NCBI RefSeq assembly: GCF_001640025.1
Contig: NC_031671.1
Location: 1,860,001 to 1,924,000, forward strand
Reading direction: 5' to 3'
Length of the DNA stretch: 64,000 nucleotides
From: Sugiyamaella lignohabitans
Lineage: Eukaryota > Ascomycota > Dipodascomycetes > Dipodascales > Trichomonascaceae
The first letter of the stretch is position 1. Every line of letters starts with the position of its first letter. A program made the position numbers and the translations under genes. A model generated the notes under the pieces. That model made no database searches, was not told the DNA's origin, and saw nothing but the letters and a program-made list of their open reading frames with translations. This document shows positions 1 to 64,000 of the stretch, one piece after another.

Positions 1-545
1 CGCACAGTCTTAGTTTTGGAAGTTAGGCGTCTAATGAAGATAATCAGATGCAATCAATAATATTACTGCCATTATGTGTGCTGTTCTGTATAAACCTTAC
101 GAGTTTTGCTGATTGAATAGAAAAATTTGGTATTTGCGATCCCTCACGGCCTGCAGTTGACTGCTACTTCAAGATTATAATGTTGTACTTTTCAGCGACG
201 TAATACATACTAAAACTATTGAAAAACACATGTGACATTTCTAATGGCTTGCGTTTAGACGCTGAGTATAACTGCTATATTTTGGATAATGGTAACCGTG
301 CTAACCATCAAACTATTGGAACAAACTACAATGATGGGCTCCCAAGGTCGCAGAAAGTCTAACGCCGCAACACGAATCGCCTTCTTCATTGCCATAGTCA
401 AGTATATGTGATTCACATCCTGCAAAAATCTACGAGGGGTTTTATTGGTTCCGCCATATTGGGCTCTGAAATTGAGGTTTAGAATTTGAACCAATATTTC
501 TCACAGGAGATATGTATATCTATATAGATAATGTATTAGGAAATG
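1..545 (-). pseudogene. Deleted third copy of the P-loop family (promoter and start fused to 3' repeat)
   Basis: Read on the minus strand, about 545-455 matches the promoter end and start-codon region of the two full copies (shared ATATCTCCTGTGAGA and CCCAATATG; compare 9380-9440). Within about 35 bases the match switches to the repeat that lies downstream of copy 1 (4800-5220), and positions 1-425 align to it as an inverted copy, roughly 90% by eye. Almost the whole coding region, about 2.9 kb, is missing. The retained ATG at 457 leads to a stop after 14 codons. The repeat runs off the left window edge. An alternative view is that 1-425 and 4800-5220 are terminal inverted repeats of one element, but the promoter and start remnant argues for a deleted inverted copy. 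Confidence 0.7.
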
Positions 546-1394
546 AGGCATCTCTGATCTGTCACATACGTTTAGGGGTTATCGGGCTATGGGTGAATAT
601 TTGCTTCATAGGAACGACCTGGTCCCTGCAGATAGCCAATATGCATGCTGTATTAAAGATGCATCTAGTTCCTAAGGTGTAACTGAGATTGGCAAGGATC
701 GGAGCTATGTTAAGCGGGCTGGTCTGACTTGAGCTCGATTTACAGCCGTTCTCGTCCGTTTCTGATCTCCCTTGCATGTATCATTTTAACCCTCTTATGG
801 GCCAGTTTTGACGTCCTGCACTATCTGAAACTGTTTTGATTATGCGTCCGAATTAAGTAAATCATCGTCGCCAAGTGCATAGCTATTTCAAAATCCCTGT
901 AAAAAATATATCGCACAAATGATATATGGGATTACTTCCGAATTATATACTATACTGGTCGAGTTGATAATATTATTTATGCACAAGACAAATATATTTG
1001 TTTGATGTATGTTCTCGGACGTTAGGTCTTTCTCTATAATGCCTCTGGGCCACCTTTATTTTCTTTTGATGCATCTTTACTTTCTTTTGAGGCATCTTTT
1101 GTAACGGGAACTAGAAATGGATAATGATTTCTCTTGATATCAGTCTAATTTCTTTACCCTCCCCCTCTATAGTTCTTTATTTCTCAGGGCCAAAATAGTT
1201 AAATCGTAACTCTCTAACAGACTACTATTTGGTGCTCCCAAGAAAACATCTCAATTGCAATTCCATTAGACTCCATCGGACTTGATTTAATATGCTATTG
1301 TTTCTTTTCCTAAACATTGCACAACCCCACCATACAGTCACGTGTCGAGTTATGTGCACACTCACTATGCTATTGAAATTCCTATAGCATTGGC
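546..1394. other. Intergenic DNA upstream of P-loop copy 1
   Basis: No convincing gene. From about 890 the sequence matches the region upstream of copy 2 (8880-9430), for example the shared ATGGGATTAC and TCTATAATGC blocks, so this is conserved promoter DNA of the family. Positions 546-890 show no match that I can identify. Confidence 0.6.
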
Positions 1395-1396
1395 CT

Positions 1397-1466
1397 CATA
1401 TATATAGACAACATATCTCCATTGAGCAATGGTTCATCTTCCAAACATCAATCTCGAAAACGCAAT
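1397..1466 (+). promoter_or_regulatory. TATA box and leader of P-loop copy 1 with overlapping upstream ORF
   Basis: A TATATATA box lies at about 1398-1406. An upstream ATG at 1429 opens a 14-codon frame whose TGA (1468-1470) overlaps the main ATG (1467-1469) as ATGA. Such an arrangement could reduce translation or allow re-initiation; that is inference. The aligned position in copy 2 reads ATA, so the upstream ORF is specific to copy 1. Confidence 0.45.
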
Positions 1467-4394
1467 ATGAATGAACCAGATGATCCATTTTACAAATTGT
1501 ATCCTGTTAAAGAGTACTTAAAGTTCGTAGCCGAATGCCTTGGAAAAGTGTTTTTGTCTAAGAGGCAGAAAAAGTTGAACTCGCTCCGTGAGAGCTTTTA
1601 TCAATTTGGCTACCTCGACCGGAGACGCGATCGTGTGTACTCCCTCCCTCACAGGTTATACGAATTACAAAAAGACAACGGCAGATCGGCCCTGGATACT
1701 TTAAAAAAAAATTTCTACATAAATTTCGAGGACCTCTGCCCCTATGTGGAACTATTTCCTTGCATACTCGACTTCTTGATTTCTCAGCGCCCCGAGTTTC
1801 CACTATGCAAAGTCGAGAATCTTACTGAATTGATAAAAGTCATCTGTCGTAAACATAATGTGCGAGTACTTGACGACTGGCAGAAGGATGGACCATACTC
1901 TAATTTTAGAGAGGTTGTGGCGTTGTTTGTAGCGGCACGTAGCCCTCCACGAATCCAACAAGAATTAGTTCAGATGTTTGAAGAGAGACACACGGCTCCA
2001 ATGTCTGGACCTTTCTTCAGCTTTATTAAAGAGACAATTGGGAAAGTATCAGACGGATTGCCTCGCGTATATTCGCCTTGTGTTCATATCTTTCAGGGCA
2101 GCATGAACGGTAAATCGAGATTGATCAAGGATCTAGCTTCTCGTCACGTTTACTTGAGCTATATGTGCTTGGGCAGAAGAGTCGGTTTTGGATATCCTAG
2201 CCTTCGTTTCAGTCAGAGTATTAATAGTATCAGTGGGCTGGGATATTTGGACTCCCATGATGCAGTCGATTTCGCTGGAGATGTTTTGCTATTCCTTGTT
2301 TGCACACTTCAAGTGATCGTCGAAGGACTAGAACACAACGATGACAATTATACAACAGTGGAGAAATTCTGGACTTTCCAAGAGACATTGTCAGTCTTCG
2401 AGCAAACTGTAGAGAGGAGCTTTGCAGACAAGAAACGTTCGGAAAAAGATATATGGCAGTCCCCCTCAGCTATTACTGTTACGCAAGATAATCTGATACT
2501 CTCTCAGGAAATACAACAGCTACTACGAAGCGAATGGGCCAAATACAGCACAGCACTAAAGGGGATCAAGGACACGAATATAGAAAAGTACTTTGTGCTC
2601 GCTATCGATGACGCTGGCGTTCTGAATATGAAATATGATCAAAGTTTAATGAGCTTCTCTTATTTTCAAATGTTCAAAAAAGTGGCACATTGCCTTGTGG
2701 CTGAAGATCTATGGGGTGGGTTTGCCATAGTCCTCGCGAGTACCTCAGCTCTTCGTGATTATGATGTTTCTTACAGTGATTCAGTTTTAATGGACGTTGA
2801 GACCTGGTTCGACCTAGACACCTTCGATATGCACGTACGATGGGATGAAAAACCGCTTACCTTAGACTTCAGTGACATTGGAACCTTGAGATTCTATGCC
2901 AAGTTTGGTAGACCCATGTGGAAGCAGTACGTTGACCGTGGGCAAGAGAGCGAACTTTTAGCAGACGCCAGTGCTAAGCTCAGGGGAAGATACACTGAAT
3001 GGCTATCAAAGCATCACACGCTTCTCGTGATATACGCTCCGGTCATGAATCTCGATTTTCGTACAGCGGAAAGCTTGGTAGGATCTCGAATGGCCACAGT
3101 CCTAAGTGTGTCTGATCAACGTGATGTTCTCAAGGTAGGATATCCTAGTGAACCTATTCTGGTCATGGCAGCCCATAAAATCTTGCAAGGCGAAAATGAC
3201 CTTGATCTTATTTCACACCTGCTTAGCGACAAGGTCCTGTCTCCTGCGAATGCTAGTGAATTTATCGCGAGATGGATGTTGCTGGATGTTCTGAAAACTG
3301 CAGGTTTGCGCGATGGCTTACAGAGCAATTACTGTCGTGTTCGTGATCTTTTCAATGGCCTCAATGAAAAGTATCACGTCACCTGTAGCTCTGGCCATCC
3401 AAATGAACATCAGTTACTTAATGAGAGAATACATATCAACCACTGGATGACTCTTGATTCTGAGTGTACTATACGGATGTTGGCGCTCGGATTCTTGAGA
3501 GGCTGTGGATTTTGCTTTGAAACAAGAGACAGAGATTTTGATCTCATCATCCCCATATATTTGGAAAGCCGACAGGTTGACCTTACAAACATCAGACTCT
3601 TTGAAGGGGACGAGGATAGTCAATGGGGATTAGCAGAGTTAAGTTTAGTATCTCAAGCATTCAGTGTTCTTCTCATTCACGTCAGTAAGAACGAATATTC
3701 GCGTGGCGGTCATTACGTCTCCATTCACGATAAAATGGTTGAAGAGGTGGAACTGATATTTGGAAGATACAAGCCATGTATTAGTTTGCATATGAATTTG
3801 GGAGCAGATCCACCCTCCGCTCATGAACAGGAACCCAGGTATAGTGTGAACTGGGCAAATGTCTTTGCAAATCAAGAAGATTGGGCTGATATCCATATGC
3901 AAGAAAGAGAGGCTGTGTTAGCTCAAGATTTTAATCTTGCCTTTGACCTTTATGTCACAGCCCACAACAATTCAAACAGCGAATTCATTGATAGATTGCA
4001 GAATGTAGTTAGCTTGTCTGTAGAAGGTAGTGAGAGTCCTTCAGAGAAGATTACGTTGCAAAGGAATGCGTCGACTGGTTATCGTAAACAGACAGAGGCG
4101 ATTAGGGAAGCTCGTCAAAAGAGACAAGAGCAGCAGCACAATCTAACAGAAGGCAATGAAGGCCAGCGACATCATGAGACCCAAGTAATAGGGATGTCCT
4201 CTATTGTTAGTCGATTACGCCCTCGCCCCGCAAACCAACTGTTGGATAAGCCTAGCTCTGCGGTTAATGCAGAGGAATCATTGGCACCTGACAATTCAGA
4301 AAGTAAAGAACCGACAAACGGAGTGAAAGCCCTTAAGCGAAGGGCAGCTCCTGTAAATCGTCCTAGAAGACGTCGAGGATCTGGTCCTAGATAA
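1467..4394 (+). CDS. P-loop ATPase-like protein, fungal expanded family, copy 1
   Basis: This encodes 975 residues from the ATG at 1467; the frame is open back to a TTG at 1422, but copy 2 starts at the matching ATG. I do not recognise a named orthologue. Visible motifs resemble a P-loop NTPase: VHIFQGSMNGKSRLI near residues 208-222 (a GKS loop lacking the usual first Gly spacing), the hydrophobic-Asp-Asp stretch FVLAIDDAG near 376-384 like Walker B, GFAIVLAST near 417 like sensor 1, and FGRPMW near 479. The C-terminus is Gln/Glu-rich and then strongly basic (RRRRGSGPR). Expanded fungal P-loop families, some with Crinkler-like architecture, show similar motif order; this is a family-level guess. 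The paralogue at 9437 aligns over the full length. Function and cellular location are unknown. Confidence 0.75.
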   Translation: MNEPDDPFYKLYPVKEYLKFVAECLGKVFLSKRQKKLNSLRESFYQFGYLDRRRDRVYSLPHRLYELQKDNGRSALDTLKKNFYINFEDLCPYVELFPCILDFLISQRPEFPLCKVENLTELIKVICRKHNVRVLDDWQKDGPYSNFREVVALFVAARSPPRIQQELVQMFEERHTAPMSGPFFSFIKETIGKVSDGLPRVYSPCVHIFQGSMNGKSRLIKDLASRHVYLSYMCLGRRVGFGYPSLRFSQSINSISGLGYLDSHDAVDFAGDVLLFLVCTLQVIVEGLEHNDDNYTTVEKFWTFQETLSVFEQTVERSFADKKRSEKDIWQSPSAITVTQDNLILSQEIQQLLRSEWAKYSTALKGIKDTNIEKYFVLAIDDAGVLNMKYDQSLMSFSYFQMFKKVAHCLVAEDLWGGFAIVLASTSALRDYDVSYSDSVLMDVETWFDLDTFDMHVRWDEKPLTLDFSDIGTLRFYAKFGRPMWKQYVDRGQESELLADASAKLRGRYTEWLSKHHTLLVIYAPVMNLDFRTAESLVGSRMATVLSVSDQRDVLKVGYPSEPILVMAAHKILQGENDLDLISHLLSDKVLSPANASEFIARWMLLDVLKTAGLRDGLQSNYCRVRDLFNGLNEKYHVTCSSGHPNEHQLLNERIHINHWMTLDSECTIRMLALGFLRGCGFCFETRDRDFDLIIPIYLESRQVDLTNIRLFEGDEDSQWGLAELSLVSQAFSVLLIHVSKNEYSRGGHYVSIHDKMVEEVELIFGRYKPCISLHMNLGADPPSAHEQEPRYSVNWANVFANQEDWADIHMQEREAVLAQDFNLAFDLYVTAHNNSNSEFIDRLQNVVSLSVEGSESPSEKITLQRNASTGYRKQTEAIREARQKRQEQQHNLTEGNEGQRHHETQVIGMSSIVSRLRPRPANQLLDKPSSAVNAEESLAPDNSESKEPTNGVKALKRRAAPVNRPRRRRGSGPR

Positions 4395-4759
4395 ATGTCT
4401 AAAATTTATAGTACAAATTTAGTATCTCTGATCTTATCGATTTTAGTTGCGTTAGTACCGAAGAAACCCTTTGTATTTTATACCGGTTTTCGAGGATTAA
4501 TATCGAAATATTTGTTTTTGTTTATTCTCATCACAAGGACGGCAAGGGAATCAAGTACTTGCCTCTTGTCTAACATGTCCAGGAAAATCGACACACGTGA
4601 GCTTTGCACCTGACATGTTCTGCCAGGCAAGTGACGAGGCCATTGAATCCCAGTTTTAGGGATGGGTGAATAATGGCCAGAATTTCGAAACTCACATTTT
4701 CGGTGCTTTCAGTGATTTGTTATAATTAGTAGCCATACAACCCTGGTCTGGACCACTAG
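4395..4759. other. 3' flank of P-loop copy 1
   Basis: AT-rich non-coding DNA. It shares short blocks with the region after copy 2 (12480-12780), for example GACATGTTCTGCCAGGCAAG versus the matching block near 12718, so the homologous unit extends past the stop codon. No gene seen. Confidence 0.5.
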
Positions 4760-5265
4760 ATATTGTCATAAATATATTTTCGTCAACCTTGCAACAGCAG
4801 GGTCCTGCAATTTTGCAGGATGTGAATCACATAGACTTGACTATGCTGTGGCGATTCGTGTTGCGGTATTAGACTTTCTGTGACCTTTGGAGCCCATCAT
4901 TGTAGTTAGTCCCAATAGTTTGACGGTCAGCATGGTTACCATTATCCAAAATATAGCAGTTATACTCAGCGTCTAAACGCAAGCCATTGGAAACGTCACA
5001 TGTGTTTTCAATAGTTTTAGTATATATTACGTCGCTGAAAAGTACAACATTGTAGTCAACCGCAGGCCGTGAGGATCGCAAATACCAAATTTTTCTATTT
5101 CAATCTGCGAAACTCCTCAGGTTTATACAGAACAACACACATAACGGCAGTAATATTATTGATTGCATCTGATTATCTTCATTAGACGCCTAACTTCCAA
5201 AACTCAGACTGCGCAGTATCCCCGATATACTTATCGGATAATGCGATGTAAGCGAGACCATACCC
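4760..5265 (+). repeat. Family 3' repeat R1
   Basis: About 0.5 kb starting near CATAAATATATTTTCG and ending near GCGCAGTATCCCCGATATAC. It matches 1-425 in inverted orientation and 8263-8850 and 12848-13390 in direct orientation, with landmarks GCAGGGTCCTGC, GGTTACCATTATCCAAAAT and ATTAGACGCC. It contains no coding signal of its own; short ORFs in it are relics or chance. Confidence 0.8.
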
Positions 5266-5519
5266 TGCTCACCAAAAATTTGATTGTATTTTTTTAAACA
5301 ACCCAAATAATATTGGCTATGGAGAGGAGAGGTATAGTAACAGTGTTGCTTTGTAAGATAGCTTCAGACGCCAATGAGCAGGAGTCCTCTAAACGGCAGG
5401 CAAATACTTTTTTAACGACTCGAGTACAGGATATGGGGCAGAGCCCCATCCAGCAGACGCAACGTGGCGGCAAGCGACTCCGTAGATGCTTTAGAATTCT
5501 ATATACAATGCAAGGATGA
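5266..5519. other. Short spacer after TRZ1
   Basis: Non-coding DNA between repeat R1 and the TRZ1 stop codon. The open frame at 5313-5519 has no recognisable protein features. Confidence 0.5.
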
Positions 5520-7919
5520 TTAGTCTAAGAGTTGTTCCTCTTGAGCCTCAGTTTCAGCAAATACTTGGCGAAGGTCGTTAACCTGTTTGAGCTGGTTTGG
5601 AACCTCACTGACGAGCATTTGCATCCCATCAAATGCCAAGGCCAGCGGGGAGCCTAGAATGTCAACATCACCGAGCTCTGGCAATTTGGGGTACCTTTGC
5701 GAGAAGTGGGTTAGGATGGTCGCTTTGGCTCTCATGGCCCTGCTGACTGAAATAGCCTCGCCAATGGTAGAATGGCGTTTGGCTTTTGCTTCCTCAGCCA
5801 GCTCATTTTCGTGAGTCGCCTCATGGATCAACATATCGCTGTCGGCTCCGATTGTTCGTGCAAAAAACATATTGGGGCGACTATCGCCCGAATATGACAC
5901 CTTGAATGTTGTATCAGTGAAGGTTACAGAAACACAATAGGCAAGATCGCAATGAATAGCCCGACACGTCTCAATTTTTGTTCCCGATAGAACAGCAGAA
6001 ATATCGTCTTCGGTGCTGTGATCACGCTCCTCAATAACAGCGTTGTAGTACCCTTTGCCGTAAATGAATCTCGCACAGTCGATAAATATGATACGTTTAG
6101 TTTCTAGTCCCATATTTAATGTAGGCATGATCGCTGCCCATTCGGCCACGAACGATTTGAATGGTCCTGGTGCCACAAGTGCGAGCTGTCTGTTGTTACC
6201 TTCATTCACTCGTAACCATTCATCTATCACAGACAGTGAGCCAAGATGATGGTCTGCATGCAAATGGCTTATATACAGAACGTCCAGCTCTCTCAGCAGT
6301 TTTTCAGTGCCTACAGGACCGAAGTTCCGTTTGATCGATCCTAGAGTTCCTTCACCACAGTCAAACATAATCGCTTTCGAGGAGTTCCCGAATGGAACTC
6401 GTACAACTGTACACGACACATTGCGATACTTGGATGGCTGCGAACTTCCCGTTCCCAGAGTTATGACTTGCGGTTCGTCAATTACAGCCAAATCGCTCTC
6501 TACTGTACCTTCTACCTTACCAATAATAGGCTCTACATTCAGTGAACTAACGTCCAAGTCTTTACTAGGAGTTGAACCAGCATCGGCACTTTTCTCTGCA
6601 CCAGGCTCCATATCAACCGTATCATTGCCATTGCCATTGCCATTACTTCTAGCACTGGACTTGGCCTTCTTATTTACGTTTTCAGAGGCAGTGGCACTAG
6701 TACTGGTGCTTTTCAAGTCTTGAACAGCCTCATGTTTGATTTGTGGTTCAAGGGTCGTAATATCTAAACTTTTAAGCAGTTTGAAAGAGGCTGGATCAAG
6801 AATCGATGAAGAAAACACGCTGTCTGAAAGATCTAACTTGGAGCCTATACTGTATAGCTTTTTAAAGTTTGAAGGAAACAAATTCCGTAGCTTATCATTC
6901 AATAATGCCAATGATTCTAAAGTTATCGTGTTTGGAGAATAGTGGGGATGACAAAAGTACTGCAAGACATTATTATGGGCCAGTTTTGTAATAAATTCGT
7001 AATACTTTCCTTCAAATGGATTCACGCTTTCGCCGAGAAAATGATACACTACTTTAATGTCGATATCATAAGGCTCTCCAGAGACGCTGCTAGTACTACT
7101 ACTAATACTGCTGACACTAGATATATCTGAATTATCATCAGTTTCCTCGTATTTGCGCTTTCTCGTCAAATGCTTATCCCAGGGAAACGTAACAACGCCA
7201 TCAACATACTCGTTTGAAGGACAGTCAATGACAAGCACTCTTGGCGGCGTTTTGGCCGGCTCCATAACCTCATGAGGGTGTACTGTCCTACCATCAGGCG
7301 TAATGACTGACCGTCCTTCAGTGAGTTCTCTGTACATGACTCCCTTAGGAACACCAAGTTCCCTTGCCTTCTCAACTAGAAACTTTCCTCTTGATGGCAG
7401 TATTTGAACGATATACGAGCTAGCTGGTTGTGGTGATGCAAATGATGATGAGGTAATTGCTGATGTTTCCCGTCTTTTGGGCCCCGACTGTGACTTTGAG
7501 TCTGATGTTAGCGAAGGTTTGATGCCAACACCCTCTACAGCGATCAACTCATCCTGAAATGTACTCCCAGGGCTCCTCAAATCCACATCTAAGCCCTCAT
7601 GAAAAATGAAATGTCTCCAGCTCTGTTTTACTGGTTCGATATTAACACTAGCAGACTGGACACTTGTTCTACCTTGATTTTCTCCTCCGAAAGTAAGCAA
7701 GAATCCAGGCAGTCCACCAACGGTGTCCCAACTGACTGTACCAGTGAGAAATATATGCTGAAGCTTGGCCATACGAATGCGATTCTGAGACAGTGTTCTC
7801 TGGAGACCCTCGCTAAATTGACCAATAATATACTTTGTACCCAGACGCGTCTGAATCATTAAAGAAGGACCCGCATTATCATAAGTAGGATGCGACAGCA
7901 CCTGGATGGCAGTCTTCAT
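5520..7919 (-). CDS. TRZ1: tRNase Z, long form (tRNA 3' endonuclease)
   Basis: tRNase Z cuts the 3' trailer from tRNA precursors in nucleus and mitochondria. From the ATG at 7919 it has 799 residues, typical of the long eukaryotic form (Saccharomyces Trz1 is about 838). The C-terminal metallo-beta-lactamase half carries the PxKxRN-type motif SQPSKYRN, the zinc motif SHLHADHHLGS near residue 549, the aspartate region YSGDSRP, and the later His motifs HEATHENE and LTHFSQRYP. The N-terminal half is the inactive lactamase-like domain. The reading frame stays open upstream of the ATG to a TAA at 8061-8063 and would add 47 residues with no acidic residue and many Arg/Ser, like a mitochondrial presequence (see findings). 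The gene lies between two P-loop family copies. Identity is secure; the exact start is not. Confidence 0.95.
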   Translation of the reverse strand: MKTAIQVLSHPTYDNAGPSLMIQTRLGTKYIIGQFSEGLQRTLSQNRIRMAKLQHIFLTGTVSWDTVGGLPGFLLTFGGENQGRTSVQSASVNIEPVKQSWRHFIFHEGLDVDLRSPGSTFQDELIAVEGVGIKPSLTSDSKSQSGPKRRETSAITSSSFASPQPASSYIVQILPSRGKFLVEKARELGVPKGVMYRELTEGRSVITPDGRTVHPHEVMEPAKTPPRVLVIDCPSNEYVDGVVTFPWDKHLTRKRKYEETDDNSDISSVSSISSSTSSVSGEPYDIDIKVVYHFLGESVNPFEGKYYEFITKLAHNNVLQYFCHPHYSPNTITLESLALLNDKLRNLFPSNFKKLYSIGSKLDLSDSVFSSSILDPASFKLLKSLDITTLEPQIKHEAVQDLKSTSTSATASENVNKKAKSSARSNGNGNGNDTVDMEPGAEKSADAGSTPSKDLDVSSLNVEPIIGKVEGTVESDLAVIDEPQVITLGTGSSQPSKYRNVSCTVVRVPFGNSSKAIMFDCGEGTLGSIKRNFGPVGTEKLLRELDVLYISHLHADHHLGSLSVIDEWLRVNEGNNRQLALVAPGPFKSFVAEWAAIMPTLNMGLETKRIIFIDCARFIYGKGYYNAVIEERDHSTEDDISAVLSGTKIETCRAIHCDLAYCVSVTFTDTTFKVSYSGDSRPNMFFARTIGADSDMLIHEATHENELAEEAKAKRHSTIGEAISVSRAMRAKATILTHFSQRYPKLPELGDVDILGSPLALAFDGMQMLVSEVPNQLKQVNDLRQVFAETEAQEEQLLD

Positions 7920-8060
7920 ACCTCCGATATATTTGCGACGACTACTGCTATTACGCGATCTCAAGCTTTTGCCCTTGGTAGATAGTTGTCGAAGCAGTAA
8001 AGACGAAGTGCCAAAAGACACCGTCGGATTCCAGATTGGCCTACGGGCTAGAATTATGAC

Positions 8061-8262
8061 TTAATGGCTCACAGCGCTGGTACTCGTCACCTAGCCCGAA
8101 TTGATGCTAGATCCGATATTTCAGAATAAATACAAAGATTCGATATTACGCACTGTCAGTATCCAATCTGTACTAAGGAAATGTAAAACAAATCAAAAAA
8201 AAATGAACACTAGTTTAATAAATACGTTGATGAATAGTGAGTGACTTGATCCCTAGAGATCG
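8061..8262. promoter_or_regulatory. TRZ1: TRZ1 upstream region
   Basis: AT-rich spacer between the TRZ1 open frame and repeat R2. No ATG that could start a longer TRZ1, and no convincing branch site for an upstream exon, was found on the minus strand here. Confidence 0.4.
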
Positions 8263-8850
8263 GCATAAATATATTTTCATGTCAGCCTTGCGTCAGCAGG
8301 GTCCTGCAATCTCCGTTGCAGAGTATCAATCATGTATGATTAACCACATCAACAAGAGAGTGACTAGTACTGGGGGTACTAGATCTTTGTAACCAATCGG
8401 ACCACATTGAACAATAAAAGGTGCCTAAGAAAACAGATCCCGTAAGTCTTTCCAATTAGTTTGATGGTCACCATTGTTACCATTATCCAAAATCATCCAG
8501 TGCCAGTACTTAAAGTTCGCAATACTAAATCACCAACTTCTCTTAAAAATCTTGATCTTCACCTTATTAGCTTCGCATATGTGATATCACACGTTTTAGT
8601 ACGGGTTCCGTCGTTGAAAAGTAGAACATTATAAATCTTGAAGTAGTAGGTCACTACAGGTCGTGAAGACAACCAATCTCTCTATTCCAATCAGTTAGAC
8701 ACCAATGATTATAAATGTAACAATAATAATAATAGGAGGATTATTGACTGCTTCTGATTGATTACCCTCAAATTAGACGCCTCTGACCCAGAAGGTGCAG
8801 GATCGTCAAGAAGCTGATCGGGTATAAGTAAATAAACCTCGCATATGCAT
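8263..8850 (+). repeat. Family 3'-type repeat R2, upstream of copy 2
   Basis: A diverged copy of R1 in the same orientation, beginning at CATAAATATATTTTCATGTCAGCC and carrying the landmark GGTCCTGCAAT, the block TTACCATTATCCAAAAT and ATTAGACGCC. It lies directly before the copy 2 promoter. Together with R3 it places copy 2 between direct repeats. Confidence 0.75.
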
Positions 8851-8859
8851 TATCAGTTC

Positions 8860-9436
8860 CATGGCCCTGCCCAGTAAAACGTATATCGTGCTCATAAAAT
8901 ATGGGATTACTTCGCAGGTATATACTTTACAGGTCGAGTCGATAACGCTATATGTATATGGCTCATGCATAGTTCAGTACACGTTCTCAGACAACATGTT
9001 TCACTCTATAATGCATATGGACCAATTTTTTTTTCATATCATATCTTATCTCGTGAGGTATCTTTTTTGTAACTGAAATTTTAGGCAAGGATAATTGTTT
9101 GCACTTGATACCAGCTTTGTTATCTCTGCGTACTAACTTGCTCAGTAGCTTATGTCATACTACTTCTATAGTTATATATTATCTTTCTCAGAATACTATT
9201 GGGTGCTCCAAGTTAACAAGTCTCATTGCTATTCCGTTAGACTCCGTTATCTTTGGTTGCTTATGCTATTGTTCTTTTTCGTAAACATCTTACAAGCCCT
9301 CTAACAGTCACGTTTTGCATTATGTGCAACACACTATGGTATTTAAATTCCTATAGCGTTGGTCTCATTTATAGAGACTACATATCTCCTGTGAGAGAAA
9401 TAGTTCATTTTCTAAACGTTAACTTTAAGGCCCAAT
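8860..9436 (+). promoter_or_regulatory. Promoter region of P-loop copy 2
   Basis: Aligns with 890-1466 upstream of copy 1 over its whole length. Shared marks include ATGGGATTACTTC, CAGGTCGAGT and the run just before the gene, CATATCTCC. The TATA-like element is TTATAGAG near 9370. Two moderate plus-strand ORFs here (from 8861 and 9253) are not supported by any conserved counterpart in copy 1. Confidence 0.6.
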
Positions 9437-12109
9437 ATGAACAAACAAGATGATCCATTTTACCAGCTGGGTCCTGTTAGTGAGTACTTGCGCTTTGTAG
9501 CTCGACACCAGGGAGCTGTGATTTTGAATGTGAGGCAGGAGAGGTTTAAAGCCCTCGATTTTGAGTTGAGTAAGTTTGGCTACCTCAACAGCTCTCTCGA
9601 CGGTGGCTACTACATCTCCCACAGGCTATATGAGTTGAAAAAAGATCACGGCAGGTCAGCTCTGATTGCTTTGAAAAGGAATTTCTATATAAACTTAGAC
9701 TCCCTATGTCCCTATGTGGAGTTAGTTCCTTGCATATTAGAGTTCTTGATTTCTCACCGGCCCGAACTGTACCTGGGCATGTATATCACATCTGCGATAA
9801 AAGCCATCTGTCGTAGAAATAATGTGCAAGTTGATGATGATTGGCAACCAGATAAATCGTACAACAATTTTGAAGACATTGTGGCAATTTTTGTATCGGC
9901 GCATGGCCCTCCCCGAATCCAACAAAAATTAGCCCAGTTGTTTGAAGAGAGACACATGGGTCCATCGTCTCAGCCCTTTTTCAACTTCATTAAAGAGACA
10001 ATTCGGAACGTATCTGAGGAATTCCCCCGTGTATATTCGCCTTGTGTGCACATCTTTCAAAGCAGCATGTACGGTAAGTCCAGATTGATCAATAATCTAG
10101 CTTCTCATCACGTTTACCTGAGTCATATGTGCTTAAGCAAAAACGTCAATTCTGGCTATCCCGGGGCTCGTGTTAGTTACAGCATTGGTAACGGCACGAC
10201 GCCAGGATATTTGTGCTCTGTAGATGAAGACTATTTTGCTAAAGACGTTTTGTTATTCCTTGTTTGCACCCTTCAAGTGATCTCCAAAGGTCTCGAATGC
10301 AACGATGATAACTATACAAAGGTTGAGGAATTTTGGGATTTCCAGGAAAGGTCATCATCCTTTAATCAAACTGTTGAAATGTGTTTTAGAGACAAGAAAA
10401 ATTCGAAAAGTGATATATGGCAGAGCCTCATATTCAAAGGAGCAGTAACTATTACACAAGATACCTTGTTTCTATCTCAAGAAGTACAACAGCTACTACG
10501 AAGCGAATGGGACAAATACTGCTCGGCATTGAAGAAGAATAAGGACATGAATATGGACGACTACTTCGTTCTCGCCATTGATGAAGCGGAAATTCTGAAG
10601 TTGAAATATGGCCGACAAGTAGTGAGTTTCTCACATTTTCAGGTGTTCAAAAGGATGGCACATTGCCTTGTGGTTAATAACTTATGGAGAGGGTTTGCTA
10701 TAGTTCTTGCGAGTAGATCTGGCCTTCGTGATTATGATGTTTCTTTGAGTGATTCCGGATTAATCGATGTTGTTACCTGGTACGACCTAGATACCTTCGA
10801 TTTGCACGTAAGGTGGGGTAAAACACCGCTTACATTAGACTTCACCGAGATCGGAAGTTTGAGATTCTATGCCAAGTTTGGTAGGCCCATTTGGATGCTG
10901 TATATCGACATAAATCTGGAGAACAAACTGCTAGCGGACGCCAGTGCTAAACTCAGGGGAAGACACGCTGATGGGCTATCAAGGCACTATACACTTTTCG
11001 TAATATACGCTCCAGTCATGAATCTCGATTTTCGTACAGCGGAAAGCTTGGTAGGATCTCGAATGGCCACAGTCCTAAGTGTGTCTGATCAACGTGATGT
11101 TCTCAAGGTAGGATATCCTAGTGAACCTATTCTGGTCATGGCAGCCCATAAAATCTTGGAAGGCGAAAACGACCTTGATCTTATTTCACACCTGCTTAGC
11201 GACAAGGTCCTGTCTCCTGCGAATGCTAGTGAATTTATCGCGAGATGGATGTTGCTGGATGTTCTGAAAACTGCAGGTTTGCGCGATGGCTTACAGAGCA
11301 ATTACTGTCGTGTTCGTGATCTTTTCAATGGTCTCAATGAAAAGTATCACGTCACCTGTAGCCCTGGCCACCCAAATGAACATCACTTACTTAATGAGAG
11401 AATACATCTCAACCACTGGATGACTCTTGACTCTGAGTGTACTATGCAGATGTTGGCGCTCGGATTCTTGAGAGGCTGTGGATTTTGCTTTGAAAGAAGA
11501 GACAGAGATTTCGATCTCGTCATCCCCATATATTTGGAAAGCAGAAATGTTGACCTTACGAACGTCAGATTCTTCGAAGGGGGCAAGGATAGTAAATGGG
11601 GGTTAGCAGAGTTGGGTTCAGTATCCCAAGCATTTAGTGTTATCCTCATTCACGTCTCTAACAACGAAAATCCGTATGAGGGTCATAACGCCGCCATTCA
11701 TGATAGAATGGTAGAGGCAGAGCAGTTGATCTTCGGCGGATACAAGCCATTTATCAGTTTGCATATGAAGTTGGGAGCGGAGCCAGCTACCGGTTATGAT
11801 CAGAACCCCACGCATAATGAGAATGTCTTTGCAAATCAAGAAGATTCGGTTGATATACATTTGCATGTAAGGGAGGCTGTGTTAGCTCAGGGCTTTAATC
11901 TTGCCTATGACCTTCGTGTCACAGGCAACAAAACTTCGAACAGCGACTTCATTGATAGATTACAACAAGTTGTCCATTTGGCTAAAGAAGTTAGCGAGGA
12001 TCCTTCAGGGGATGAGACGTTGCAGAAGTATGCTAGAGGTGCTTATCTCAATCAGATGGAAGTGATTGAGGAAGCTCGTAAAAGAAAAACACAGTCAAAG
12101 AGGAGCTAA
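9437..12109 (+). CDS. P-loop ATPase-like protein, copy 2, ended early by an in-frame stop
   Basis: Paralogue of the gene at 1467, 890 residues. It keeps the loop FQSSMYGKSRLI, a clearer Walker-B-like FVLAIDEAE, FAIVLASRSG and FGRPIW. The TAA at 12107-12109 is followed in the same frame by 114 further open codons to 12454. Those codons encode a tail that matches the copy 1 C-terminus (HPRPVNQLSDK against RPRPANQLLDK; RRATPVERRR against RRAAPVNRPR). So the gene either has a nonsense mutation or is read through; the missing part is the basic tail. A block of about 310 bp (11015-11327) is almost identical to copy 1 although flanks differ much more. Function unknown. Confidence 0.75.
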   Translation: MNKQDDPFYQLGPVSEYLRFVARHQGAVILNVRQERFKALDFELSKFGYLNSSLDGGYYISHRLYELKKDHGRSALIALKRNFYINLDSLCPYVELVPCILEFLISHRPELYLGMYITSAIKAICRRNNVQVDDDWQPDKSYNNFEDIVAIFVSAHGPPRIQQKLAQLFEERHMGPSSQPFFNFIKETIRNVSEEFPRVYSPCVHIFQSSMYGKSRLINNLASHHVYLSHMCLSKNVNSGYPGARVSYSIGNGTTPGYLCSVDEDYFAKDVLLFLVCTLQVISKGLECNDDNYTKVEEFWDFQERSSSFNQTVEMCFRDKKNSKSDIWQSLIFKGAVTITQDTLFLSQEVQQLLRSEWDKYCSALKKNKDMNMDDYFVLAIDEAEILKLKYGRQVVSFSHFQVFKRMAHCLVVNNLWRGFAIVLASRSGLRDYDVSLSDSGLIDVVTWYDLDTFDLHVRWGKTPLTLDFTEIGSLRFYAKFGRPIWMLYIDINLENKLLADASAKLRGRHADGLSRHYTLFVIYAPVMNLDFRTAESLVGSRMATVLSVSDQRDVLKVGYPSEPILVMAAHKILEGENDLDLISHLLSDKVLSPANASEFIARWMLLDVLKTAGLRDGLQSNYCRVRDLFNGLNEKYHVTCSPGHPNEHHLLNERIHLNHWMTLDSECTMQMLALGFLRGCGFCFERRDRDFDLVIPIYLESRNVDLTNVRFFEGGKDSKWGLAELGSVSQAFSVILIHVSNNENPYEGHNAAIHDRMVEAEQLIFGGYKPFISLHMKLGAEPATGYDQNPTHNENVFANQEDSVDIHLHVREAVLAQGFNLAYDLRVTGNKTSNSDFIDRLQQVVHLAKEVSEDPSGDETLQKYARGAYLNQMEVIEEARKRKTQSKRS

Positions 12110-12454
12110 GGAATCATCCGCAATGTTGAATTACTAGAGAATGAAAGGGCTCTTAATCTACTTGCGGATGACGAGGTTGGCGATGAACGGGAAAATGTTG
12201 AGGGTCATGATGTTTGTCTACAACAGCAAGAAGTTATTGATGACCAGCGGCACAAGGCACAAGCGTTGGACGTTCCCTATGTTGGAAGGCAATTACACCC
12301 TAGGCCCGTAAACCAATTGTCGGATAAGTTCGGTTCTCCGGAAGAATCAGGTGTATCATCGGTACCTGATGACCCAGGAAGCAAAGGACCGACAGACGGT
12401 GGAAACCCGCTTGGGCGAAGGGCAACTCCAGTAGAACGTCGTAGAAGTCGTTGA
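12110..12454 (+). pseudogene. Detached C-terminal coding tail of P-loop copy 2
   Basis: In frame with 9437-12109 after a single TAA, with no other stop for 114 codons. The first part is acidic and Gln-rich (LLADDEVGDEREN); the last 62 residues are homologous to the end of copy 1. It would complete a protein of about 1,004 residues if the stop were absent. Confidence 0.75.
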
Positions 12455-12847
12455 GTGCCCGGTTTAGATACAAGTTTACAATTTATAGCACGAAATTAGT
12501 TATTTTTGATCTTAGGATTATTAGTTGTTTGTCAGGCAAGAATAACTCGTCAGTTGAATTTTTGCGGATTTTCGAGCATTACTATCCGCCGATTTGTCTT
12601 ATTTATCCTGATCGCAAGGATCGGAAGCGTATCAAAGACCCTGAGACCCCGCCGGAGTTGCCGAGGGAAATTTTGCAAGTTAGTCAATTATCTTTGTAAT
12701 TAGCTGAGCTCTGAACCTGACATATTACTGGCAGGCAGGTGGCGTGGCCATTGAATTCCAAGCCCAGGATTTCAACACTAGCGTTTTCGACATTGTGGAT
12801 GTATACTTAGTAGTCTGACAATCGCAGTATTGATCTCTAGCTATCGG
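12455..12847. other. 3' flank of P-loop copy 2
   Basis: Non-coding DNA that aligns in patches with 4395-4759 after copy 1. No gene seen. Confidence 0.5.
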
Positions 12848-13390
12848 CATATACATACAATATATATATGTACGTTCATGTCAGCCTGGTATCAGCAGGG
12901 TCTTGCAATTTGTAGGCTGCGAATCACGTAGAATTGGTTATGAATGCAGGTGATTCTTGTTGCAGCGTTAGATTTCTATAGCCATTTTGAGCTCATTAAA
13001 TACAGCTAGCCAATTACTTTACTGTAATAAAAGCCCGTCTCAAAACAGATCATGTGCTTTTGTCCAGTTTGGTTATCGGTGTCCTATAATCCTAAGATAC
13101 GGAAGCTATACTCTAAGTCTATAAGCTACTAAAAGAGAACTAGATTGAGCTGGCAAATGATCCAGTAGACCCTATTCCCCTAAAATAGGTTGGAATTACT
13201 AATTGACGCATTGTAAACAGCAAATTCCTCTATTCCAATATACCAACTAGCAAGACAGCTATAAAGTGGAATACGGCAATCATATTGAATTCTCCTGATC
13301 ACCTACCTACATTAGACGCATGGCAAGACCCAGAATGTGCAAGATCGCCGAGAAGCTTATCGGGAAACTTGATAGCGGTTAGGGTCCAAT
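12848..13390 (+). repeat. Family 3' repeat R3
   Basis: Diverged direct copy of R1 and R2, from CGGCATATACATAC to GAAGCTTATCGGG. It shares CAGCAGGGTC, GAATCACGTAGA and the block ATTAGACGCATGGC with the others. Confidence 0.7.
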
Positions 13391-13479
13391 TTATTATTTT
13401 TTATTACAGAGCTGCAGGGAGAAAAGAATAAGAGTTGAGATATTGAATTTTATCTATAAAAACCGAAGACACAAGCAAA

Positions 13480-13869
13480 ATGCCATCAAGAAACTCGATA
13501 AACAAGCCTAAGCTGACGGCCAGAAAGCCTCAGAGACCCACAGGAAAAAAGCCGATGCTGCTGACCGCCAGTTCGTCTAGCGGAGCTGCTCTTTCGACCA
13601 AAGTCGCCGGAGGTGTGACTACCAAAGTCATTTCCAAGAAGAGATCCAAGAAGGACCAGCGAAATGCTAAGTACCGTGCCGAGTATCTCAAAGCTCTAGA
13701 AACCGATGTCGCCATGAACGACGGCGAAGAAGGTCTCTCCAACCGACAAAAGAAGAAGCAGGCCCGACTACAGACCCTGGCGCTCATTCTTGAGAGCGAC
13801 CTCCCAGCCGAGGATATGGAATTCGAGAGCACTTCAGGTGGCACCACTCTCGGTGGACCCGTTCTTTAA
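13480..13869 (+). CDS. ALB1: Ribosome biogenesis protein Alb1
   Basis: Alb1 travels with pre-60S ribosomal particles and partners the export factor Arx1 during nuclear export and recycling. The 129-residue product begins MPSRNSINKPK, which matches the conserved Alb1 start, and continues with a basic stretch SKKRSKKDQRNAKY and a helical QKKKQARLQTL region before an acidic, Gly-rich end. Saccharomyces Alb1 is about 175 residues, so this is a short version. The ATG at 13480 has a good context (AAAATG). The gene stands alone between repeat R3 and the first GC palindrome. The call rests on the N-terminus and composition. Confidence 0.75.
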   Translation: MPSRNSINKPKLTARKPQRPTGKKPMLLTASSSSGAALSTKVAGGVTTKVISKKRSKKDQRNAKYRAEYLKALETDVAMNDGEEGLSNRQKKKQARLQTLALILESDLPAEDMEFESTSGGTTLGGPVL

Positions 13870-13921
13870 AAAGATCACACTACTCAATTTATTTATGCAT
13901 TTGTTTTATATGATTGAGTTC
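13870..13921. other. ALB1 3' end
   Basis: Short AT-rich 3' flank that leads straight into the first GC palindrome. Confidence 0.4.
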
Positions 13922-14055
13922 GCCTCCGGCGGCTGGGGCTCTGCCCCAGACCCCGTGGCTCCTCTCGCTCCGCTCGAGTCGTTACGTCTGTGGTTCAGAA
14001 ATCTCCTCCGAAGCAGGAGCAGTGGGGTGTGGGGCGCAGCCCCAGCTGCCGGACA
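13922..14055. repeat. GC palindromic element 1
   Basis: First copy from the left, 134 bp, just after ALB1. The right arm is mutated at its end (CTGCCGGACAC). The left arm meets an interior with CTCGCTCCGCTCGAG. Confidence 0.85.
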
Positions 14056-15171
14056 CATGTTTGGGATTGGATCGGTGTACGATAGGATCTCTTGTTTGAT
14101 ATCAGTCTTGATCAAGAGAAGCTACTTCTCGACGACGGTTCTGATGCTAACATTGACGATATCTGAATGTTGGTGGTGAGAGAACAAGCCACTTGCTACC
14201 ATGACTATATCTGACGAATGATGTTGAAAGATTAGACATGTTATACCATCAAGATGTACTGGTTGATCCTCACCATAGAGTTTTCATTACTTAGTGCTCT
14301 TAGAAGACCACCCACCAATAATATAACCAATATACACCATGTAGAGTAGAGGTGGGTAGTGAAATTCTTTTTGGCAAGACTCTGAAATCGGTTAGATTCT
14401 TCAACCATATTCAACTCGCCATGGAATGTGTATCGAAGGCTCCCAAGATTTGAGTTTACAAATATCTCAGGTTGGCAGTACAATTAGAGATATACTGTGG
14501 CCTTTACATATAAATACGAGTTAACGATCACCATCAGCCTATCCTGTTGGTTTTATCAACTATCTCCCCTCCCTGAAGTCTGGTTTACTAGATTATTTTT
14601 TTAACCAAACCAGTCGTTTTAGCAGCTCATCTTTCTTTCTTCCAATGGCTACATCTCATATCACACAATTGTCATATGGCTCTCAGAGTTAATGTGTTGT
14701 GAAATTGGTATCGCATTCCAGAGTATGAAGCAGGCTTTAAAATTTCTATGATAACATGACCGTAAGCACTAGGGTTCTGGGAATATAAGAAACGGCAAAA
14801 TAACTAAACTGTAAGGTCAAATAGTATTTTCCCAATCGAGGCCTAGTGGGTAGGCCTATAGAATTTCTCAGTGGTCCTTAATGTATCGGGGATTATTCAT
14901 ATTGTTTCTAGATCAAAGCCAGCTTCTCTGTTTCCTGTCAAATCGTCATATAGTTCGAAAGGCGCAAGTATGCCACTTCGTGCTCTTTACTGCGAGCCAG
15001 ACTCTGTTTATCGGATCGGTGCTTGGTAATACTGGATTTATCATAACGAGTTATTAAATGGAAACTAGAAATGTTGGAGTGGAACACGAAGCTATAGGCA
15101 CTTGCATTAAGGGTAACTTTTTCCATATGTTCGTTCTATTATTATATATAAGAGATCGCCTTTCTTATTTT
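14056..15171. other. Gene-poor AT-rich stretch
   Basis: No supported gene. The minus-strand frames at 14241-14483 and 14938-15126 have no conserved features. TATA-like runs occur near 14500 and 15143. Confidence 0.5.
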
Positions 15172-15466
15172 TGTTGACTGCTAGATTGTTGATGGCACAT
15201 TAGTAGAAAGGTTAGGGTCCAGCAGTCTCACACTTGATACTTTTTCGCTTCTGTTTCTCTCCCGTTCTTCTCTTTACTTCGTTTATAAGAGAAGAAGCGC
15301 GCCTGAGTACACCAATCCTTGAGTAGTATTAACTGGAATAGGTATGTTATATGTTAATTGTAATACACCTCGTTTATAAGAGAAGAAAGCACGCCTGGTA
15401 CACCAGTCCCTGAGTTGTATTAATTGAATAGCTATATACCGGCGACTGGCATACGTGCAGTCAACA
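15172..15466 (+). repeat. 5' LTR (295 bp)
   Basis: Longer than the 3' LTR because a segment around CGTTTATAAGAGAAGAA is present twice, 91 bp apart (15280 and 15371). Confidence 0.85.
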
Positions 15467-15512
15467 GATCAAGAGTCACAAGTTTAAAGTTTATTAGAAC
15501 CTCGGAGACAAG

Positions 15513-16705
15513 ATGTCACCAAATAATAGCGCCGATCAGATACAGGCACCTTCATCTTCTTCCAGCGGAGGCGAGGCTCCTGGTCGAAACGAAGTCCCTT
15601 ATGATACTGCGGTTGAGATTATCGAAACAGTCTCAAGGTTCAACTACATGAAAGACGGTAAAGTTCACAGTTTCGAAGTGAAGCATTTCGTTGATCTGGA
15701 AGAGCTAAACACAGTTAATTATTCTACCAAGGAAAGTGAGATTTATCATCATGATTGTAGAGGGTTTCTATCAACATATTGGTAATAGTGCATATGCTAT
15801 TGCAGAGCAGGGAACTGTTGCCGAGACATTGATGACCATAAATAGGGATGAATTTTTCAAGTATGCAACTTTGCAGAAAGAACGAGCTAAGAAGATGATG
15901 AACTTCAATTACGGTGTATTGGGTGACAAAGTCAGGCCTCGTAAAGCTGTGGATGACACAGTATTCATGAGGGTGAAGAATGAGATTTTCCAACGGGCAT
16001 TGGCAAAACTTCATACTCATACTGAGAATGATTACGAAATTGAAGACGCTCTGAGCCAAATCTTCCTGGCAAGCTACCTCAAGGTTAATCTATTTGCCCC
16101 ATTGAAGAAAGCTATCCTGAAAATACCGAGCGCATCAGCCAGTGAATTATTGAACACTGAAGATTGTTTAAAGTTTTTACACGTGAAAGAACTTTCATAT
16201 CAGAGCTTTGTCACATTGCAAACAATCCATAGGTTGTCAGAAGTGGGAGATAAAATGACTACTGGTCTACGACACCGTGAGCATTTGAGAATATCTCAGG
16301 AAGTAGCAGAACTGCTTAAGGACTTCTACTCCAAAGAGAATACCAAAGCAGAAACGTTGCTTCATAGTATCATCATGAATGGTATCAACGCACTCAAAGC
16401 CGACTATCCCAACATCAAAACCCCGTTGCCTAATGGATTGGAATTGATTTGCTCCAACAAGAAAATCGATATGGAAAAAGCAGCCGGGTATGCAAACGAT
16501 TATGTGAATTACGTAAAACAGGTTGGAGACGAAATACTTAAAACGAGTTGGAGACGAAATAGTCGAGAGTAAAATGGCCGATCCAGCACCCGCTACGAAA
16601 TATGTCAGACACACGCAGGCAGCAAGCGTTAATCAACCAACTAAGGTCAATGGGAATAAGAAACCAACAAACACCAGCCAGATCAAGCAGAGATCAGTTT
16701 ATTAA
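15513..16705 (+). pseudogene. Gag-like ORF with two frame disruptions
   Basis: The start MSPNNSADQIQ is Ser-rich like yeast Gag N-termini. The first frame (15513-15785) overlaps a second frame (15736-16572) that is shifted by +1, so a single-base indel or a +1 frameshift near 15,700-15,740 is needed. The second frame is mostly helical and charged. Near its end a 25 bp tandem duplication (GTTGGAGACGAAATA at 16522 and again at 16547) shifts the frame again; the frame after it continues to 16705 with a Lys/Asn/Thr-rich tail. Undoing both changes would give about 390 residues. Gag identity is inferred from the LTR context and composition, not from a recognised domain. Confidence 0.65.
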
Positions 16706-16761
16706 ACTACGTGGACTATGAGGACTGAGAAATGATAGTGAGATTACCTCGGATGGAGGAG

Positions 16762-16962
16762 TGTTGACTGCTAGATTGTCAATGGCCCATAGCAGAAAGG
16801 TTAGGGTCCAGCAGTATCGCACTATATAAATTTTCGTTTCTGTTTCTATCCCTTTCTTCTCTTTACTTCGTTTATAAGAGAAGAAAGAGCGCCTGAGTAG
16901 ACCAGTCCCTGAGTAGTATTAACTGAATAGTTATACCGCGGCTGGCATACGTGCAGTCAACA
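16762..16962 (+). repeat. 3' LTR (201 bp)
   Basis: Starts TGTTGACTGC after the purine tract and ends GCAGTCAACA. It has a TATA-like ACTATATAAA near 16822 that the 5' LTR lacks. Confidence 0.85.
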
Positions 16963-17852
16963 ATTATTCACATGGCTCCAATTGCATAGAATGCGAGTAC
17001 ACATTTTCTTGCATGGCCATGCGAACTGCCAGAGATACTAGTTCTTGTTTCCTACTCTCATCTGGAGATAATAAGTTGATCTTGGAGGCTATGGAATGGG
17101 ACAAAACAGGAACTACTGCTTGAACGCATTGAGTAGAGATATTAGTCGTGTGATTACATGCACCAAACCCTTGCGAACGACCTGATACATCATTCTGTAT
17201 CCGTAATTGCATGAATGAAATCCCCATAATACTGAATAGAAATAATAGTCAAATGCCATCGACTGGAGACAGTATTTTGCTTATTCATCCTGAACAATTT
17301 ATTTCATGCGCCACACAGTTCATTGCAAAGCTTCTTAATTCTCGAACACTAGTTGTTACCCGGTATTCAATTGCATATTCCAAACATTGCATCGTTACCC
17401 GGTTTTAGAATTTTCTCTAACAGCTTTTTTCATTTTATGTACCAACATTTCATTGTTACCCGGAATTATTGCGACGGCAGCATTAACAGGAATACTCTGG
17501 ACTCAAGGGTGCTCAGAGTGCCTTGAAACTGTAAGTGTGTCTTGGCAATGGCGCAAGTCGTTGGTCTCAAGTAGATGACCCATTTAAACCGCTATTATCT
17601 ACTTGTGTGTATGATGTTCATGATGAATTTTTAATTTGTTATGAAAGTGATGAAGGCTCATTGGTGAGGCATTGACGGAATAGGGTCCACTGATGGATCT
17701 TACCCGTCCGAATTAGACACTGCCATACTACATTGTCATAAACGGAAAGTTGTTAAGTGTGGAAGATTCAAGATAAATAATGCCAGGTGCGGGTGCAGAT
17801 GAACAATAAAAAAGTAAACGGTCCATAAATCCACATGGCCCACGACGCTAAT

Positions 17853-17854
<2 letters not shown>
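16963..17854. other. Intergenic region right of the LTR element
   Basis: A minus-strand frame (17227-16964, 87 aa) ends two bases before the LTR; part of it looks protein-like (SPDESRKQELVSLAVRMAM) but I cannot identify it, and it may be a gene end cut by the insertion. Three TTACCCGG sites follow at 17356-17463. Confidence 0.35.
17356..17463. promoter_or_regulatory. Cluster of three TTACCCGG sites
   Basis: TTACCCGG at 17356-17363, 17395-17402 and 17456-17463, all in the same orientation. TTACCCG is the known recognition core of the yeast general regulatory factor Reb1. No gene start lies close by, so the role here is open. Confidence 0.45.

Positions 17855-17887
<33 letters not shown>
17855..17887 (+). 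repeat. Run of 33 G
   Basis: An uninterrupted G homopolymer in otherwise mixed sequence. It could form G-quadruplex DNA; length may be uncertain because such runs are hard to sequence. Confidence 0.9.
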
Positions 17888-17889
<2 letters not shown>

Positions 17890-18303
17890 GAGATCAAGCC
17901 TGCCAAAACTGGTTGATTCCTTTTTGTCCACCGCAAAATTCAATCAAAATTCATGGTACTTGTCAAGATTATTCTTGTGACTGATCTGGCGCACTCAGAA
18001 GTACAGTATATGCAGGATTTTTTTGGGAATTGGGACACACAAGTATTTTGACACAGACGAAACTCGAGCCATTAACTATTAAATCAATCCTTCGAACTTT
18101 TGCCAAAAAACAACAAATCAGCGAAATCTATTCAAGATGTGTATATAATCAGATACTGCCACGCAACGACCCACAGTGAAAAGTATAGCAAGGCGTGAAA
18201 ACTTGCCAATGGAACGCCGTAGAGTACCGGTTGTAGATTATTGATAATAACAACTGCCAAGTTTGACTGGAATTGAACGGAAAGACCGTACGGATCAGTA
18301 GCA
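17888..18303. other. Non-coding stretch
   Basis: Nothing gene-like seen between the G run and GC element 2. Confidence 0.4.
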
Positions 18304-18443
18304 TGCCTCCGGCGGCTGGGGCTCCGCCTCAGACCCTGGTTGCTCCTGCTTCGCAGGAGTTGATGTGGACTCCCCGACGTAACGACTCGAGCGAAGCGAG
18401 AGGAGCCACGGGGTCTGGGGCGGAGCCCCAGCCGCCGGAGGCA
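18304..18443. repeat. GC palindromic element 2
   Basis: Complete, 140 bp. The left half carries the CTCCTGCTTCGCAGGAG hairpin and the right half CGAGCGAAGCGAG. Confidence 0.9.
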
Positions 18444-18641
18444 CACCGGTCGTCCCCTACCCTCCCCTGAGCGGAGATATGGTCCGCGCATATGCAGGGT
18501 CGGCCACATGTTGCCATATTTAGCGACAGTTAATATATGTGCTTATTTCTGGATTAGGCGGTGCCAAAAATAACCCTGCATAGAGTTTAAAGCAGGTTTT
18601 CTAAAATTAAACTAAGTTGCAGGGAGGGTAGGGGACGACCG

Positions 18642-18775
18642 GTGGTTTGGGTTCTGTCCCCAGACCCCGAGGCTCTTCTCTCTTCTCTCAGGTCGGTTCC
18701 GCCAGGAGTACCCTGTCAACTTCTGCTTCGCAGGAGCAACCAAGGTCTGGGGCGGAGCCCCAGCCGACGGAGGCC
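18642..18775. repeat. GC palindromic element 3, degenerate
   Basis: The left arm has lost its outer TGCCTCC end and reads TTTGGGTTCTGTCCCC; the right arm ends CCGACGGAGGCC. It is followed at 18850-18895 by a GGC-rich run. Confidence 0.7.
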
Positions 18776-18849
18776 ACAAATCATGGACAAAGTTGGGCGG
18801 CTGCTGCTGCACCGACGTTTGACGGACGCAGTGGCACCGCAGAGGTGGC

Positions 18850-18895
18850 GCAGATCCACGGCGGCGGCAGCGGCGGCGGCGGCGGTGCGAGTTGG
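18850..18895. repeat. GGC-rich simple sequence
   Basis: Repeated CGG/CAG units next to element 3. No coding role is supported. Confidence 0.6.
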
Positions 18896-19077
18896 AGGAC
18901 TCGGCTGATGATTTGACAGGAAACGACTGGACCAATCCAGGGTTACTGTTGATTCCAACAAGCTACGCCCAAAAAAAAGTGGCGCTACCCGCTGACAACA
19001 CCAGGCTAGCCATGTTGGGGGTGTTCGCAGCGCACATAAGCCGATCCTGAGGGGGGGCCCGGCGGCGGCGGGGGTGT

Positions 19078-19172
19078 GCTTCGCTCGAGTCGGTTTCTAG
19101 GGAAGTCGCCAGTCAACTCCTGCGAAGCAGGAGCAACCAGGGTCTGGGGCGGAGCCCCAGCCGCCGGAGGCA
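19078..19172. repeat. GC palindromic element 4, right part
   Basis: The right arm and inner hairpins are intact, but the left arm is replaced by GGCGGCGGCGGGGGTG. Confidence 0.75.
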
Positions 19173-19746
19173 CACCCGGCCCCTGAACCTGACAGTCCCC
19201 CCCTCGGAATACCATTGAGGCAATGGAGGTGTTCATCGGTACCTGGTTGCTCGACCCTTGCACCGTTTTTTGTCTTGGCGAATTAAACTTTTTCTTCTCT
19301 TTCCGAGCCTGTGGCGAACAAACGGGGAGCATCTCCGGTTGATAGCAACCCAGCCCATCAGAGTCAAAACTCATCCACCGGACCCGTGGTCAGCGGGATT
19401 GCGTTGCTGCTGTTGGGGACGACGAGGGGCCGATGGACCCGCTGTTCCCCTTGCCGCCGTAATCGGGTTTACCGGATTAACTAGTGTCGCAGTGCGGGGT
19501 ACACCTGCGCTGCTAGTGGTGCTGGTAGCGAGGGCGCGGGCAGCAGCCGCAGCAGCAACTGGCTTGACTCACACACAGGCTCAGCATCGCGGCCCGTGTC
19601 CGACTGACTGGGTTGCTCGTAACTCACTCACTCACTCACTCACTAGCTCGGGTGCTGATAGACTGCCATTCCTGGCTGCCCACTGACAAGCCAAGCCCGG
19701 CCCCTACCACTGTACTCGGGGACGATCGAGGAGGGGCTGGGAGGAC
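19173..19746. other. GC-rich intergenic DNA with CTCA microsatellite
   Basis: No supported gene. A CTCA tandem repeat lies at about 19622-19644. Confidence 0.5.
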
Positions 19747-19887
19747 TGCCTCCGGCGGCTGGGACTCCGCCCCAGACCCTGGTTGCTCCTGCTTCGCAGG
19801 AGTTGACTGGTGACTCCCCTAGAAACCGACTCGAGCGAAGCGAGAGGAGCCACGGGGTCTGGGGCAGAGCCCCAGCCGCCGGAGGCA
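19747..19887. repeat. GC palindromic element 5
   Basis: Complete, 141 bp; one left-arm change (GGGACTCC for GGGGCTCC) and GGGGCAGAGCCCC in the right arm. Confidence 0.9.
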
Positions 19888-20200
19888 GACCTGGAGCCCC
19901 AGCAAGCCTGAGGAACCGTACAGCGGCAGCACCACTGGAGACTGACGGCAGGACTGCCTAATCGAGTCGCGCCAGAGGCTGTTTGGCGGTGAAATTAAAA
20001 TCGAAAATGCACGTTAGAGTTAGACCGCCGAGTCCCTGATCAGACGAAATCCATTCGGATCAGTCGCGCTAGCTCAGATCCACCGCGACCCGATTCCCCT
20101 CGCGCAAAAGCAATTAGTACAATGGCAATGCCGTTCGTGATATGCACACTAACCCACAGGGGACGGCCACGCCGCCCAGTAATACCCCGGGCTGGGGGGG

Positions 20201-20322
20201 TGCCTCCGGCGGCTGGGGCTCCGCCCCAGACCCTGGTTGCTCCTGCTTCGCAGGAGTTGACAGGGGTTCGTTCGCTAAACCGACTCGAGCGTAGCGAGAG
20301 GAGCCCCGGCCGAAGGGGGCAC
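20201..20322. repeat. GC palindromic element 6, damaged right arm
   Basis: The left arm is intact; the right arm jumps from GAGGAGCCCC to GGCCGAAGGGGGCA and lacks the GGGTCTGGGG block. Confidence 0.85.
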
Positions 20323-20605
20323 ACCCCACCCAGGCGGGCATGATCTAGCAGGCTTGACGTATGTACAGAGGCACAGGCCACTGCACCGCCAATTGTTTAT
20401 TCATATTCATGATCCTGCGGTGCTGCACGGAACAAGTGCCTCGACCTGGTCTGTAAGGACGAACTAGCCACCGGAATAAAATGCTGGCCGGCACACACCA
20501 CCTACACGGGTAAAAATAGCAACACAGGCCCCCGGTCATTATACCTGCACACCATCCCCCCAGCAGCAATTGCTATTAATAATTCGCGCCCCGTGCGTGA
20601 GTGGT

Positions 20606-20746
20606 TGCCTCCAGAATCCGGGGCTCCACTCCAGACCCTGGTAGCTCCTCTCGCTTCGCTCCAATCGTTGTGCGAACGGTCCCCTGTCAACTCCTGCGAA
20701 GCAGGAGCAACCAGGGTCTGGGGCGGAGCCCCAGCCGCCGGAGGCA
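20606..20746. repeat. GC palindromic element 7
   Basis: Both arms are present; the left arm is mutated (CCAGAATCCGGGGCTCC). The inner order is the reverse of element 2, so this copy is in the opposite orientation. Confidence 0.9.
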
Positions 20747-21555
20747 TGTACCCCTCCTCCCACGGCGGCGATAATCAGGTGCTGGGGTTCATGTTACACC
20801 AAATGAATCAGAGAAATAGAAAAATAAAATAGGAAGAGCGATCTGGCGCAGAGTGGTTGGGGAGCGAGCGCGACGGGTGGAAGGCAGGTGTCGGGATCGA
20901 AACAAGCACGATAAACGAAGGAAAAAAGAGATAATGATGAAATGATAATAAAAATAAAATAAAAATAAAAAATAAAAAAAATTTTAAACAGTAAAAGAAT
21001 CAGACAATAAAACAAAAATCATGGGTGAACAATTCTAGGTAGAGTAAAGCAAAGCAGAAATGTAGAACAGAGCAGAACAGAATAGAGCAGAAAAGCAAAA
21101 AGCAGAACAGCCAGAAATAAGAGCAGCATGGGCAGATTGAACAGAAGCCCCGTAAACCCAAGCTGATCAGCCGGTTCTGGCCAAATAAATAAAATTCCCG
21201 TTTGTATCTTTATACACAGTCACCTTTTTAACTAAACGAAACAGAACAGAACAGGACATCATCATCATCATTATCATAAATGCAAGAGTAGAGGGAAATT
21301 GAAATCATAGCGACAAGCGAGCGACGGGGCGACAGGCCACGGTCCACGGAAAACAGGCCTCGGCCACAGGAAATTTGGCAATTGACAATTGGCTGTTGGC
21401 GATCCTGTTATGCAAGCAGAAGTAAAGGCTTCGTGATGTAGCAGGACCAGACCCAGGCCCATTTCATGGTCCAGTTGCATGACGTGGTTTATAATCATAG
21501 TCGTGGTGTTCGTTGGATCAGTGGTGAATCATCATCCCTGTTGTCGTTGGCCAAA
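20747..21555. other. AT-rich non-coding stretch with A-rich and GCAGAACA-like runs
   Basis: Contains an AAATAAAA-rich run near 20940-20990 and loose AGCAGAACAG-type repeats at 21040-21110. It lies 3' of the small gene that ends at 21556. Confidence 0.5.
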
Positions 21556-21762
21556 TCATGACTTCTTGTCCTTTACTCGCTTTTTTGGACAGTATGGACA
21601 CATCATATGATTACATCGCGTGCAGTCATACCTCTCAGGAGGGATCCCATGGTATCGACCACACTGACAACAGTACCACTCTGTAATCGTGTTTGGATCT
21701 TTGGGATCATAACATGCTGTGGAATGTGGGTTATAACAGGAACTAGCCGGACCAGCGGCCAT
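21556..21762 (-). CDS. Small Cys-rich protein, probable zinc ribbon
   Basis: The 68-residue product starts at an ATG (21762) with MAAGPASSCYNP. It has an ordered Cys pattern: WYCCQCGRYH, then YDCTRCNHMMCPYCPKK, in which paired CxxC and CxxCxxxxCxxC-like spacings could bind zinc, followed by a basic tail. I know of short fungal proteins with this W-Y-C-C-x-C and C-x-x-C-x-H layout, but no assigned function. It stands alone in a gene-poor region with about 4.5 kb of non-coding DNA upstream. It is too short for ORF length alone to prove coding; the Cys spacing is the argument. Confidence 0.7.
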   Translation of the reverse strand: MAAGPASSCYNPHSTACYDPKDPNTITEWYCCQCGRYHGIPPERYDCTRCNHMMCPYCPKKRVKDKKS

Positions 21763-23738
21763 TGATACGTTTTTGATTTATAGTTTTGGTGATCAGATTT
21801 TGATGAATACACGGATTTCGAATTCAATATCGCTCTTATCGCTAGGAAATCACGCTTGAAACTACTGCAAGGAACCGATCGAAATGGACGTTGATTTGCT
21901 GGCACTAGACTGGTCTTTTTAATATCGGATGTTCGATCTAACAGATCTGGTGTGATCTATCAAGTTAAGGTTGCTTGCCGATTTGACGATATTCGCTAGT
22001 AGTTGCTGTCGAGAAATGGCAGTAATATGGATACTGGTAACAGTAGTAATAGGAGTGAATATCGAGGTAGCACTAAAAATGCGTAAACGTGCGTGCTGGA
22101 ATTCTTAATGATGATATACCTGATGATACTGGTGAAACCTGGGAGTCGAGTCACTCAAGTGTGGAAAGTCGCGGGGATTTCTGCCAGCTAGGGCCAGTTA
22201 TGCAGCTGACTTTGGTCGGATTGAACAACAATAATAAACCAAGTTGCAAAGTCCACACGGATATGAACCAGAAATTCTAAGACAGACCGACAAATAATAC
22301 CAATTAATGACAAGCACTGGAAAATGCTATAAAAAATAAAGAATCTATGAAACCAGTAATCGATAAATTAACCACTAACCAAATAACAATGGTACAGTTA
22401 TGAACGAAACCAAAAAAAAAAAATTCAAATACAAAAAATTTGATATATTTATTGAAAAGAAGTTAAAAAATAAAATAAAATCAAACTCGTCCCGAACCAT
22501 TTGTATATATATAAACTAAAACAGTCACCGAAAAGGAAGCCTTGGTTCCAAATGCCAGCCTCGACAGAATGCACACACCCTCGCATGCACTTAGTATGCA
22601 CATACGTAGAATGGCAGCTAGAAAGCGATAAAAAGAAATATGGAAAAATAAAAAAAAGGAAATAAAAGTAAAAATAAAATTATAATGCAGGAGAAAATAG
22701 AAAAATAAAACTACCTATGTGGGGGACTGATGGTTGATTACTAGGGGTTATTCCCAAACAGGCAATGGTCTATAGCAAGAGATGCGACGACAGATTCAGA
22801 TGTCAAGTCACGGGACTGTTTTATTCGCCGACCGTGCCAACCGCTATTATATTAACTATTTTATAAATATGTTATAAATATTTTCTATGTAACGACTATT
22901 ATAAGAATTCTACAATTACAGGTGTTTCGATCCATCCATCACCTATGCAAAAAAAGGTTACTGGTGTCACAATTTCCTGCCGCTTGACTTCCGCTGATAT
23001 CAGTGCACCCATTTTCCGACTCCATTCTACGTTTTATTTCACTGTAATATCCCACTCCTGATATTTCACTATAGCAATTAATTGATATATTTTATATAAT
23101 TTTTATAATCTCTATATGCCATGACAAATTTATTTTTTAGTATGAATCTAATAATTTCATTTATTCTCGCATTCGCTACTCGTTTTCCCGTATAACAGTA
23201 ATTTTTTGATACCAGCATCAGTCGCTCGCTATCAATATCCGTGTGGTTACCAGATCCGATCTCGGTATCAGTACCGAATCACGACTGTCAGCATTAACAT
23301 TAATTATAATATTAAAACCAGCCCATTTCTATCTCAGCACCAGAACACCTATGTAAACCACCTCCTGCCGTCATGCTGGCAGTGGAAGATGTTTCAAGTG
23401 TCAGTAGCGCTGCGACGCATGGAGCCCAATTGCTACAGAGCAAAACAAAACAGGCGCTGATGCTGGCAGCAATAATCGATGCCTTTCCAGCAGCAAACTT
23501 ATATGCACCGCCGACGCAGTCATAGACCGAACTCAACTGAACTTGCACCACACCTGTATATAAAGTTTACTGTTACCAAACCACACTTGCTAGAGTTCCG
23601 TGGTTGGCGGTCCATTTGCCAGTTGGGGGGCATCCGGCCGCTCACGGCTGTTTCGGAATAGTATTTTTTTTTCCGAAATCGAGGCGGTCTGGCGTTATTC
23701 CGGACTACCCCTGATGTCCTTCACCGGGGGCTGGGGCC
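21763..23738. other. Long AT-rich non-coding region
   Basis: No supported gene. It could hold a long leader for the small gene at 21762-21556, a non-coding RNA or structural DNA. A/T-rich runs are frequent at 22300-22700 and 22840-23200. Confidence 0.45.
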
Positions 23739-23878
23739 TGCCTCCGGCGGCTGGGGCTCCGCCCCAGACCCTGGTTGCTCCTGCTTCGCAGGAGTATGGC
23801 TGGGTCCGAGCCGCTAACGACTCGAGCGGAGCGAGAGGAGCCGGGGGGTCTGGGGCGCAGCCCCAGCCGCCGGAGGCA
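23739..23878. repeat. GC palindromic element 8
   Basis: Complete, 140 bp; right arm has GGGGCGCAGCCCC and an unusual GGGGGGTCTGG. Confidence 0.9.
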
Positions 23879-25552
23879 GTGGTTCTGTCCCCTGAGGTGT
23901 AGGTGACTGAGAAGAGCCCGGTGCAGTGGGTTTGTTGAACCAAGTGGTTAAGCTTAATTGGCTGATCTTGTCCGTATTAATGACCCAGATATCGTGGCAC
24001 CGAGTCGGGCTGTTTGTCTTGAGATGGCCAATCTTAATCTTACAGAACCGTGTCTCAGAATGTCTTGGATGGATGAGTGTGGTGCTGTGTAGAGTGTAGA
24101 CTGGTTGTTGTGGTGGGCCATGGCGTTGAACTGCCGTCTGAATCATGTCTATGATATTTGATCATATCATACTTTTCGACATATTATGTATAGTACCCAG
24201 AACAAATGCTGTGTGAGTGTAATTTGAAGAAGCGTAATTAGAGACTGATCTCAGAATGAAATCAGCTCAATTGCAGTTGTGAGAGGTGGTATCAGGCTAT
24301 GACTTTGGACGGCAAATAGCCAGAAAAAGTGCCATTTTCTTCTGCTTTCAGGTGCATCACATCCGAATCTATTCAACCGGTGAGCAAGCCATCCGGTAAC
24401 CCGGTGAACACTGTGAACCCCGCCTGTGACCGACGTTGAGACTTGGCAACCCACCAGGGACTTTAGGATCTAGCTACCAGACCCACTGGTGTGGTGAGTT
24501 GAGCACAAGGTGATCAGGAGACGAGAGGACGACTGACCGACTGAACGAGCAAACGAGAAGATGGACTGGCTAGATATCGAGTTGAGGGGCTGACGGGTTG
24601 GCGAGCAGACTAGGTACGAGATGCAATGTCCAAGATAGCAAATAAATATTGTACCAAAGTATGCAATAATATTCTATAGCAGCAGTTCCATATCTGTTGC
24701 AATAGGAGAAAAACACATACAGTAATAATAAAATAGGATTGGGCTATCCAGCATCTTCCGATTGGGATATGTGCGCATGGAAACGACCGGTGAGAGTTAA
24801 GATCCAAAATCGGACAATCCGAGATTACAGTTTAGCGCCTCTATGAGTGAGGAAGTGAGTAAACAGTACCAGTTTCTGATCGATAATACCGTTGAGAGCA
24901 ATCAAGCTGTTTCATAAAAAAAATCACATCTAATCAGTAAAGTTTAGATTGGCCACAAAACGGAAATAAAAGGAAAATTCATTCTCAACAGGACAATGCA
25001 ACTGCTGAGTATAAAATCCAGTGCAAATGTGGGCATGGAGTTCGGGTTCTGACGCAACAAACTTTAATGACAGCAATGGGCTGTTTGATGTCGAATGATC
25101 TGATCTTTTTGAAAGCTAGACCTCACGTAAAGTTTGACCATGTCTCAGAAACTGCTTCACACAGAAATGTGGACCATTTATTAGGGATAGCGACACGAGG
25201 CAGTGTTATTTTTTTTTTTGGTTCTTTTTTGTTCGCCCCCTGGCTGATACTGCAGAGTCACACTCAACAGACGGCGGAGTTTCATTGAAGCGTTAGCCTC
25301 AAGCAAAGTCTCAAGAGTACTCTTTCCAATAGCCAGCGTTTCCAGAATTTATGACGTTATCGCTTTCCGCACTCAGTTTCACTTACAGTGAGCAAAACAC
25401 AGAACACCCTCCAAAAGTCGAAGAGTCTCACATAAACCGACCAGACCCAACGCCATGGTTCAAACTAAACCCAACTGGACCAAACAAACACACGCCCTCT
25501 CACCCCAGAACCCTCTTTTTTTGCATTAGGGAAGCTCTGGAAAGCCCGACGC
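23879..25552. other. Non-coding stretch
   Basis: No supported gene; TTACCCGG-like AACCCGG near 24400. ORFs here lack conserved features. Confidence 0.45.
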
Positions 25553-25614
25553 CCGACTCGAGCGAAGCGAGAGGAGCAGCGGGGTCTGGGGCGGAGCCCC
25601 AGCCGCCGGAGGCA
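25553..25614. repeat. GC palindromic element 9, right half only
   Basis: Begins at CGACTCGAGCGAAGCGAG and runs to GGAGGCA; no left arm is found nearby. Confidence 0.85.
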
Positions 25615-26234
25615 TACCCCCCGACAAGCCAAACCCGGCAGTTATACGACACGTCACGTATCGGGACGGTTTGAGAGGCTCGACAGGGGCGAGTGCGGGG
25701 TTCATTGATGGCCTGTCAATCGCGAAACATTTACACCTGCAGACTGCAGTTGATGCTCAGGTACGAGTTTCAGACGCTGTCGATCCCGAAAATGGCCATA
25801 CGGGAGAGGCGCTGGAAGATATATAATTGAGAGATGCGCGTGAAATTTTCGGAGTTCAGGACGCGTCGGAGGTGTGTCTAACGGGGGTAGGGAAGTTTTA
25901 GTTATGAGAGGAAAGGAAGAGGTGTTGTTGTGGGGGTGTGGTTGGGGGAGTTAGACTTCGATAGGAGATTTGGGGATCACGTTTTGGGATGAGGGGGAGG
26001 GGTAGGGTGATGATGGACAGGGGGAGGGGGTTTTTGGGGGTTACACAATGGGTGACAATAGTGTGGTCCCAGGTTGGAGAATTACCCTTGCCCATAGATG
26101 GCAGATGAGAATAGTAAACAAACAGAGGGAGAGATGAGGGAAGCGGCAAGTGATTGAATGAATGAGATCAGACTGGTTTGGCTGTGGAGTAAACTGGTAG
26201 AATATAAAGAAAACATATTTTTTGGACACCGAGT
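25615..26234 (+). promoter_or_regulatory. Region upstream of BRL1
   Basis: About 620 bp of non-coding DNA with G-rich runs (25880-26040). A TATA-like ATATAAAG lies near 26200. Confidence 0.45.
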
Positions 26235-28196
26235 ATGGCGGAAGCGCATGAGTCGTACGAGTTTCGCGAGACGAGCTCATGTCCCTCGATAAATATAGGG
26301 ACGGGTTCTGAGAGATCAGGGATGGAGCTTGAAAGTTCGTTTGGCACGATATACACCGATGTCACAGATGGACAGGACGATGATCAGTCTGTAATTCGAA
26401 ATATTAATTCAAGTGTGGACTACAGCCGGGGTTCTCAGTGGGTCGAGAACCGGAACCAGATGAAGAATGAGAACAGGAACCCCACGAAGAACGAGAACAG
26501 CAGGTCCGGAATCATAAACAAGAATGCCAGCTATAGCGACTATAATGGCAGCTCTAGAGCAGTAACTCAATACGATACTGATAGTAATATTGGAGATATG
26601 AAGAGCAGTTCACTGTCACAGCTGTTAAAAGGTGATGTATCGTGGTCACCACTGCGCAGTGAGACCGGGTTGTCGTACGTACAAGAGACATCGACACCTG
26701 TGTCAGAAAAAAGCATCCAAAGTACTTTAAACGATCCAATTCTCCAACAGAGTACTCCAGAACACAAATATGGTAGTCCTGTGACAGGATCCAAAAGCCC
26801 CAGACGTGTTTTGAAGAGTGTTAGTCCTAATATTGTAGCTAGAAGAGCCATACACCGAACAAAACCAGTAGTGAGACACAGTCCACACCACCTAAGATCC
26901 AGAAACAGCATCTCTCGCTTTCATCGTTCGTTCGAAGTCGAAGGACCAGTTATTGTCAGTCCCAGACATACGGTAAACATTGTGCGAGAAGCTTCTCAAT
27001 GCAGTCTCTCCCGGGAACAAATACACTACCTGCGAACGCGGCAGCAGCAACAGCAGCAGAAAAACGAGTCCCAAAACCCAATATCAATAAACAGATCACA
27101 AACACCCTCTTCTTCGATCGCAGACAGCTCAAGCACCAGTTTCACAGGGTTTGTAAAACGGCGACCACGAGTCGATTCGAGCCTTCACTCGTCACCACCA
27201 GTACCAAACTACGCCAATCTTCTCCTGAGAAACAGGCCCCATCTTTCAAACACATCTGGAGACATTTCTAATTCAGATGGATCCTTCCAGTCGCACTTCT
27301 ACTCGCATTCCTCTTCGTTCAACCAGCAACAGCATCAATCATACCAATCATACCAATCATACCAATCACGTCAACAATACCAACAATACCAACAGTATCA
27401 ACCATACCAATCACACGACTCATACCAACAATATCAATCACATCAATCATATCAACCACGCAATTCAACACACCAAAACTACCCAACAGAAGCTTCTGAC
27501 AATTACAGCCAATATGACGACTCATCCATCCTCACCGACAGCAGCTACTACACACCGTCGTACGACCAGACCGACTCGATGATGTCTCAGCAGGAAAGCT
27601 ACTACTCACAACCGCAACCACAACCACAATCACAGCCTTCTGATAGCAATAACTGGCAGGAAGCACCGCCACTGTTCATGAACCCCGACCTCCCGTCAAT
27701 TCTCTCATCGTACCTACAACTGAGTTTCAACTTTGGAATGATGTCGCTGTTAATATACTCGATATGGATCTTCCTCATAACTGTGCAGCACGACGTGGAG
27801 AACAAAATCCAGGAATACTCTGCCGACATTCTAGCAGAAATAGCCCAGTGCTCAAAAGAATACATCGGTAACAATTGCATGCCCCACAAGCGAGTGCCAG
27901 CCCTCGAAACGACCTGTAACAACTGGGAAAAGTGTATGAACCAAGACCCCATGCTCATTGGCCGTGCACGAGTCAGCGCCGAAACATTTGGCGAGATCAT
28001 CAACAGCTTCCTCAACCCCATCGGCCTACGATCCATGTGCTTCCTCATCCTCGCCTTCATCGGTTCCTTTATCCTCGTCAACCTCTCCCTCTCGCACCAC
28101 CCCCACAGCGCCCGCACTCCCAAAACCAAACGACCCCGTCGCAAACCCCCAGCGCAACCGGTCGTCATCTTCACCACCCCACGCACCTCACGTTGA
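26235..28196 (+). CDS. BRL1: Brl1/Brr6-family nuclear envelope protein
   Basis: Brl1 and Brr6 are integral nuclear-envelope proteins that help nuclear pore complex assembly and membrane homeostasis. The C-terminal 160 residues show the family layout: a membrane segment GMMSLLIYSIWIFLITV (about 500-517), a lumenal stretch with four cysteines (CSKEYIGNNC and CNNWEKC) that form disulfides in the family, and a second membrane segment CFLILAFIGSFILVNLSL (about 601-618), then a basic tail. The N-terminal 490 residues are low complexity: Ser/Asn-rich, then a Tyr-Gln-Ser repeat (QSYQSYQSYQ) encoded by imperfect CATACCAAT-type repeats at 27330-27480. At 653 residues it is longer than Saccharomyces Brl1 (471); the extra length is the low-complexity region. 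Single exon. Confidence 0.88.
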   Translation: MAEAHESYEFRETSSCPSINIGTGSERSGMELESSFGTIYTDVTDGQDDDQSVIRNINSSVDYSRGSQWVENRNQMKNENRNPTKNENSRSGIINKNASYSDYNGSSRAVTQYDTDSNIGDMKSSSLSQLLKGDVSWSPLRSETGLSYVQETSTPVSEKSIQSTLNDPILQQSTPEHKYGSPVTGSKSPRRVLKSVSPNIVARRAIHRTKPVVRHSPHHLRSRNSISRFHRSFEVEGPVIVSPRHTVNIVREASQCSLSREQIHYLRTRQQQQQQKNESQNPISINRSQTPSSSIADSSSTSFTGFVKRRPRVDSSLHSSPPVPNYANLLLRNRPHLSNTSGDISNSDGSFQSHFYSHSSSFNQQQHQSYQSYQSYQSRQQYQQYQQYQPYQSHDSYQQYQSHQSYQPRNSTHQNYPTEASDNYSQYDDSSILTDSSYYTPSYDQTDSMMSQQESYYSQPQPQPQSQPSDSNNWQEAPPLFMNPDLPSILSSYLQLSFNFGMMSLLIYSIWIFLITVQHDVENKIQEYSADILAEIAQCSKEYIGNNCMPHKRVPALETTCNNWEKCMNQDPMLIGRARVSAETFGEIINSFLNPIGLRSMCFLILAFIGSFILVNLSLSHHPHSARTPKTKRPRRKPPAQPVVIFTTPRTSR

Positions 28197-28204
28197 CACC
28201 CGTC

Positions 28205-28342
28205 AGCCTCCGGCGGCTGGGGCTCCGCCCCAGACCCCGTAGCTCCTGCTTCGCAGGAGAGGACGTGGGACCCCCTCGCAACGACTCGAGCGCAGCGAGA
28301 GGAGCAGCGGGGTCTGGGGCGGAGCCCCAGCCGCCGGAGGCA
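28205..28342. repeat. GC palindromic element 10
   Basis: Fills the gap between the convergent BRL1 and RAI1 stops, 9 bp after BRL1. The outer left end reads CAGCCTCC. Confidence 0.9.
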
Positions 28343-28384
28343 GAAACACCCCAGACACGAAATAATGAAAAAAATAAATACTCT

Positions 28385-29799
28385 CTAATTTACAGGATGG
28401 AGGCTGGCGCGCCAGTCGCGGAACTCGGTCGACAGGAAGGTCTGGTGGCCCGGGAGGGGCGCCAGGTCCAGTTTGGGGGAGCCCGAACGGTAGCTGAGTC
28501 GGTAGATGGTGCCGGGTTGGGTGACATGTTTTTTGAGCCAGTCGAGAACCGCGCCGTAGAAGGCAATGGCCTCCATGCCGTTCCATCGGCGGTCTTTGGC
28601 GCTGTACTGGGTGGTTTTGATCAGATTGGGCATGGTCTCCGTGGAGAACTCCTCGACAGACTTCAGGACTCCGTTGTCATCACGGAATCCATAGATGATT
28701 CGGGGGACTCCCAGAAGGAACGACTGGGCCCATGATTTGAAGATCTTGCGCTCGAATTTCATGGCATCTGAAGGAGTATCAACACACCTGCTTGTTTTGA
28801 GTTCGACGTAGTGAGAAAGCGGCGATTGTGTTGATAGCAGCATCTCACTCTCACACTGGCCGTCATCTTCAGCACTTTTCCTCGAGTCTTGTCGTGAAGT
28901 TGTAAACTTTCCGGTCATGCTCTTTTTAATCACTTCGCTATTGGGTTTATAGTCAAGTGCACAGTCGACTTCTCCTCCAAGAACAACCTTCACACTTCCC
29001 ACACCCGTTCGCACAACCGAGATGTATTGCTCGATATTATTCACCACTGCCTTGGCCCTGGTTTCGATTTCTTGTCTTGTGACTTGAGACCACGGCCGGT
29101 CAAGTGTTGCCAATGACTCGAACTTGAATCCTAGATTTGTTGTTAGTATCACTTGAGTCACCTGAGTCACCCCAATGAATCAATGACCGGAGTCACCCAA
29201 AACCAATGAATCACTTGAGTCACTTGAGTCACCCGAGTCACCGAAATAAATCAATGACCTGAGTCATCTGAATCACCAGAGTCATCTGAATCATCAGAGT
29301 CATCCCGATCACATCCAACATAACGCAACAACTTACCCCAATACGACATCAACTCGCCCTTGGCATCCATTTTGCGCTTTTTAGACGTGGTGATATCGAA
29401 ATCCTCCTCAATAAAGATCTGGCCATCGAACAGCTCGATATTCAGGTCTATATCGTCACCCTGTTCATACGGCAGACACAGCAGTTTGGTCATGATGCCT
29501 CGCCATGTGATGATATCGGCCTTGATCTTCTCCGAACCAGATTTCCGTTCATGGTCCACTAAAGCCGCCAGCAGCGTATCCAGATGCTGTGCTTTCGACT
29601 CGTCCTTGCGTTTAAAGTCCTTGTATCCTCGAGACAGCTCCAGCCGACTGTCAATCTGAGCCTCTGGCAAGTAATAATACTTCAGCGACGACTCGTCGAA
29701 CCGCACTTTGCCCTCCACATCTATCGAATAACTCGTAATCTCTTTCGGCTGCCTCAACGACGCCTTAATCTTCGAACTCAACGGTAACGATGTGGCCAT
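28385..29799 (-). CDS. RAI1: Rai1, decapping and pyrophosphohydrolase partner of Rat1
   Basis: Rai1 binds and activates the nuclear 5'-3' exonuclease Rat1 and removes abnormal 5' caps. I rebuild two exons: 29799-29337 and 29130-28385, giving 402 residues (Saccharomyces 387). The donor is G|GTAAGT at 29336, the branch site TACTAAC at 29148-29142 and the acceptor CTAG at 29131. The join reads SYWG-FKFESLATL, matching the conserved Rai1 start of the catalytic core. Active-site signatures are GGEVDCALDY and VELKTSR, which coordinate metal in this family. The 206 bp intron is filled by a GAGTCA-type minisatellite. The frame is open upstream to 29886, but MATSLPLSSK fits the family better. RAI1 is divergent from VPS5. 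Confidence 0.9.
29131..29336 (-). other. RAI1: RAI1 intron filled by a minisatellite
   Basis: Units such as GAGTCACTT, GAGTCACCT and GAGTCATCT repeat between about 29152 and 29305. Removing them leaves about 50 bp, the size of the small introns elsewhere in this window. Confidence 0.85.
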
Positions 29800-30207
29800 T
29801 ATTCTATCCCTATCTCCTTTTTCTTTCTTTCTTTCCACTCCCTCCTCCACTTCACGAACATCAGAAACTTTCAGCCGATCTATCACGTGACCACATTTGG
29901 GGTGGACGGGGAGGGCGGTTGTGCCTCCGGCGGCTGGGGCTCCGCCCCAGACCCCGCTGCTCCTCTCGCTGCGCCCGAGTCGTTGCGAGGGGGTTCCCAG
30001 TCCTCTCCTGCGAAGCAGGAACTACGGGGTCTGGGGCGGAGCCCCAGCCGCCGGAGGCACAACCCCCACCCCCAAGACCCGTCTCACGTGACGGATGTTA
30101 CCCGGCCCGTGAACCTCCTTATCGGAGCCAGTGGCCAAGTTGTAGCACCCCGCATATTAGAACCCGGATTGCGAGAGAGAAAGAGCGATTGTGGGCAGAA
30201 ATTGAGG
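29800..30207. promoter_or_regulatory. Divergent RAI1-VPS5 promoter
   Basis: About 400 bp between two ATGs. Two TCACGTGA sites (29883-29890 and 30084-30091) flank the GC element on either side, and TTACCCGG follows at 30098-30105. CACGTG is the core bound by Cbf1-type factors and TTACCCG by Reb1 in yeasts. Confidence 0.6.
29922..30059. repeat. GC palindromic element 11
   Basis: Complete, inside the RAI1-VPS5 promoter. The palindrome continues outward: GGTTG on the left and CAACC on the right. Confidence 0.92.
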
Positions 30208-32316
30208 ATGTCAGACCCGTTTGAAGAGTCTCCGTGGGGCGATCAGGTGTCGCTGTCCAACCATAACTCGTCTGGAGCCTCGTCGTTGCACAACCAGGAT
30301 GTGGCTGCCGGTGACGGTGGTAGGACGGCGGCGTTTGGAGCTGACGAAAGTGAGGGGCTTGGTTTGAAGACTGATGGTGAGAATGCTGGAAAACAGGACG
30401 AAGAAGAAGGAGAAGAAGGAGAACAGCACAACTCACGGGTGAACGAATTAAGTTCAGGAAACGAGCATGGAATTGGTAGTAGCAGTTCAGGAGCGACGAC
30501 TTCGGCGATGGCCGCTGCTGGGTTGCTCGATGATGGTGCGGAAGATGACCACCAACCATTGTCGAGTTCAAAGAGCAAGTTTGCATCTTCTTCGTCGACA
30601 CCTTCAGCAGTATCAGACATTCGAACCCCAGAACGACATCATGGCAAGACCCGAGTCACTCCCAGAAGACTGGCCACTAGATCCAGGAAAATCACCCAAC
30701 CTGTGTTCACAGAAGAGGCTTCTAACGACCCATTGGGCCCTCTTGGACCTCTTGGCCCATCAAATGGCGATGATAGCGAGAGTACAAGTAGTAATAATGG
30801 CGGTTCAAAGGGAGGAGCACCGGATTCAGGTGCCGGTAGTAGAATAGGAAGAACAGGCAATTCTGGCGATTTGGATGATTCAAATGATACAGACGGAGCG
30901 TCAATGATAAGCAGTCGTCTGGCTTCGACCAGTTTATCACCCACAAAGGACAGAAGTGTTGCTGGTGGGTTTGCCGGGGCCGGGGCTGGGATTAGTGGTG
31001 GTCAACAGGGAGAGTCAGATATTGGAGCCGGGTCGGGGCCAGGCTCTGCTTCGTTGTTCCAGGACGTGCCATTAAACTATCCATCGTCAGAAACAGATAA
31101 CAGCAGTTCACATGCTGTAGTTGGCGGTGCTGTTAATGCTGGCAGCGGGTCATCAGGAGCGAGTCCCGAGTTCCAAATCACAGTTGGAGATCCAATTAAA
31201 GTAGGAGATATCACATCTGCTCATACTGTATACACAGTTCATTGTAAGACAACGTCACCAAACTTTTCGAAATCAGAGACAGCAGTTACTCGTCGATACA
31301 GAGATTTCCGATGGGTATTCCATGCTCTAGAACATAATAATCCCGGGGTTATCATTCCACCGCCACCAGATAAACAGGCTGTGGGACGATTTAATGAGGA
31401 TTTTGTGGAGCAACGACGAGCTGCGCTGGAGAATATGTTGAAAAAGATGGCAGCACATCCGATTCTGAAGAACGACCCGGACTTGAGACTGTTTTTGGAA
31501 TCGGAAGCGTTTTCAAACGATATCAAGAACCGGGTAATGAGCAGCGATGAAGTGGATGCTGCTACGTCGATAGCTACGAGCACCGGAGGTGGGTTTATGG
31601 GGACATTAGGAGGAGCATTTTCGTTTTCGGCCAAGTTTGTGGAAACAAGCCAGTGGTTTATTGATAAAAAGGAGTATTTAGATTCTTTGGAGTCACAATT
31701 AAAGAGTCTTGCCAAAGCATTAGACCTTGTAGTGAGCCAGCGACGCGAATTGAGCGACTCGACCGGCGAGTTTGCACTAGTATTGGAAGCCCTGGCTGAT
31801 GTGGAGATATCCAAGTCGCTGTCGCAGTTATTAGTGGCGTTTTCCGAGTCTCAAACGCGGATCCAGGATCTATACTCACGACAATGTTTACAAGACATTC
31901 TGTCCTTGTCTACGACTATTGACGAGTACCTTCGACTCATCTCATCTGTCCGAACAGTGTTTCTCCAGCGACAAAAGGCGTATTTTGCAGTACAATCAGC
32001 CGAACAAGAGCTCGGTAAGAAACAAACACATCTGGAAAAGCTGCTCAGACAAGGCAAGACCTTACAAGACAAGATCTCTGCTCTTGAACAAGAAGTCGAC
32101 GCCCAAGAAAAGAAAGTGCTCAACCAACGAGTGGCTTTTGACGATATGTCCAAACGCATCGTAGTCGAATTCGACCGTCTCGAGCACGAACGCATCCACG
32201 ACTTCCGCAACTCGGTCGAACTGTTCCTCGAAAACGCCGTCGAATCGCAAAAAGAGGCCATCGAGGTCTGGGAAACCTTCTACCAACGGTCCTTTGTAGC
32301 TACTGCCTCTTCCTAA
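30208..32316 (+). CDS. VPS5: Sorting nexin Vps5, PX-BAR retromer subunit
   Basis: Vps5 works with Vps17 and the Vps26/29/35 trimer to recycle receptors from endosome to Golgi. The ATG at 30208 (MSDPFEESPW) gives 702 residues (Saccharomyces 675). Residues 1-310 are Ser/Gly-rich and disordered. A PX domain spans about 320-435, with the phosphoinositide-binding RRYRDFRWVFHAL and the loop VIIPPPPDKQAVGRF. A BAR domain follows from about 460, with FVETSQWFIDKKEYLDSLES and a long charged coiled coil (SAEQELGKKQTHLEKLL) to the end. The frame is open upstream to 29887, but that part is only translation of GC element 11. Single exon. Confidence 0.93.
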   Translation: MSDPFEESPWGDQVSLSNHNSSGASSLHNQDVAAGDGGRTAAFGADESEGLGLKTDGENAGKQDEEEGEEGEQHNSRVNELSSGNEHGIGSSSSGATTSAMAAAGLLDDGAEDDHQPLSSSKSKFASSSSTPSAVSDIRTPERHHGKTRVTPRRLATRSRKITQPVFTEEASNDPLGPLGPLGPSNGDDSESTSSNNGGSKGGAPDSGAGSRIGRTGNSGDLDDSNDTDGASMISSRLASTSLSPTKDRSVAGGFAGAGAGISGGQQGESDIGAGSGPGSASLFQDVPLNYPSSETDNSSSHAVVGGAVNAGSGSSGASPEFQITVGDPIKVGDITSAHTVYTVHCKTTSPNFSKSETAVTRRYRDFRWVFHALEHNNPGVIIPPPPDKQAVGRFNEDFVEQRRAALENMLKKMAAHPILKNDPDLRLFLESEAFSNDIKNRVMSSDEVDAATSIATSTGGGFMGTLGGAFSFSAKFVETSQWFIDKKEYLDSLESQLKSLAKALDLVVSQRRELSDSTGEFALVLEALADVEISKSLSQLLVAFSESQTRIQDLYSRQCLQDILSLSTTIDEYLRLISSVRTVFLQRQKAYFAVQSAEQELGKKQTHLEKLLRQGKTLQDKISALEQEVDAQEKKVLNQRVAFDDMSKRIVVEFDRLEHERIHDFRNSVELFLENAVESQKEAIEVWETFYQRSFVATASS

Positions 32317-32351
32317 ACGACTCTTTTTATTATTATTTTCTGTGCCTCCAC

Positions 32352-32406
32352 TGCCTCCGGCGGCTGGGGCTCCGCCCCAGACCCCGTGGCTCCTGCTTCG
32401 CAGGAG
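32352..32406. repeat. GC palindromic element 12, left half
   Basis: Left arm plus the CTCCTGCTTCGCAGGAG hairpin, 36 bp after the VPS5 stop; no matching right arm before element 13. Confidence 0.85.
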
Positions 32407-32499
32407 AAATTCACTGATCCCCTGGCGACGACTGGACCCTGATCGACCATTCAGGGTCCTGATCACTCTAGGAAAATAAATGCTTGTACCCGACCTTGC

Positions 32500-32640
32500 A
32501 AGCCTCCGGCGGCTGGGGCTCTGTCCCAGTCCCCGTGACTCCTGCTTCTCAGGAGAGACCGGGGGGACCCCCTCGCAACGACTCGAGCGGAGCGAGAGGA
32601 GCAACCAGGGTCTGGGGCGGAGCCCCAGCCGCCGGAGGCA
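32500..32640. repeat. GC palindromic element 13
   Basis: Complete. The left arm has CTCTGTCCCAGTCCCC and the hairpin loop CTCCTGCTTCTCAGGAG, so the two sides have drifted apart. Confidence 0.9.
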
Positions 32641-32762
32641 GTGCCCCCTAAGCACATGTATGCGCGTACCCGGGACGGCGCGGCTGCATGTTGGAAGATG
32701 CAGTTCACGAAGTGTCGTTTATGGTGAGAAAGTGTGAGAGTTGAGAGAAGAAAGAGCACGAG

Positions 32763-33281
32763 ATGGACCCTTTAGAAGATCCGAAGTTGCTGCCTTCGCA
32801 GGTGTATACGACCGCGGCTGCGCTGCTGGGATCGGTGGACCGTAAGTAGAGGGTGGTTTTTGTGTGGAAGATGGCGATGAGGACTAACGAGAGGACAGGA
32901 AAGGTGGTTGTGTCGCTGAGAGACGGGCGGAAACTGTTTGGAGTTTTGCGGTCGTTTGATCAGTACGCGAACCTGGTGCTCCAGGATACGATTGAACGCA
33001 TTTTCATTGATGGTTCGTACGGCGAGCTCAAACGCGGTTTGTATATAGTGCGAGGCGAGAACGTGGCGCTTCTGGGAGAAATCGATCCCGAAAAAGAGGA
33101 GATTCTACAAACCGACGGGCGTCCAGGATCTCTGGGGTCGCTGCGTAAGGTGCCGTTCAACGAGATCGAGAAACAGCTGGAACAAAAAGTGGCCTCGCTC
33201 AAAAAAGCCGACAAAACGCAGGCCGCCAAACTGCACGGGTTCGGGCTCAATGCCGAAACCCTGCTCGACAATCTCTACTAG
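32763..33281 (+). CDS. LSM1: Lsm1, Lsm1-7/Pat1 mRNA decapping activator
   Basis: Lsm1 is the defining subunit of the cytoplasmic Lsm1-7 ring, which binds 3' ends of deadenylated mRNA and promotes decapping. Two exons, 32763-32841 and 32899-33281, give 153 residues. The 57 bp intron has a GTAAGT donor at 32842, a GACTAAC branch site and an ACAG acceptor at 32898. The join gives LLGSVDR-KVVVSLRDGRKLFG, the Sm1 strand start. Sm1 continues LRSFDQYANLVLQDTIERIF; Sm2 is GLYIVRGENVALLGEID. The C-terminal extension (about 60 residues, Lys/Gln-rich) is typical of Lsm1 and separates it from Lsm8. Unspliced reading would start at an internal ATG and lose the N-terminus. Confidence 0.93.
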
Positions 33282-33337
33282 AAACCGCCATGGCTAATGA
33301 CTGTAATAATATACTGACGATTCTGCTGGGATCGGAC

Positions 33338-33477
33338 TGCCTCCGGCGGCTGGGGCTCTGCCCCAGACCCCGTTGCTCCTGCTTCGCAGGAGATTTGGCT
33401 GGGACCCCTCTCGCAACGACTCGAGCGAAGCGAGAGGAGCAGCGGGGTCTGGGGCGGAGCCCCAGCCGCCGGAGGCA
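33338..33477. repeat. GC palindromic element 14
   Basis: Complete, between the convergent LSM1 and MAK10 stops. CACCCG follows 7 bp outside the right end. Confidence 0.92.
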
Positions 33478-33515
33478 GCGTGGCCACCCGAAGTTCACGG
33501 ATATATTACACTGGA

Positions 33516-36002
33516 TTATTTGTGGGAGGAGGAGGGGGTGGTGAGGGTGATGACGGGGAAGAAGAGGTGGCAGCCGTCGGTTTTGACGAGTGCTTTTTTG
33601 GTGGAGAGTGTGGGGTGTTGGGCGAGGAGAGTGAGTTCTTTGGCGAGGGAGTCGTTGTCTGTGAGTGGTTCGAGTGCCCGTTTGAGGTCGGCGCCCGAGA
33701 TGGAGATGGTCAGGGCGGATCGTTTGAGGAGATCGAGGCCTGGGTTCGGTTGGGATACTGAGGTCAGGCTGGTGACGAGTGAACGGCACGAGTCGGCGAA
33801 ATGTTTGGCAAAGTCCAGAGCCAATTTGATTGTGGGTGCGGATGTTTGGAGTCCTTCACGGAGTTCTTGGTAAGAGGGTGCTTCAGGGATTCCTACAGAC
33901 GAGAACGGTTTCATTCGAAGTCCGTGAAGAAGTTCAGGAGATGTGGCCATGGCTGAGGGATGGTCAGGGATATATCCTGCCAGTTGTAATGCCAGACTGT
34001 GGTACTGGTTGGCCATGGTGATTTGATCCAGTGCCATGGACTCCAGTTCAAGTGCACTGATATATCGCGCAGACACTCGTTGATTCGTCTGTTCGAGAAA
34101 GGTGCGAATTCGTGATAAATGTTCTCGTAACTTGGTCATCAGGTAGTGGCCATACGAGTACATGATAGGAAACTCCCATGGTTTATATACATCGAGCTCA
34201 AACCCGAGAAGAACCACCCATGTCATAATCTGCAGTTTTCGAAGGTACACCCACGACGATATAGGCAGAGCTGGCACTTTCGAATTATCAGCAAGTGAGA
34301 TGGTTTGTTCTTCTACAAGCGGTTCAAGAGCTTGTTCGAGATTCTCGGCACTCACTTGAAGACTGTCCCATGAAAGAATACAATGAGCCAGATTCTGTCG
34401 CTGTCGAGGTCGGTTTTGACACATGACTGCTAAAAGGTCAGTATAACATAGCACTGCCTGCTGTAAAAACGGTTCGACCAGTCGTTTGATAGACGGGGTT
34501 GATGACTTGAGAACCGTGTCGTAAGTGGGACTCGACATCTCCTGGATATCTCGAATGACCCATGTTTTAAACGGCAAGCCCAGAATATCTGAAGGACCCA
34601 CCACCAATCTTAACATGGCTCTTACTATTGGCAGAGGACGTGGGTTTTGCCGTTCGGAGAATGTTAAATAGTATGCCAATAAATCCGACGACTTGTCGAC
34701 ACTGAACAGATCCCGGAACCCTTGAATGCTGTCTACAATGTTATGTAAAGTAGTATATGCCTCAGAAACCGGCATATCACGCAATTGCAGTAGCGGACTC
34801 GGGTTCATGACTCGTGTTTGAACTCCATCTGAGAAACTGGTCTTGAATTTCTCATACTTCGAATCATCATCGGCCAGCACCGTGCTTTTAATCGACGTTA
34901 TCAGTCCCAATGCTGCCACCAAATGTGTAGGTTTTTTAGGAACCTTTTGATTGAGAACATACAGCCATTCCGCCCGTAACTTGATTCGATCCGAAACGTG
35001 TGAAGACGAGGCAGAGGCAGAATCCTGACCCGATTTCGCAGCGGCGGTAGCTGGCGGGGTCTTTTTGTGGGCATTTTTGCTCCATTTAGCAGCTGCTTCC
35101 AGTGCTCGTACTACGATATCAACTGACAGCGGTTCTAAAAAGCACATACCCGACTTGTTAATAATGATATCCTCTTCTGGATAAATAGCGTTGGTGGACA
35201 TAGGATCCAGAACCGTGATGGCTTGGTCCACGCATTTCGCGAGTCCCAGAATATAAACATCCACCACGTCTTTCCAACTGCCGATATTATTGGTTTTCTC
35301 AACGATATACTCTTCCAAATACGCCTTGACCTCGAATGGCGGCACGCCAGGAGCCTCAGTAATGGACGCCAGTCCACCCAGCACCTGTTCCACAAACACA
35401 CAACTTAAAACGGTCTGTAACAGCATCGGACCACTATGCCACATCAACTCGCGAGCCAGCAGCAAATCCATCACCGCCATAGCATCCTCGGCACTTTCTA
35501 TACTCGCTGAGCCGTCTAAATCGTCCTGCAACGGCCGGTACTTCGACCCCGAATCCATCTTATCATTCCCAATCTCCAGGGCATGAACGCCATCCAACAA
35601 CGTAAACCCTGGCTCGTGCACCAGCTCGTCCGACCTTAACTCTAATAAACCGTTAGCAACCTGCTCTGGTGGCACTGCCTCCGGCGGCTGGGGCTCCGCC
35701 CCAGACCCCGCTGCTCCTCTCGCTGCGCTCGAGTCGTTACGTCCACGGCAAACTCCTGCGAAGCAGGAGCCACGGGGTCTGGGGCGAAGCTCCAGCCGCC
35801 GGAGGCACGACCCGACCCCCTAGTTCGCGACTTACTGTCGACGTCGTGCTTGAACTCGCTCGTGATGTCGAGGTATTTATCATGTCCGTAGAGTGTGGGT
35901 CCTGGAGTCCGGTTAGTTTGATACCCTGTGAAAAGGCACGGGATCCAGCTGTGCTGGTGGCATCGCAGTTGTCATACCATTTTCGTTGCTATTTTCAGTC
36001 AT
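33516..36002 (-). CDS. MAK10: Mak10/Naa35, auxiliary subunit of the NatC N-acetyltransferase
   Basis: NatC (Mak3, Mak10, Mak31) acetylates N-termini starting Met-Leu, Met-Ile and similar; Mak10 is the large scaffold subunit. I rebuild three exons: 36002-35978, 35901-35836 and 35641-33516, giving 738 residues (Saccharomyces 733). Intron 1 (76 bp) has a GTATGA donor, ACTAAC and CCAG. Intron 2 (194 bp) has GTAAGT, GCTAAC and TTAG and contains GC element 15. The joined N-terminus contains YLDITSEFKHDVDKLRSDEL and then GFTLLDGVHALEIGNDKMDSG split over two lines of homology, the Naa35 signature (xxALEIxxxKMDSG). The open frame before exon 3 runs into the GC element and starts at GTG, so it is not the true start. 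Confidence is high for the family and moderate for exon 1. Confidence 0.87.
35676..35807. repeat. GC palindromic element 15, inside MAK10 intron 2
   Basis: Complete, 132 bp of a 194 bp intron, leaving 62 bp. The right arm has GGGGCGAAGCTCC. Confidence 0.9.
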
Positions 36003-36494
36003 CTCGTTTGTATTGTTGTGGTCTTTGGAGATGAGTGGATCACGACGAGATCTCGAGATCTGCTGGTAAATCAAAGTGCATGCACAAAAAGCGGCTTGCA
36101 GCAGTTGTCGCTGGAATTTCCCGCTCAATTGCGTTCCTTCTGGCCTCTGTTTCCAGTTCTGTTTTATCCAGTATCAACTCTCGCCTGCAATGGCTGCTGA
36201 AACTGAAAAAAACTTCCGTTGTTGTATTTTTCAGTGAAAAATAAACATAAACAGATCCACCCCCTGGTCATCAAACCCCTGCCCTAATCTTATCAAAGTT
36301 TAGGACGATCGAGAAAAAAACGCCAAAAAACTACAGCACCTTCTGTTCACGCCTGGTCTCCCACGGCATTACTGATCAAGGCTCTCAGAGGCTTGAATAT
36401 GATTGATCGGACGGGAAATCTTATTTTACTCTGGATATGGCCGTAGCTGACAACTAAGGGCGTCCCCTGCTTGTGACCCACTGCGAACGGGCGC
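36003..36494. other. Spacer between MAK10 start and VPS1 end
   Basis: Holds the MAK10 promoter. The MAK10 exon 1 frame is open upstream to an ATG at 36128, which would add 42 residues; I prefer the start at 36002. Confidence 0.5.
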
Positions 36495-36654
36495 TGCCTC
36501 CGGCGGCTGGGGCTCTGCCCCAGACCCCTCTGCTCCTCTCGCTACGCTCGAGTCGGACGTCGAGGTCCCAGCAACTCGGGTGTCGAGGATCCCAGCAACT
36601 CCTGCGAAGCAGGAGCGACCAGGGTCTGGGGCGGAGCCCCAGCCGCCGGAGGCA
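36495..36654. repeat. GC palindromic element 16
   Basis: Complete but longer (160 bp). The interior carries an extra copy of GGTCCCAGCAACTC-like sequence. Confidence 0.9.
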
Positions 36655-36696
36655 CGCGCCTCCCACAAGAGCCCGTTGGCAAGCACATTATCTATT

Positions 36697-39070
36697 CTAT
36701 ACACTGGAGACGATGTTGGAGGCCTCTTGGAGCGCTTTGACCATTTTCTGGCACTCTTTGCGGCGCTGCACGGTGAACTCGTTTTCTTTGACGAGGTCGT
36801 CGACTTCGTCTGATTTGTAGAGGTTCTCGAGGAGCTCTTTCTGGATGCCTTCTTTGGAGAAGGAGATCAGATTGAGGGTGATGGATTTGGGCACCAGGTC
36901 GGCAATGGTCCGTTGGACAATGGCAAAGTATGAGTTAATGAGCAGTTTGATGACCTCGGTTTCGAGCGTCTCACGTTCCGTCATTTGTCCAGATGCTCGA
37001 AGTACTGCGGGTGGACTTTCCATAGCAGCCAGTCGTTTCTTGTTCTTGGACGCAAACAGATTGCCGAAGAACCCACCAAATACCGCGTTCTCGTTCGAAG
37101 AACCGTTCAAATCCATCGAATTGCGGTTGGATCCCGCTTGAATAGGCAGTGGTTTGCCAGTCTTGGGATCGAGTTGTACGGGCTTCGACAATTGCATTTT
37201 GTTCGATACAATATCCATTGCTTGGTTACCCTTGAGCAGGTCCGGATGTGCACTATTGATATAACTCTCCTCCATAGCAACAAGATCCGATACTAGTTTG
37301 TTGGTGGGGACTTGAGCACTACGCAAAAACGCAATAAACACCTGAGAAATCTTGGCTTTCAAAGCAGGATATCTGTTGAACGATGGTTTAGCGAGAATCT
37401 GGCTTTGGATTCTTACTAACTCGTCAAATACCAAAGTCACACATTTAATCGACGGCTCTTCAAATCGTTTAATCTGTTTCTTAACTAGAAACTCAAATGG
37501 TGCCATTCCTACAAATAACGAGGGCACTAATCCAGCAGAGTTGAACAGAATAGTCCGGATATCGGCGTCTTTGATCTGATCAAAAGGATCTAGTGATTTG
37601 ATACCATTTGTGAAGATTTCGTGGAACACAAAGCTGATTCGCGCTCCTCCGCTGAGTTCTTGAGACGACACGTCTTGACCACGGCCCTCCAGAACAGATC
37701 GATACTCGTCAGAGAACTCGGTAATAGTCGATAATACTACATTACTAGGAGACCCCAGATCCGCAGGACCTAGAGCAGCTAGCTCGGTCTGGTATTTCTT
37801 CAAACTGGTTTCGATTCGGGCCTTAATATCCGGTAACGTCGTCTTAATATGGTTCAAAAGAATGCTATTCAACCGTTTGGCCAAGTATGGAGTACCGCAA
37901 TATTGCGACTTGGCCCGGTACGAAGCGTGGTTCTCAAAGAAGTCGCGTTCATATTCTAAAGCCGACTTGATGGATTTGTTGGTGGTGATATCTTTCTGGC
38001 CTCTATTAATCACTGGTACGTATCCAAATCGCAGTGGAATGATTTTTCCCGACAAAATATCAATCACATCTGTTCCCTGGTCCATAAGATCGATTTTGGT
38101 CAGAACTCCAATAGTCCTGCTTCCTTCTGGGTCCACTTCACGGGCCAACTTCAATCCGTCCGAATTGGCCAAATCCGTGTTAGCTGCTGTCACTGACAAG
38201 ATAATAGCATTGGGTTTGGAAATGTACTTTAAAACCATCTCCTTGATCTGACGCTCGATATCTTTAGGCTGGTCTCCCACTGGCACCTTTGTAAGACCCG
38301 GCAAATCGACCAGTGTCAAAGTAAGCACATTAGGCGAATAAATTCGCAAATTAATAGGAGCAGACGAGATTCCTGCATTCTTACCAGTTTTCAACTCTGT
38401 TTCACGAACAATCTCGTTACGAATCTCATTGAAGTTATAGAATTTCTTGCCTGGCAAATGAAGAAACTCTCCCCATTCGTCTTCATTCGACTCCTTATCA
38501 ACAGCAGCACCCGACGAGTTTGCAGATTCGGCATTTCCTGCTCCATTGGCCTTGGCAGCCTCGTTATCAACCACATCTATCAAACTACCACTGCCAGATC
38601 CCGTGCCATTCACCGAACTCGAGCCCGTTGCCGTTGCACGACGATTGACCAACTGCAGCACCAACGGCCGTCTCGTAACAATACCCGTACCACGAGGCAA
38701 GAAATCCCGACCCACGATATTCTCTAAAACAGAGCTCTTTCCACTACTCTGCGACCCCACGACCGTGATCTGGGGAAGATCGATAGAATGCCCCGATGAC
38801 CCGACCGTGGCCAAAGCGTCCTATTTTCCTTGTTAGACCATTTGTGCAAGTCTGGTACTGCCTCCGGCGGCTGGGGCTGTGCCCCAGACCCCCCAGCTCC
38901 TCTCGCTACGCTCGAGTCGACCGTCTACGGTCCTAGCAATCTCCTGCGAAGCAGGAGCAACGGGGTCTGGGGCAGCGCCCCAGCCGCCGGAGGCACCTGA
39001 CCCCCCTCTCCGCAATCCCTCCCAGTCTTACCTGAAGTCGATTGACGATGCTAATCAGATGTTGGTCCAT
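36697..39070 (-). CDS. VPS1: Vps1, dynamin-like GTPase
   Basis: Vps1 drives membrane fission in Golgi-endosome-vacuole traffic and peroxisome division. Exons are 39070-39032 and 38820-36697, giving 720 residues (Saccharomyces 704). Exon 1 encodes [13 protein letters not shown] and joins [10 protein letters not shown], which matches the start of Vps1. The donor is GTAAGA at 39031, the branch TCTAAC and the acceptor AATAG at 38821; the 211 bp intron contains GC element 17. GTPase motifs are GSQSSGKSS (G1), [12 protein letters not shown] (G2), [14 protein letters not shown] (G3) and LTKIDLMD (G4). A variable, Ser/Gly/Asn-rich insert (about 75-120) follows G2 as in Vps1. The stalk and GED follow; there is no PH domain, so it is not a classical dynamin. 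The unspliced frame begins at TTG. Confidence 0.95.
38859..38995. repeat. GC palindromic element 17, inside the VPS1 intron
   Basis: Complete, 137 bp of a 211 bp intron, leaving 74 bp. Arms read GGGGCTGTGCCCC and GGGGCAGCGCCCC. Confidence 0.92.
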
Positions 39071-39202
39071 AATCAGCCTGTTTACGCTCGCTGGTCCGTA
39101 TGTTTCTCTGTGTTTATCTGTGATGTGTGTCGTAATCTCGTGAACTTCAAATGCCGGTGCCACTCATTCTGCCTGGGCAAGGGTTTATTGACGAGTGGGC
39201 AC

Positions 39203-39490
39203 TGCCTCCGGCGGCTGGGGCTCCGCCCCAGACCCCGTGGCTCCTCTCGCTACGCTCGAGTCAGTTCCGTGGGGATCTGTTGTGAGTTAGGGGTAGTGAA
39301 ATTGGGTTGTTTCGGGGTCGGGGAGGGTTTATGATCGGGAGACCGGTTTACCCCTATAATTACCTATTTAGGCAGTCTACCTACAAACAAACCCCCTGAA
39401 CCCCTGACAGTCTTGAACACCCCCAATCCCGAGTCGAGCGAAGCGAGACGAGCAGCAGGGTCTGGGGCGGAGCCCCAGCCGCCGGAGGCA
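39203..39490. repeat. GC palindromic element 18, arms separated
   Basis: Left half 39203-39263 and right half 39429-39490 enclose about 165 bp of unrelated DNA. This is either an element with a long interior or an insertion between the arms. Confidence 0.85.
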
Positions 39491-39515
39491 GCACCTCACC
39501 CTAAAAAGAAATATA

Positions 39516-40919
39516 TTAAGACCGAGTATGGCTGGTCATAGTGGACCACAGGATCATGTTGGCCAGGTTGTGGGAGATGACTTCGAGACCCAGTTCGCGG
39601 GTGTTGGTGGTTCGACCTACGTAGTACATGAGAACGGGCCATGAGTGGATCTGGTTGGGTTCGGCCTCGATGCGAATTTTGCCACATTGGCTGGTGATGG
39701 CGTAGAACTCTTCGATGTCGGGTGCGAGGACCTCTTCTTCGCCGTAGGTGAGATAGATCCCGTGCTCGGGGAACGCTCGAGTCCACCATTCGCGAGACCG
39801 GCACAGCCCTGGGTTGTGGTGGATATCGCTGTGGATCTGGTTGTCGTCGACGTACCGGTCAGCGTATTTGGCCAGGATCCGGTGGTTAATGTAATCGCTC
39901 GAGTTGTTAGTGACTTTGGTGTATAGTTTTGTCCAAGGAGAGACTAGAATTGCGGCACAGGGTTTTTTCGTGGCATCACACAGCTCAATTCCATTGTACG
40001 GTCGTGCTATGTGCAACAGCAGACTCAGTGCAAGGGTGGCTCCATTAGAATCGCCTGCCAATACTAGCTGTGAGGTGTCGAAAGCGGTGCTGAGATAATT
40101 CCATGCTGCTACTACGCTCTCCATTTGGTCTGAGAACCGGCCCGTTGGTGCTGGTTTATAATCCACTGCAAAGATGGCTGGATTACGAAATCCCTGGGAC
40201 TGCAGCTTTGTCACCATACAGATCAAATACTCGAGATAGAAGTATACCGATGTCATGGAAAATCCTGGCTGGTTAGTCAAATTACTCTTGACGGTTGGGG
40301 AACTTTTACTTACCACCGCCATGTATATAGTATACTACCACGTCGTGCTCCATGCCCCTTCCTGCTGACCTTATCCACAGTCCGTTAAACTTCTCCTGAA
40401 AATAACTCGTTAGTATTTTTTTTCCCATTTCATGAGTCGCCTTGTCGGAATACTCAACTTACATCCACAAACGGTTCGTAGCTGATGTCACCCTGGTCTG
40501 CTGCTCCGTTGTAAAACTTGCGGAAGAAGTAGAACGCCTGTGACAGTCTGTCCGAGAAAAATAGACCCCCAACAGACGTGGGCTCTAAATTCTGTAGAAC
40601 CCATCCCACCATCTGGACAACGATGTACTCCGACAACGCTGCTTGGCGCCCGAACGGACTCCTGTCCTCGTAGGCCCTCACCATTCGCTGGTTGATCAAA
40701 TGGACCGGTAGCTTGATCACTGCTACTGTTAGCACACTCCTCCTCCAAAAACATATCCATTTCACTAAAATCCAATTCAAACCACCAATCATACTCACAA
40801 AAATACGGCCATGCTCCCACAACAAACGTGATAGCGTCCAGGGGCCCTGCTTCAAACACCACCAAAACACTGAAAGCTGCCAGGTAGAACAGTGCCTCGA
40901 TTCCCGATATCGGATCCAT
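39516..40919 (-). CDS. Alpha/beta hydrolase, HSL/Say1-like esterase, four exons
   Basis: A probable membrane-anchored carboxylesterase. Exons 40919-40799, 40719-40463, 40395-40314 and 40264-39516 give 402 residues. Introns are 79, 67 and 49 bp with donors GTGAGT, GTAAGT and GTAAGT and branch sites GCTAAC, TACTAAC and ACTAACC. Exon 1 is hydrophobic (ALFYLAAFSVLVVF), a likely signal anchor. The oxyanion motif YYIHGGGFSM is rebuilt exactly across intron 3, the nucleophile motif is LAGDSNGATL, and the C-terminal QIHSWPVL supplies the His. This is the hormone-sensitive-lipase-like fold to which yeast sterol deacetylase Say1 belongs. Substrate is unknown; Say1-like is inference from layout and length. 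Confidence 0.8.
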
Positions 40920-41092
40920 CGTTTACTTTCCGCAACTCCTGTCTCTGTACAAAGTTCAGCTGTCAGCAAATGTTGCACAGGGATATTACACGACCAGTCA
41001 GTCGTCCGGCGCCGATCCCCACCTGCCTCATTAGTCCTTTTCAGGGGGACCGATAGATCTCGCATCAACCTGCATGCTCCTGTCTCTGGTGC

Positions 41093-41154
41093 TGCCTCCG
41101 GCGGCTGGGGCGAAGCCCCAGACCCCATGGCTCCTCTCGCTTCGCTCGAGTCGG
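41093..41154. repeat. GC palindromic element 19, left half
   Basis: Left arm with GGGGCGAAGCCCC and the CTCGCTTCGCTCGAG interior; no right arm nearby. Confidence 0.85.
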
Positions 41155-41466
41155 GCTTTGAGGGTCTGACAGTGTCGGGGACCTGGTGGCTTCTAAAATA
41201 CAGGTCCATTCGTATCATTTTTAATAGATCCATTGCCGTCACAAATTTTGGTTCAGTATGTAATACAGCATCAGTTACGTATCAAAATATACCATGAGCA
41301 GCAATAATCCCATTAGATATAATAACATTTATATATTGTATCAAATCATTATGACGTAGAGTTGTGATCGGGGAAACTATTCATGGACAACATCATACTT
41401 CAGGGACCGTTGGGACTAAACCTCCCAGTTCAAAAACACTACATTTGTAGTATTGATTGTAAACAT

Positions 41467-41640
41467 TTATCTAGGACAAGGCCTGCGACGTCTTCTATAA
41501 CGGTTTGCTGAAGCTGCCTTTCCATTAAGATTTTTCGTACCAGCTGACGGTTTTTCTCGAAAGATCGGGGCCGGTGATACGATTCATCTGAAGAGCTGGG
41601 TTTATCAACAGATGGATTGTGGGCCGAGGAGGCAATAGAG
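41467..41640 (-). pseudogene. 3' relic of the P-loop family
   Basis: On the minus strand the end reads AAGACGTCGCAGG, then CTTGTCCTAGATAAATG, aligning with the end of copy 1 (AAGACGTCGAGG, then TGGTCCTAGATAAATG at 4366-4396). Translated, GKAASANRYRRRRRPCPR ends at a TAA like RRAAPVNRPRRRRGSGPR of copy 1. Further upstream DKPSSSDES matches DKPSSAVNAEES but in another frame, so it is decayed. Similarity continues about 80 bp past the stop. This shows the family reached beyond the first 13 kb. Confidence 0.75.
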
Positions 41641-42021
41641 GTAACCTCTAGTATTATCCAAAGTAGGATCTTATCTCATTATAAATATATATAGTATAAC
41701 ATGACAGTTCAAACTTTTCAGAATAATGGGCCTCACACTCGGAATCCGTAGGTACCCTTTATTTGACATCACAATCTCTTCGTCAGAGACTTGGTCGAAG
41801 ATCTTCCTTCACGAACTGCCCATATAAATTGCAGAACATAGCATTTACATGCTAGATATTTTATGGGCTAATCAATATCCCTCGATATAATATAAATGAG
41901 TATAAATATTTATTTAATGCTATCCGCTGAGGATACTGGTATGAGCTTTGGACAGGTCACTCATGAGCAGACCCATGATGTCGACTGGATATTAGTGCGG
42001 GAATAGGGGCCATCATATGTG

Positions 42022-42105
42022 TTACCCGGCGTTCAGTACATTTTTAATCTAATTTAATTGCAGAGTCCACTATAACCAACAACACCGAGTATCTATGCCG
42101 GGTAA
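42022..42105. promoter_or_regulatory. Inverted pair of TTACCCGG sites
   Basis: TTACCCGG at 42022-42029 and CCGGGTAA at 42098-42105, about 365 bp upstream of SPS19. Reb1-type core; role is inferred. Confidence 0.45.
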
Positions 42106-42132
42106 CACTAAAAGTGAGCGAACGGGTGGGTG

Positions 42133-42269
42133 TGCCTCCGGCCGCTGGGGCTCCGCCCCAGACCCTGGTTGCTCCTGCTTCGCAGGAGTTGGCTGGGATC
42201 GTACGCCCGACTCGAGCGAAGCGAGAGGAGCAGCCAGGGTCTGGGGCGGAGCCCCAGCCGCCGGAGGCA
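42133..42269. repeat. GC palindromic element 20
   Basis: Complete; the palindrome extends outward perfectly (CGGGTGGGTG on the left, CACCCACCCG on the right). One left-arm change, GGCCGCTGG. Confidence 0.93.
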
Positions 42270-42468
42270 CACCCACCCGATATGCGATCACAAAATATGT
42301 GGTTAGGGGAGGCAGGACATACATCCTCGGCTCGATGCAGAGAGGCCGAAATGCGGGGGGTCGTGCCATATATATATCAGAATCGATCTCGAGGAGAGTT
42401 GCAAGAGACCAGAGAGGGTGATAAAGTGATTGAATAGGAAAAAAGATTTGATTGATACAGAAGAAACA

Positions 42469-43350
42469 ATGCCGAATACACTGGACTCTTCGTACTACGA
42501 GACCTCGATCTATAAGAAGGGCATTTTCGACGGCAAAGTTGTGTTTGTGACAGGTGGAGCAGGAACCATTTGTCGGGTTCAGGTCGAGGCTCTGGTGCTG
42601 TTAGGAGCCAATGCTGCTATTCTAGGCCGTCGAACCGAGGCCACTGAGAAAGCGGCTGCAGAGATTCAGCAGCTGCGACCAGGTGCTAAAGTGATTGGGA
42701 TTGGCGGAGTGGATGTTAGAGATGTCAAGTCATTGGCCAGTGCTGTTGATACAACCGTCAAACAACTTGGCAAAATCGATTTCGTTATAGCTGGAGCAGC
42801 AGGAAACTTCCTTTCTCATGTCGGAGGCCTGTCAGCACGTGCTTTTAAAACGGTTATTGACATCGATCTCCTTGGTTCATACAATACAGCCAAGGCCACC
42901 TTCGACCAGCTGCGTGCCAATAAGGGCCATATCCTGTTTGTCTCGGCCACGCTCCATTATATAGGTTTGCCAATGCAAGCACATGCTTCGGCGGCTAAAG
43001 CCGGAGTCGATTCGTTAATGAGAACCCTGGCTGTCGAATTAGGACCTCTTGGGATCCAATCCAATGCCATTGCACCCGGTCCTATTGCCGGCACCGAGGG
43101 CATTGACAGACTGCTCCCTGAACATCTCGCCAAACGAGCTGTCGAATTAGTCCCTCTTCAGCGACTAGGAACCACCACGGATATCGCCAATGCCACGGTG
43201 TTCCTTCTTTCACCAGCCGCTAGCTATGTCACCGGCACCGTCACCGTGGTTGACGGAGCCTCGTGGCAGCTCGGCGAGCCCTCTACCTCTGATCCTGAAC
43301 TTTACCCAGGAGTCATCAGTAAGCTCAACGAAGGAGACAACAAACTTTAA
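42469..43350 (+). CDS. SPS19: Peroxisomal 2,4-dienoyl-CoA reductase
   Basis: Sps19 reduces 2,4-dienoyl-CoA intermediates with NADPH so that unsaturated fatty acids can enter peroxisomal beta-oxidation. From the ATG at 42469 it has 293 residues, the family length (Saccharomyces 292); the frame is open upstream to a TTG only. It is a short-chain dehydrogenase with the cofactor loop VTGGAGTICR, GGVDVRD, the AGAAGNFLS segment in place of the common NNAG, and SATLHYIGLPMQAHASAAKAG, where the usual Tyr of YxxxK is absent as in dienoyl-CoA reductases. The C-terminus is NKL, a workable variant of the SKL peroxisome signal. Single exon. Confidence 0.93.
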   Translation: MPNTLDSSYYETSIYKKGIFDGKVVFVTGGAGTICRVQVEALVLLGANAAILGRRTEATEKAAAEIQQLRPGAKVIGIGGVDVRDVKSLASAVDTTVKQLGKIDFVIAGAAGNFLSHVGGLSARAFKTVIDIDLLGSYNTAKATFDQLRANKGHILFVSATLHYIGLPMQAHASAAKAGVDSLMRTLAVELGPLGIQSNAIAPGPIAGTEGIDRLLPEHLAKRAVELVPLQRLGTTTDIANATVFLLSPAASYVTGTVTVVDGASWQLGEPSTSDPELYPGVISKLNEGDNKL

Positions 43351-43397
43351 ACTTTAATTGCAATTTCCTGGCGGCTAAAAAACTGGGGTGGTGGGTG

Positions 43398-43542
43398 TGC
43401 CTCCGGCGGCTGGGGCTCCGCCCCAGACCCTGGTTGCTCCTGCTTCGCAGGAGATTGGGCTGGCATCGGAGACGTAAAAACCGACTCGAGCGAAGCGAGA
43501 GGAGCTACCGGGTCTGGGGCAGCGCCCCAGCCGCCGGACGCA
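43398..43542. repeat. GC palindromic element 21
   Basis: Complete, 48 bp after SPS19. Right end mutated to CCGGACGCA. Outer flanks GTGGTGGGTG and CACTCCACCAC are nearly complementary. Confidence 0.9.
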
Positions 43543-43729
43543 CACTCCACCACTGGATCGCGAGTCAGGGGCCAAATTTACCGATCTACAGGGTCGGGTG
43601 ATCGGCGATGACGCGGACCTAGTCAATCCACAACCCCTCATTCCATGCATCCAATCGAGAGATCGATTCCGAGTTCCAGGCCTCATGCTTAATCAGCTGC
43701 AGACCCGGGTCGACGGGGGAGGGGAGGTC

Positions 43730-43873
43730 TGCCTCCGGCGGATGGGGCTCCGCCCCAGACCCTGGTTGCTCCTGCTTCGCAGGAAATTAGCTGGCATCGG
43801 AGACGTAAACACCGACTCGAGCGAAGCGAGAGGAGCCACGGGGTCTGGGGCAGCGCCCCAGCCGCCGGAGGCA
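43730..43873. repeat. GC palindromic element 22
   Basis: Complete; left arm has GGCGGATGGGG. The interior TTAGCTGGCATCGGAGACGTAAA is shared (in pieces under 20 bp) with element 21, so these two neighbours share a recent origin. Confidence 0.9.
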
Positions 43874-44890
43874 CACCCCCAACCCCTGGGCCCGGGCTGG
43901 AGGCACGACCCCCTCTGTACCCAGGCCCGCTATGGGATACCGTATACAGTTAGGCTGTGCGGCGAGCAGCGTCGTTCGGTGCGTTATCTTGGCTTATCGA
44001 TAGGCTACTGTGATGCCAGCACGGGAACAGGTGCATGCAGCCAGAATATGTGTACATAGGCGCCGGGGGCAGCAGCATTGGTGGGTGGGGGCTCACGTGG
44101 CTGGAGATAGTGCCATCTGAGACACCAGTGGCATGTGAGGCGGCGGTGCATGTGGGTTGGTGTGGGTTCTGATGGTAAGGCCCGCTCGGAGATGGGTTTC
44201 CTGGTTCAGAATTAGAGATATGTTTATGTCTGGTGATGTAGGGATTGTCGCCATGCCCCCTGTTTAAAAAAAGCCACATATTCCGGGGTCATGGTGCGTG
44301 GAGTATTTCTATAAAACTAGCCGGCTGTCCTTCCGCGCCTTCAGTTTTACAATCTTTTTTTATTTTGTATTTTCGCTTTTTCATTGTATTACTGTATTAC
44401 ACTGTATTACACTGTTTTACGTCCAGTCGGTAACCAGTCGATAACCGGATAAGTGTGATTTTCTATCAATTCTAATTCGATTTTGTTTAGGTTGTTGATT
44501 TTGTTACTTTGTTATCGGCGTCTGTTCGACTGACTGATTATTGTTTATTTTTCTGGTTTTGATTGTTCAGTTTATTACACAGCAGTTGTAATCTACGAAC
44601 TTTGCACGACCATTCGCCAGTAACTCACATATCAGAGGTGGTTTGCGGTTAAGGTTACGGTCTGCATCTGGTAGCTCATTGGTACATCTGTGTACAGACT
44701 AATATTGATAGGCAAATCACAACGCATACTGATAAGACCCGATATTTGATAACAGATATTATCTCCCACACCAGTGCTGTGATAGGAGGTGTCCTGCTTA
44801 CTGATACATATTTGATAAGTCTATCAGTGCCGAACATCCCCCTTTGATAGTTGTGGATCAAATAAATAGCAACGGTTGGTACGTGATCGT
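43874..44890. other. Non-coding stretch upstream of the PQ-loop gene
   Basis: No supported gene. TGTATTAC is repeated three times near 44388-44415. TCACGTGG occurs at about 44093. Confidence 0.45.
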
Positions 44891-44894
44891 AGTA

Positions 44895-45235
44895 CATAAT
44901 ACTATCACAACTATCACTATTACTATCAACTACTAGTATCACTATTACTGTCGACTACTATTATCAACTACTAGTATAACTACTACTATCAACTACTATT
45001 ATCAACTACTAGTATTGCTATCGACTACTAGTATTACTACTACTATCAACTACTATTATCAACTACTAGTATTACTACTACTACTATCAACACTACTAGT
45101 ATTAACTAAGTACTAGTATTACTGTCAACTACTTCTAGTAACAATATTACTAGTATAAGTATTTACTACTACTATCAACTAGTAGTATTACTATCAACTG
45201 CTATCACTGCTATTTGCTACTAGTCAATACTGCTG
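44895..45235. repeat. ACTACTATCA/ACTAGTATT minisatellite
   Basis: Irregular tandem units mixing ACTACTATCA, ACTACTAGTATT and ATTACTACT over about 340 bp, ending about 260 bp upstream of the PQ-loop gene start. Confidence 0.9.
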
Positions 45236-45496
45236 TTTACTGTTTACTTCAGAAACAACGGTTCTAACTCGACTTTATAAAAACTGTGAGAGTCTAATAC
45301 TGACTAACTCTGAGTTTTGATCCTGCCAGTAGCAATCACTTGGCATAATACACAATATACAGTACAAGATTTGACACTACTAATTGAGTAGAGCGACAAA
45401 ATACTCTCCAAGCTGATTCTATCCCGTCCCTTCTCACCGTACTCAATCACCGCACTCATCTCCGAATAGTACGTACGTCATAACCTCATCCACACC

Positions 45497-46714
45497 ATGT
45501 CAGATTTAGCTACCTGTAACCCTCATGAAAACGGTATTGCATTGATCAACTGGATCTATTTCATCTCTGGAGGTTGTGTCTATGGCCACATGTCTGAACT
45601 GTCATGGGTTGCCAGCACTGTTTCAGTGACGGGATGGATCTCGGCCGGTCTGTATCAGATATACCTCATGTACATGACTAAAAGAGCTGCGGGATTCTCT
45701 GCATTATTTCTGCTATGCTGGGTCATTGGCGACATCACTAACGTCATTGGTTGCTATTATACAGACCAGATGACGTTCCAGAAGATCTTGTCCACTTCAT
45801 CTCTTATGCTAGATAGCACCCTGATGATGCAGTATTTCTACTACAAGAGCAAACATCCTGAGATTGGCTGTGAAGACGACCAAGACAATGATGACTTGAC
45901 GTACAACTACGAGTATGACGATGATGTCGACATGAACAAAGATGGCACCTCTGTCCATCTACGGCGGTCTGGATCCCATTCTCCACCCATTCTCTCGATG
46001 CTCGAAAGATCTGTTCACCAGAACCACGTCGCTGTTCCATCTAGCACTTCTTCTACTGATAATTCCAACAGCCATACCAGTTCTGATATCACTGGCCAAA
46101 GCTCTAGCAGCGGTAGCACCAGTAGCACCAGCAATTCTGGACCATCGACTATGACTACTGTTCTCCTAGCATCAGCCCTTGCTGTTCGAGGAGCCACTGC
46201 TGCTCCACTTGTGGGAGCTACTGCCGTTTCTGGCACTCCGCTGTTCGATACACACATGGTAGGAACAGTCTGTGCCTGGATCTGTCAATCTCTGTACACA
46301 TTCTCTCCTCTTCCCCAGATTGTGAAGAACTACCGACACCGGTCGACTGGTGGGGTCAGCATGGCACTGTTCCTGGCCGATATGATTGGCAATCTGGGCT
46401 ACAGTCTGTCAATTCTAGCAGCGTCTCGAAGCATTCTCAACCACCACGAACGCTCGGCCTTCCTCCTCGAAGAACTGCCATATCTCGCTGGAACTGCCAC
46501 TACCTTCACCCTCGAACTGGCTCTCCTCTGGCAGTACATGCATTACGGAACGACCTCTGCCTCTTCCTCACCCACTCTCACCTCGACCGTCTACTTCGAC
46601 GGCGAATCGCTCAGCCCGCTCACCTCACAACCCCAAGAGACCACCCAACTGCTCGACCCCCACTCGTCCTCCTCCAAGAAGTCCCTCACGAGCTACAGCA
46701 CCGTCTCTGTATAA
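45497..46714 (+). CDS. PQ-loop membrane transporter, Ypq/Rtc2-like
   Basis: Family members are seven-helix vacuolar or lysosomal exporters of cationic amino acids (Ypq1-3, PQLC2). The 405-residue product has two PQ-loop repeats. The first is GWISAGLYQIYLMYMTKRA followed by GFSALFLL, with Tyr-Gln instead of Pro-Gln. The second is canonical, FSPLPQIVKNYRHRSTGG followed by VSMALFLADM. The repeats are separated by an acidic and Ser-rich loop of about 110 residues (140-250). Helices before and after each repeat are clear (LSWVASTVSVTGWI; LAGTATTFTLELALLWQYM). ATG at 45497 follows CACC. Exact paralogue cannot be assigned. Confidence 0.85.
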   Translation: MSDLATCNPHENGIALINWIYFISGGCVYGHMSELSWVASTVSVTGWISAGLYQIYLMYMTKRAAGFSALFLLCWVIGDITNVIGCYYTDQMTFQKILSTSSLMLDSTLMMQYFYYKSKHPEIGCEDDQDNDDLTYNYEYDDDVDMNKDGTSVHLRRSGSHSPPILSMLERSVHQNHVAVPSSTSSTDNSNSHTSSDITGQSSSSGSTSSTSNSGPSTMTTVLLASALAVRGATAAPLVGATAVSGTPLFDTHMVGTVCAWICQSLYTFSPLPQIVKNYRHRSTGGVSMALFLADMIGNLGYSLSILAASRSILNHHERSAFLLEELPYLAGTATTFTLELALLWQYMHYGTTSASSSPTLTSTVYFDGESLSPLTSQPQETTQLLDPHSSSSKKSLTSYSTVSV

Positions 46715-46752
46715 TGATATTATGATTCCTATATATTTAATTGCATTTCTAA

Positions 46753-48975
<2,223 letters not shown>

Positions 48976-49069
48976 ACAATACCATTCTCTTACCCCTCTA
49001 AACCCGTGTAATAACCTATGTAGTGGCTAGGAAATATATCTCTATATAACAGGGATCCCCTGGGGGACA

Positions 49070-49208
49070 TGCCTCCGGCGGCTGGGGCTGCGCCCCAGAC
49101 CCCCCAGCTCCTCTCGCTTCGCTCGAGTCGGGCGTCGACGGTGCCGGCAACTTCTGCGAAAAGCAGAAGCAACCATGGTCTGGGGCGGAGCCCCAGCCGC
49201 CGGAGGCA
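49070..49208. repeat. GC palindromic element 24
   Basis: Complete, between convergent PAP1 and RKM4. Left arm GGGGCTGCGCCCC; inner hairpin CTTCTGCGAAAAGCAGAAG is altered on both sides in step. CACCCG lies just outside. Confidence 0.92.
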
Positions 49209-49220
49209 TAGTCCCACCCG

Positions 49221-50666
49221 TTAGTGTCGCTGGCGTTTTGCCGGGTCAGAGGCCCCGGTGTCGGGTTCGCGCTTTTTCTTGAGTCCGGTGAAGATGGAGG
49301 TCGAGGGGAGAACGGCACAGTCTTTGACCCAGTCGAGACAGTTGAGGAGGATGCGGATCTCGCCAATGAGCACTTCTTGGCACATTTTGGCGCGGGTCGT
49401 GAACACCTCGTCTGAGAGGTCCGGGGTGCGGTCGTTTCGGATTTCCGACACAAGGTGTGCGGGGTACATGGCAAGTCGACTGTTGATGGCCCGTTGGAGG
49501 ATGGGGAGTGACTCGGTGGTTAGCTCGCCAGATTGTGCTTTGTTGTAGATTGATTCGAGAACCGCTCGTGGTTTGTATCCTTGAGACTGTTCTGTCAGTT
49601 GTAGAAACAGCGTGAGCATTATAGTTTCCGGTTCAAGCTCGCCGGACACGGGAATGTCGTATGCTTCGTCAATAATATCGTTATCTTGATCTAGTTTGGC
49701 AAGTGTCCCAAATTGAGCGTCGATATCCTGGTTGGTCAGTTTGGTACTGGAATTCACGAGCTCGCTTTTAACAGCGTCAATAATCAGATCAGTACTGATT
49801 TCAACAACATCGAACTCGGTACCACCTGCTTGGGCATAGCCATATCTGCGCATCAGATCGCTGTTCGGCAGCTCACCATATGTGTTATAAATCTGGTCTC
49901 CTTTAGCGATTTTCTTGATAGATCTCATTTCTAATACACTGTTGTCGTCTGTATGACATAAATGGGCATTACACAGGCGAGTGTGTGCATTCAGAATATC
50001 CGCCAGTGGAACCATGGCTTTGACTGCATCCACATCGTCATCTTCCTCATCCTCGTTCCCATCGTTTCCGTGGTTGCTAGTGGAGTTTGTGCTTTTAGAA
50101 GGTTCGATATCGAATCCGTACGACATAATCAGACTGCCCATTCTGTGGAATGCGTTGATTGATGTGTCGATATCACCACTGAAAAACTCTGATGCTCCTG
50201 GACTGTTCAACAGCGGCACTACTTGTTCATGGTAGCTATTGTCGGCTTCTTTTTTGCCGATTTTATCAATTAAAGCCGACCCACGCAGCCTCTCAATGTC
50301 CTCGTCACTCCAAAACATGGGTGTATTGAACGAATCAGGAAGAATATCAAAATATGGCTTCCATCGGTCCGAGCTTTGGATGCTCATCATGTACGCAATT
50401 AGTCCGAACCACGGATCTGTCTCTTCACCTGACGATTTCAGAAACTCCACAAACCTGCTGTCGTTATCAACAGCAATAACAGACTTTCTAGGAATAGTAA
50501 ACAAAATCTCGTCCTCCTGAATATCCTCTTCGGCACGCAGCCCACGGCCCTGGTTCTGGGCCCGGTAGTCATGAATAGCCACTTTCGGCGAGATCTCGAC
50601 CCCGTTGGCCACCAGCCACTTCCAAAACGCCGTGGTCTTGTCGTTAAAATCGTCCACACTCGGCAT
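49221..50666 (-). CDS. RKM4: SET-domain ribosomal lysine methyltransferase Rkm4
   Basis: Rkm4 methylates a lysine of ribosomal protein eL42 (Rpl42); the human relative is SETD6. The ATG at 50666 gives 481 residues (Saccharomyces 494). The SET domain is split by an insert as in the Rkm/SETD6 class: NQGRGLRAEEDIQEDEIL (start), then FGLIAYMMS and RWKPYFDILP, then PLADILNAHTRLCNAHL (NHxxxxN-type cofactor site, here NAHTRLCNA) and NTYGELPNSDLMRRYGY (catalytic Tyr region). A C-terminal Rubisco-LSMT-like substrate-binding half follows. An acidic loop (NEDEEDDDVD) lies in the insert; the tail is basic. Single exon. Confidence 0.88.
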   Translation of the reverse strand: MPSVDDFNDKTTAFWKWLVANGVEISPKVAIHDYRAQNQGRGLRAEEDIQEDEILFTIPRKSVIAVDNDSRFVEFLKSSGEETDPWFGLIAYMMSIQSSDRWKPYFDILPDSFNTPMFWSDEDIERLRGSALIDKIGKKEADNSYHEQVVPLLNSPGASEFFSGDIDTSINAFHRMGSLIMSYGFDIEPSKSTNSTSNHGNDGNEDEEDDDVDAVKAMVPLADILNAHTRLCNAHLCHTDDNSVLEMRSIKKIAKGDQIYNTYGELPNSDLMRRYGYAQAGGTEFDVVEISTDLIIDAVKSELVNSSTKLTNQDIDAQFGTLAKLDQDNDIIDEAYDIPVSGELEPETIMLTLFLQLTEQSQGYKPRAVLESIYNKAQSGELTTESLPILQRAINSRLAMYPAHLVSEIRNDRTPDLSDEVFTTRAKMCQEVLIGEIRILLNCLDWVKDCAVLPSTSIFTGLKKKREPDTGASDPAKRQRH

Positions 50667-50902
50667 ATCTTTCTACCACCTGTTACTAAACCGGTGTTAT
50701 ATATAATATATTTTCATGTTTACAATCTGCACCAGATCTAGCTTTTTCACCCTGCTTCCCCACCCCTTATCTTTTCAATTTTTCAAGAGATAAGGGTTAG
50801 GTCCAACTCGCGTTCGTCCACCGCTAACTGAGACTCGCGAACCGGTCCATCGACCCCCATCTCCCACGTAAACACCGCTCATACAACCACTTCCGCGCGA
50901 CA

Positions 50903-52403
<1,501 letters not shown>

Positions 52404-52428
52404 ATCAGCCTTTTATAAGGGGGGGCAA

Positions 52429-52565
52429 TGCCTCCGGCGGCTGGGGCTCCGCCCCAGACCCCGTGGCTCCTGCTTCGCAGGAGTGGTTGGGACCGTCGAC
52501 GAACCGACTCGAGCGCAGCGAGAGGAGCAGCGGGGTCTGGGGCGCAGCCCCAGCCGCCGGAGGCA
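52429..52565. repeat. GC palindromic element 27
   Basis: Complete, 25 bp after the HAT2 stop. Right arm has GGGGCGCAGCCCC. Confidence 0.92.
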
Positions 52566-52703
52566 GGGTCCGCCAGACCCTGCGTCTCGCCCCGGCTGCA
52601 CAGCCGCACCAGTTGAAAAATTCCGTGAAGTGCATTGGAGACGAGTGTGTAGTAGTAATATAGGAAGGAGTACAGAGTTCGTTTTGTGACTGATATTTCC
52701 AGA

Positions 52704-53720
52704 ATGTTCGGATCGGGACGTGCTTGTGTGAGCAGGGCGGTTCCGTCGGCGCGTAGGGGCGTGAAAACGAAAGCTAAGATCGCGGTTCAGCTGTTGAAAG
52801 ACTGGCCCGGGTTGGGTGCTGAGGGCGAGATCGTGCGGGTTACGCCTGGTCAGATGCGCAACCAGCTCCATCCGAGCAATGGCGCTTCGTACGTGGTCAA
52901 GGGAACTCCTTTAAAGATCCCGGTTAGAACCAGGGAAGAGATTATTGCCGAGAAAGAGGCCCAACAGGCCGAAATCGCCCGCCAGCAGCTGCAACAGCAG
53001 GAGGCCGATGTCAATGACAGGAGTCACCATCAGAAAGGTTATAACGACGTTCTTTCGGCATTGGGCATTCGTTCTGATAAGCCTCCATCGTCTTCGTCAT
53101 CGAGATCTACTGGTTCGACTTCTCGTTTGGACTTTTTGAACTTCCCGTCGAAAAAGGACTCCAGCTCGGCCGCTGCCAGCTCTGAATCTGCATCTTCTTC
53201 ATCCACATCCACATCCACATCCACATCAGCGAACCTGTTCGTTCTTCAGTCCGCTATCCAGTCATTACCACCCAATCTGATTATTCAAAGAGACTCTCAG
53301 ACTTCGGGATTCTTGAAAAAGAATCTTAAAACTGCTGAGTTCGCTAAACATATTCACAAACTCACCGGAGCTGATGTCGCTGAAAACCATATTTCCTTCA
53401 CAATCGCAACCAAGGCTGGCAAAGTGCCATCCACTCAAATCGACCATGTCGGAACCTACGAGGTTGTTTTCAAACTATCACCAGAGATTTCTATTTCTCG
53501 CAAGGTGTCTGTTCAAGCCACAGGTAATGTGTCTGTAGAGTCCACTTCAAGACCATTGAACGCCGAACTACCGGACTCTGTAGCTGCTGAGACCACTTCT
53601 CCCAGTCCTGCTACTGCACCAGCTTCTACCCCAGAACCGGCTGCTAAGTCCGCGAAATCCAAGGCCTTCGAGTGGGAAAACGATCTGCTCGTCAACTTAC
53701 AGGATAAGCGCGAAAAGTAG
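52704..53720 (+). CDS. MRPL50: Mitochondrial ribosomal protein bL9m
   Basis: Large-subunit protein of the mitochondrial ribosome, homologous to bacterial L9. The ATG at 52704 gives 338 residues. The start MFGSGRACVSRAVPSARRG is Arg-rich without acids, a mitochondrial presequence. The L9 N-terminal domain follows: IAVQLLKDWPGLGAEGEIV and VTPGQMRNQLHPSNGASYV. A Gln-rich helix and a low-complexity Ser/Thr run (encoded by CATCCA repeats near 53200) precede a C-terminal domain with AKHIHKLTGADVAENHI. It is longer than the Saccharomyces protein (139). The frame continues upstream to a GTG only. Confidence 0.85.
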   Translation: MFGSGRACVSRAVPSARRGVKTKAKIAVQLLKDWPGLGAEGEIVRVTPGQMRNQLHPSNGASYVVKGTPLKIPVRTREEIIAEKEAQQAEIARQQLQQQEADVNDRSHHQKGYNDVLSALGIRSDKPPSSSSSRSTGSTSRLDFLNFPSKKDSSSAAASSESASSSSTSTSTSTSANLFVLQSAIQSLPPNLIIQRDSQTSGFLKKNLKTAEFAKHIHKLTGADVAENHISFTIATKAGKVPSTQIDHVGTYEVVFKLSPEISISRKVSVQATGNVSVESTSRPLNAELPDSVAAETTSPSPATAPASTPEPAAKSAKSKAFEWENDLLVNLQDKREK

Positions 53721-53814
53721 ATGCCCTCTGTATATATCTTCTGTAAATATTCGAAATGCAATTTTTTGTTATAAGATATGTCTAAAGAATGTATCTCAGC
53801 GGTGGTGCCTTTGC

Positions 53815-53877
53815 TGCCTCCGGAGGCTGGGCTCCGCCCCAGACCCTGGTTGCTCCTCGAGCGAAGCTCGAGGAGTG
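53815..53877. repeat. GC palindromic element 28, degenerate left half
   Basis: Reads TGCCTCCGGAGGCTGGG, then CTCCGCCCCAG; the hairpin is CTCCTCGAGCGAAGCTCGAGGAG in two parts. It lies 25 bp from the stop of the importin gene. Confidence 0.8.
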
Positions 53878-53901
53878 TTAGAGCGGGGTGCAGGTGCGTG
53901 G

Positions 53902-56900
53902 TTAGTGTGGGTTTTGGAGAAGCGACGTGTGAATCTCTCGCTGGTGTGGGGAGAGACTTTGAACGAGCGTTTGTGTGTACTCGGGGCCTGAGGTCGCAAG
54001 CTCGTTGACGATTTTTGTATACATCGTTCGGATGTCGATAGAGTCAATGGCGGCATCGAGGCTAGGAGGCAGCTCTTCCTCGATTTGTGATGACTCGTCT
54101 TCTACCCTGGCAAAACTGTATGGCTCGGTCACGAACTCAAATGTGTTTTGCGTGGGTTGTTCAGCAGAATTGGTGCTAGTTGTCAGTGGTGGTCGTACTA
54201 ATTCCACTTTGTTGATGATGAATTGGAAGAGGGCAATGCGTTGTTCCAACGACACGAGGTTGTCATCTCGTAGCGAAACTACTTGCAATGCTGCTCCAAT
54301 GTTAACCTTGAGTTCGCGACCATAAATAGTGGCTCTTGTCCATTCGGACAACAGCTCGTCAAACATGTTTACTAAACTGTTGTTGTTGGCAGTAAGACTT
54401 CGTAAAGCGTCTCGGTATAGACATGCCACTATCATGTTCAAGCTCCGTCCAGGCATCTGAATGACAAATGGAATCAAATCGGTGATGGAATATGCTGCCG
54501 AGTCTGGAATGGCGATCAAGATGAACTCGATAAGCTGCGATGCATTCTTCTTGACGTGTAATTCCACCTGGGGCTCATTGACGGCGTAGTGGATCATCTG
54601 GAAGATCTTTTCAAGTCTCTCTTTAGTGATTCCTGCTCCTCCATATGCCACAAAGTTGGTCGTACTTAATATAATGGCCTCGATACTGGCTTCTGGTTGC
54701 GTCTGGAATGCCTCGTAGAAACTGTTAAACACACTATTCCAGAGTCCTTCTGATACTGACCGATTGGTCAAAATGATAATGTCAACCAGTTCTGCCATCT
54801 CTGGATACAGATCCACCTCACCACTGTCAAGTACAGGTTTAACCATGTTGGCAATGGTCTCTTCTAATCCAGAAACTTCTTGTCCGTAATCCTGGAATGA
54901 GTTCAAAAGTGTCGATAAAGTTCCCAAAATATGCTGAGCATTATCAGCTTTTTCGTCTAAAAATTCATAGTCAATTTGCCCGCCACGGGCCTGAGTTTCT
55001 TCCTGGTTCTCTCGTAACTCATCCAAAATACGGAGCAACTGACTCGACAAGTGTCGGCATAACTTGACTGCAAATGGAATCAACTCTCTTGAAAACGTCG
55101 ATACAAGCACTTCCATGACATTGGCAAGCTTTTCCGACACAACGTCGGTATCATACAATTCAAGAATCTTCTCCATTGTATGCTGAATAGTGGGTGATTG
55201 TGTCTGGACAACAAAGTCATATTTCAAAAGAGCCTCGAGTGCAATAGCAGCGTTGATTTTCGTCAGAACATCGTCGGTTGAATCTAAACACTTGAGGATA
55301 TTCTCACAAATTGGTTTCAACACATCCTCACCAAAACCGATTATTGAAGCATAAGTAACTATAAGTTGGAACGACCGTGAATACAGAAACAGTTGGTTCG
55401 ATTTGTGGAATATTGGTAAAATGTAGTTGTTAATGAACTTACCCATCTGATTAAGAATGATTGGACTTCGTGCTGTTGGAGGTGCCTCGGCAATAGATAT
55501 CATTATCTGTAACGCAGCATCAACATCTAAACAGCACTCCAAATCAGTCAGGTTATTGAGTTGAATCTCGAGAATATTATTTACAGTCATTAGCACTCCT
55601 GGTAGTGCTACAGAGGCTCGTCGAGCCACCAGTGCCTGCACAAAAGTTCCTGCTGTCACCTTGGTGCTAAACAGAAACTCTTGCTGGTCTTCTTGTTCAT
55701 AGAAAAACTGGTCTGGTTCGTACTGGTATGAATACAAATCCCTCTCTTTCATGCGCAAATTTGAAAATATAATCTTGTTTAGAATCATATCAAGTTCGCT
55801 CAGAACTATTGTCCATAATGACTCGATTTGAAGACAGTTTACAAAGAACAGAATAATCAGTCTTTGAGCCCTAGATCTAGCCAGAGCAACTTCTGGTGAT
55901 GCTGTCTGTTTCAACGAAACGGTTCGTGGAAGTCCGCGAACTCGATCTATGTACATTTTGCACACTTCAGGTGCAAACGATGTGATGAATAACTGGGAGA
56001 ATTCGTGATATATGGCGTGCTCCTGAACAAGGTCCTGGTTAGGGCTTCGTTTAGTCAGCTCAGGGATTACTGAATATCTCACAAACAATAAGTTGACAAG
56101 CGTAAATGACCATTTATAACACTTTCTCCATGCTGCTAGCTCCAAAAGTCCCTGTCCTATGCTTACTGATGAAGAAGATCGTGAGTGTGATGCACTGTTT
56201 GGTCCACTGCCACCCCCAACAGTTGGCGAACCACTTGAACTCACGCTGCTAGCTCCAGCAGCGCTCTCTCCGCTGCCACTAGTATCCTCATCACCAACAA
56301 CAGTAATTACAGATATGAACAAGTTAAGCCACCTCTCCAACTGATTGCGATTCTGGAGCAATGGCGATAAATTAGACGCCGTGGCCTGTTTATACACCTT
56401 TAGAATTCGCCAGATAATCTCACCAGTGGTTTCCAGATTAGCCTGGTTCTCAGGAATTCCCTGGATCAGTGACATTCCCAATTCTACAAGCTTTGGAAGA
56501 AATGCTTCTATGATCTGATCTCTGTTTTCACTTGCCTTGTCGTGCCAGCGATACGACCGTAGCACCTCCACCAGACACAAAACCGCTATGTACACTTCTT
56601 TCGGGCTCGAACTGTCTAGCAGCTGTGATACAAACGGCAGCAGGCCAGGCCAGGCCTGTGGAAACGGTTCTGATGTGATAATAAACTGTAAAGCAGCTAC
56701 TAAAGGAGTCAATGCTGCGTGATGAGGGACAACTACTAGAGTATTCAGCAGTTTTTCTCTGAACAAGTTTCTCTGATCCACACTGAGCACCACAGGACCA
56801 CTAGCAACTCCGCCATGCTTCTCAATACTAGTACCACCCGCATTTGCATGATCGGAAAACGAGCTGTCCTGGCTATTACGGCTACCACTGCCGCCAGTAC

Positions 56901-57126
56901 CGGCCTCGATATTATTGCTCCGTCTGTTCCAACACTCGAAAATGTAGTTCTTGAGATACAAAGAAGCACTCATACACACGGACAAATCACCCGTCGAGCC
57001 AATAACATCCAGTAACGCAAAAACCAGACCGGGGTCCTTCCCAGCCTCAGCCAGCTGCTGCTCAGCAACCTGTCTGACCCCCTGATCCGCACTTAGCGTG
57101 TTCGCAAACACCTCTACCAACGACAT
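53902..57126 (-). CDS. NMD5: Importin-beta family karyopherin, Nmd5/Sxm1 (importin-7/8) type
   Basis: Nmd5 and Sxm1 carry cargo such as TFIIS, Hog1 and ribosomal proteins into the nucleus. The ATG at 57126 gives 1,074 residues (Saccharomyces Nmd5 1,048). The importin N-terminal HEAT repeats are seen in MSLVEVFANTLSADQGVRQ, AEQQLAEAGKDPGL and SASLYLKNYIFECWN. The rest is helical repeats; a Ser/Gly-rich loop sits near 330-375. The acidic C-terminal loop typical of importin-7/8 appears as VEDESSQIEEEL near residue 1020. The frame is open upstream, but that part only translates GC element 29. A probable 5'UTR intron holds that element. Choice between Nmd5 and Sxm1 is not certain. Confidence 0.82.
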   Translation of the reverse strand: MSLVEVFANTLSADQGVRQVAEQQLAEAGKDPGLVFALLDVIGSTGDLSVCMSASLYLKNYIFECWNRRSNNIEAGTGGSGSRNSQDSSFSDHANAGGTSIEKHGGVASGPVVLSVDQRNLFREKLLNTLVVVPHHAALTPLVAALQFIITSEPFPQAWPGLLPFVSQLLDSSSPKEVYIAVLCLVEVLRSYRWHDKASENRDQIIEAFLPKLVELGMSLIQGIPENQANLETTGEIIWRILKVYKQATASNLSPLLQNRNQLERWLNLFISVITVVGDEDTSGSGESAAGASSVSSSGSPTVGGGSGPNSASHSRSSSSVSIGQGLLELAAWRKCYKWSFTLVNLLFVRYSVIPELTKRSPNQDLVQEHAIYHEFSQLFITSFAPEVCKMYIDRVRGLPRTVSLKQTASPEVALARSRAQRLIILFFVNCLQIESLWTIVLSELDMILNKIIFSNLRMKERDLYSYQYEPDQFFYEQEDQQEFLFSTKVTAGTFVQALVARRASVALPGVLMTVNNILEIQLNNLTDLECCLDVDAALQIMISIAEAPPTARSPIILNQMGKFINNYILPIFHKSNQLFLYSRSFQLIVTYASIIGFGEDVLKPICENILKCLDSTDDVLTKINAAIALEALLKYDFVVQTQSPTIQHTMEKILELYDTDVVSEKLANVMEVLVSTFSRELIPFAVKLCRHLSSQLLRILDELRENQEETQARGGQIDYEFLDEKADNAQHILGTLSTLLNSFQDYGQEVSGLEETIANMVKPVLDSGEVDLYPEMAELVDIIILTNRSVSEGLWNSVFNSFYEAFQTQPEASIEAIILSTTNFVAYGGAGITKERLEKIFQMIHYAVNEPQVELHVKKNASQLIEFILIAIPDSAAYSITDLIPFVIQMPGRSLNMIVACLYRDALRSLTANNNSLVNMFDELLSEWTRATIYGRELKVNIGAALQVVSLRDDNLVSLEQRIALFQFIINKVELVRPPLTTSTNSAEQPTQNTFEFVTEPYSFARVEDESSQIEEELPPSLDAAIDSIDIRTMYTKIVNELATSGPEYTQTLVQSLSPHQREIHTSLLQNPH

Positions 57127-57128
57127 CT

Positions 57129-57330
57129 CTACACCCGAGTTAGCTCCAGATCCGGGAGGGGAGTCTGCCTCCGGCGGCTGGGGCTCCGCCCCAGACCCTG
57201 GTTGCTCCTGCTTCGCAGGAGATGTTGGGGAATCGCCCACGAAACGACTCGAGCGAAGCGAGAGGAGCAACCAGGGTCTGGGGCGGAGCCCCAGCCGCCG
57301 GAGGCACGTCTGCCCCCAGGAACCACTTAC
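57129..57330 (-). other. NMD5: Probable 5'UTR intron of the NMD5-like gene
   Basis: On the minus strand GGGGTAAGTGG starts the intron at 57330 and GAGCTAACTCGGGTGTAG ends it two bases before the ATG. No coding ATG exists upstream, so the intron would lie in the leader. Length 202 bp, of which 142 bp is GC element 29. Inferred from splice signals only. Confidence 0.55.
57165..57306. repeat. GC palindromic element 29
   Basis: Complete; outer flanks GGGGAGTC and CGTCTGCCCCC are partly complementary. Confidence 0.92.
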
Positions 57331-57960
57331 CCCTGAAATAGCTTAAACTGTCGAACCGTCAAATAATCGATCGCCAATTGAGTTTGTTCGTGAGTTTGTT
57401 TGGCTGTGTGTGCGTGGTATGCCAGGGTTCCTGAGTTAGTTTGTTGTTTTCCTGTACTGATCCAGATTCAGGCACCGCACGGTCGGTTGTTTGTTTGGCG
57501 AAGTTCTCAGTTCGCCAGTTCCCCAAAAACAACAAAAAAAATGTCGTGAAAAAAAAACCTGTGCTGGATCAACCACTGTTCAACGCTGTTGTTCCTGTTT
57601 CCGAAGATTCAAAAGTTTTCTTGCGAATTTTCGGCTTGAAAAAATCGGGTTCTGCCAGTGTCAGAGTCTCTTCACTGGATTCTTGATTTCGTCAATTGCC
57701 GGTCCAGAAAGCTCCGTAGCTGCTCAATTCTAATTAAACTCAGCTGTGAACGATCACGCGCGTGTCTGTATATCCTCGATCCGTGCTAACTGCGTGCCGA
57801 ATCGGTCTCTGGTTCTGCTGGAAAATATAATTCTACGTCTATCACAGCACCTGCTCGTCAGAAATCAGCTTTCTCTTCTCTCTCTCCCCTGTATTGGGTA
57901 ACTATAACGGCGCTGACGTAGTCACGTGCGCAGTCGGCCGGGCTCGGGCCGGCGGGGGTG
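57331..57960. other. Divergent intergenic region, NMD5-like and IAH1
   Basis: About 630 bp of promoter DNA; CACGTG at 57923-57928. No supported gene; A runs near 57530-57560. Confidence 0.5.
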
Positions 57961-58106
57961 TGCCTCCAGTGGCTGGGGCTCCGCCCGCCCCAGACCCTGG
58001 TAGCTCCTCTCGCTTCGCTCGAGTCGTTTCGTCACCCGGTCCCGGCCATTCTCCTGCGAAGCAGGAGCAACCAGGGTCTGGGGCGGAGCCCCAGCCGCCG
58101 GAGGCA
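57961..58106. repeat. GC palindromic element 30
   Basis: Complete; left arm altered (CCTCCAGTGGC and a GCCC duplication). The palindrome runs outward as GGCGGGGGTG and CACCCCCGCC. Confidence 0.92.
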
Positions 58107-58214
58107 CACCCCCGCCCCCGGTTGCGGAGGTAAATCGATCTCGGGGTATGTAGGGTTCGTTGGTGCCGTTTGCCGAGATTGTTTATCAGTTAGAGTTTGT
58201 TTGGTGGTGAGACA

Positions 58215-58988
58215 ATGAGTGCTGGTGGTGATAAGAGATCGATAAGTTTGAATAAGATAGTCATTTTCGGCGACTCGCTGACGCAGAAAGCTAATGAGCA
58301 AGATACGGGGTTCGGTCTGGTTCCGGCTCTTCAGGATCTGTATACCCGCAAGTTCGATGTTCTCACCAGAGGGTTTATGGGTTATACTTCAGCTCATGGT
58401 CGATATATGATCGACCCCATTCTCGATGCCGAACATCGTCCGAAAGACAATTGTACTGTAGAACTGCTGATTCTGTTCTGGGGGTCGAACGACTCTACTC
58501 TGGAAGAATGGCCGTCTCATGTGCCCATTCCAGACTATCTCGATAACATGCGATATATGATAAAAGCAGCCCAATCGCGAGGCATTTCCAGGATCATTCT
58601 GGTAGCCCCTGCTTTGTACGACGAAATTAAAGGGTATCCAGACAATTCGGTCATGAAGTTCCTCGAATATGGCCAGGCTCTTAAAACACTGACCTCCGAG
58701 TTCGATGTCGGGTTTATTGATCTGTGGCACGAGTTCACAGACTATCTCGGCTGGAAAGAAGGCGACCCCGTGCCCGGAAAACTTGGAGACAACTCGCCAA
58801 TCGATTTGGTCAACCTCCTTCCAGACTCTATCCATTTCAGCGGCGAAGCCTACCGCATCTACTACAACGCTCTCATCAAAGTCATCGACGACAAATTCCC
58901 CGACATCAAATCCGACAATCTCACGGAAATCATGCCTCCCTGGGACAGCATTCCTATCAAGGAGCTCCCAGACTGTTTGTGGAAGTAG
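58215..58988 (+). CDS. IAH1: Isoamyl acetate-hydrolysing esterase, SGNH/GDSL family
   Basis: Iah1 hydrolyses acetate esters such as isoamyl acetate. The ATG at 58215 gives 257 residues (Saccharomyces 238). The family blocks are present: KIVIFGDSLTQ (nucleophile Ser), GFMGYTSAHGRY (block II Gly), LFWGSNDST (block III Asn) and LLPDSIHFSGEAY (Asp and His). No signal peptide, consistent with a cytosolic enzyme. The frame continues upstream only to TTG. Confidence 0.92.
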   Translation: MSAGGDKRSISLNKIVIFGDSLTQKANEQDTGFGLVPALQDLYTRKFDVLTRGFMGYTSAHGRYMIDPILDAEHRPKDNCTVELLILFWGSNDSTLEEWPSHVPIPDYLDNMRYMIKAAQSRGISRIILVAPALYDEIKGYPDNSVMKFLEYGQALKTLTSEFDVGFIDLWHEFTDYLGWKEGDPVPGKLGDNSPIDLVNLLPDSIHFSGEAYRIYYNALIKVIDDKFPDIKSDNLTEIMPPWDSIPIKELPDCLWK

Positions 58989-58991
58989 ACG

Positions 58992-59167
58992 TGCCTCCGG
59001 CGGCTGGGGCTCTGCCCCAGACCCCGTGGCTCGCTTCGCTCGTTCCGCCGGGAGTCCCTGATGTAACTAATACTACGAATACCGCTTCCGAGGGGGACCC
59101 CACGCAACGACTCGAGCGCAGCGAGAGGAGCAGCGGGGTCTGGGGCGTAGCCCCAGCCGCCGGAGGC
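58992..59167. repeat. GC palindromic element 31
   Basis: Complete but 176 bp, with extra interior DNA. It starts 4 bp after the IAH1 stop. The right end is GGAGGCT instead of GGAGGCA; CACCCG follows. Confidence 0.9.
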
Positions 59168-59781
59168 TGGTCTCCACCCGTCGGAGTTATGATTGGTCGT
59201 TTTAGGTAGCATGTACACGAAGCGGGTGTGTGCATTAGACGCCGCTGAGAAAGGCTTATCGGCGGGACGATCGTGTGGGGTACGGACCCCCCTGCGTCGA
59301 GGGGGGATATCTCGCTTCGGACTGCGTGGGGGTCGGTGGATAACATGTTGGATGTTGTCCGTCTTCCATGTTTTCAGTACCGGGTTCTGGAGTTTTTTTG
59401 ATCCAATTGACAGCTGTTGAGGGCAGTTGATTGGCACCAGTTGCTGGCTGCGATAGTGAGTTGTACAGAGTTTTTACCGCTGACTAACAGACTGAAAAGG
59501 TTGATTATTTTCATGGATGAAGTCTGGTGACTACTGACACCACTGAACTTATATCCCGGATTCTGATCCAGAATCTCGAAACCGCTGACGAAACGACCAC
59601 AATCCAACCTCAACCTCTGGGTTCCGGTGGCGACCGTCCATCTGCACGGCTGATAAGTGGAGAAACTCGAGGAGCCATCCCTGACGGACGTCGAACTCGA
59701 GCAACCTACCCCTAGCAAACGAGCCCGCGACACCAGCAACCGACCCACAAACCACCGGATCCTGCTGACCGGCCCGAAAAC
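59168..59781. other. Region upstream of the HFL1-like gene
   Basis: About 610 bp. A plus-strand frame at 59527-59715 has no recognisable features and ends before the HFL1-like ATG. Confidence 0.45.
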
Positions 59782-61500
59782 ATGACCTCCGACGGCACAG
59801 GACAGCCCGTGCACGTCACATTACCAGGGTAAGTGCAATGGCCCGTGAATTAGGGTGCTTGCCTCCGGCGGCTGGGGCGCTGCCCCAGACCCCGTGGCTC
59901 CTGCTTCGCAGGAGTTTTCGTCGGGCACCCACAAATCCGACTCGAGCGGAGCGAGAGGAGCAGCGGGGTCTGGGGCGGAGCCCCAGCCGCCGGAGGCAGA
60001 CCCCCAGAACAGTGGACTAACGGCTGGCAAAGGTATATCAGCAACATCACGGGTTTTTGTGCGTTTAGTGCGATAGTGATCTCGGTGATTTCGATTTATT
60101 ATCATTTGAAGAATTATAGGAAACCAGCCGACCAACGGCTGATAGTGAGGATCCAGTTGTTGCTGCCATTGTATGCGGTATCCAGTTGGGTGGGGTTGCA
60201 TTCCGAGACCGCAAGCAGTTTTCTGGATCCCATTCGTGAGATTTATGAAGCGTTTGTTATTTATACGTTTTTCACGCTATTGACTAATATTTTGGGCGGA
60301 GAACGAGACATTATCATTTCGACGTCGGGACGAGCGCCAAAACCGCTGATTACTCCGCTTAACTATATTTGGCCCGGAAACAAGGTGGATATCAGCGACC
60401 CACACACTTTCTTATTTATTAAGCGATGCATTCTCCAGTACACATGGATCAAACCGATTCTGTGTCTGGCCACTGTGATTCTCGACTGGTTCGGCAAATA
60501 CCGTGCCAATAGCATCTCTCTTGAGACGGGCTATGTCTGGCTGGCTATTATTTATAATATCAGCATCACCATCTCTCTGTACGCGCTGGCGTTGTTTTGG
60601 TACGTTTTGCTGGAAGACCTGAAACCTTATCGGCCACTTCCTAAATTCTTGTGCATTAAAGTGATTATTTTCTTCTCGTACTGGCAGGGGTTCATCCTGT
60701 CTATTCTGGCTGCTCTGGGGATGATTCCTGATAGCCACGATAGTAATATTGCCAATACCATTCAAAACAGTCTTATGTGTATTGAGATGCTTCCTTTTGC
60801 CATTGGCCATTGGGTAGCTTTCACATATAAAGACTATGCCACGTCGTCAATGATCGGGTTTGCCCGATTGCCTGTATATTATGCTATTCGAGACGCTCTT
60901 GGCACTGTAGACCTTGTGATCGATTTCATGTCGACGTTCTACGGCAGTTCATACGGGTACCGACAGTTTGATTCTGTGGAAGCCATCTTGGACCATCCGG
61001 AATCGGCGTCTCGTCGAGCGAGAATCATGGCTGGACTGAGATATAAGAACGGAGGCCGGTCGAAATACTGGCTTCCCCAGAAAAAGACCCCCAAGTACTC
61101 TGCCTTGTCGCCTAAACCCAGTGGAGATACCAGCACGAGTCTGATGACAGACAGTGTACGAAGTTATGGCGGAGTTTACGATACTAACAGCAGTTATGAA
61201 CCGTCTATTGGCAGCAGCGATTCGGAAGTGGCTGACCTGGAAGCACAAAACGACGCCCCCCAGTCGCTCGAGCTGCCCGATCAAGACCTCCAGGGCGACG
61301 AAAGTATCTACACCCAAGCCAAAAGACTGCGGTACGGCGACTATAACTATCCCGTCATCACAGTACGCGAGTCCATCCAGTACACGCCGGTCATCGACCG
61401 CCAGCTCGCTCGCGGCACGTCCACCACGCTCGCCGAAGAATACGAGTCGTTTGCTGGCCCGAACGACAGCGACAACGAGTCCACCGACGCGTTTCCCTAG
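59782..61500 (+). CDS. TMEM184/OST-alpha family membrane protein, YKR051W/Hfl1-like
   Basis: Fission yeast Hfl1 is a vacuole membrane protein that recruits Atg8; the Saccharomyces member is YKR051W. Exons 59782-59828 and 60033-61500 give 504 residues. Exon 1 encodes MTSDGTGQPVHVTLPG and joins YISNITGFCAFSAIVISVI, the first membrane helix. The donor is GTAAGT at 59829, the branch ACTAAC near 60016 and the acceptor AAAG at 60032; the 204 bp intron contains GC element 32. Family marks are YRKPADQRLIVRIQLLLP, LYAVSSWVGL and REIYEAFVIYTFFTLL, with GGERDII, then KPILCLATVIL and FSYWQGFILSIL. The last 160 residues are soluble, Ser-rich and acidic. Without splicing the first helix is lost. Confidence 0.88.
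59860..59998. repeat. GC palindromic element 32, inside the HFL1-like intron
   Basis: Complete, 139 bp of a 204 bp intron, leaving 65 bp. Left arm GGGGCGCTGCCCC. Confidence 0.92.
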
Positions 61501-61549
61501 CATGTCTGTACATACCACGAGATCCATTTGCATTCTACACACGGGTGTG

Positions 61550-61722
61550 TGCCTCCGGCGGCTGGGGCTCCGCCCCAGACCCCGCTGCTCCTCTCGCTTC
61601 GCTCGAGTCGGGCGTGGAGGGGTGACGGCACACGAGATGAGTTACTGGACTTCCCGAAGCCCGACTCGAGCGAAGCGAGAGGAGCAGCGGGGTCTGGGGC
61701 GGAGCCCCAGCCGCCGGAGGCA
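61550..61722. repeat. GC palindromic element 33
   Basis: Complete, 173 bp, between convergent HFL1-like and dehydrogenase genes. Here both halves carry the CTCGCTTCGCTCGAG type interior, so the whole element is more symmetrical than most. CGGGTG and CACCCG lie outside the two ends. Confidence 0.92.
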
Positions 61723-61754
61723 CAAGAGGCACCCGTTATATTTGTTTATAGACC

Positions 61755-62717
61755 CTAATTGTTTTCACCAGCTTCGCGTTTCTTGACAGCGTCGTTCTCG
61801 AAGTCGAGACCGGCGTGGGTGCGGAGAATGCCGTAGATTGAGGAGGCGTCGAGGTTTTTCTTGACGTCTGAGAGTTTTTCCGCTTCGTGGAGATGTTGTC
61901 GGGCTACGTCGAGGGTGGGGAGTTTGACTCCGTGTTCTTTGGCGAGACTGATGGCGTGGCCAGAATCTTTGAGTCCGTTCTGGACCGTGAAGTAGGGAGT
62001 GCCATTGGCACCGGGGTCGTAGATCCCGCCGCTGTTTTTCTGGAAATAGAGCCCCACTGTAGGACCAGCGAACTCTTGGGCCCATTCTGTCATGAGTTCG
62101 GGTGACACTCCGACCTTTTCACCGAGAACTTGGACCTCACCAGCCAACTCCATCAGGCCTACAATGAACACATTGCCGGTGATTTTCATGGCCACAGCTC
62201 TTGTCACATCGTCTCCGACATAGAAAATCTTTTTGCCCATGGACATGGCAAATGGTTCGAGCTTATCTACAGCCTCTTTATTGCCAGCAGGTACAAATAT
62301 CAGTTTCTTGGCTGCTGCAAACGGAGCAGCTCCAAACACAGGACTGGATATGAACGTGGCTCCTTGTTCGGTCACAAGCCCGTGATTCAGTTTCGAAGTA
62401 TCTGGATGAACAGTAGCACAGTCAACAATAATCTTTCCCTTGAGCTTGGGTCCAAGAGGAAGAACAGATTCTTTGACTGCCTGGATAATAGCATCGTCAC
62501 TGGACAACATGAAGAAAGTGATATCCGACTTGGCAACTACATCACTAATAGACTCGACTTGAGTTGCACCAAGATCTCTGAGAAATTTGCCCTTCTCATA
62601 AGTACGGTTATAGAAAACCAATGAAGGGTACTTATTTTCCTTGAGAAACTCCTGTAAATTCTTGGTCATAGGACTGCCCATGGCACCGAGACCGACCTGT
62701 ACATGCGTTAGATCCAT
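61755..62717 (-). CDS. Beta-hydroxyacid dehydrogenase, 3-hydroxyisobutyrate dehydrogenase-like
   Basis: NAD(P)-dependent oxidoreductase of the 6-phosphogluconate/3-hydroxyisobutyrate dehydrogenase superfamily. The ATG at 62717 gives 320 residues. The cofactor loop is VQVGLGAMGSPMTKNL near the N-terminus, with the YNRT segment after strand 2, the substrate-site motif SSPVFGAAPFAAAKKL (usually DAPVSGG) and the catalytic Lys in MKITGNVF (usually KxxxN). No clear mitochondrial presequence, so it may be a cytosolic relative rather than the valine-degradation enzyme. Substrate unknown. The frame runs upstream to a GTG only. Confidence 0.88.
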   Translation of the reverse strand: MDLTHVQVGLGAMGSPMTKNLQEFLKENKYPSLVFYNRTYEKGKFLRDLGATQVESISDVVAKSDITFFMLSSDDAIIQAVKESVLPLGPKLKGKIIVDCATVHPDTSKLNHGLVTEQGATFISSPVFGAAPFAAAKKLIFVPAGNKEAVDKLEPFAMSMGKKIFYVGDDVTRAVAMKITGNVFIVGLMELAGEVQVLGEKVGVSPELMTEWAQEFAGPTVGLYFQKNSGGIYDPGANGTPYFTVQNGLKDSGHAISLAKEHGVKLPTLDVARQHLHEAEKLSDVKKNLDASSIYGILRTHAGLDFENDAVKKREAGENN

Positions 62718-63406
62718 GACTTTACTTTCCACAAATCCGCTTTACACATCCCTGAGCTGTTTACAATTCAATTTCTCGTTTTGTTTCAATTGACTGAACA
62801 GCATCCCAGCGACAATTGACCAGAACCGACCCTCACTCCCTTTGTTCCCGAAGCGAATACAACCAGGTCTGGGCGGAGCCCAGCTGCAGGAGGCATTGAC
62901 CCCTCCCCGAGAAAAAATTAAAAACTTACGAAACCGACTTGTAAAGAGGACATTATTGCACAAAAACCAGATATTAGATCAAACAGAATTGGCAAGGTAG
63001 ACTACGAGACCGACTGGCGAGAAGCTTGTCTTTTATTGCTCGAAGCAGGAACATCAATCCGACATCGGAAAATCGCGGCTGCATGAACACCCGTCACCCC
63101 GCATTCTGGATCTTCACCGGTGCTTCATTCTTATCGCAAACATTTCTACTCTCTCATTTCAAATACAATTTTTCTTGGCTTGTAGTTCACATGACGAAAA
63201 AAATTGTGTTCGATTTGCTCGCTGCACAAAATCCAGACTCTGATCCGACCCGGCAAACAACTCTTCCGACCCGGGCTGGTCCCGCCAGATGATTTATCCG
63301 CGTGCATACTAAAATATTATATAATGATTATAAAAGTTTGGGGCACGGCTCGAGCACCGTTTACAGCTGAATCGGCCCGATACGGTGGTGCTACTACCCC
63401 TGGACC
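62718..63406. other. Intergenic region with GC element remnant
   Basis: Promoter side of the dehydrogenase gene. No supported gene; the frame at 63026-63292 lacks features. Confidence 0.45.
62849..62895. repeat. GC palindromic element 34, remnant
   Basis: Degenerate right arm only: CAGGTCTGGGCGGAGCCCAG and then CTGCAGGAGGCA. The GGGG and CCCC steps are both one base shorter, so the stem still pairs. Confidence 0.75.
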
Positions 63407-63548
63407 TGCCTCCGGCGGCTGGGGCTCCGCCCCAGACCCTGGTTGTGCTCGCTTCGCGAGCGACTCGGGGCCGGGGCACGTCTCCCGAGCAGCCTCCTAC
63501 AAGGCAGGAGCCACGGGGTCTGGGGCAGAGCCCCAGCCGCCGGAGACA
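63407..63548. repeat. GC palindromic element 35
   Basis: Complete; interior hairpin is CTCGCTTCGCGAG. Right end CGGAGACA; outer flanks ACC and GGT pair. CACCCG lies outside. Confidence 0.9.
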
Positions 63549-63614
63549 GGTTTCCACCCGAGTGGTACTGTCATGCAATGAGATTAATAAATAGATGCTA
63601 ATGAACACTGGTCG

Positions 63615-64000
63615 TCATTTTTTGGCGAAGAGCGTGTTGATGAGCTCGTGTAGGGTGGTGGAGATCTCGTCTTTGACGGCCTGGGTTTTGAAATCCGACC
63701 GCTCGTTGGCTAGCTCGGTTTTGAGGTCCTCTTTGAGTTCGACAAGAAGTGCGGTTCGAAGCTCGTCTTTGAGTTCGGCTAGGAACTCTCTTTTCAGCTC
63801 TTGTCTCAGTTCGGTCTTTATTTGTTCTTTTAGAGTCCTGGCGTCGTTCATCGTTTTCTGGTTTTGATGATTGTCGGTTACTACTGACATGGTTTTGCTG
63901 AAACTCTCGCATATCTTGGTTGTGGCCTCGAGACACTGTTTCAGTGCGTTATCTGTGTAGTTCCGGGCTGGCTGGAAGGTGAGATCGTCTTCATAAGTGG
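63615..64000 (-). CDS. Coiled-coil protein, partial (5' end beyond the window)
   Basis: The minus-strand frame is open from the right window edge to the stop at 63615, with 128 codons visible. The visible part starts TYEDDLTFQPARNYTD, continues LKQCLEATTKICESFSKTM, and then becomes a long charged coil (LKEQIKTELRQELKREF and similar Leu/Glu/Lys heptads), ending INTLFAKK. The Met at 63890 is internal; the frame upstream is protein-like, so the true start is outside. I do not recognise the family; a kinetochore or spindle-type coiled coil is possible but unsupported. Confidence 0.65.
   Translation of the reverse strand, partial: TYEDDLTFQPARNYTDNALKQCLEATTKICESFSKTMSVVTDNHQNQKTMNDARTLKEQIKTELRQELKREFLAELKDELRTALLVELKEDLKTELANERSDFKTQAVKDEISTTLHELINTLFAKK

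Follow-up and report, generated by a model that had tools for sequence, protein, structure and literature searches.

REPIN-like palindromes past stop codons of Sugiyamaella lignohabitans as candidate start points of GC-biased recombination

Introduction

Why should the nuclear genome of a yeast carry a dense family of GC-rich palindromes just past its stop codons, and what might they do to the DNA around them? The question is raised by a stretch of 64,000 nucleotides of Sugiyamaella lignohabitans (NC_031671.1, positions 1,860,001 to 1,924,000, forward strand; assembly GCF_001640025.1), hereafter the window. With a probability of roughly one half, we read the elements from their sequence and setting as REPIN-like intergenic palindromes that would act as fixed start points of recombination with GC-biased gene conversion. 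If the elements do start recombination, they would be thousands of sequence-defined hot spots, durable enough to raise the GC content of silent sites from 38% to about 66%, on which the hot-spot paradox and the origin of GC-rich domains could be tested.

Results and discussion

Anatomy and abundance of the elements

Each palindrome is about 140 bp long and consists of two inverted arms separated by a spacer of some 32 nt, with every arm running from the tag GCCTCCGGCGG through the hairpin CTGGGGC-NNN-GCCCCAG to an A or B module. In the model element at 52429-52565, 25 bp past the stop of 50931-52403, the left arm comprises the tag (52430-52440), the hairpin (52441-52457) and the A hairpin (52467-52483), followed by the spacer (52484-52504), the B module (52505-52527), the second hairpin (52537-52553) and the inverted tag (52554-52564). 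In a 364 kb sample of the genome, 61 of 84 full elements measured 130-149 bp, where an earlier note on this DNA had given 130-145 bp for most full copies, and 147 of 168 arms carried the tag exactly. Arms are 93-94% identical among copies, compared with 61% for spacers. We confirm the shared arms with their reverse complement at the other end, as well as the coordinates and abundance reported in that note. Terminal inverted repeats, as in MITEs, are present, and so is the build that characterizes REPINs and REP sequences, in which two palindromic units face each other across a more variable spacer. The earlier view that the elements lack coding capacity holds, as they are too short for a gene; open frames run through them in 385 of 504 cases (all frames, 84 elements), which we take to reflect composition, and a search for the arm motif among proteins as a source of spurious ORFs found nothing. 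The two elements that were folded as DNA gave very stable structures (z = -13 and -11). The recombination reading gives no account of the elements' G-rich/C-rich skirts of 13 nt.

The window holds 21 forward and 23 reverse copies of TGCCTCCGGCGGCTGGGG, against about 1e-6 expected under a dinucleotide model. Calling loci as 33-nt arms with up to six mismatches, merged within 300 bp, yielded 28 loci from 13921 to 63548, of which 24 are full elements shorter than 200 bp, with a mean spacing of 1.73 kb from 18 kb onward. The family that the earlier note described is real; the note gave about 36 loci, one per 1.4 kb, and at least one further degenerate arm (53815) lies beyond the 28 counted here. 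The first 13.9 kb yielded no locus. Genome-wide (15.9 Mb, four contigs), the terminal 18-mer has 2,695 + 2,683 = 5,378 exact copies (reversed-word controls, 0) and the B module 1,561 + 1,584 exact matches (controls, 0). The genome sample consists of alternating domains, element-rich and GC-rich or element-free and AT-richer.

Position relative to genes

Locus-to-stop distances of 0-75 bp were observed 37 times against 6.6 expected; a looser set of 387 coding ends did not enter these position counts. An element lies within 100 bp of the stop in 32 of 63 genes of dense domains vs 1 of 30 in sparse domains. As with REPINs and REP sequences, the placement is extragenic and near 3′ ends, with 14 of 136 loci falling inside ORFs.

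Within the window, full elements follow the stops of 26235-28196 by 8 bp (28205-28342), of the minus-strand gene 33516-35558 by 38 bp (33338-33477) and of 58215-58988 by 3 bp (58992-59168). Another (49070-49208) lies 12 bp from the stop of 49221-50666 (minus), one (36495-36654) between a minus-strand 5S rRNA gene (36328-36448) and the stop of 36697-38238 (minus), and one (61550-61722) between convergent ORFs with stops at 61500 and 61755. Composite loci show the same placement: at 32352-32640, a left arm (32352) 35 bp past the stop of 30208-32316 precedes a full element (32501-32640); at 46777-47028, a left arm (46777) 62 bp past the stop of 45497-46714 precedes another (46900-47028); at 38859-39490, a full element (38859-38995) is joined by a wider pair (39203-39490) 25 bp from the stop of 39516-40322 (minus); and at 43398-43873, the first of two full elements (43398-43542 and 43730-43873) begins 47 bp past the stop of 42469-43350. 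Some elements are upstream of genes, at 35676-35807 (117 bp from minus-strand 33516-35558) and 57166-57306 (39 bp from 53902-57126, minus), and a widely spaced arm pair (50970-51318) lies within the 5′ part of ORF 50931-52403.

Further full elements occupy 13921-14057 (two inverted arms; an outlier left of the dense domain), 18304-18443 (with an extra right arm whose end is at 18775), 19747-19887, 23739-23878, 29922-30059, 42133-42269, 57961-58106 (left arm slightly decayed), 59860-59998 and 63407-63548. Partial forms comprise an element with a truncated right arm (20201-20321) and one with an intact right arm (20714-20746) and a left arm decayed from about 20606 (20606-20746). Single arms comprise two right arms on the minus strand, one showing only part of a B module on its left side (19140-19172) and one preceded by a B module with no left partner within the 150 bp examined (25582-25614), and a plus-strand left arm with no recognisable partner within the 150 bp examined (41093-41125). 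The degenerate plus-strand left arm outside the counted loci (53815-53877) carries the hairpin CTCCTCGAGC-GAA-GCTCGAGGAG.

A GC gradient centred on the elements

GC3 declines with distance to the nearest arm, from 0.663 within 200 bp through 0.558, 0.460 and 0.409 to 0.383 at 1.6-5 kb, and an exponential fit gave an amplitude of 0.38 and a length of 394 bp (bootstrap 322-488; 111 genes). Circularly shifted elements produced a GC3 difference of 0.010 ± 0.021 (largest 0.048 in 20 shifts), vs about 0.28 for the real positions. Among genes with an element at the 3′ end only, the 3′ third was GC-richer in 23 of 23 (mean +0.171), compared with a lean of +0.018 (27 of 41) in genes without an element within 2 kb; GC3 of the last 100 codons reached 0.55 or more at 32 of 41 occupied ends vs none of 41 unoccupied ones (no element within 2 kb). 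Non-ORF GC likewise drops from 0.52 to 0.39 away from elements, and GC at codon position 2 is flat (0.42-0.44 out to 5 kb). Such a silent-site gradient, centred on the elements, is one mark expected of a hot spot with GC-biased gene conversion, and the model in PMC3020949 predicts that GC3 falls off exponentially away from break sites.

According to our preferred reading, the arms may form hairpins or a cruciform by extrusion, or may draw breaks in some other way, and repair of these breaks by gene conversion would favour G and C; repeated conversion would raise GC3 and intergenic GC nearby and give rise to the GC-rich domains. When another copy occasionally serves as the template for repair, by ectopic conversion or local copying, arms would be kept alike and spacers would move between nearby loci. 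Placement past stops may mark sites that tolerate an insert of 165 bp or that have open DNA. The genome encodes a Spo11-type domain, which we count in favour of recombination. Several observations count against it: dense-domain genes without an element within 500 bp still lean 3′ (+0.051, 8 of 8), GC3 is modest at the two isolated loci (0.43 and 0.50), and the 0-50 bp bin in dense domains (0.612, 183 codons) is below that at 50-100 bp (0.698). Element-rich domains could also be recombination-hot for another reason. The dose-response of GC3 to elements is weak: GC3 is 0.523 at single-arm loci vs 0.583 where at least two arms are present (P = 0.02), and neither arm mismatches (ρ = −0.20, P = 0.11) nor arm number (P = 0.13) had a significant effect. 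The few genes with an element at the 5′ end only show a weak opposite trend (−0.055), with the expected direction in 3 of 5.

Copy relationships and mobility

It is a tenable possibility, though short of probable, that the elements are non-autonomous mobile DNA, MITE-like or REPIN-like, spread by an enzyme that recognises arms conserved for that purpose and prefers 3′ gene ends. The inverted ends are precise, and some copies share spacers, at times inverted, with flanks near background similarity, e.g., 28205-28342 and 29922-30059, which are inverted siblings with unlike flanks, and the two elements of 43398-43873, with a common spacer (92%) and no common flanks. Convergent gaps of up to 1.5 kb have a median length of 401.5 bp when they hold one element (n = 12) and of only 141 bp otherwise (n = 19), and one copy lies within an apparent intron. 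The siblings would, however, also arise by ectopic conversion between existing copies, and neighbouring copies are more alike than in any of 200 permutations. Decay is seen in spacers, not in arms; since arms are kept at 93-94% identity and spacers at 61%, a simple recent burst does not fit.

No target-site duplication was seen among the 84 elements at lengths of 2-9 bp and offsets of -4 to +4; the two top z scores (5.4 and 3.0) fell within the conserved arm ends, where match rates equalled the shuffled ones to within 0.01, and the highest elsewhere was 2.7 among hundreds of tests. The transposase search covered hAT, DDE_3, Y1_Tnp and Helitron_like_N. DDE_3 had no genome match with its control working, nor did Y1_Tnp (RAYT), whose control was positive in 5 of 14 genomes; hAT and Helitron_like_N (Rep/helicase) had none either, but their controls were silent as well, so that nothing follows from these two. 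The MITE-like origin that had been proposed for the family keeps the inverted termini and the spacer-sharing copies in unrelated flanks, which fit spread, and lacks a target-site duplication and a Y1 or DDE_3 match. Should they prove mobile, a nuclear genome would be host to REPIN-like elements, a case that term searches of the open-access literature did not turn up.

Passengers, transcripts and mutation

We find it doubtful that the elements are passengers that settle where recombination is already hot or where chromatin at gene ends is open, the GC gradient belonging to the place. They do sit in intergenic gaps near gene ends, the dose-response with arm quality is weak and S. cerevisiae is not known to carry such elements, all of which we count for this view. 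The S. cerevisiae GC3 data, as far as the account in PMC3020949 extends, fit the same kind of gradient model. Against it, no unoccupied gene end attained the GC3 common at occupied ones, the gradient lay on the element's side in every gene with a 3′-only element, and breaks in S. cerevisiae and the sexual Candida relatives are said, in the portion of PMC3020949 on break location, to favour gene upstream regions.

A role as a 3′-UTR RNA hairpin, or as a bidirectional terminator or stabiliser under transcript selection, is unlikely. The excess within 75 bp past stops fits such a role, which the earlier note had also offered, as do the half of dense-domain genes with an element close to the stop and the placement of the motif's bacterial relatives past stops; sparse-domain genes nevertheless do without, copies also occur upstream of genes and in the apparent intron, and neither the A nor the B end is clearly the one turned to the gene (A in 14 cases, B in 10, unclear in 5). 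Compensatory change is nearly absent from the main hairpin: of 168 stems, 144 match the consensus, 15 differ by a single change without compensation, one differs on both sides with compensation, and the other 8 have decayed further; covariation there is weak. The mirrored stem changes noted before are mostly loop changes, e.g., GGGGCGCAGCCCC and GGGGCAGAGCCCC, which depart from consensus only within the 3-nt loop, but two-sided variants are real in the A hairpin (GCTCGC/GCGAGC, GCTCCGC/GCGGAGC and one CTTCTGC/GCAGAAG, the last in the element at 49070-49208). Rfam at gathering thresholds matched no family to the elements, only the 5S rRNA gene outside them.

All but one position of the 23-nt B module are conserved, the exception varying freely (T37 G22 C9 A7 of 75). 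Main-hairpin loops read TNC in 134 of 168 arms, TNC being the reverse complement of GNA. Both features fit GCGNAGC, a very stable DNA mini-hairpin. We set selection for a GNA-triloop DNA hairpin aside because the bacterial loops examined do not follow it and the B module folded alone is weak (z = 0.49).

Local mutation bias to G and C near hairpin-forming DNA, without recombination, is improbable: silent sites and non-ORF DNA would show a gradient in this case too, but an exponential reach of 0.4 kb appears long for a structure-linked effect and the bacterial motif has no clear gradient.

Comparison with known systems

The unit tag-hairpin-GACCCC occurs past stop codons in copy-rich Desulfovibrionia and as inverted doublets of 121-128 bp on six viral-collection contigs, and one Desulfovibrionaceae MAG holds 33 nt identical to a yeast arm. 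These repeats, for which literature searches found no name, share with the yeast elements the same 11-nt tag, hairpin, GACCCC, placement past stops and inverted doublets; they differ in that the Desulfovibrionia arms examined are mostly single, with more variable stems and loops and no A or B modules noticed, and almost no GC3 gradient appears in 28 genes upstream of the motif. A RAYT as driver of the bacterial repeats was considered and rejected: among 149 Desulfovibrionia genomes, Y1_Tnp was found in 6 of 9 with at least 90 motif copies vs 62 of 140 others, which is not significant. An identical tag and hairpin past bacterial stops calls for a common cause. That a eukaryote has genome-wide, sequence-specified recombination initiators in the form of REPIN-like doublets, with the same unit in distant bacteria through one hairpin-handling machinery or inter-domain transfer, is a long shot. 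Neither the bacterial counterpart nor the GC gradient figured in the earlier note's interpretation.

In the open-access literature, we found neither the arm sequence nor a recognisable REP-like or MITE-like match in yeasts or other eukaryotes. With MITEs, the elements share short length, non-coding sequence, inverted termini and high copy number, but they differ in having no target-site duplication, no matching transposase found, conserved arms and a free centre. Yeast mitochondrial GC clusters differ in sequence from the present elements, which lie on chromosome-size contigs among nuclear genes. The likeness is that these clusters are also short GC-rich palindromes between genes, in the descriptions consulted from PMC5499181 and PMC4478555. 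Short inverted repeats of S. cerevisiae are similarly near gene ends (PMC6420913), and the ones by poly(A) sites are rich in A/T; by our reading of that work, they do not form a single repeat family.

Unlike REPINs, the yeast elements stand in a nuclear genome, have 55-60 nt units with two hairpin modules, come with no Y1-type (RAYT) gene found and are surrounded by a GC gradient. REP tags, in the classes given in the section of PMC3733652 on them, are GTAG or CGTC; the yeast elements have GCCTCCGGCGG...GACCC instead. Bacterial REPINs and REP sequences, as portrayed in parts of PMC3733652 and PMC3116915, nonetheless share with the yeast elements inverted palindromic units, a less conserved spacer, many copies and an extragenic position near 3′ ends, and both may fold into one large hairpin.

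Abundance and genomic setting

The repeat family described in the earlier note is borne out as both real and large. The exact terminal 18-mer of the element has 21 + 23 copies in the window and 2,695 + 2,683 genome-wide, 5,378 in all against 0 matches of the reversed 18-mer in the whole genome (15.93 Mb in four contigs, the window being bases 1,860,001-1,924,000 on contig 3). Most statistics rest on a 364-kb sample of four stretches, namely the window, C1:200001-400000, C2:500001-550000 and C4:500001-550000 (C1, C2 and C4 being other contigs of the same genome), which holds 136 merged loci and 84 full elements shorter than 200 bp. Scaling by exact 18-mers gives about 3,600 loci genome-wide, a figure that is only rough, the sample exceeding the genome average in density (552 vs 338 exact 18-mers per Mb).

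By gene content the window is fungal and of the budding-yeast kind; its poly(A) polymerase had Kockiozyma suomiensis (70%) and Trichomonascus vanleenenianus (72%) as top two named matches among the best 120 of 4,329. Element-free and element-rich domains alternate over tens of kb along contig 1. One such change is visible in the window, where positions 1-13900 are without elements and AT-richer, with a GC content at third codon positions (GC3) of about 0.42, and 20000-64000 are element-rich with a GC3 of 0.51-0.56.

Architecture of the element

Read inward, each arm is composed of a T, the tag GCCTCCGGCGG (exact in 147 of 168 arms), the main hairpin CTGGGGC-NNN-GCCCCAG (consensus stem in 144 of the 168), ACCC with a short link, and an A or B module. 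The A module is itself a hairpin, most commonly CTCCTGC-TTC-GCAGGAG, with GCTCGC/GCGAGC, GCTCCGC/GCGGAGC and CTTCTGC/GCAGAAG as further perfect stems. The B module, CTCCTCTCGCTNCGCTCGAGTCG, was complete in 70/76 arms when anchored on its last 9 bases, and the 11 bases past its N were retained in 73-75 of 75 arms, its first 11 bases being constant by construction because those arms were aligned on them; genome-wide it has 3,145 copies, with 0 control matches. This conserved 23-mer (e.g., window 52505-52527) has a single free base, the centre of a possible GNA triloop. Since 57 of the 84 elements combine one CTCCTGC-type A arm with one B arm, the element has polarity.

The spacer between the modules has a median length of 32 nt (quartiles 31-38), measured after trimming 56 and 52 nt from the two element ends. 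Spacers, a few module bases included, have a pairwise identity of 0.61, where shuffling them gives 0.53 and the 33-nt arm ends score 0.94 and 0.93. Skirts of about 13 nt beyond the arms are rich in G to the left of the element and in C to its right; the two sides match each other weakly when inverted (z up to 2.9), share no direct repeat and fit none of the models considered here.

A single strand is predicted to fold into one long hairpin, with a z of -14.7 for the one element folded as RNA and of -13 and -11 for the two folded as DNA. The GGGGC-NNN-GCCCC variants that the earlier note quoted as mirrored stem changes differ in the loop instead. Departures from the main-hairpin stem comprise 15 arms with one unpaired change, one with a compensated pair and eight that are badly decayed; stem changes are thus mostly uncompensated, so that covariation is not the strong evidence that finding suggested, and the RNA-covariation argument is weak.

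Position relative to genes

Loci crowd behind stop codons. With ORFs of at least 150 codons as gene stand-ins, which miss introns and small genes, and with the 14 of 136 loci inside ORFs left out, 37 of the 112 distances between a stop codon and the next locus fell at 0-75 bp, where placing loci at random in intergenic DNA within 8 kb (50 rounds) gave an expectation of 6.6. Of the genes with 200 codons or more, 32/63 in dense, 3/25 in intermediate and 1/30 in sparse regions had an arm within 100 bp of the stop; for the 200 bp upstream of the ATG, the counts were 20/63, 0/25 and 0/30. Convergent gaps of up to 1.5 kb had a median of 141 bp without an element (n = 19) and 401.5 bp with one (n = 12). 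An A end faced the stop codon in 14 cases and a B end in 10, with 5 unclear. One element, C1:368264-368405, reads as intronic, flanked by GTAAGT and TACTAAC...CAG, in a gene that matches PF22669 in its second half.

Two other features of the window lie among its genes: a single 5S rRNA gene (Rfam RF00001; 36328-36448, minus strand) amid protein genes, adjoining an element, and, between ORFs at 44900-45220, a long imperfect tandem array of CAACTACTAGTAT-like units.

A GC gradient around the elements

Element-rich 10-kb windows have a higher GC content even after masking the elements, and across 121 genes GC3 and arm density are correlated (rho = 0.68). GC3 falls with distance from the nearest arm, from 0.663 (0-200 bp) to 0.558 (200-400 bp), 0.460 (400-800 bp), 0.409 (800-1600 bp) and 0.383 (1600-5000 bp); the fitted decay has an amplitude of 0.38, a length of 394 bp (bootstrap 322-488, 111 genes) and a baseline of 0.38. 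When dense domains are taken by themselves, the 0-50 bp bin (183 codons) is lower, at 0.612, than the 0.698 at 50-100 bp. GC at codon position 1 drops from 0.56 near elements to 0.50-0.52, that at position 2 holds at 0.42-0.44 out to 5 kb before reaching 0.38, and non-ORF GC declines from 0.52 to 0.39. Circularly shifting the elements abolished the effect (near-far GC3 difference 0.010 ± 0.021, maximum 0.048 in 20 shifts; every fifth codon, genes with internal arms included). Sparse regions show a slight rise at gene ends (0.40-0.42 below 200 bp vs 0.36-0.40 at 200 bp-1.6 kb).

For elements at the 3' end, the gradient follows the occupied end of the gene. Leaving out genes with internal arms, the 3' third was GC-richer in 23/23 genes with an element at the 3' end only (mean +0.171, P = 2.4 × 10−7). 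The difference was +0.083 with elements at both ends (11/13 genes), +0.051 in dense domains with none within 500 bp (8/8) and +0.018 with none within 2 kb (27/41); with an element at the 5' end only it was -0.055, the expected direction being seen in 3/5 genes. The last 100 codons reached a GC3 of at least 0.55 at 32/41 occupied gene ends vs 0/41 unoccupied ones (maximum 0.54), indicating that the elements did not simply pick GC-rich ends of a sort also found elsewhere in the sample. Dose-response was weak: single-arm loci averaged 0.523 (n = 15) vs 0.583 for the others (n = 49; P = 0.02), and among the 64 of 136 loci that could be scored GC3 was not significantly related to arm mismatches or arm number.

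Possible recombination and spread between copies

In a published model, GC-biased conversion tracts running from break sites leave a GC3 excess that decays exponentially from a point (PMC3020949). The gradient observed here, strong and unexpected, points to recombination. The genome also encodes a Spo11-type domain, as do many eukaryotes, which allows for meiotic breaks but is proof of nothing further. Because such a gradient must have formed slowly, many elements are probably old residents, with which their decayed spacers agree.

Some copies are closely related. The window holds two pairs of spacer siblings (28205 and 29922, inverted, 93%; 43398 and 43730, 92%) and contig 4 two more (91%); their flanks are not shared, matching at 3-8 of 15 positions against backgrounds of 5.2 and 5.4 (sd 2.2-2.3). 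Among 40 elements of contig 1, copies at most 10 kb apart were more similar than distant ones by 8.6 matches, a difference that 0/200 permutations reached (-0.05 ± 1.39). Either local copying or ectopic conversion would suffice for this. The elements may be mobile. The arms may be kept alike by selection, by an enzyme that requires them or by conversion between copies, and the data favour none of these.

A bacterial counterpart

A tag-hairpin-GACCCC unit similar to the yeast arm occurs in bacteria. Searched across the bacterial and archaeal genome collection, a 31-nt arm word gave a single exact match; it lies 1 nt past a TAA stop in a Desulfovibrionaceae MAG, with 33 nt identical to the yeast consensus. 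Across 149 Desulfovibrionia genomes, GCCTCCGGCGGCNNGGG has 2,384 copies vs 17 of the reversed word; it is found in 91 of them and reaches at least 90 copies in nine. A stem of at least 6 bp follows the tag in 10 of 24 loci from as many genomes; the remaining 14 look like coding sequence, so not every match is an element. For 30 loci, out of 433 matches, in two copy-rich genomes, 31/32 arms have such a stem; 26 lie 2-55 nt past a stop codon that closes an open frame of 100 codons or more, five lie farther and one is without such a stop. Some of these frames may be due to chance, the DNA being GC-rich. The near-far GC3 difference around the Desulfovibrionia motif is small (+0.033, positive in 14/26), and across the 149 genomes the motif showed no link to Y1 transposases.

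Among viral-collection contigs, some of them near-duplicates, a hairpin of 5 bp or more lies within 36/123 tag-to-GACCCC matches vs 5/62 matches of the reversed pattern. Six contigs carry inverted doublets of 121-128 bp (L127, L147, L162, L167, L177 and L188, of which L127 and L188 are nearly the same); L147 has ORFs resembling those of phages or gene-transfer agents and, judged by eye only, looks alphaproteobacterial. In five others (L109, L113, L123, L141 and L145) the unit is followed, by eye, by a T-containing, A/T-rich stretch that may be an intrinsic terminator of another bacterial group. Separately, Pseudomonas silvicola plasmid p2 (L057; 8790 and 20470) carries a longer repeat starting GCCTCCGGCGGCCAGGGG, which BLAST places at eight sites in the plasmid; the two copies examined stay alike for at least 150 bp downstream.

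Pure chance would be an unlikely source of this agreement, because it extends to both tags, set apart by a variable hairpin, and to the place behind stops. It may reflect shared descent, transfer or convergence.

Comparison with known systems

MITE membership, one of the possibilities in the earlier note, fails for want of a target-site duplication, none being seen in 84 elements. Mitochondrial GC clusters reside in another compartment. REP tags are GTAG or CGTC according to PMC3733652, which hypothesises that GTAG types are moved by specific transposases, CGTC types apparently being without one. The yeast tag is neither, and a Y1 transposase search of the yeast genome, with a working control, gave no match, so REP/REPIN membership fails on these two tests. 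The yeast element thus has defensible membership in none of the known systems compared here, while resembling REPINs in its build and break hot spots in its footprint.
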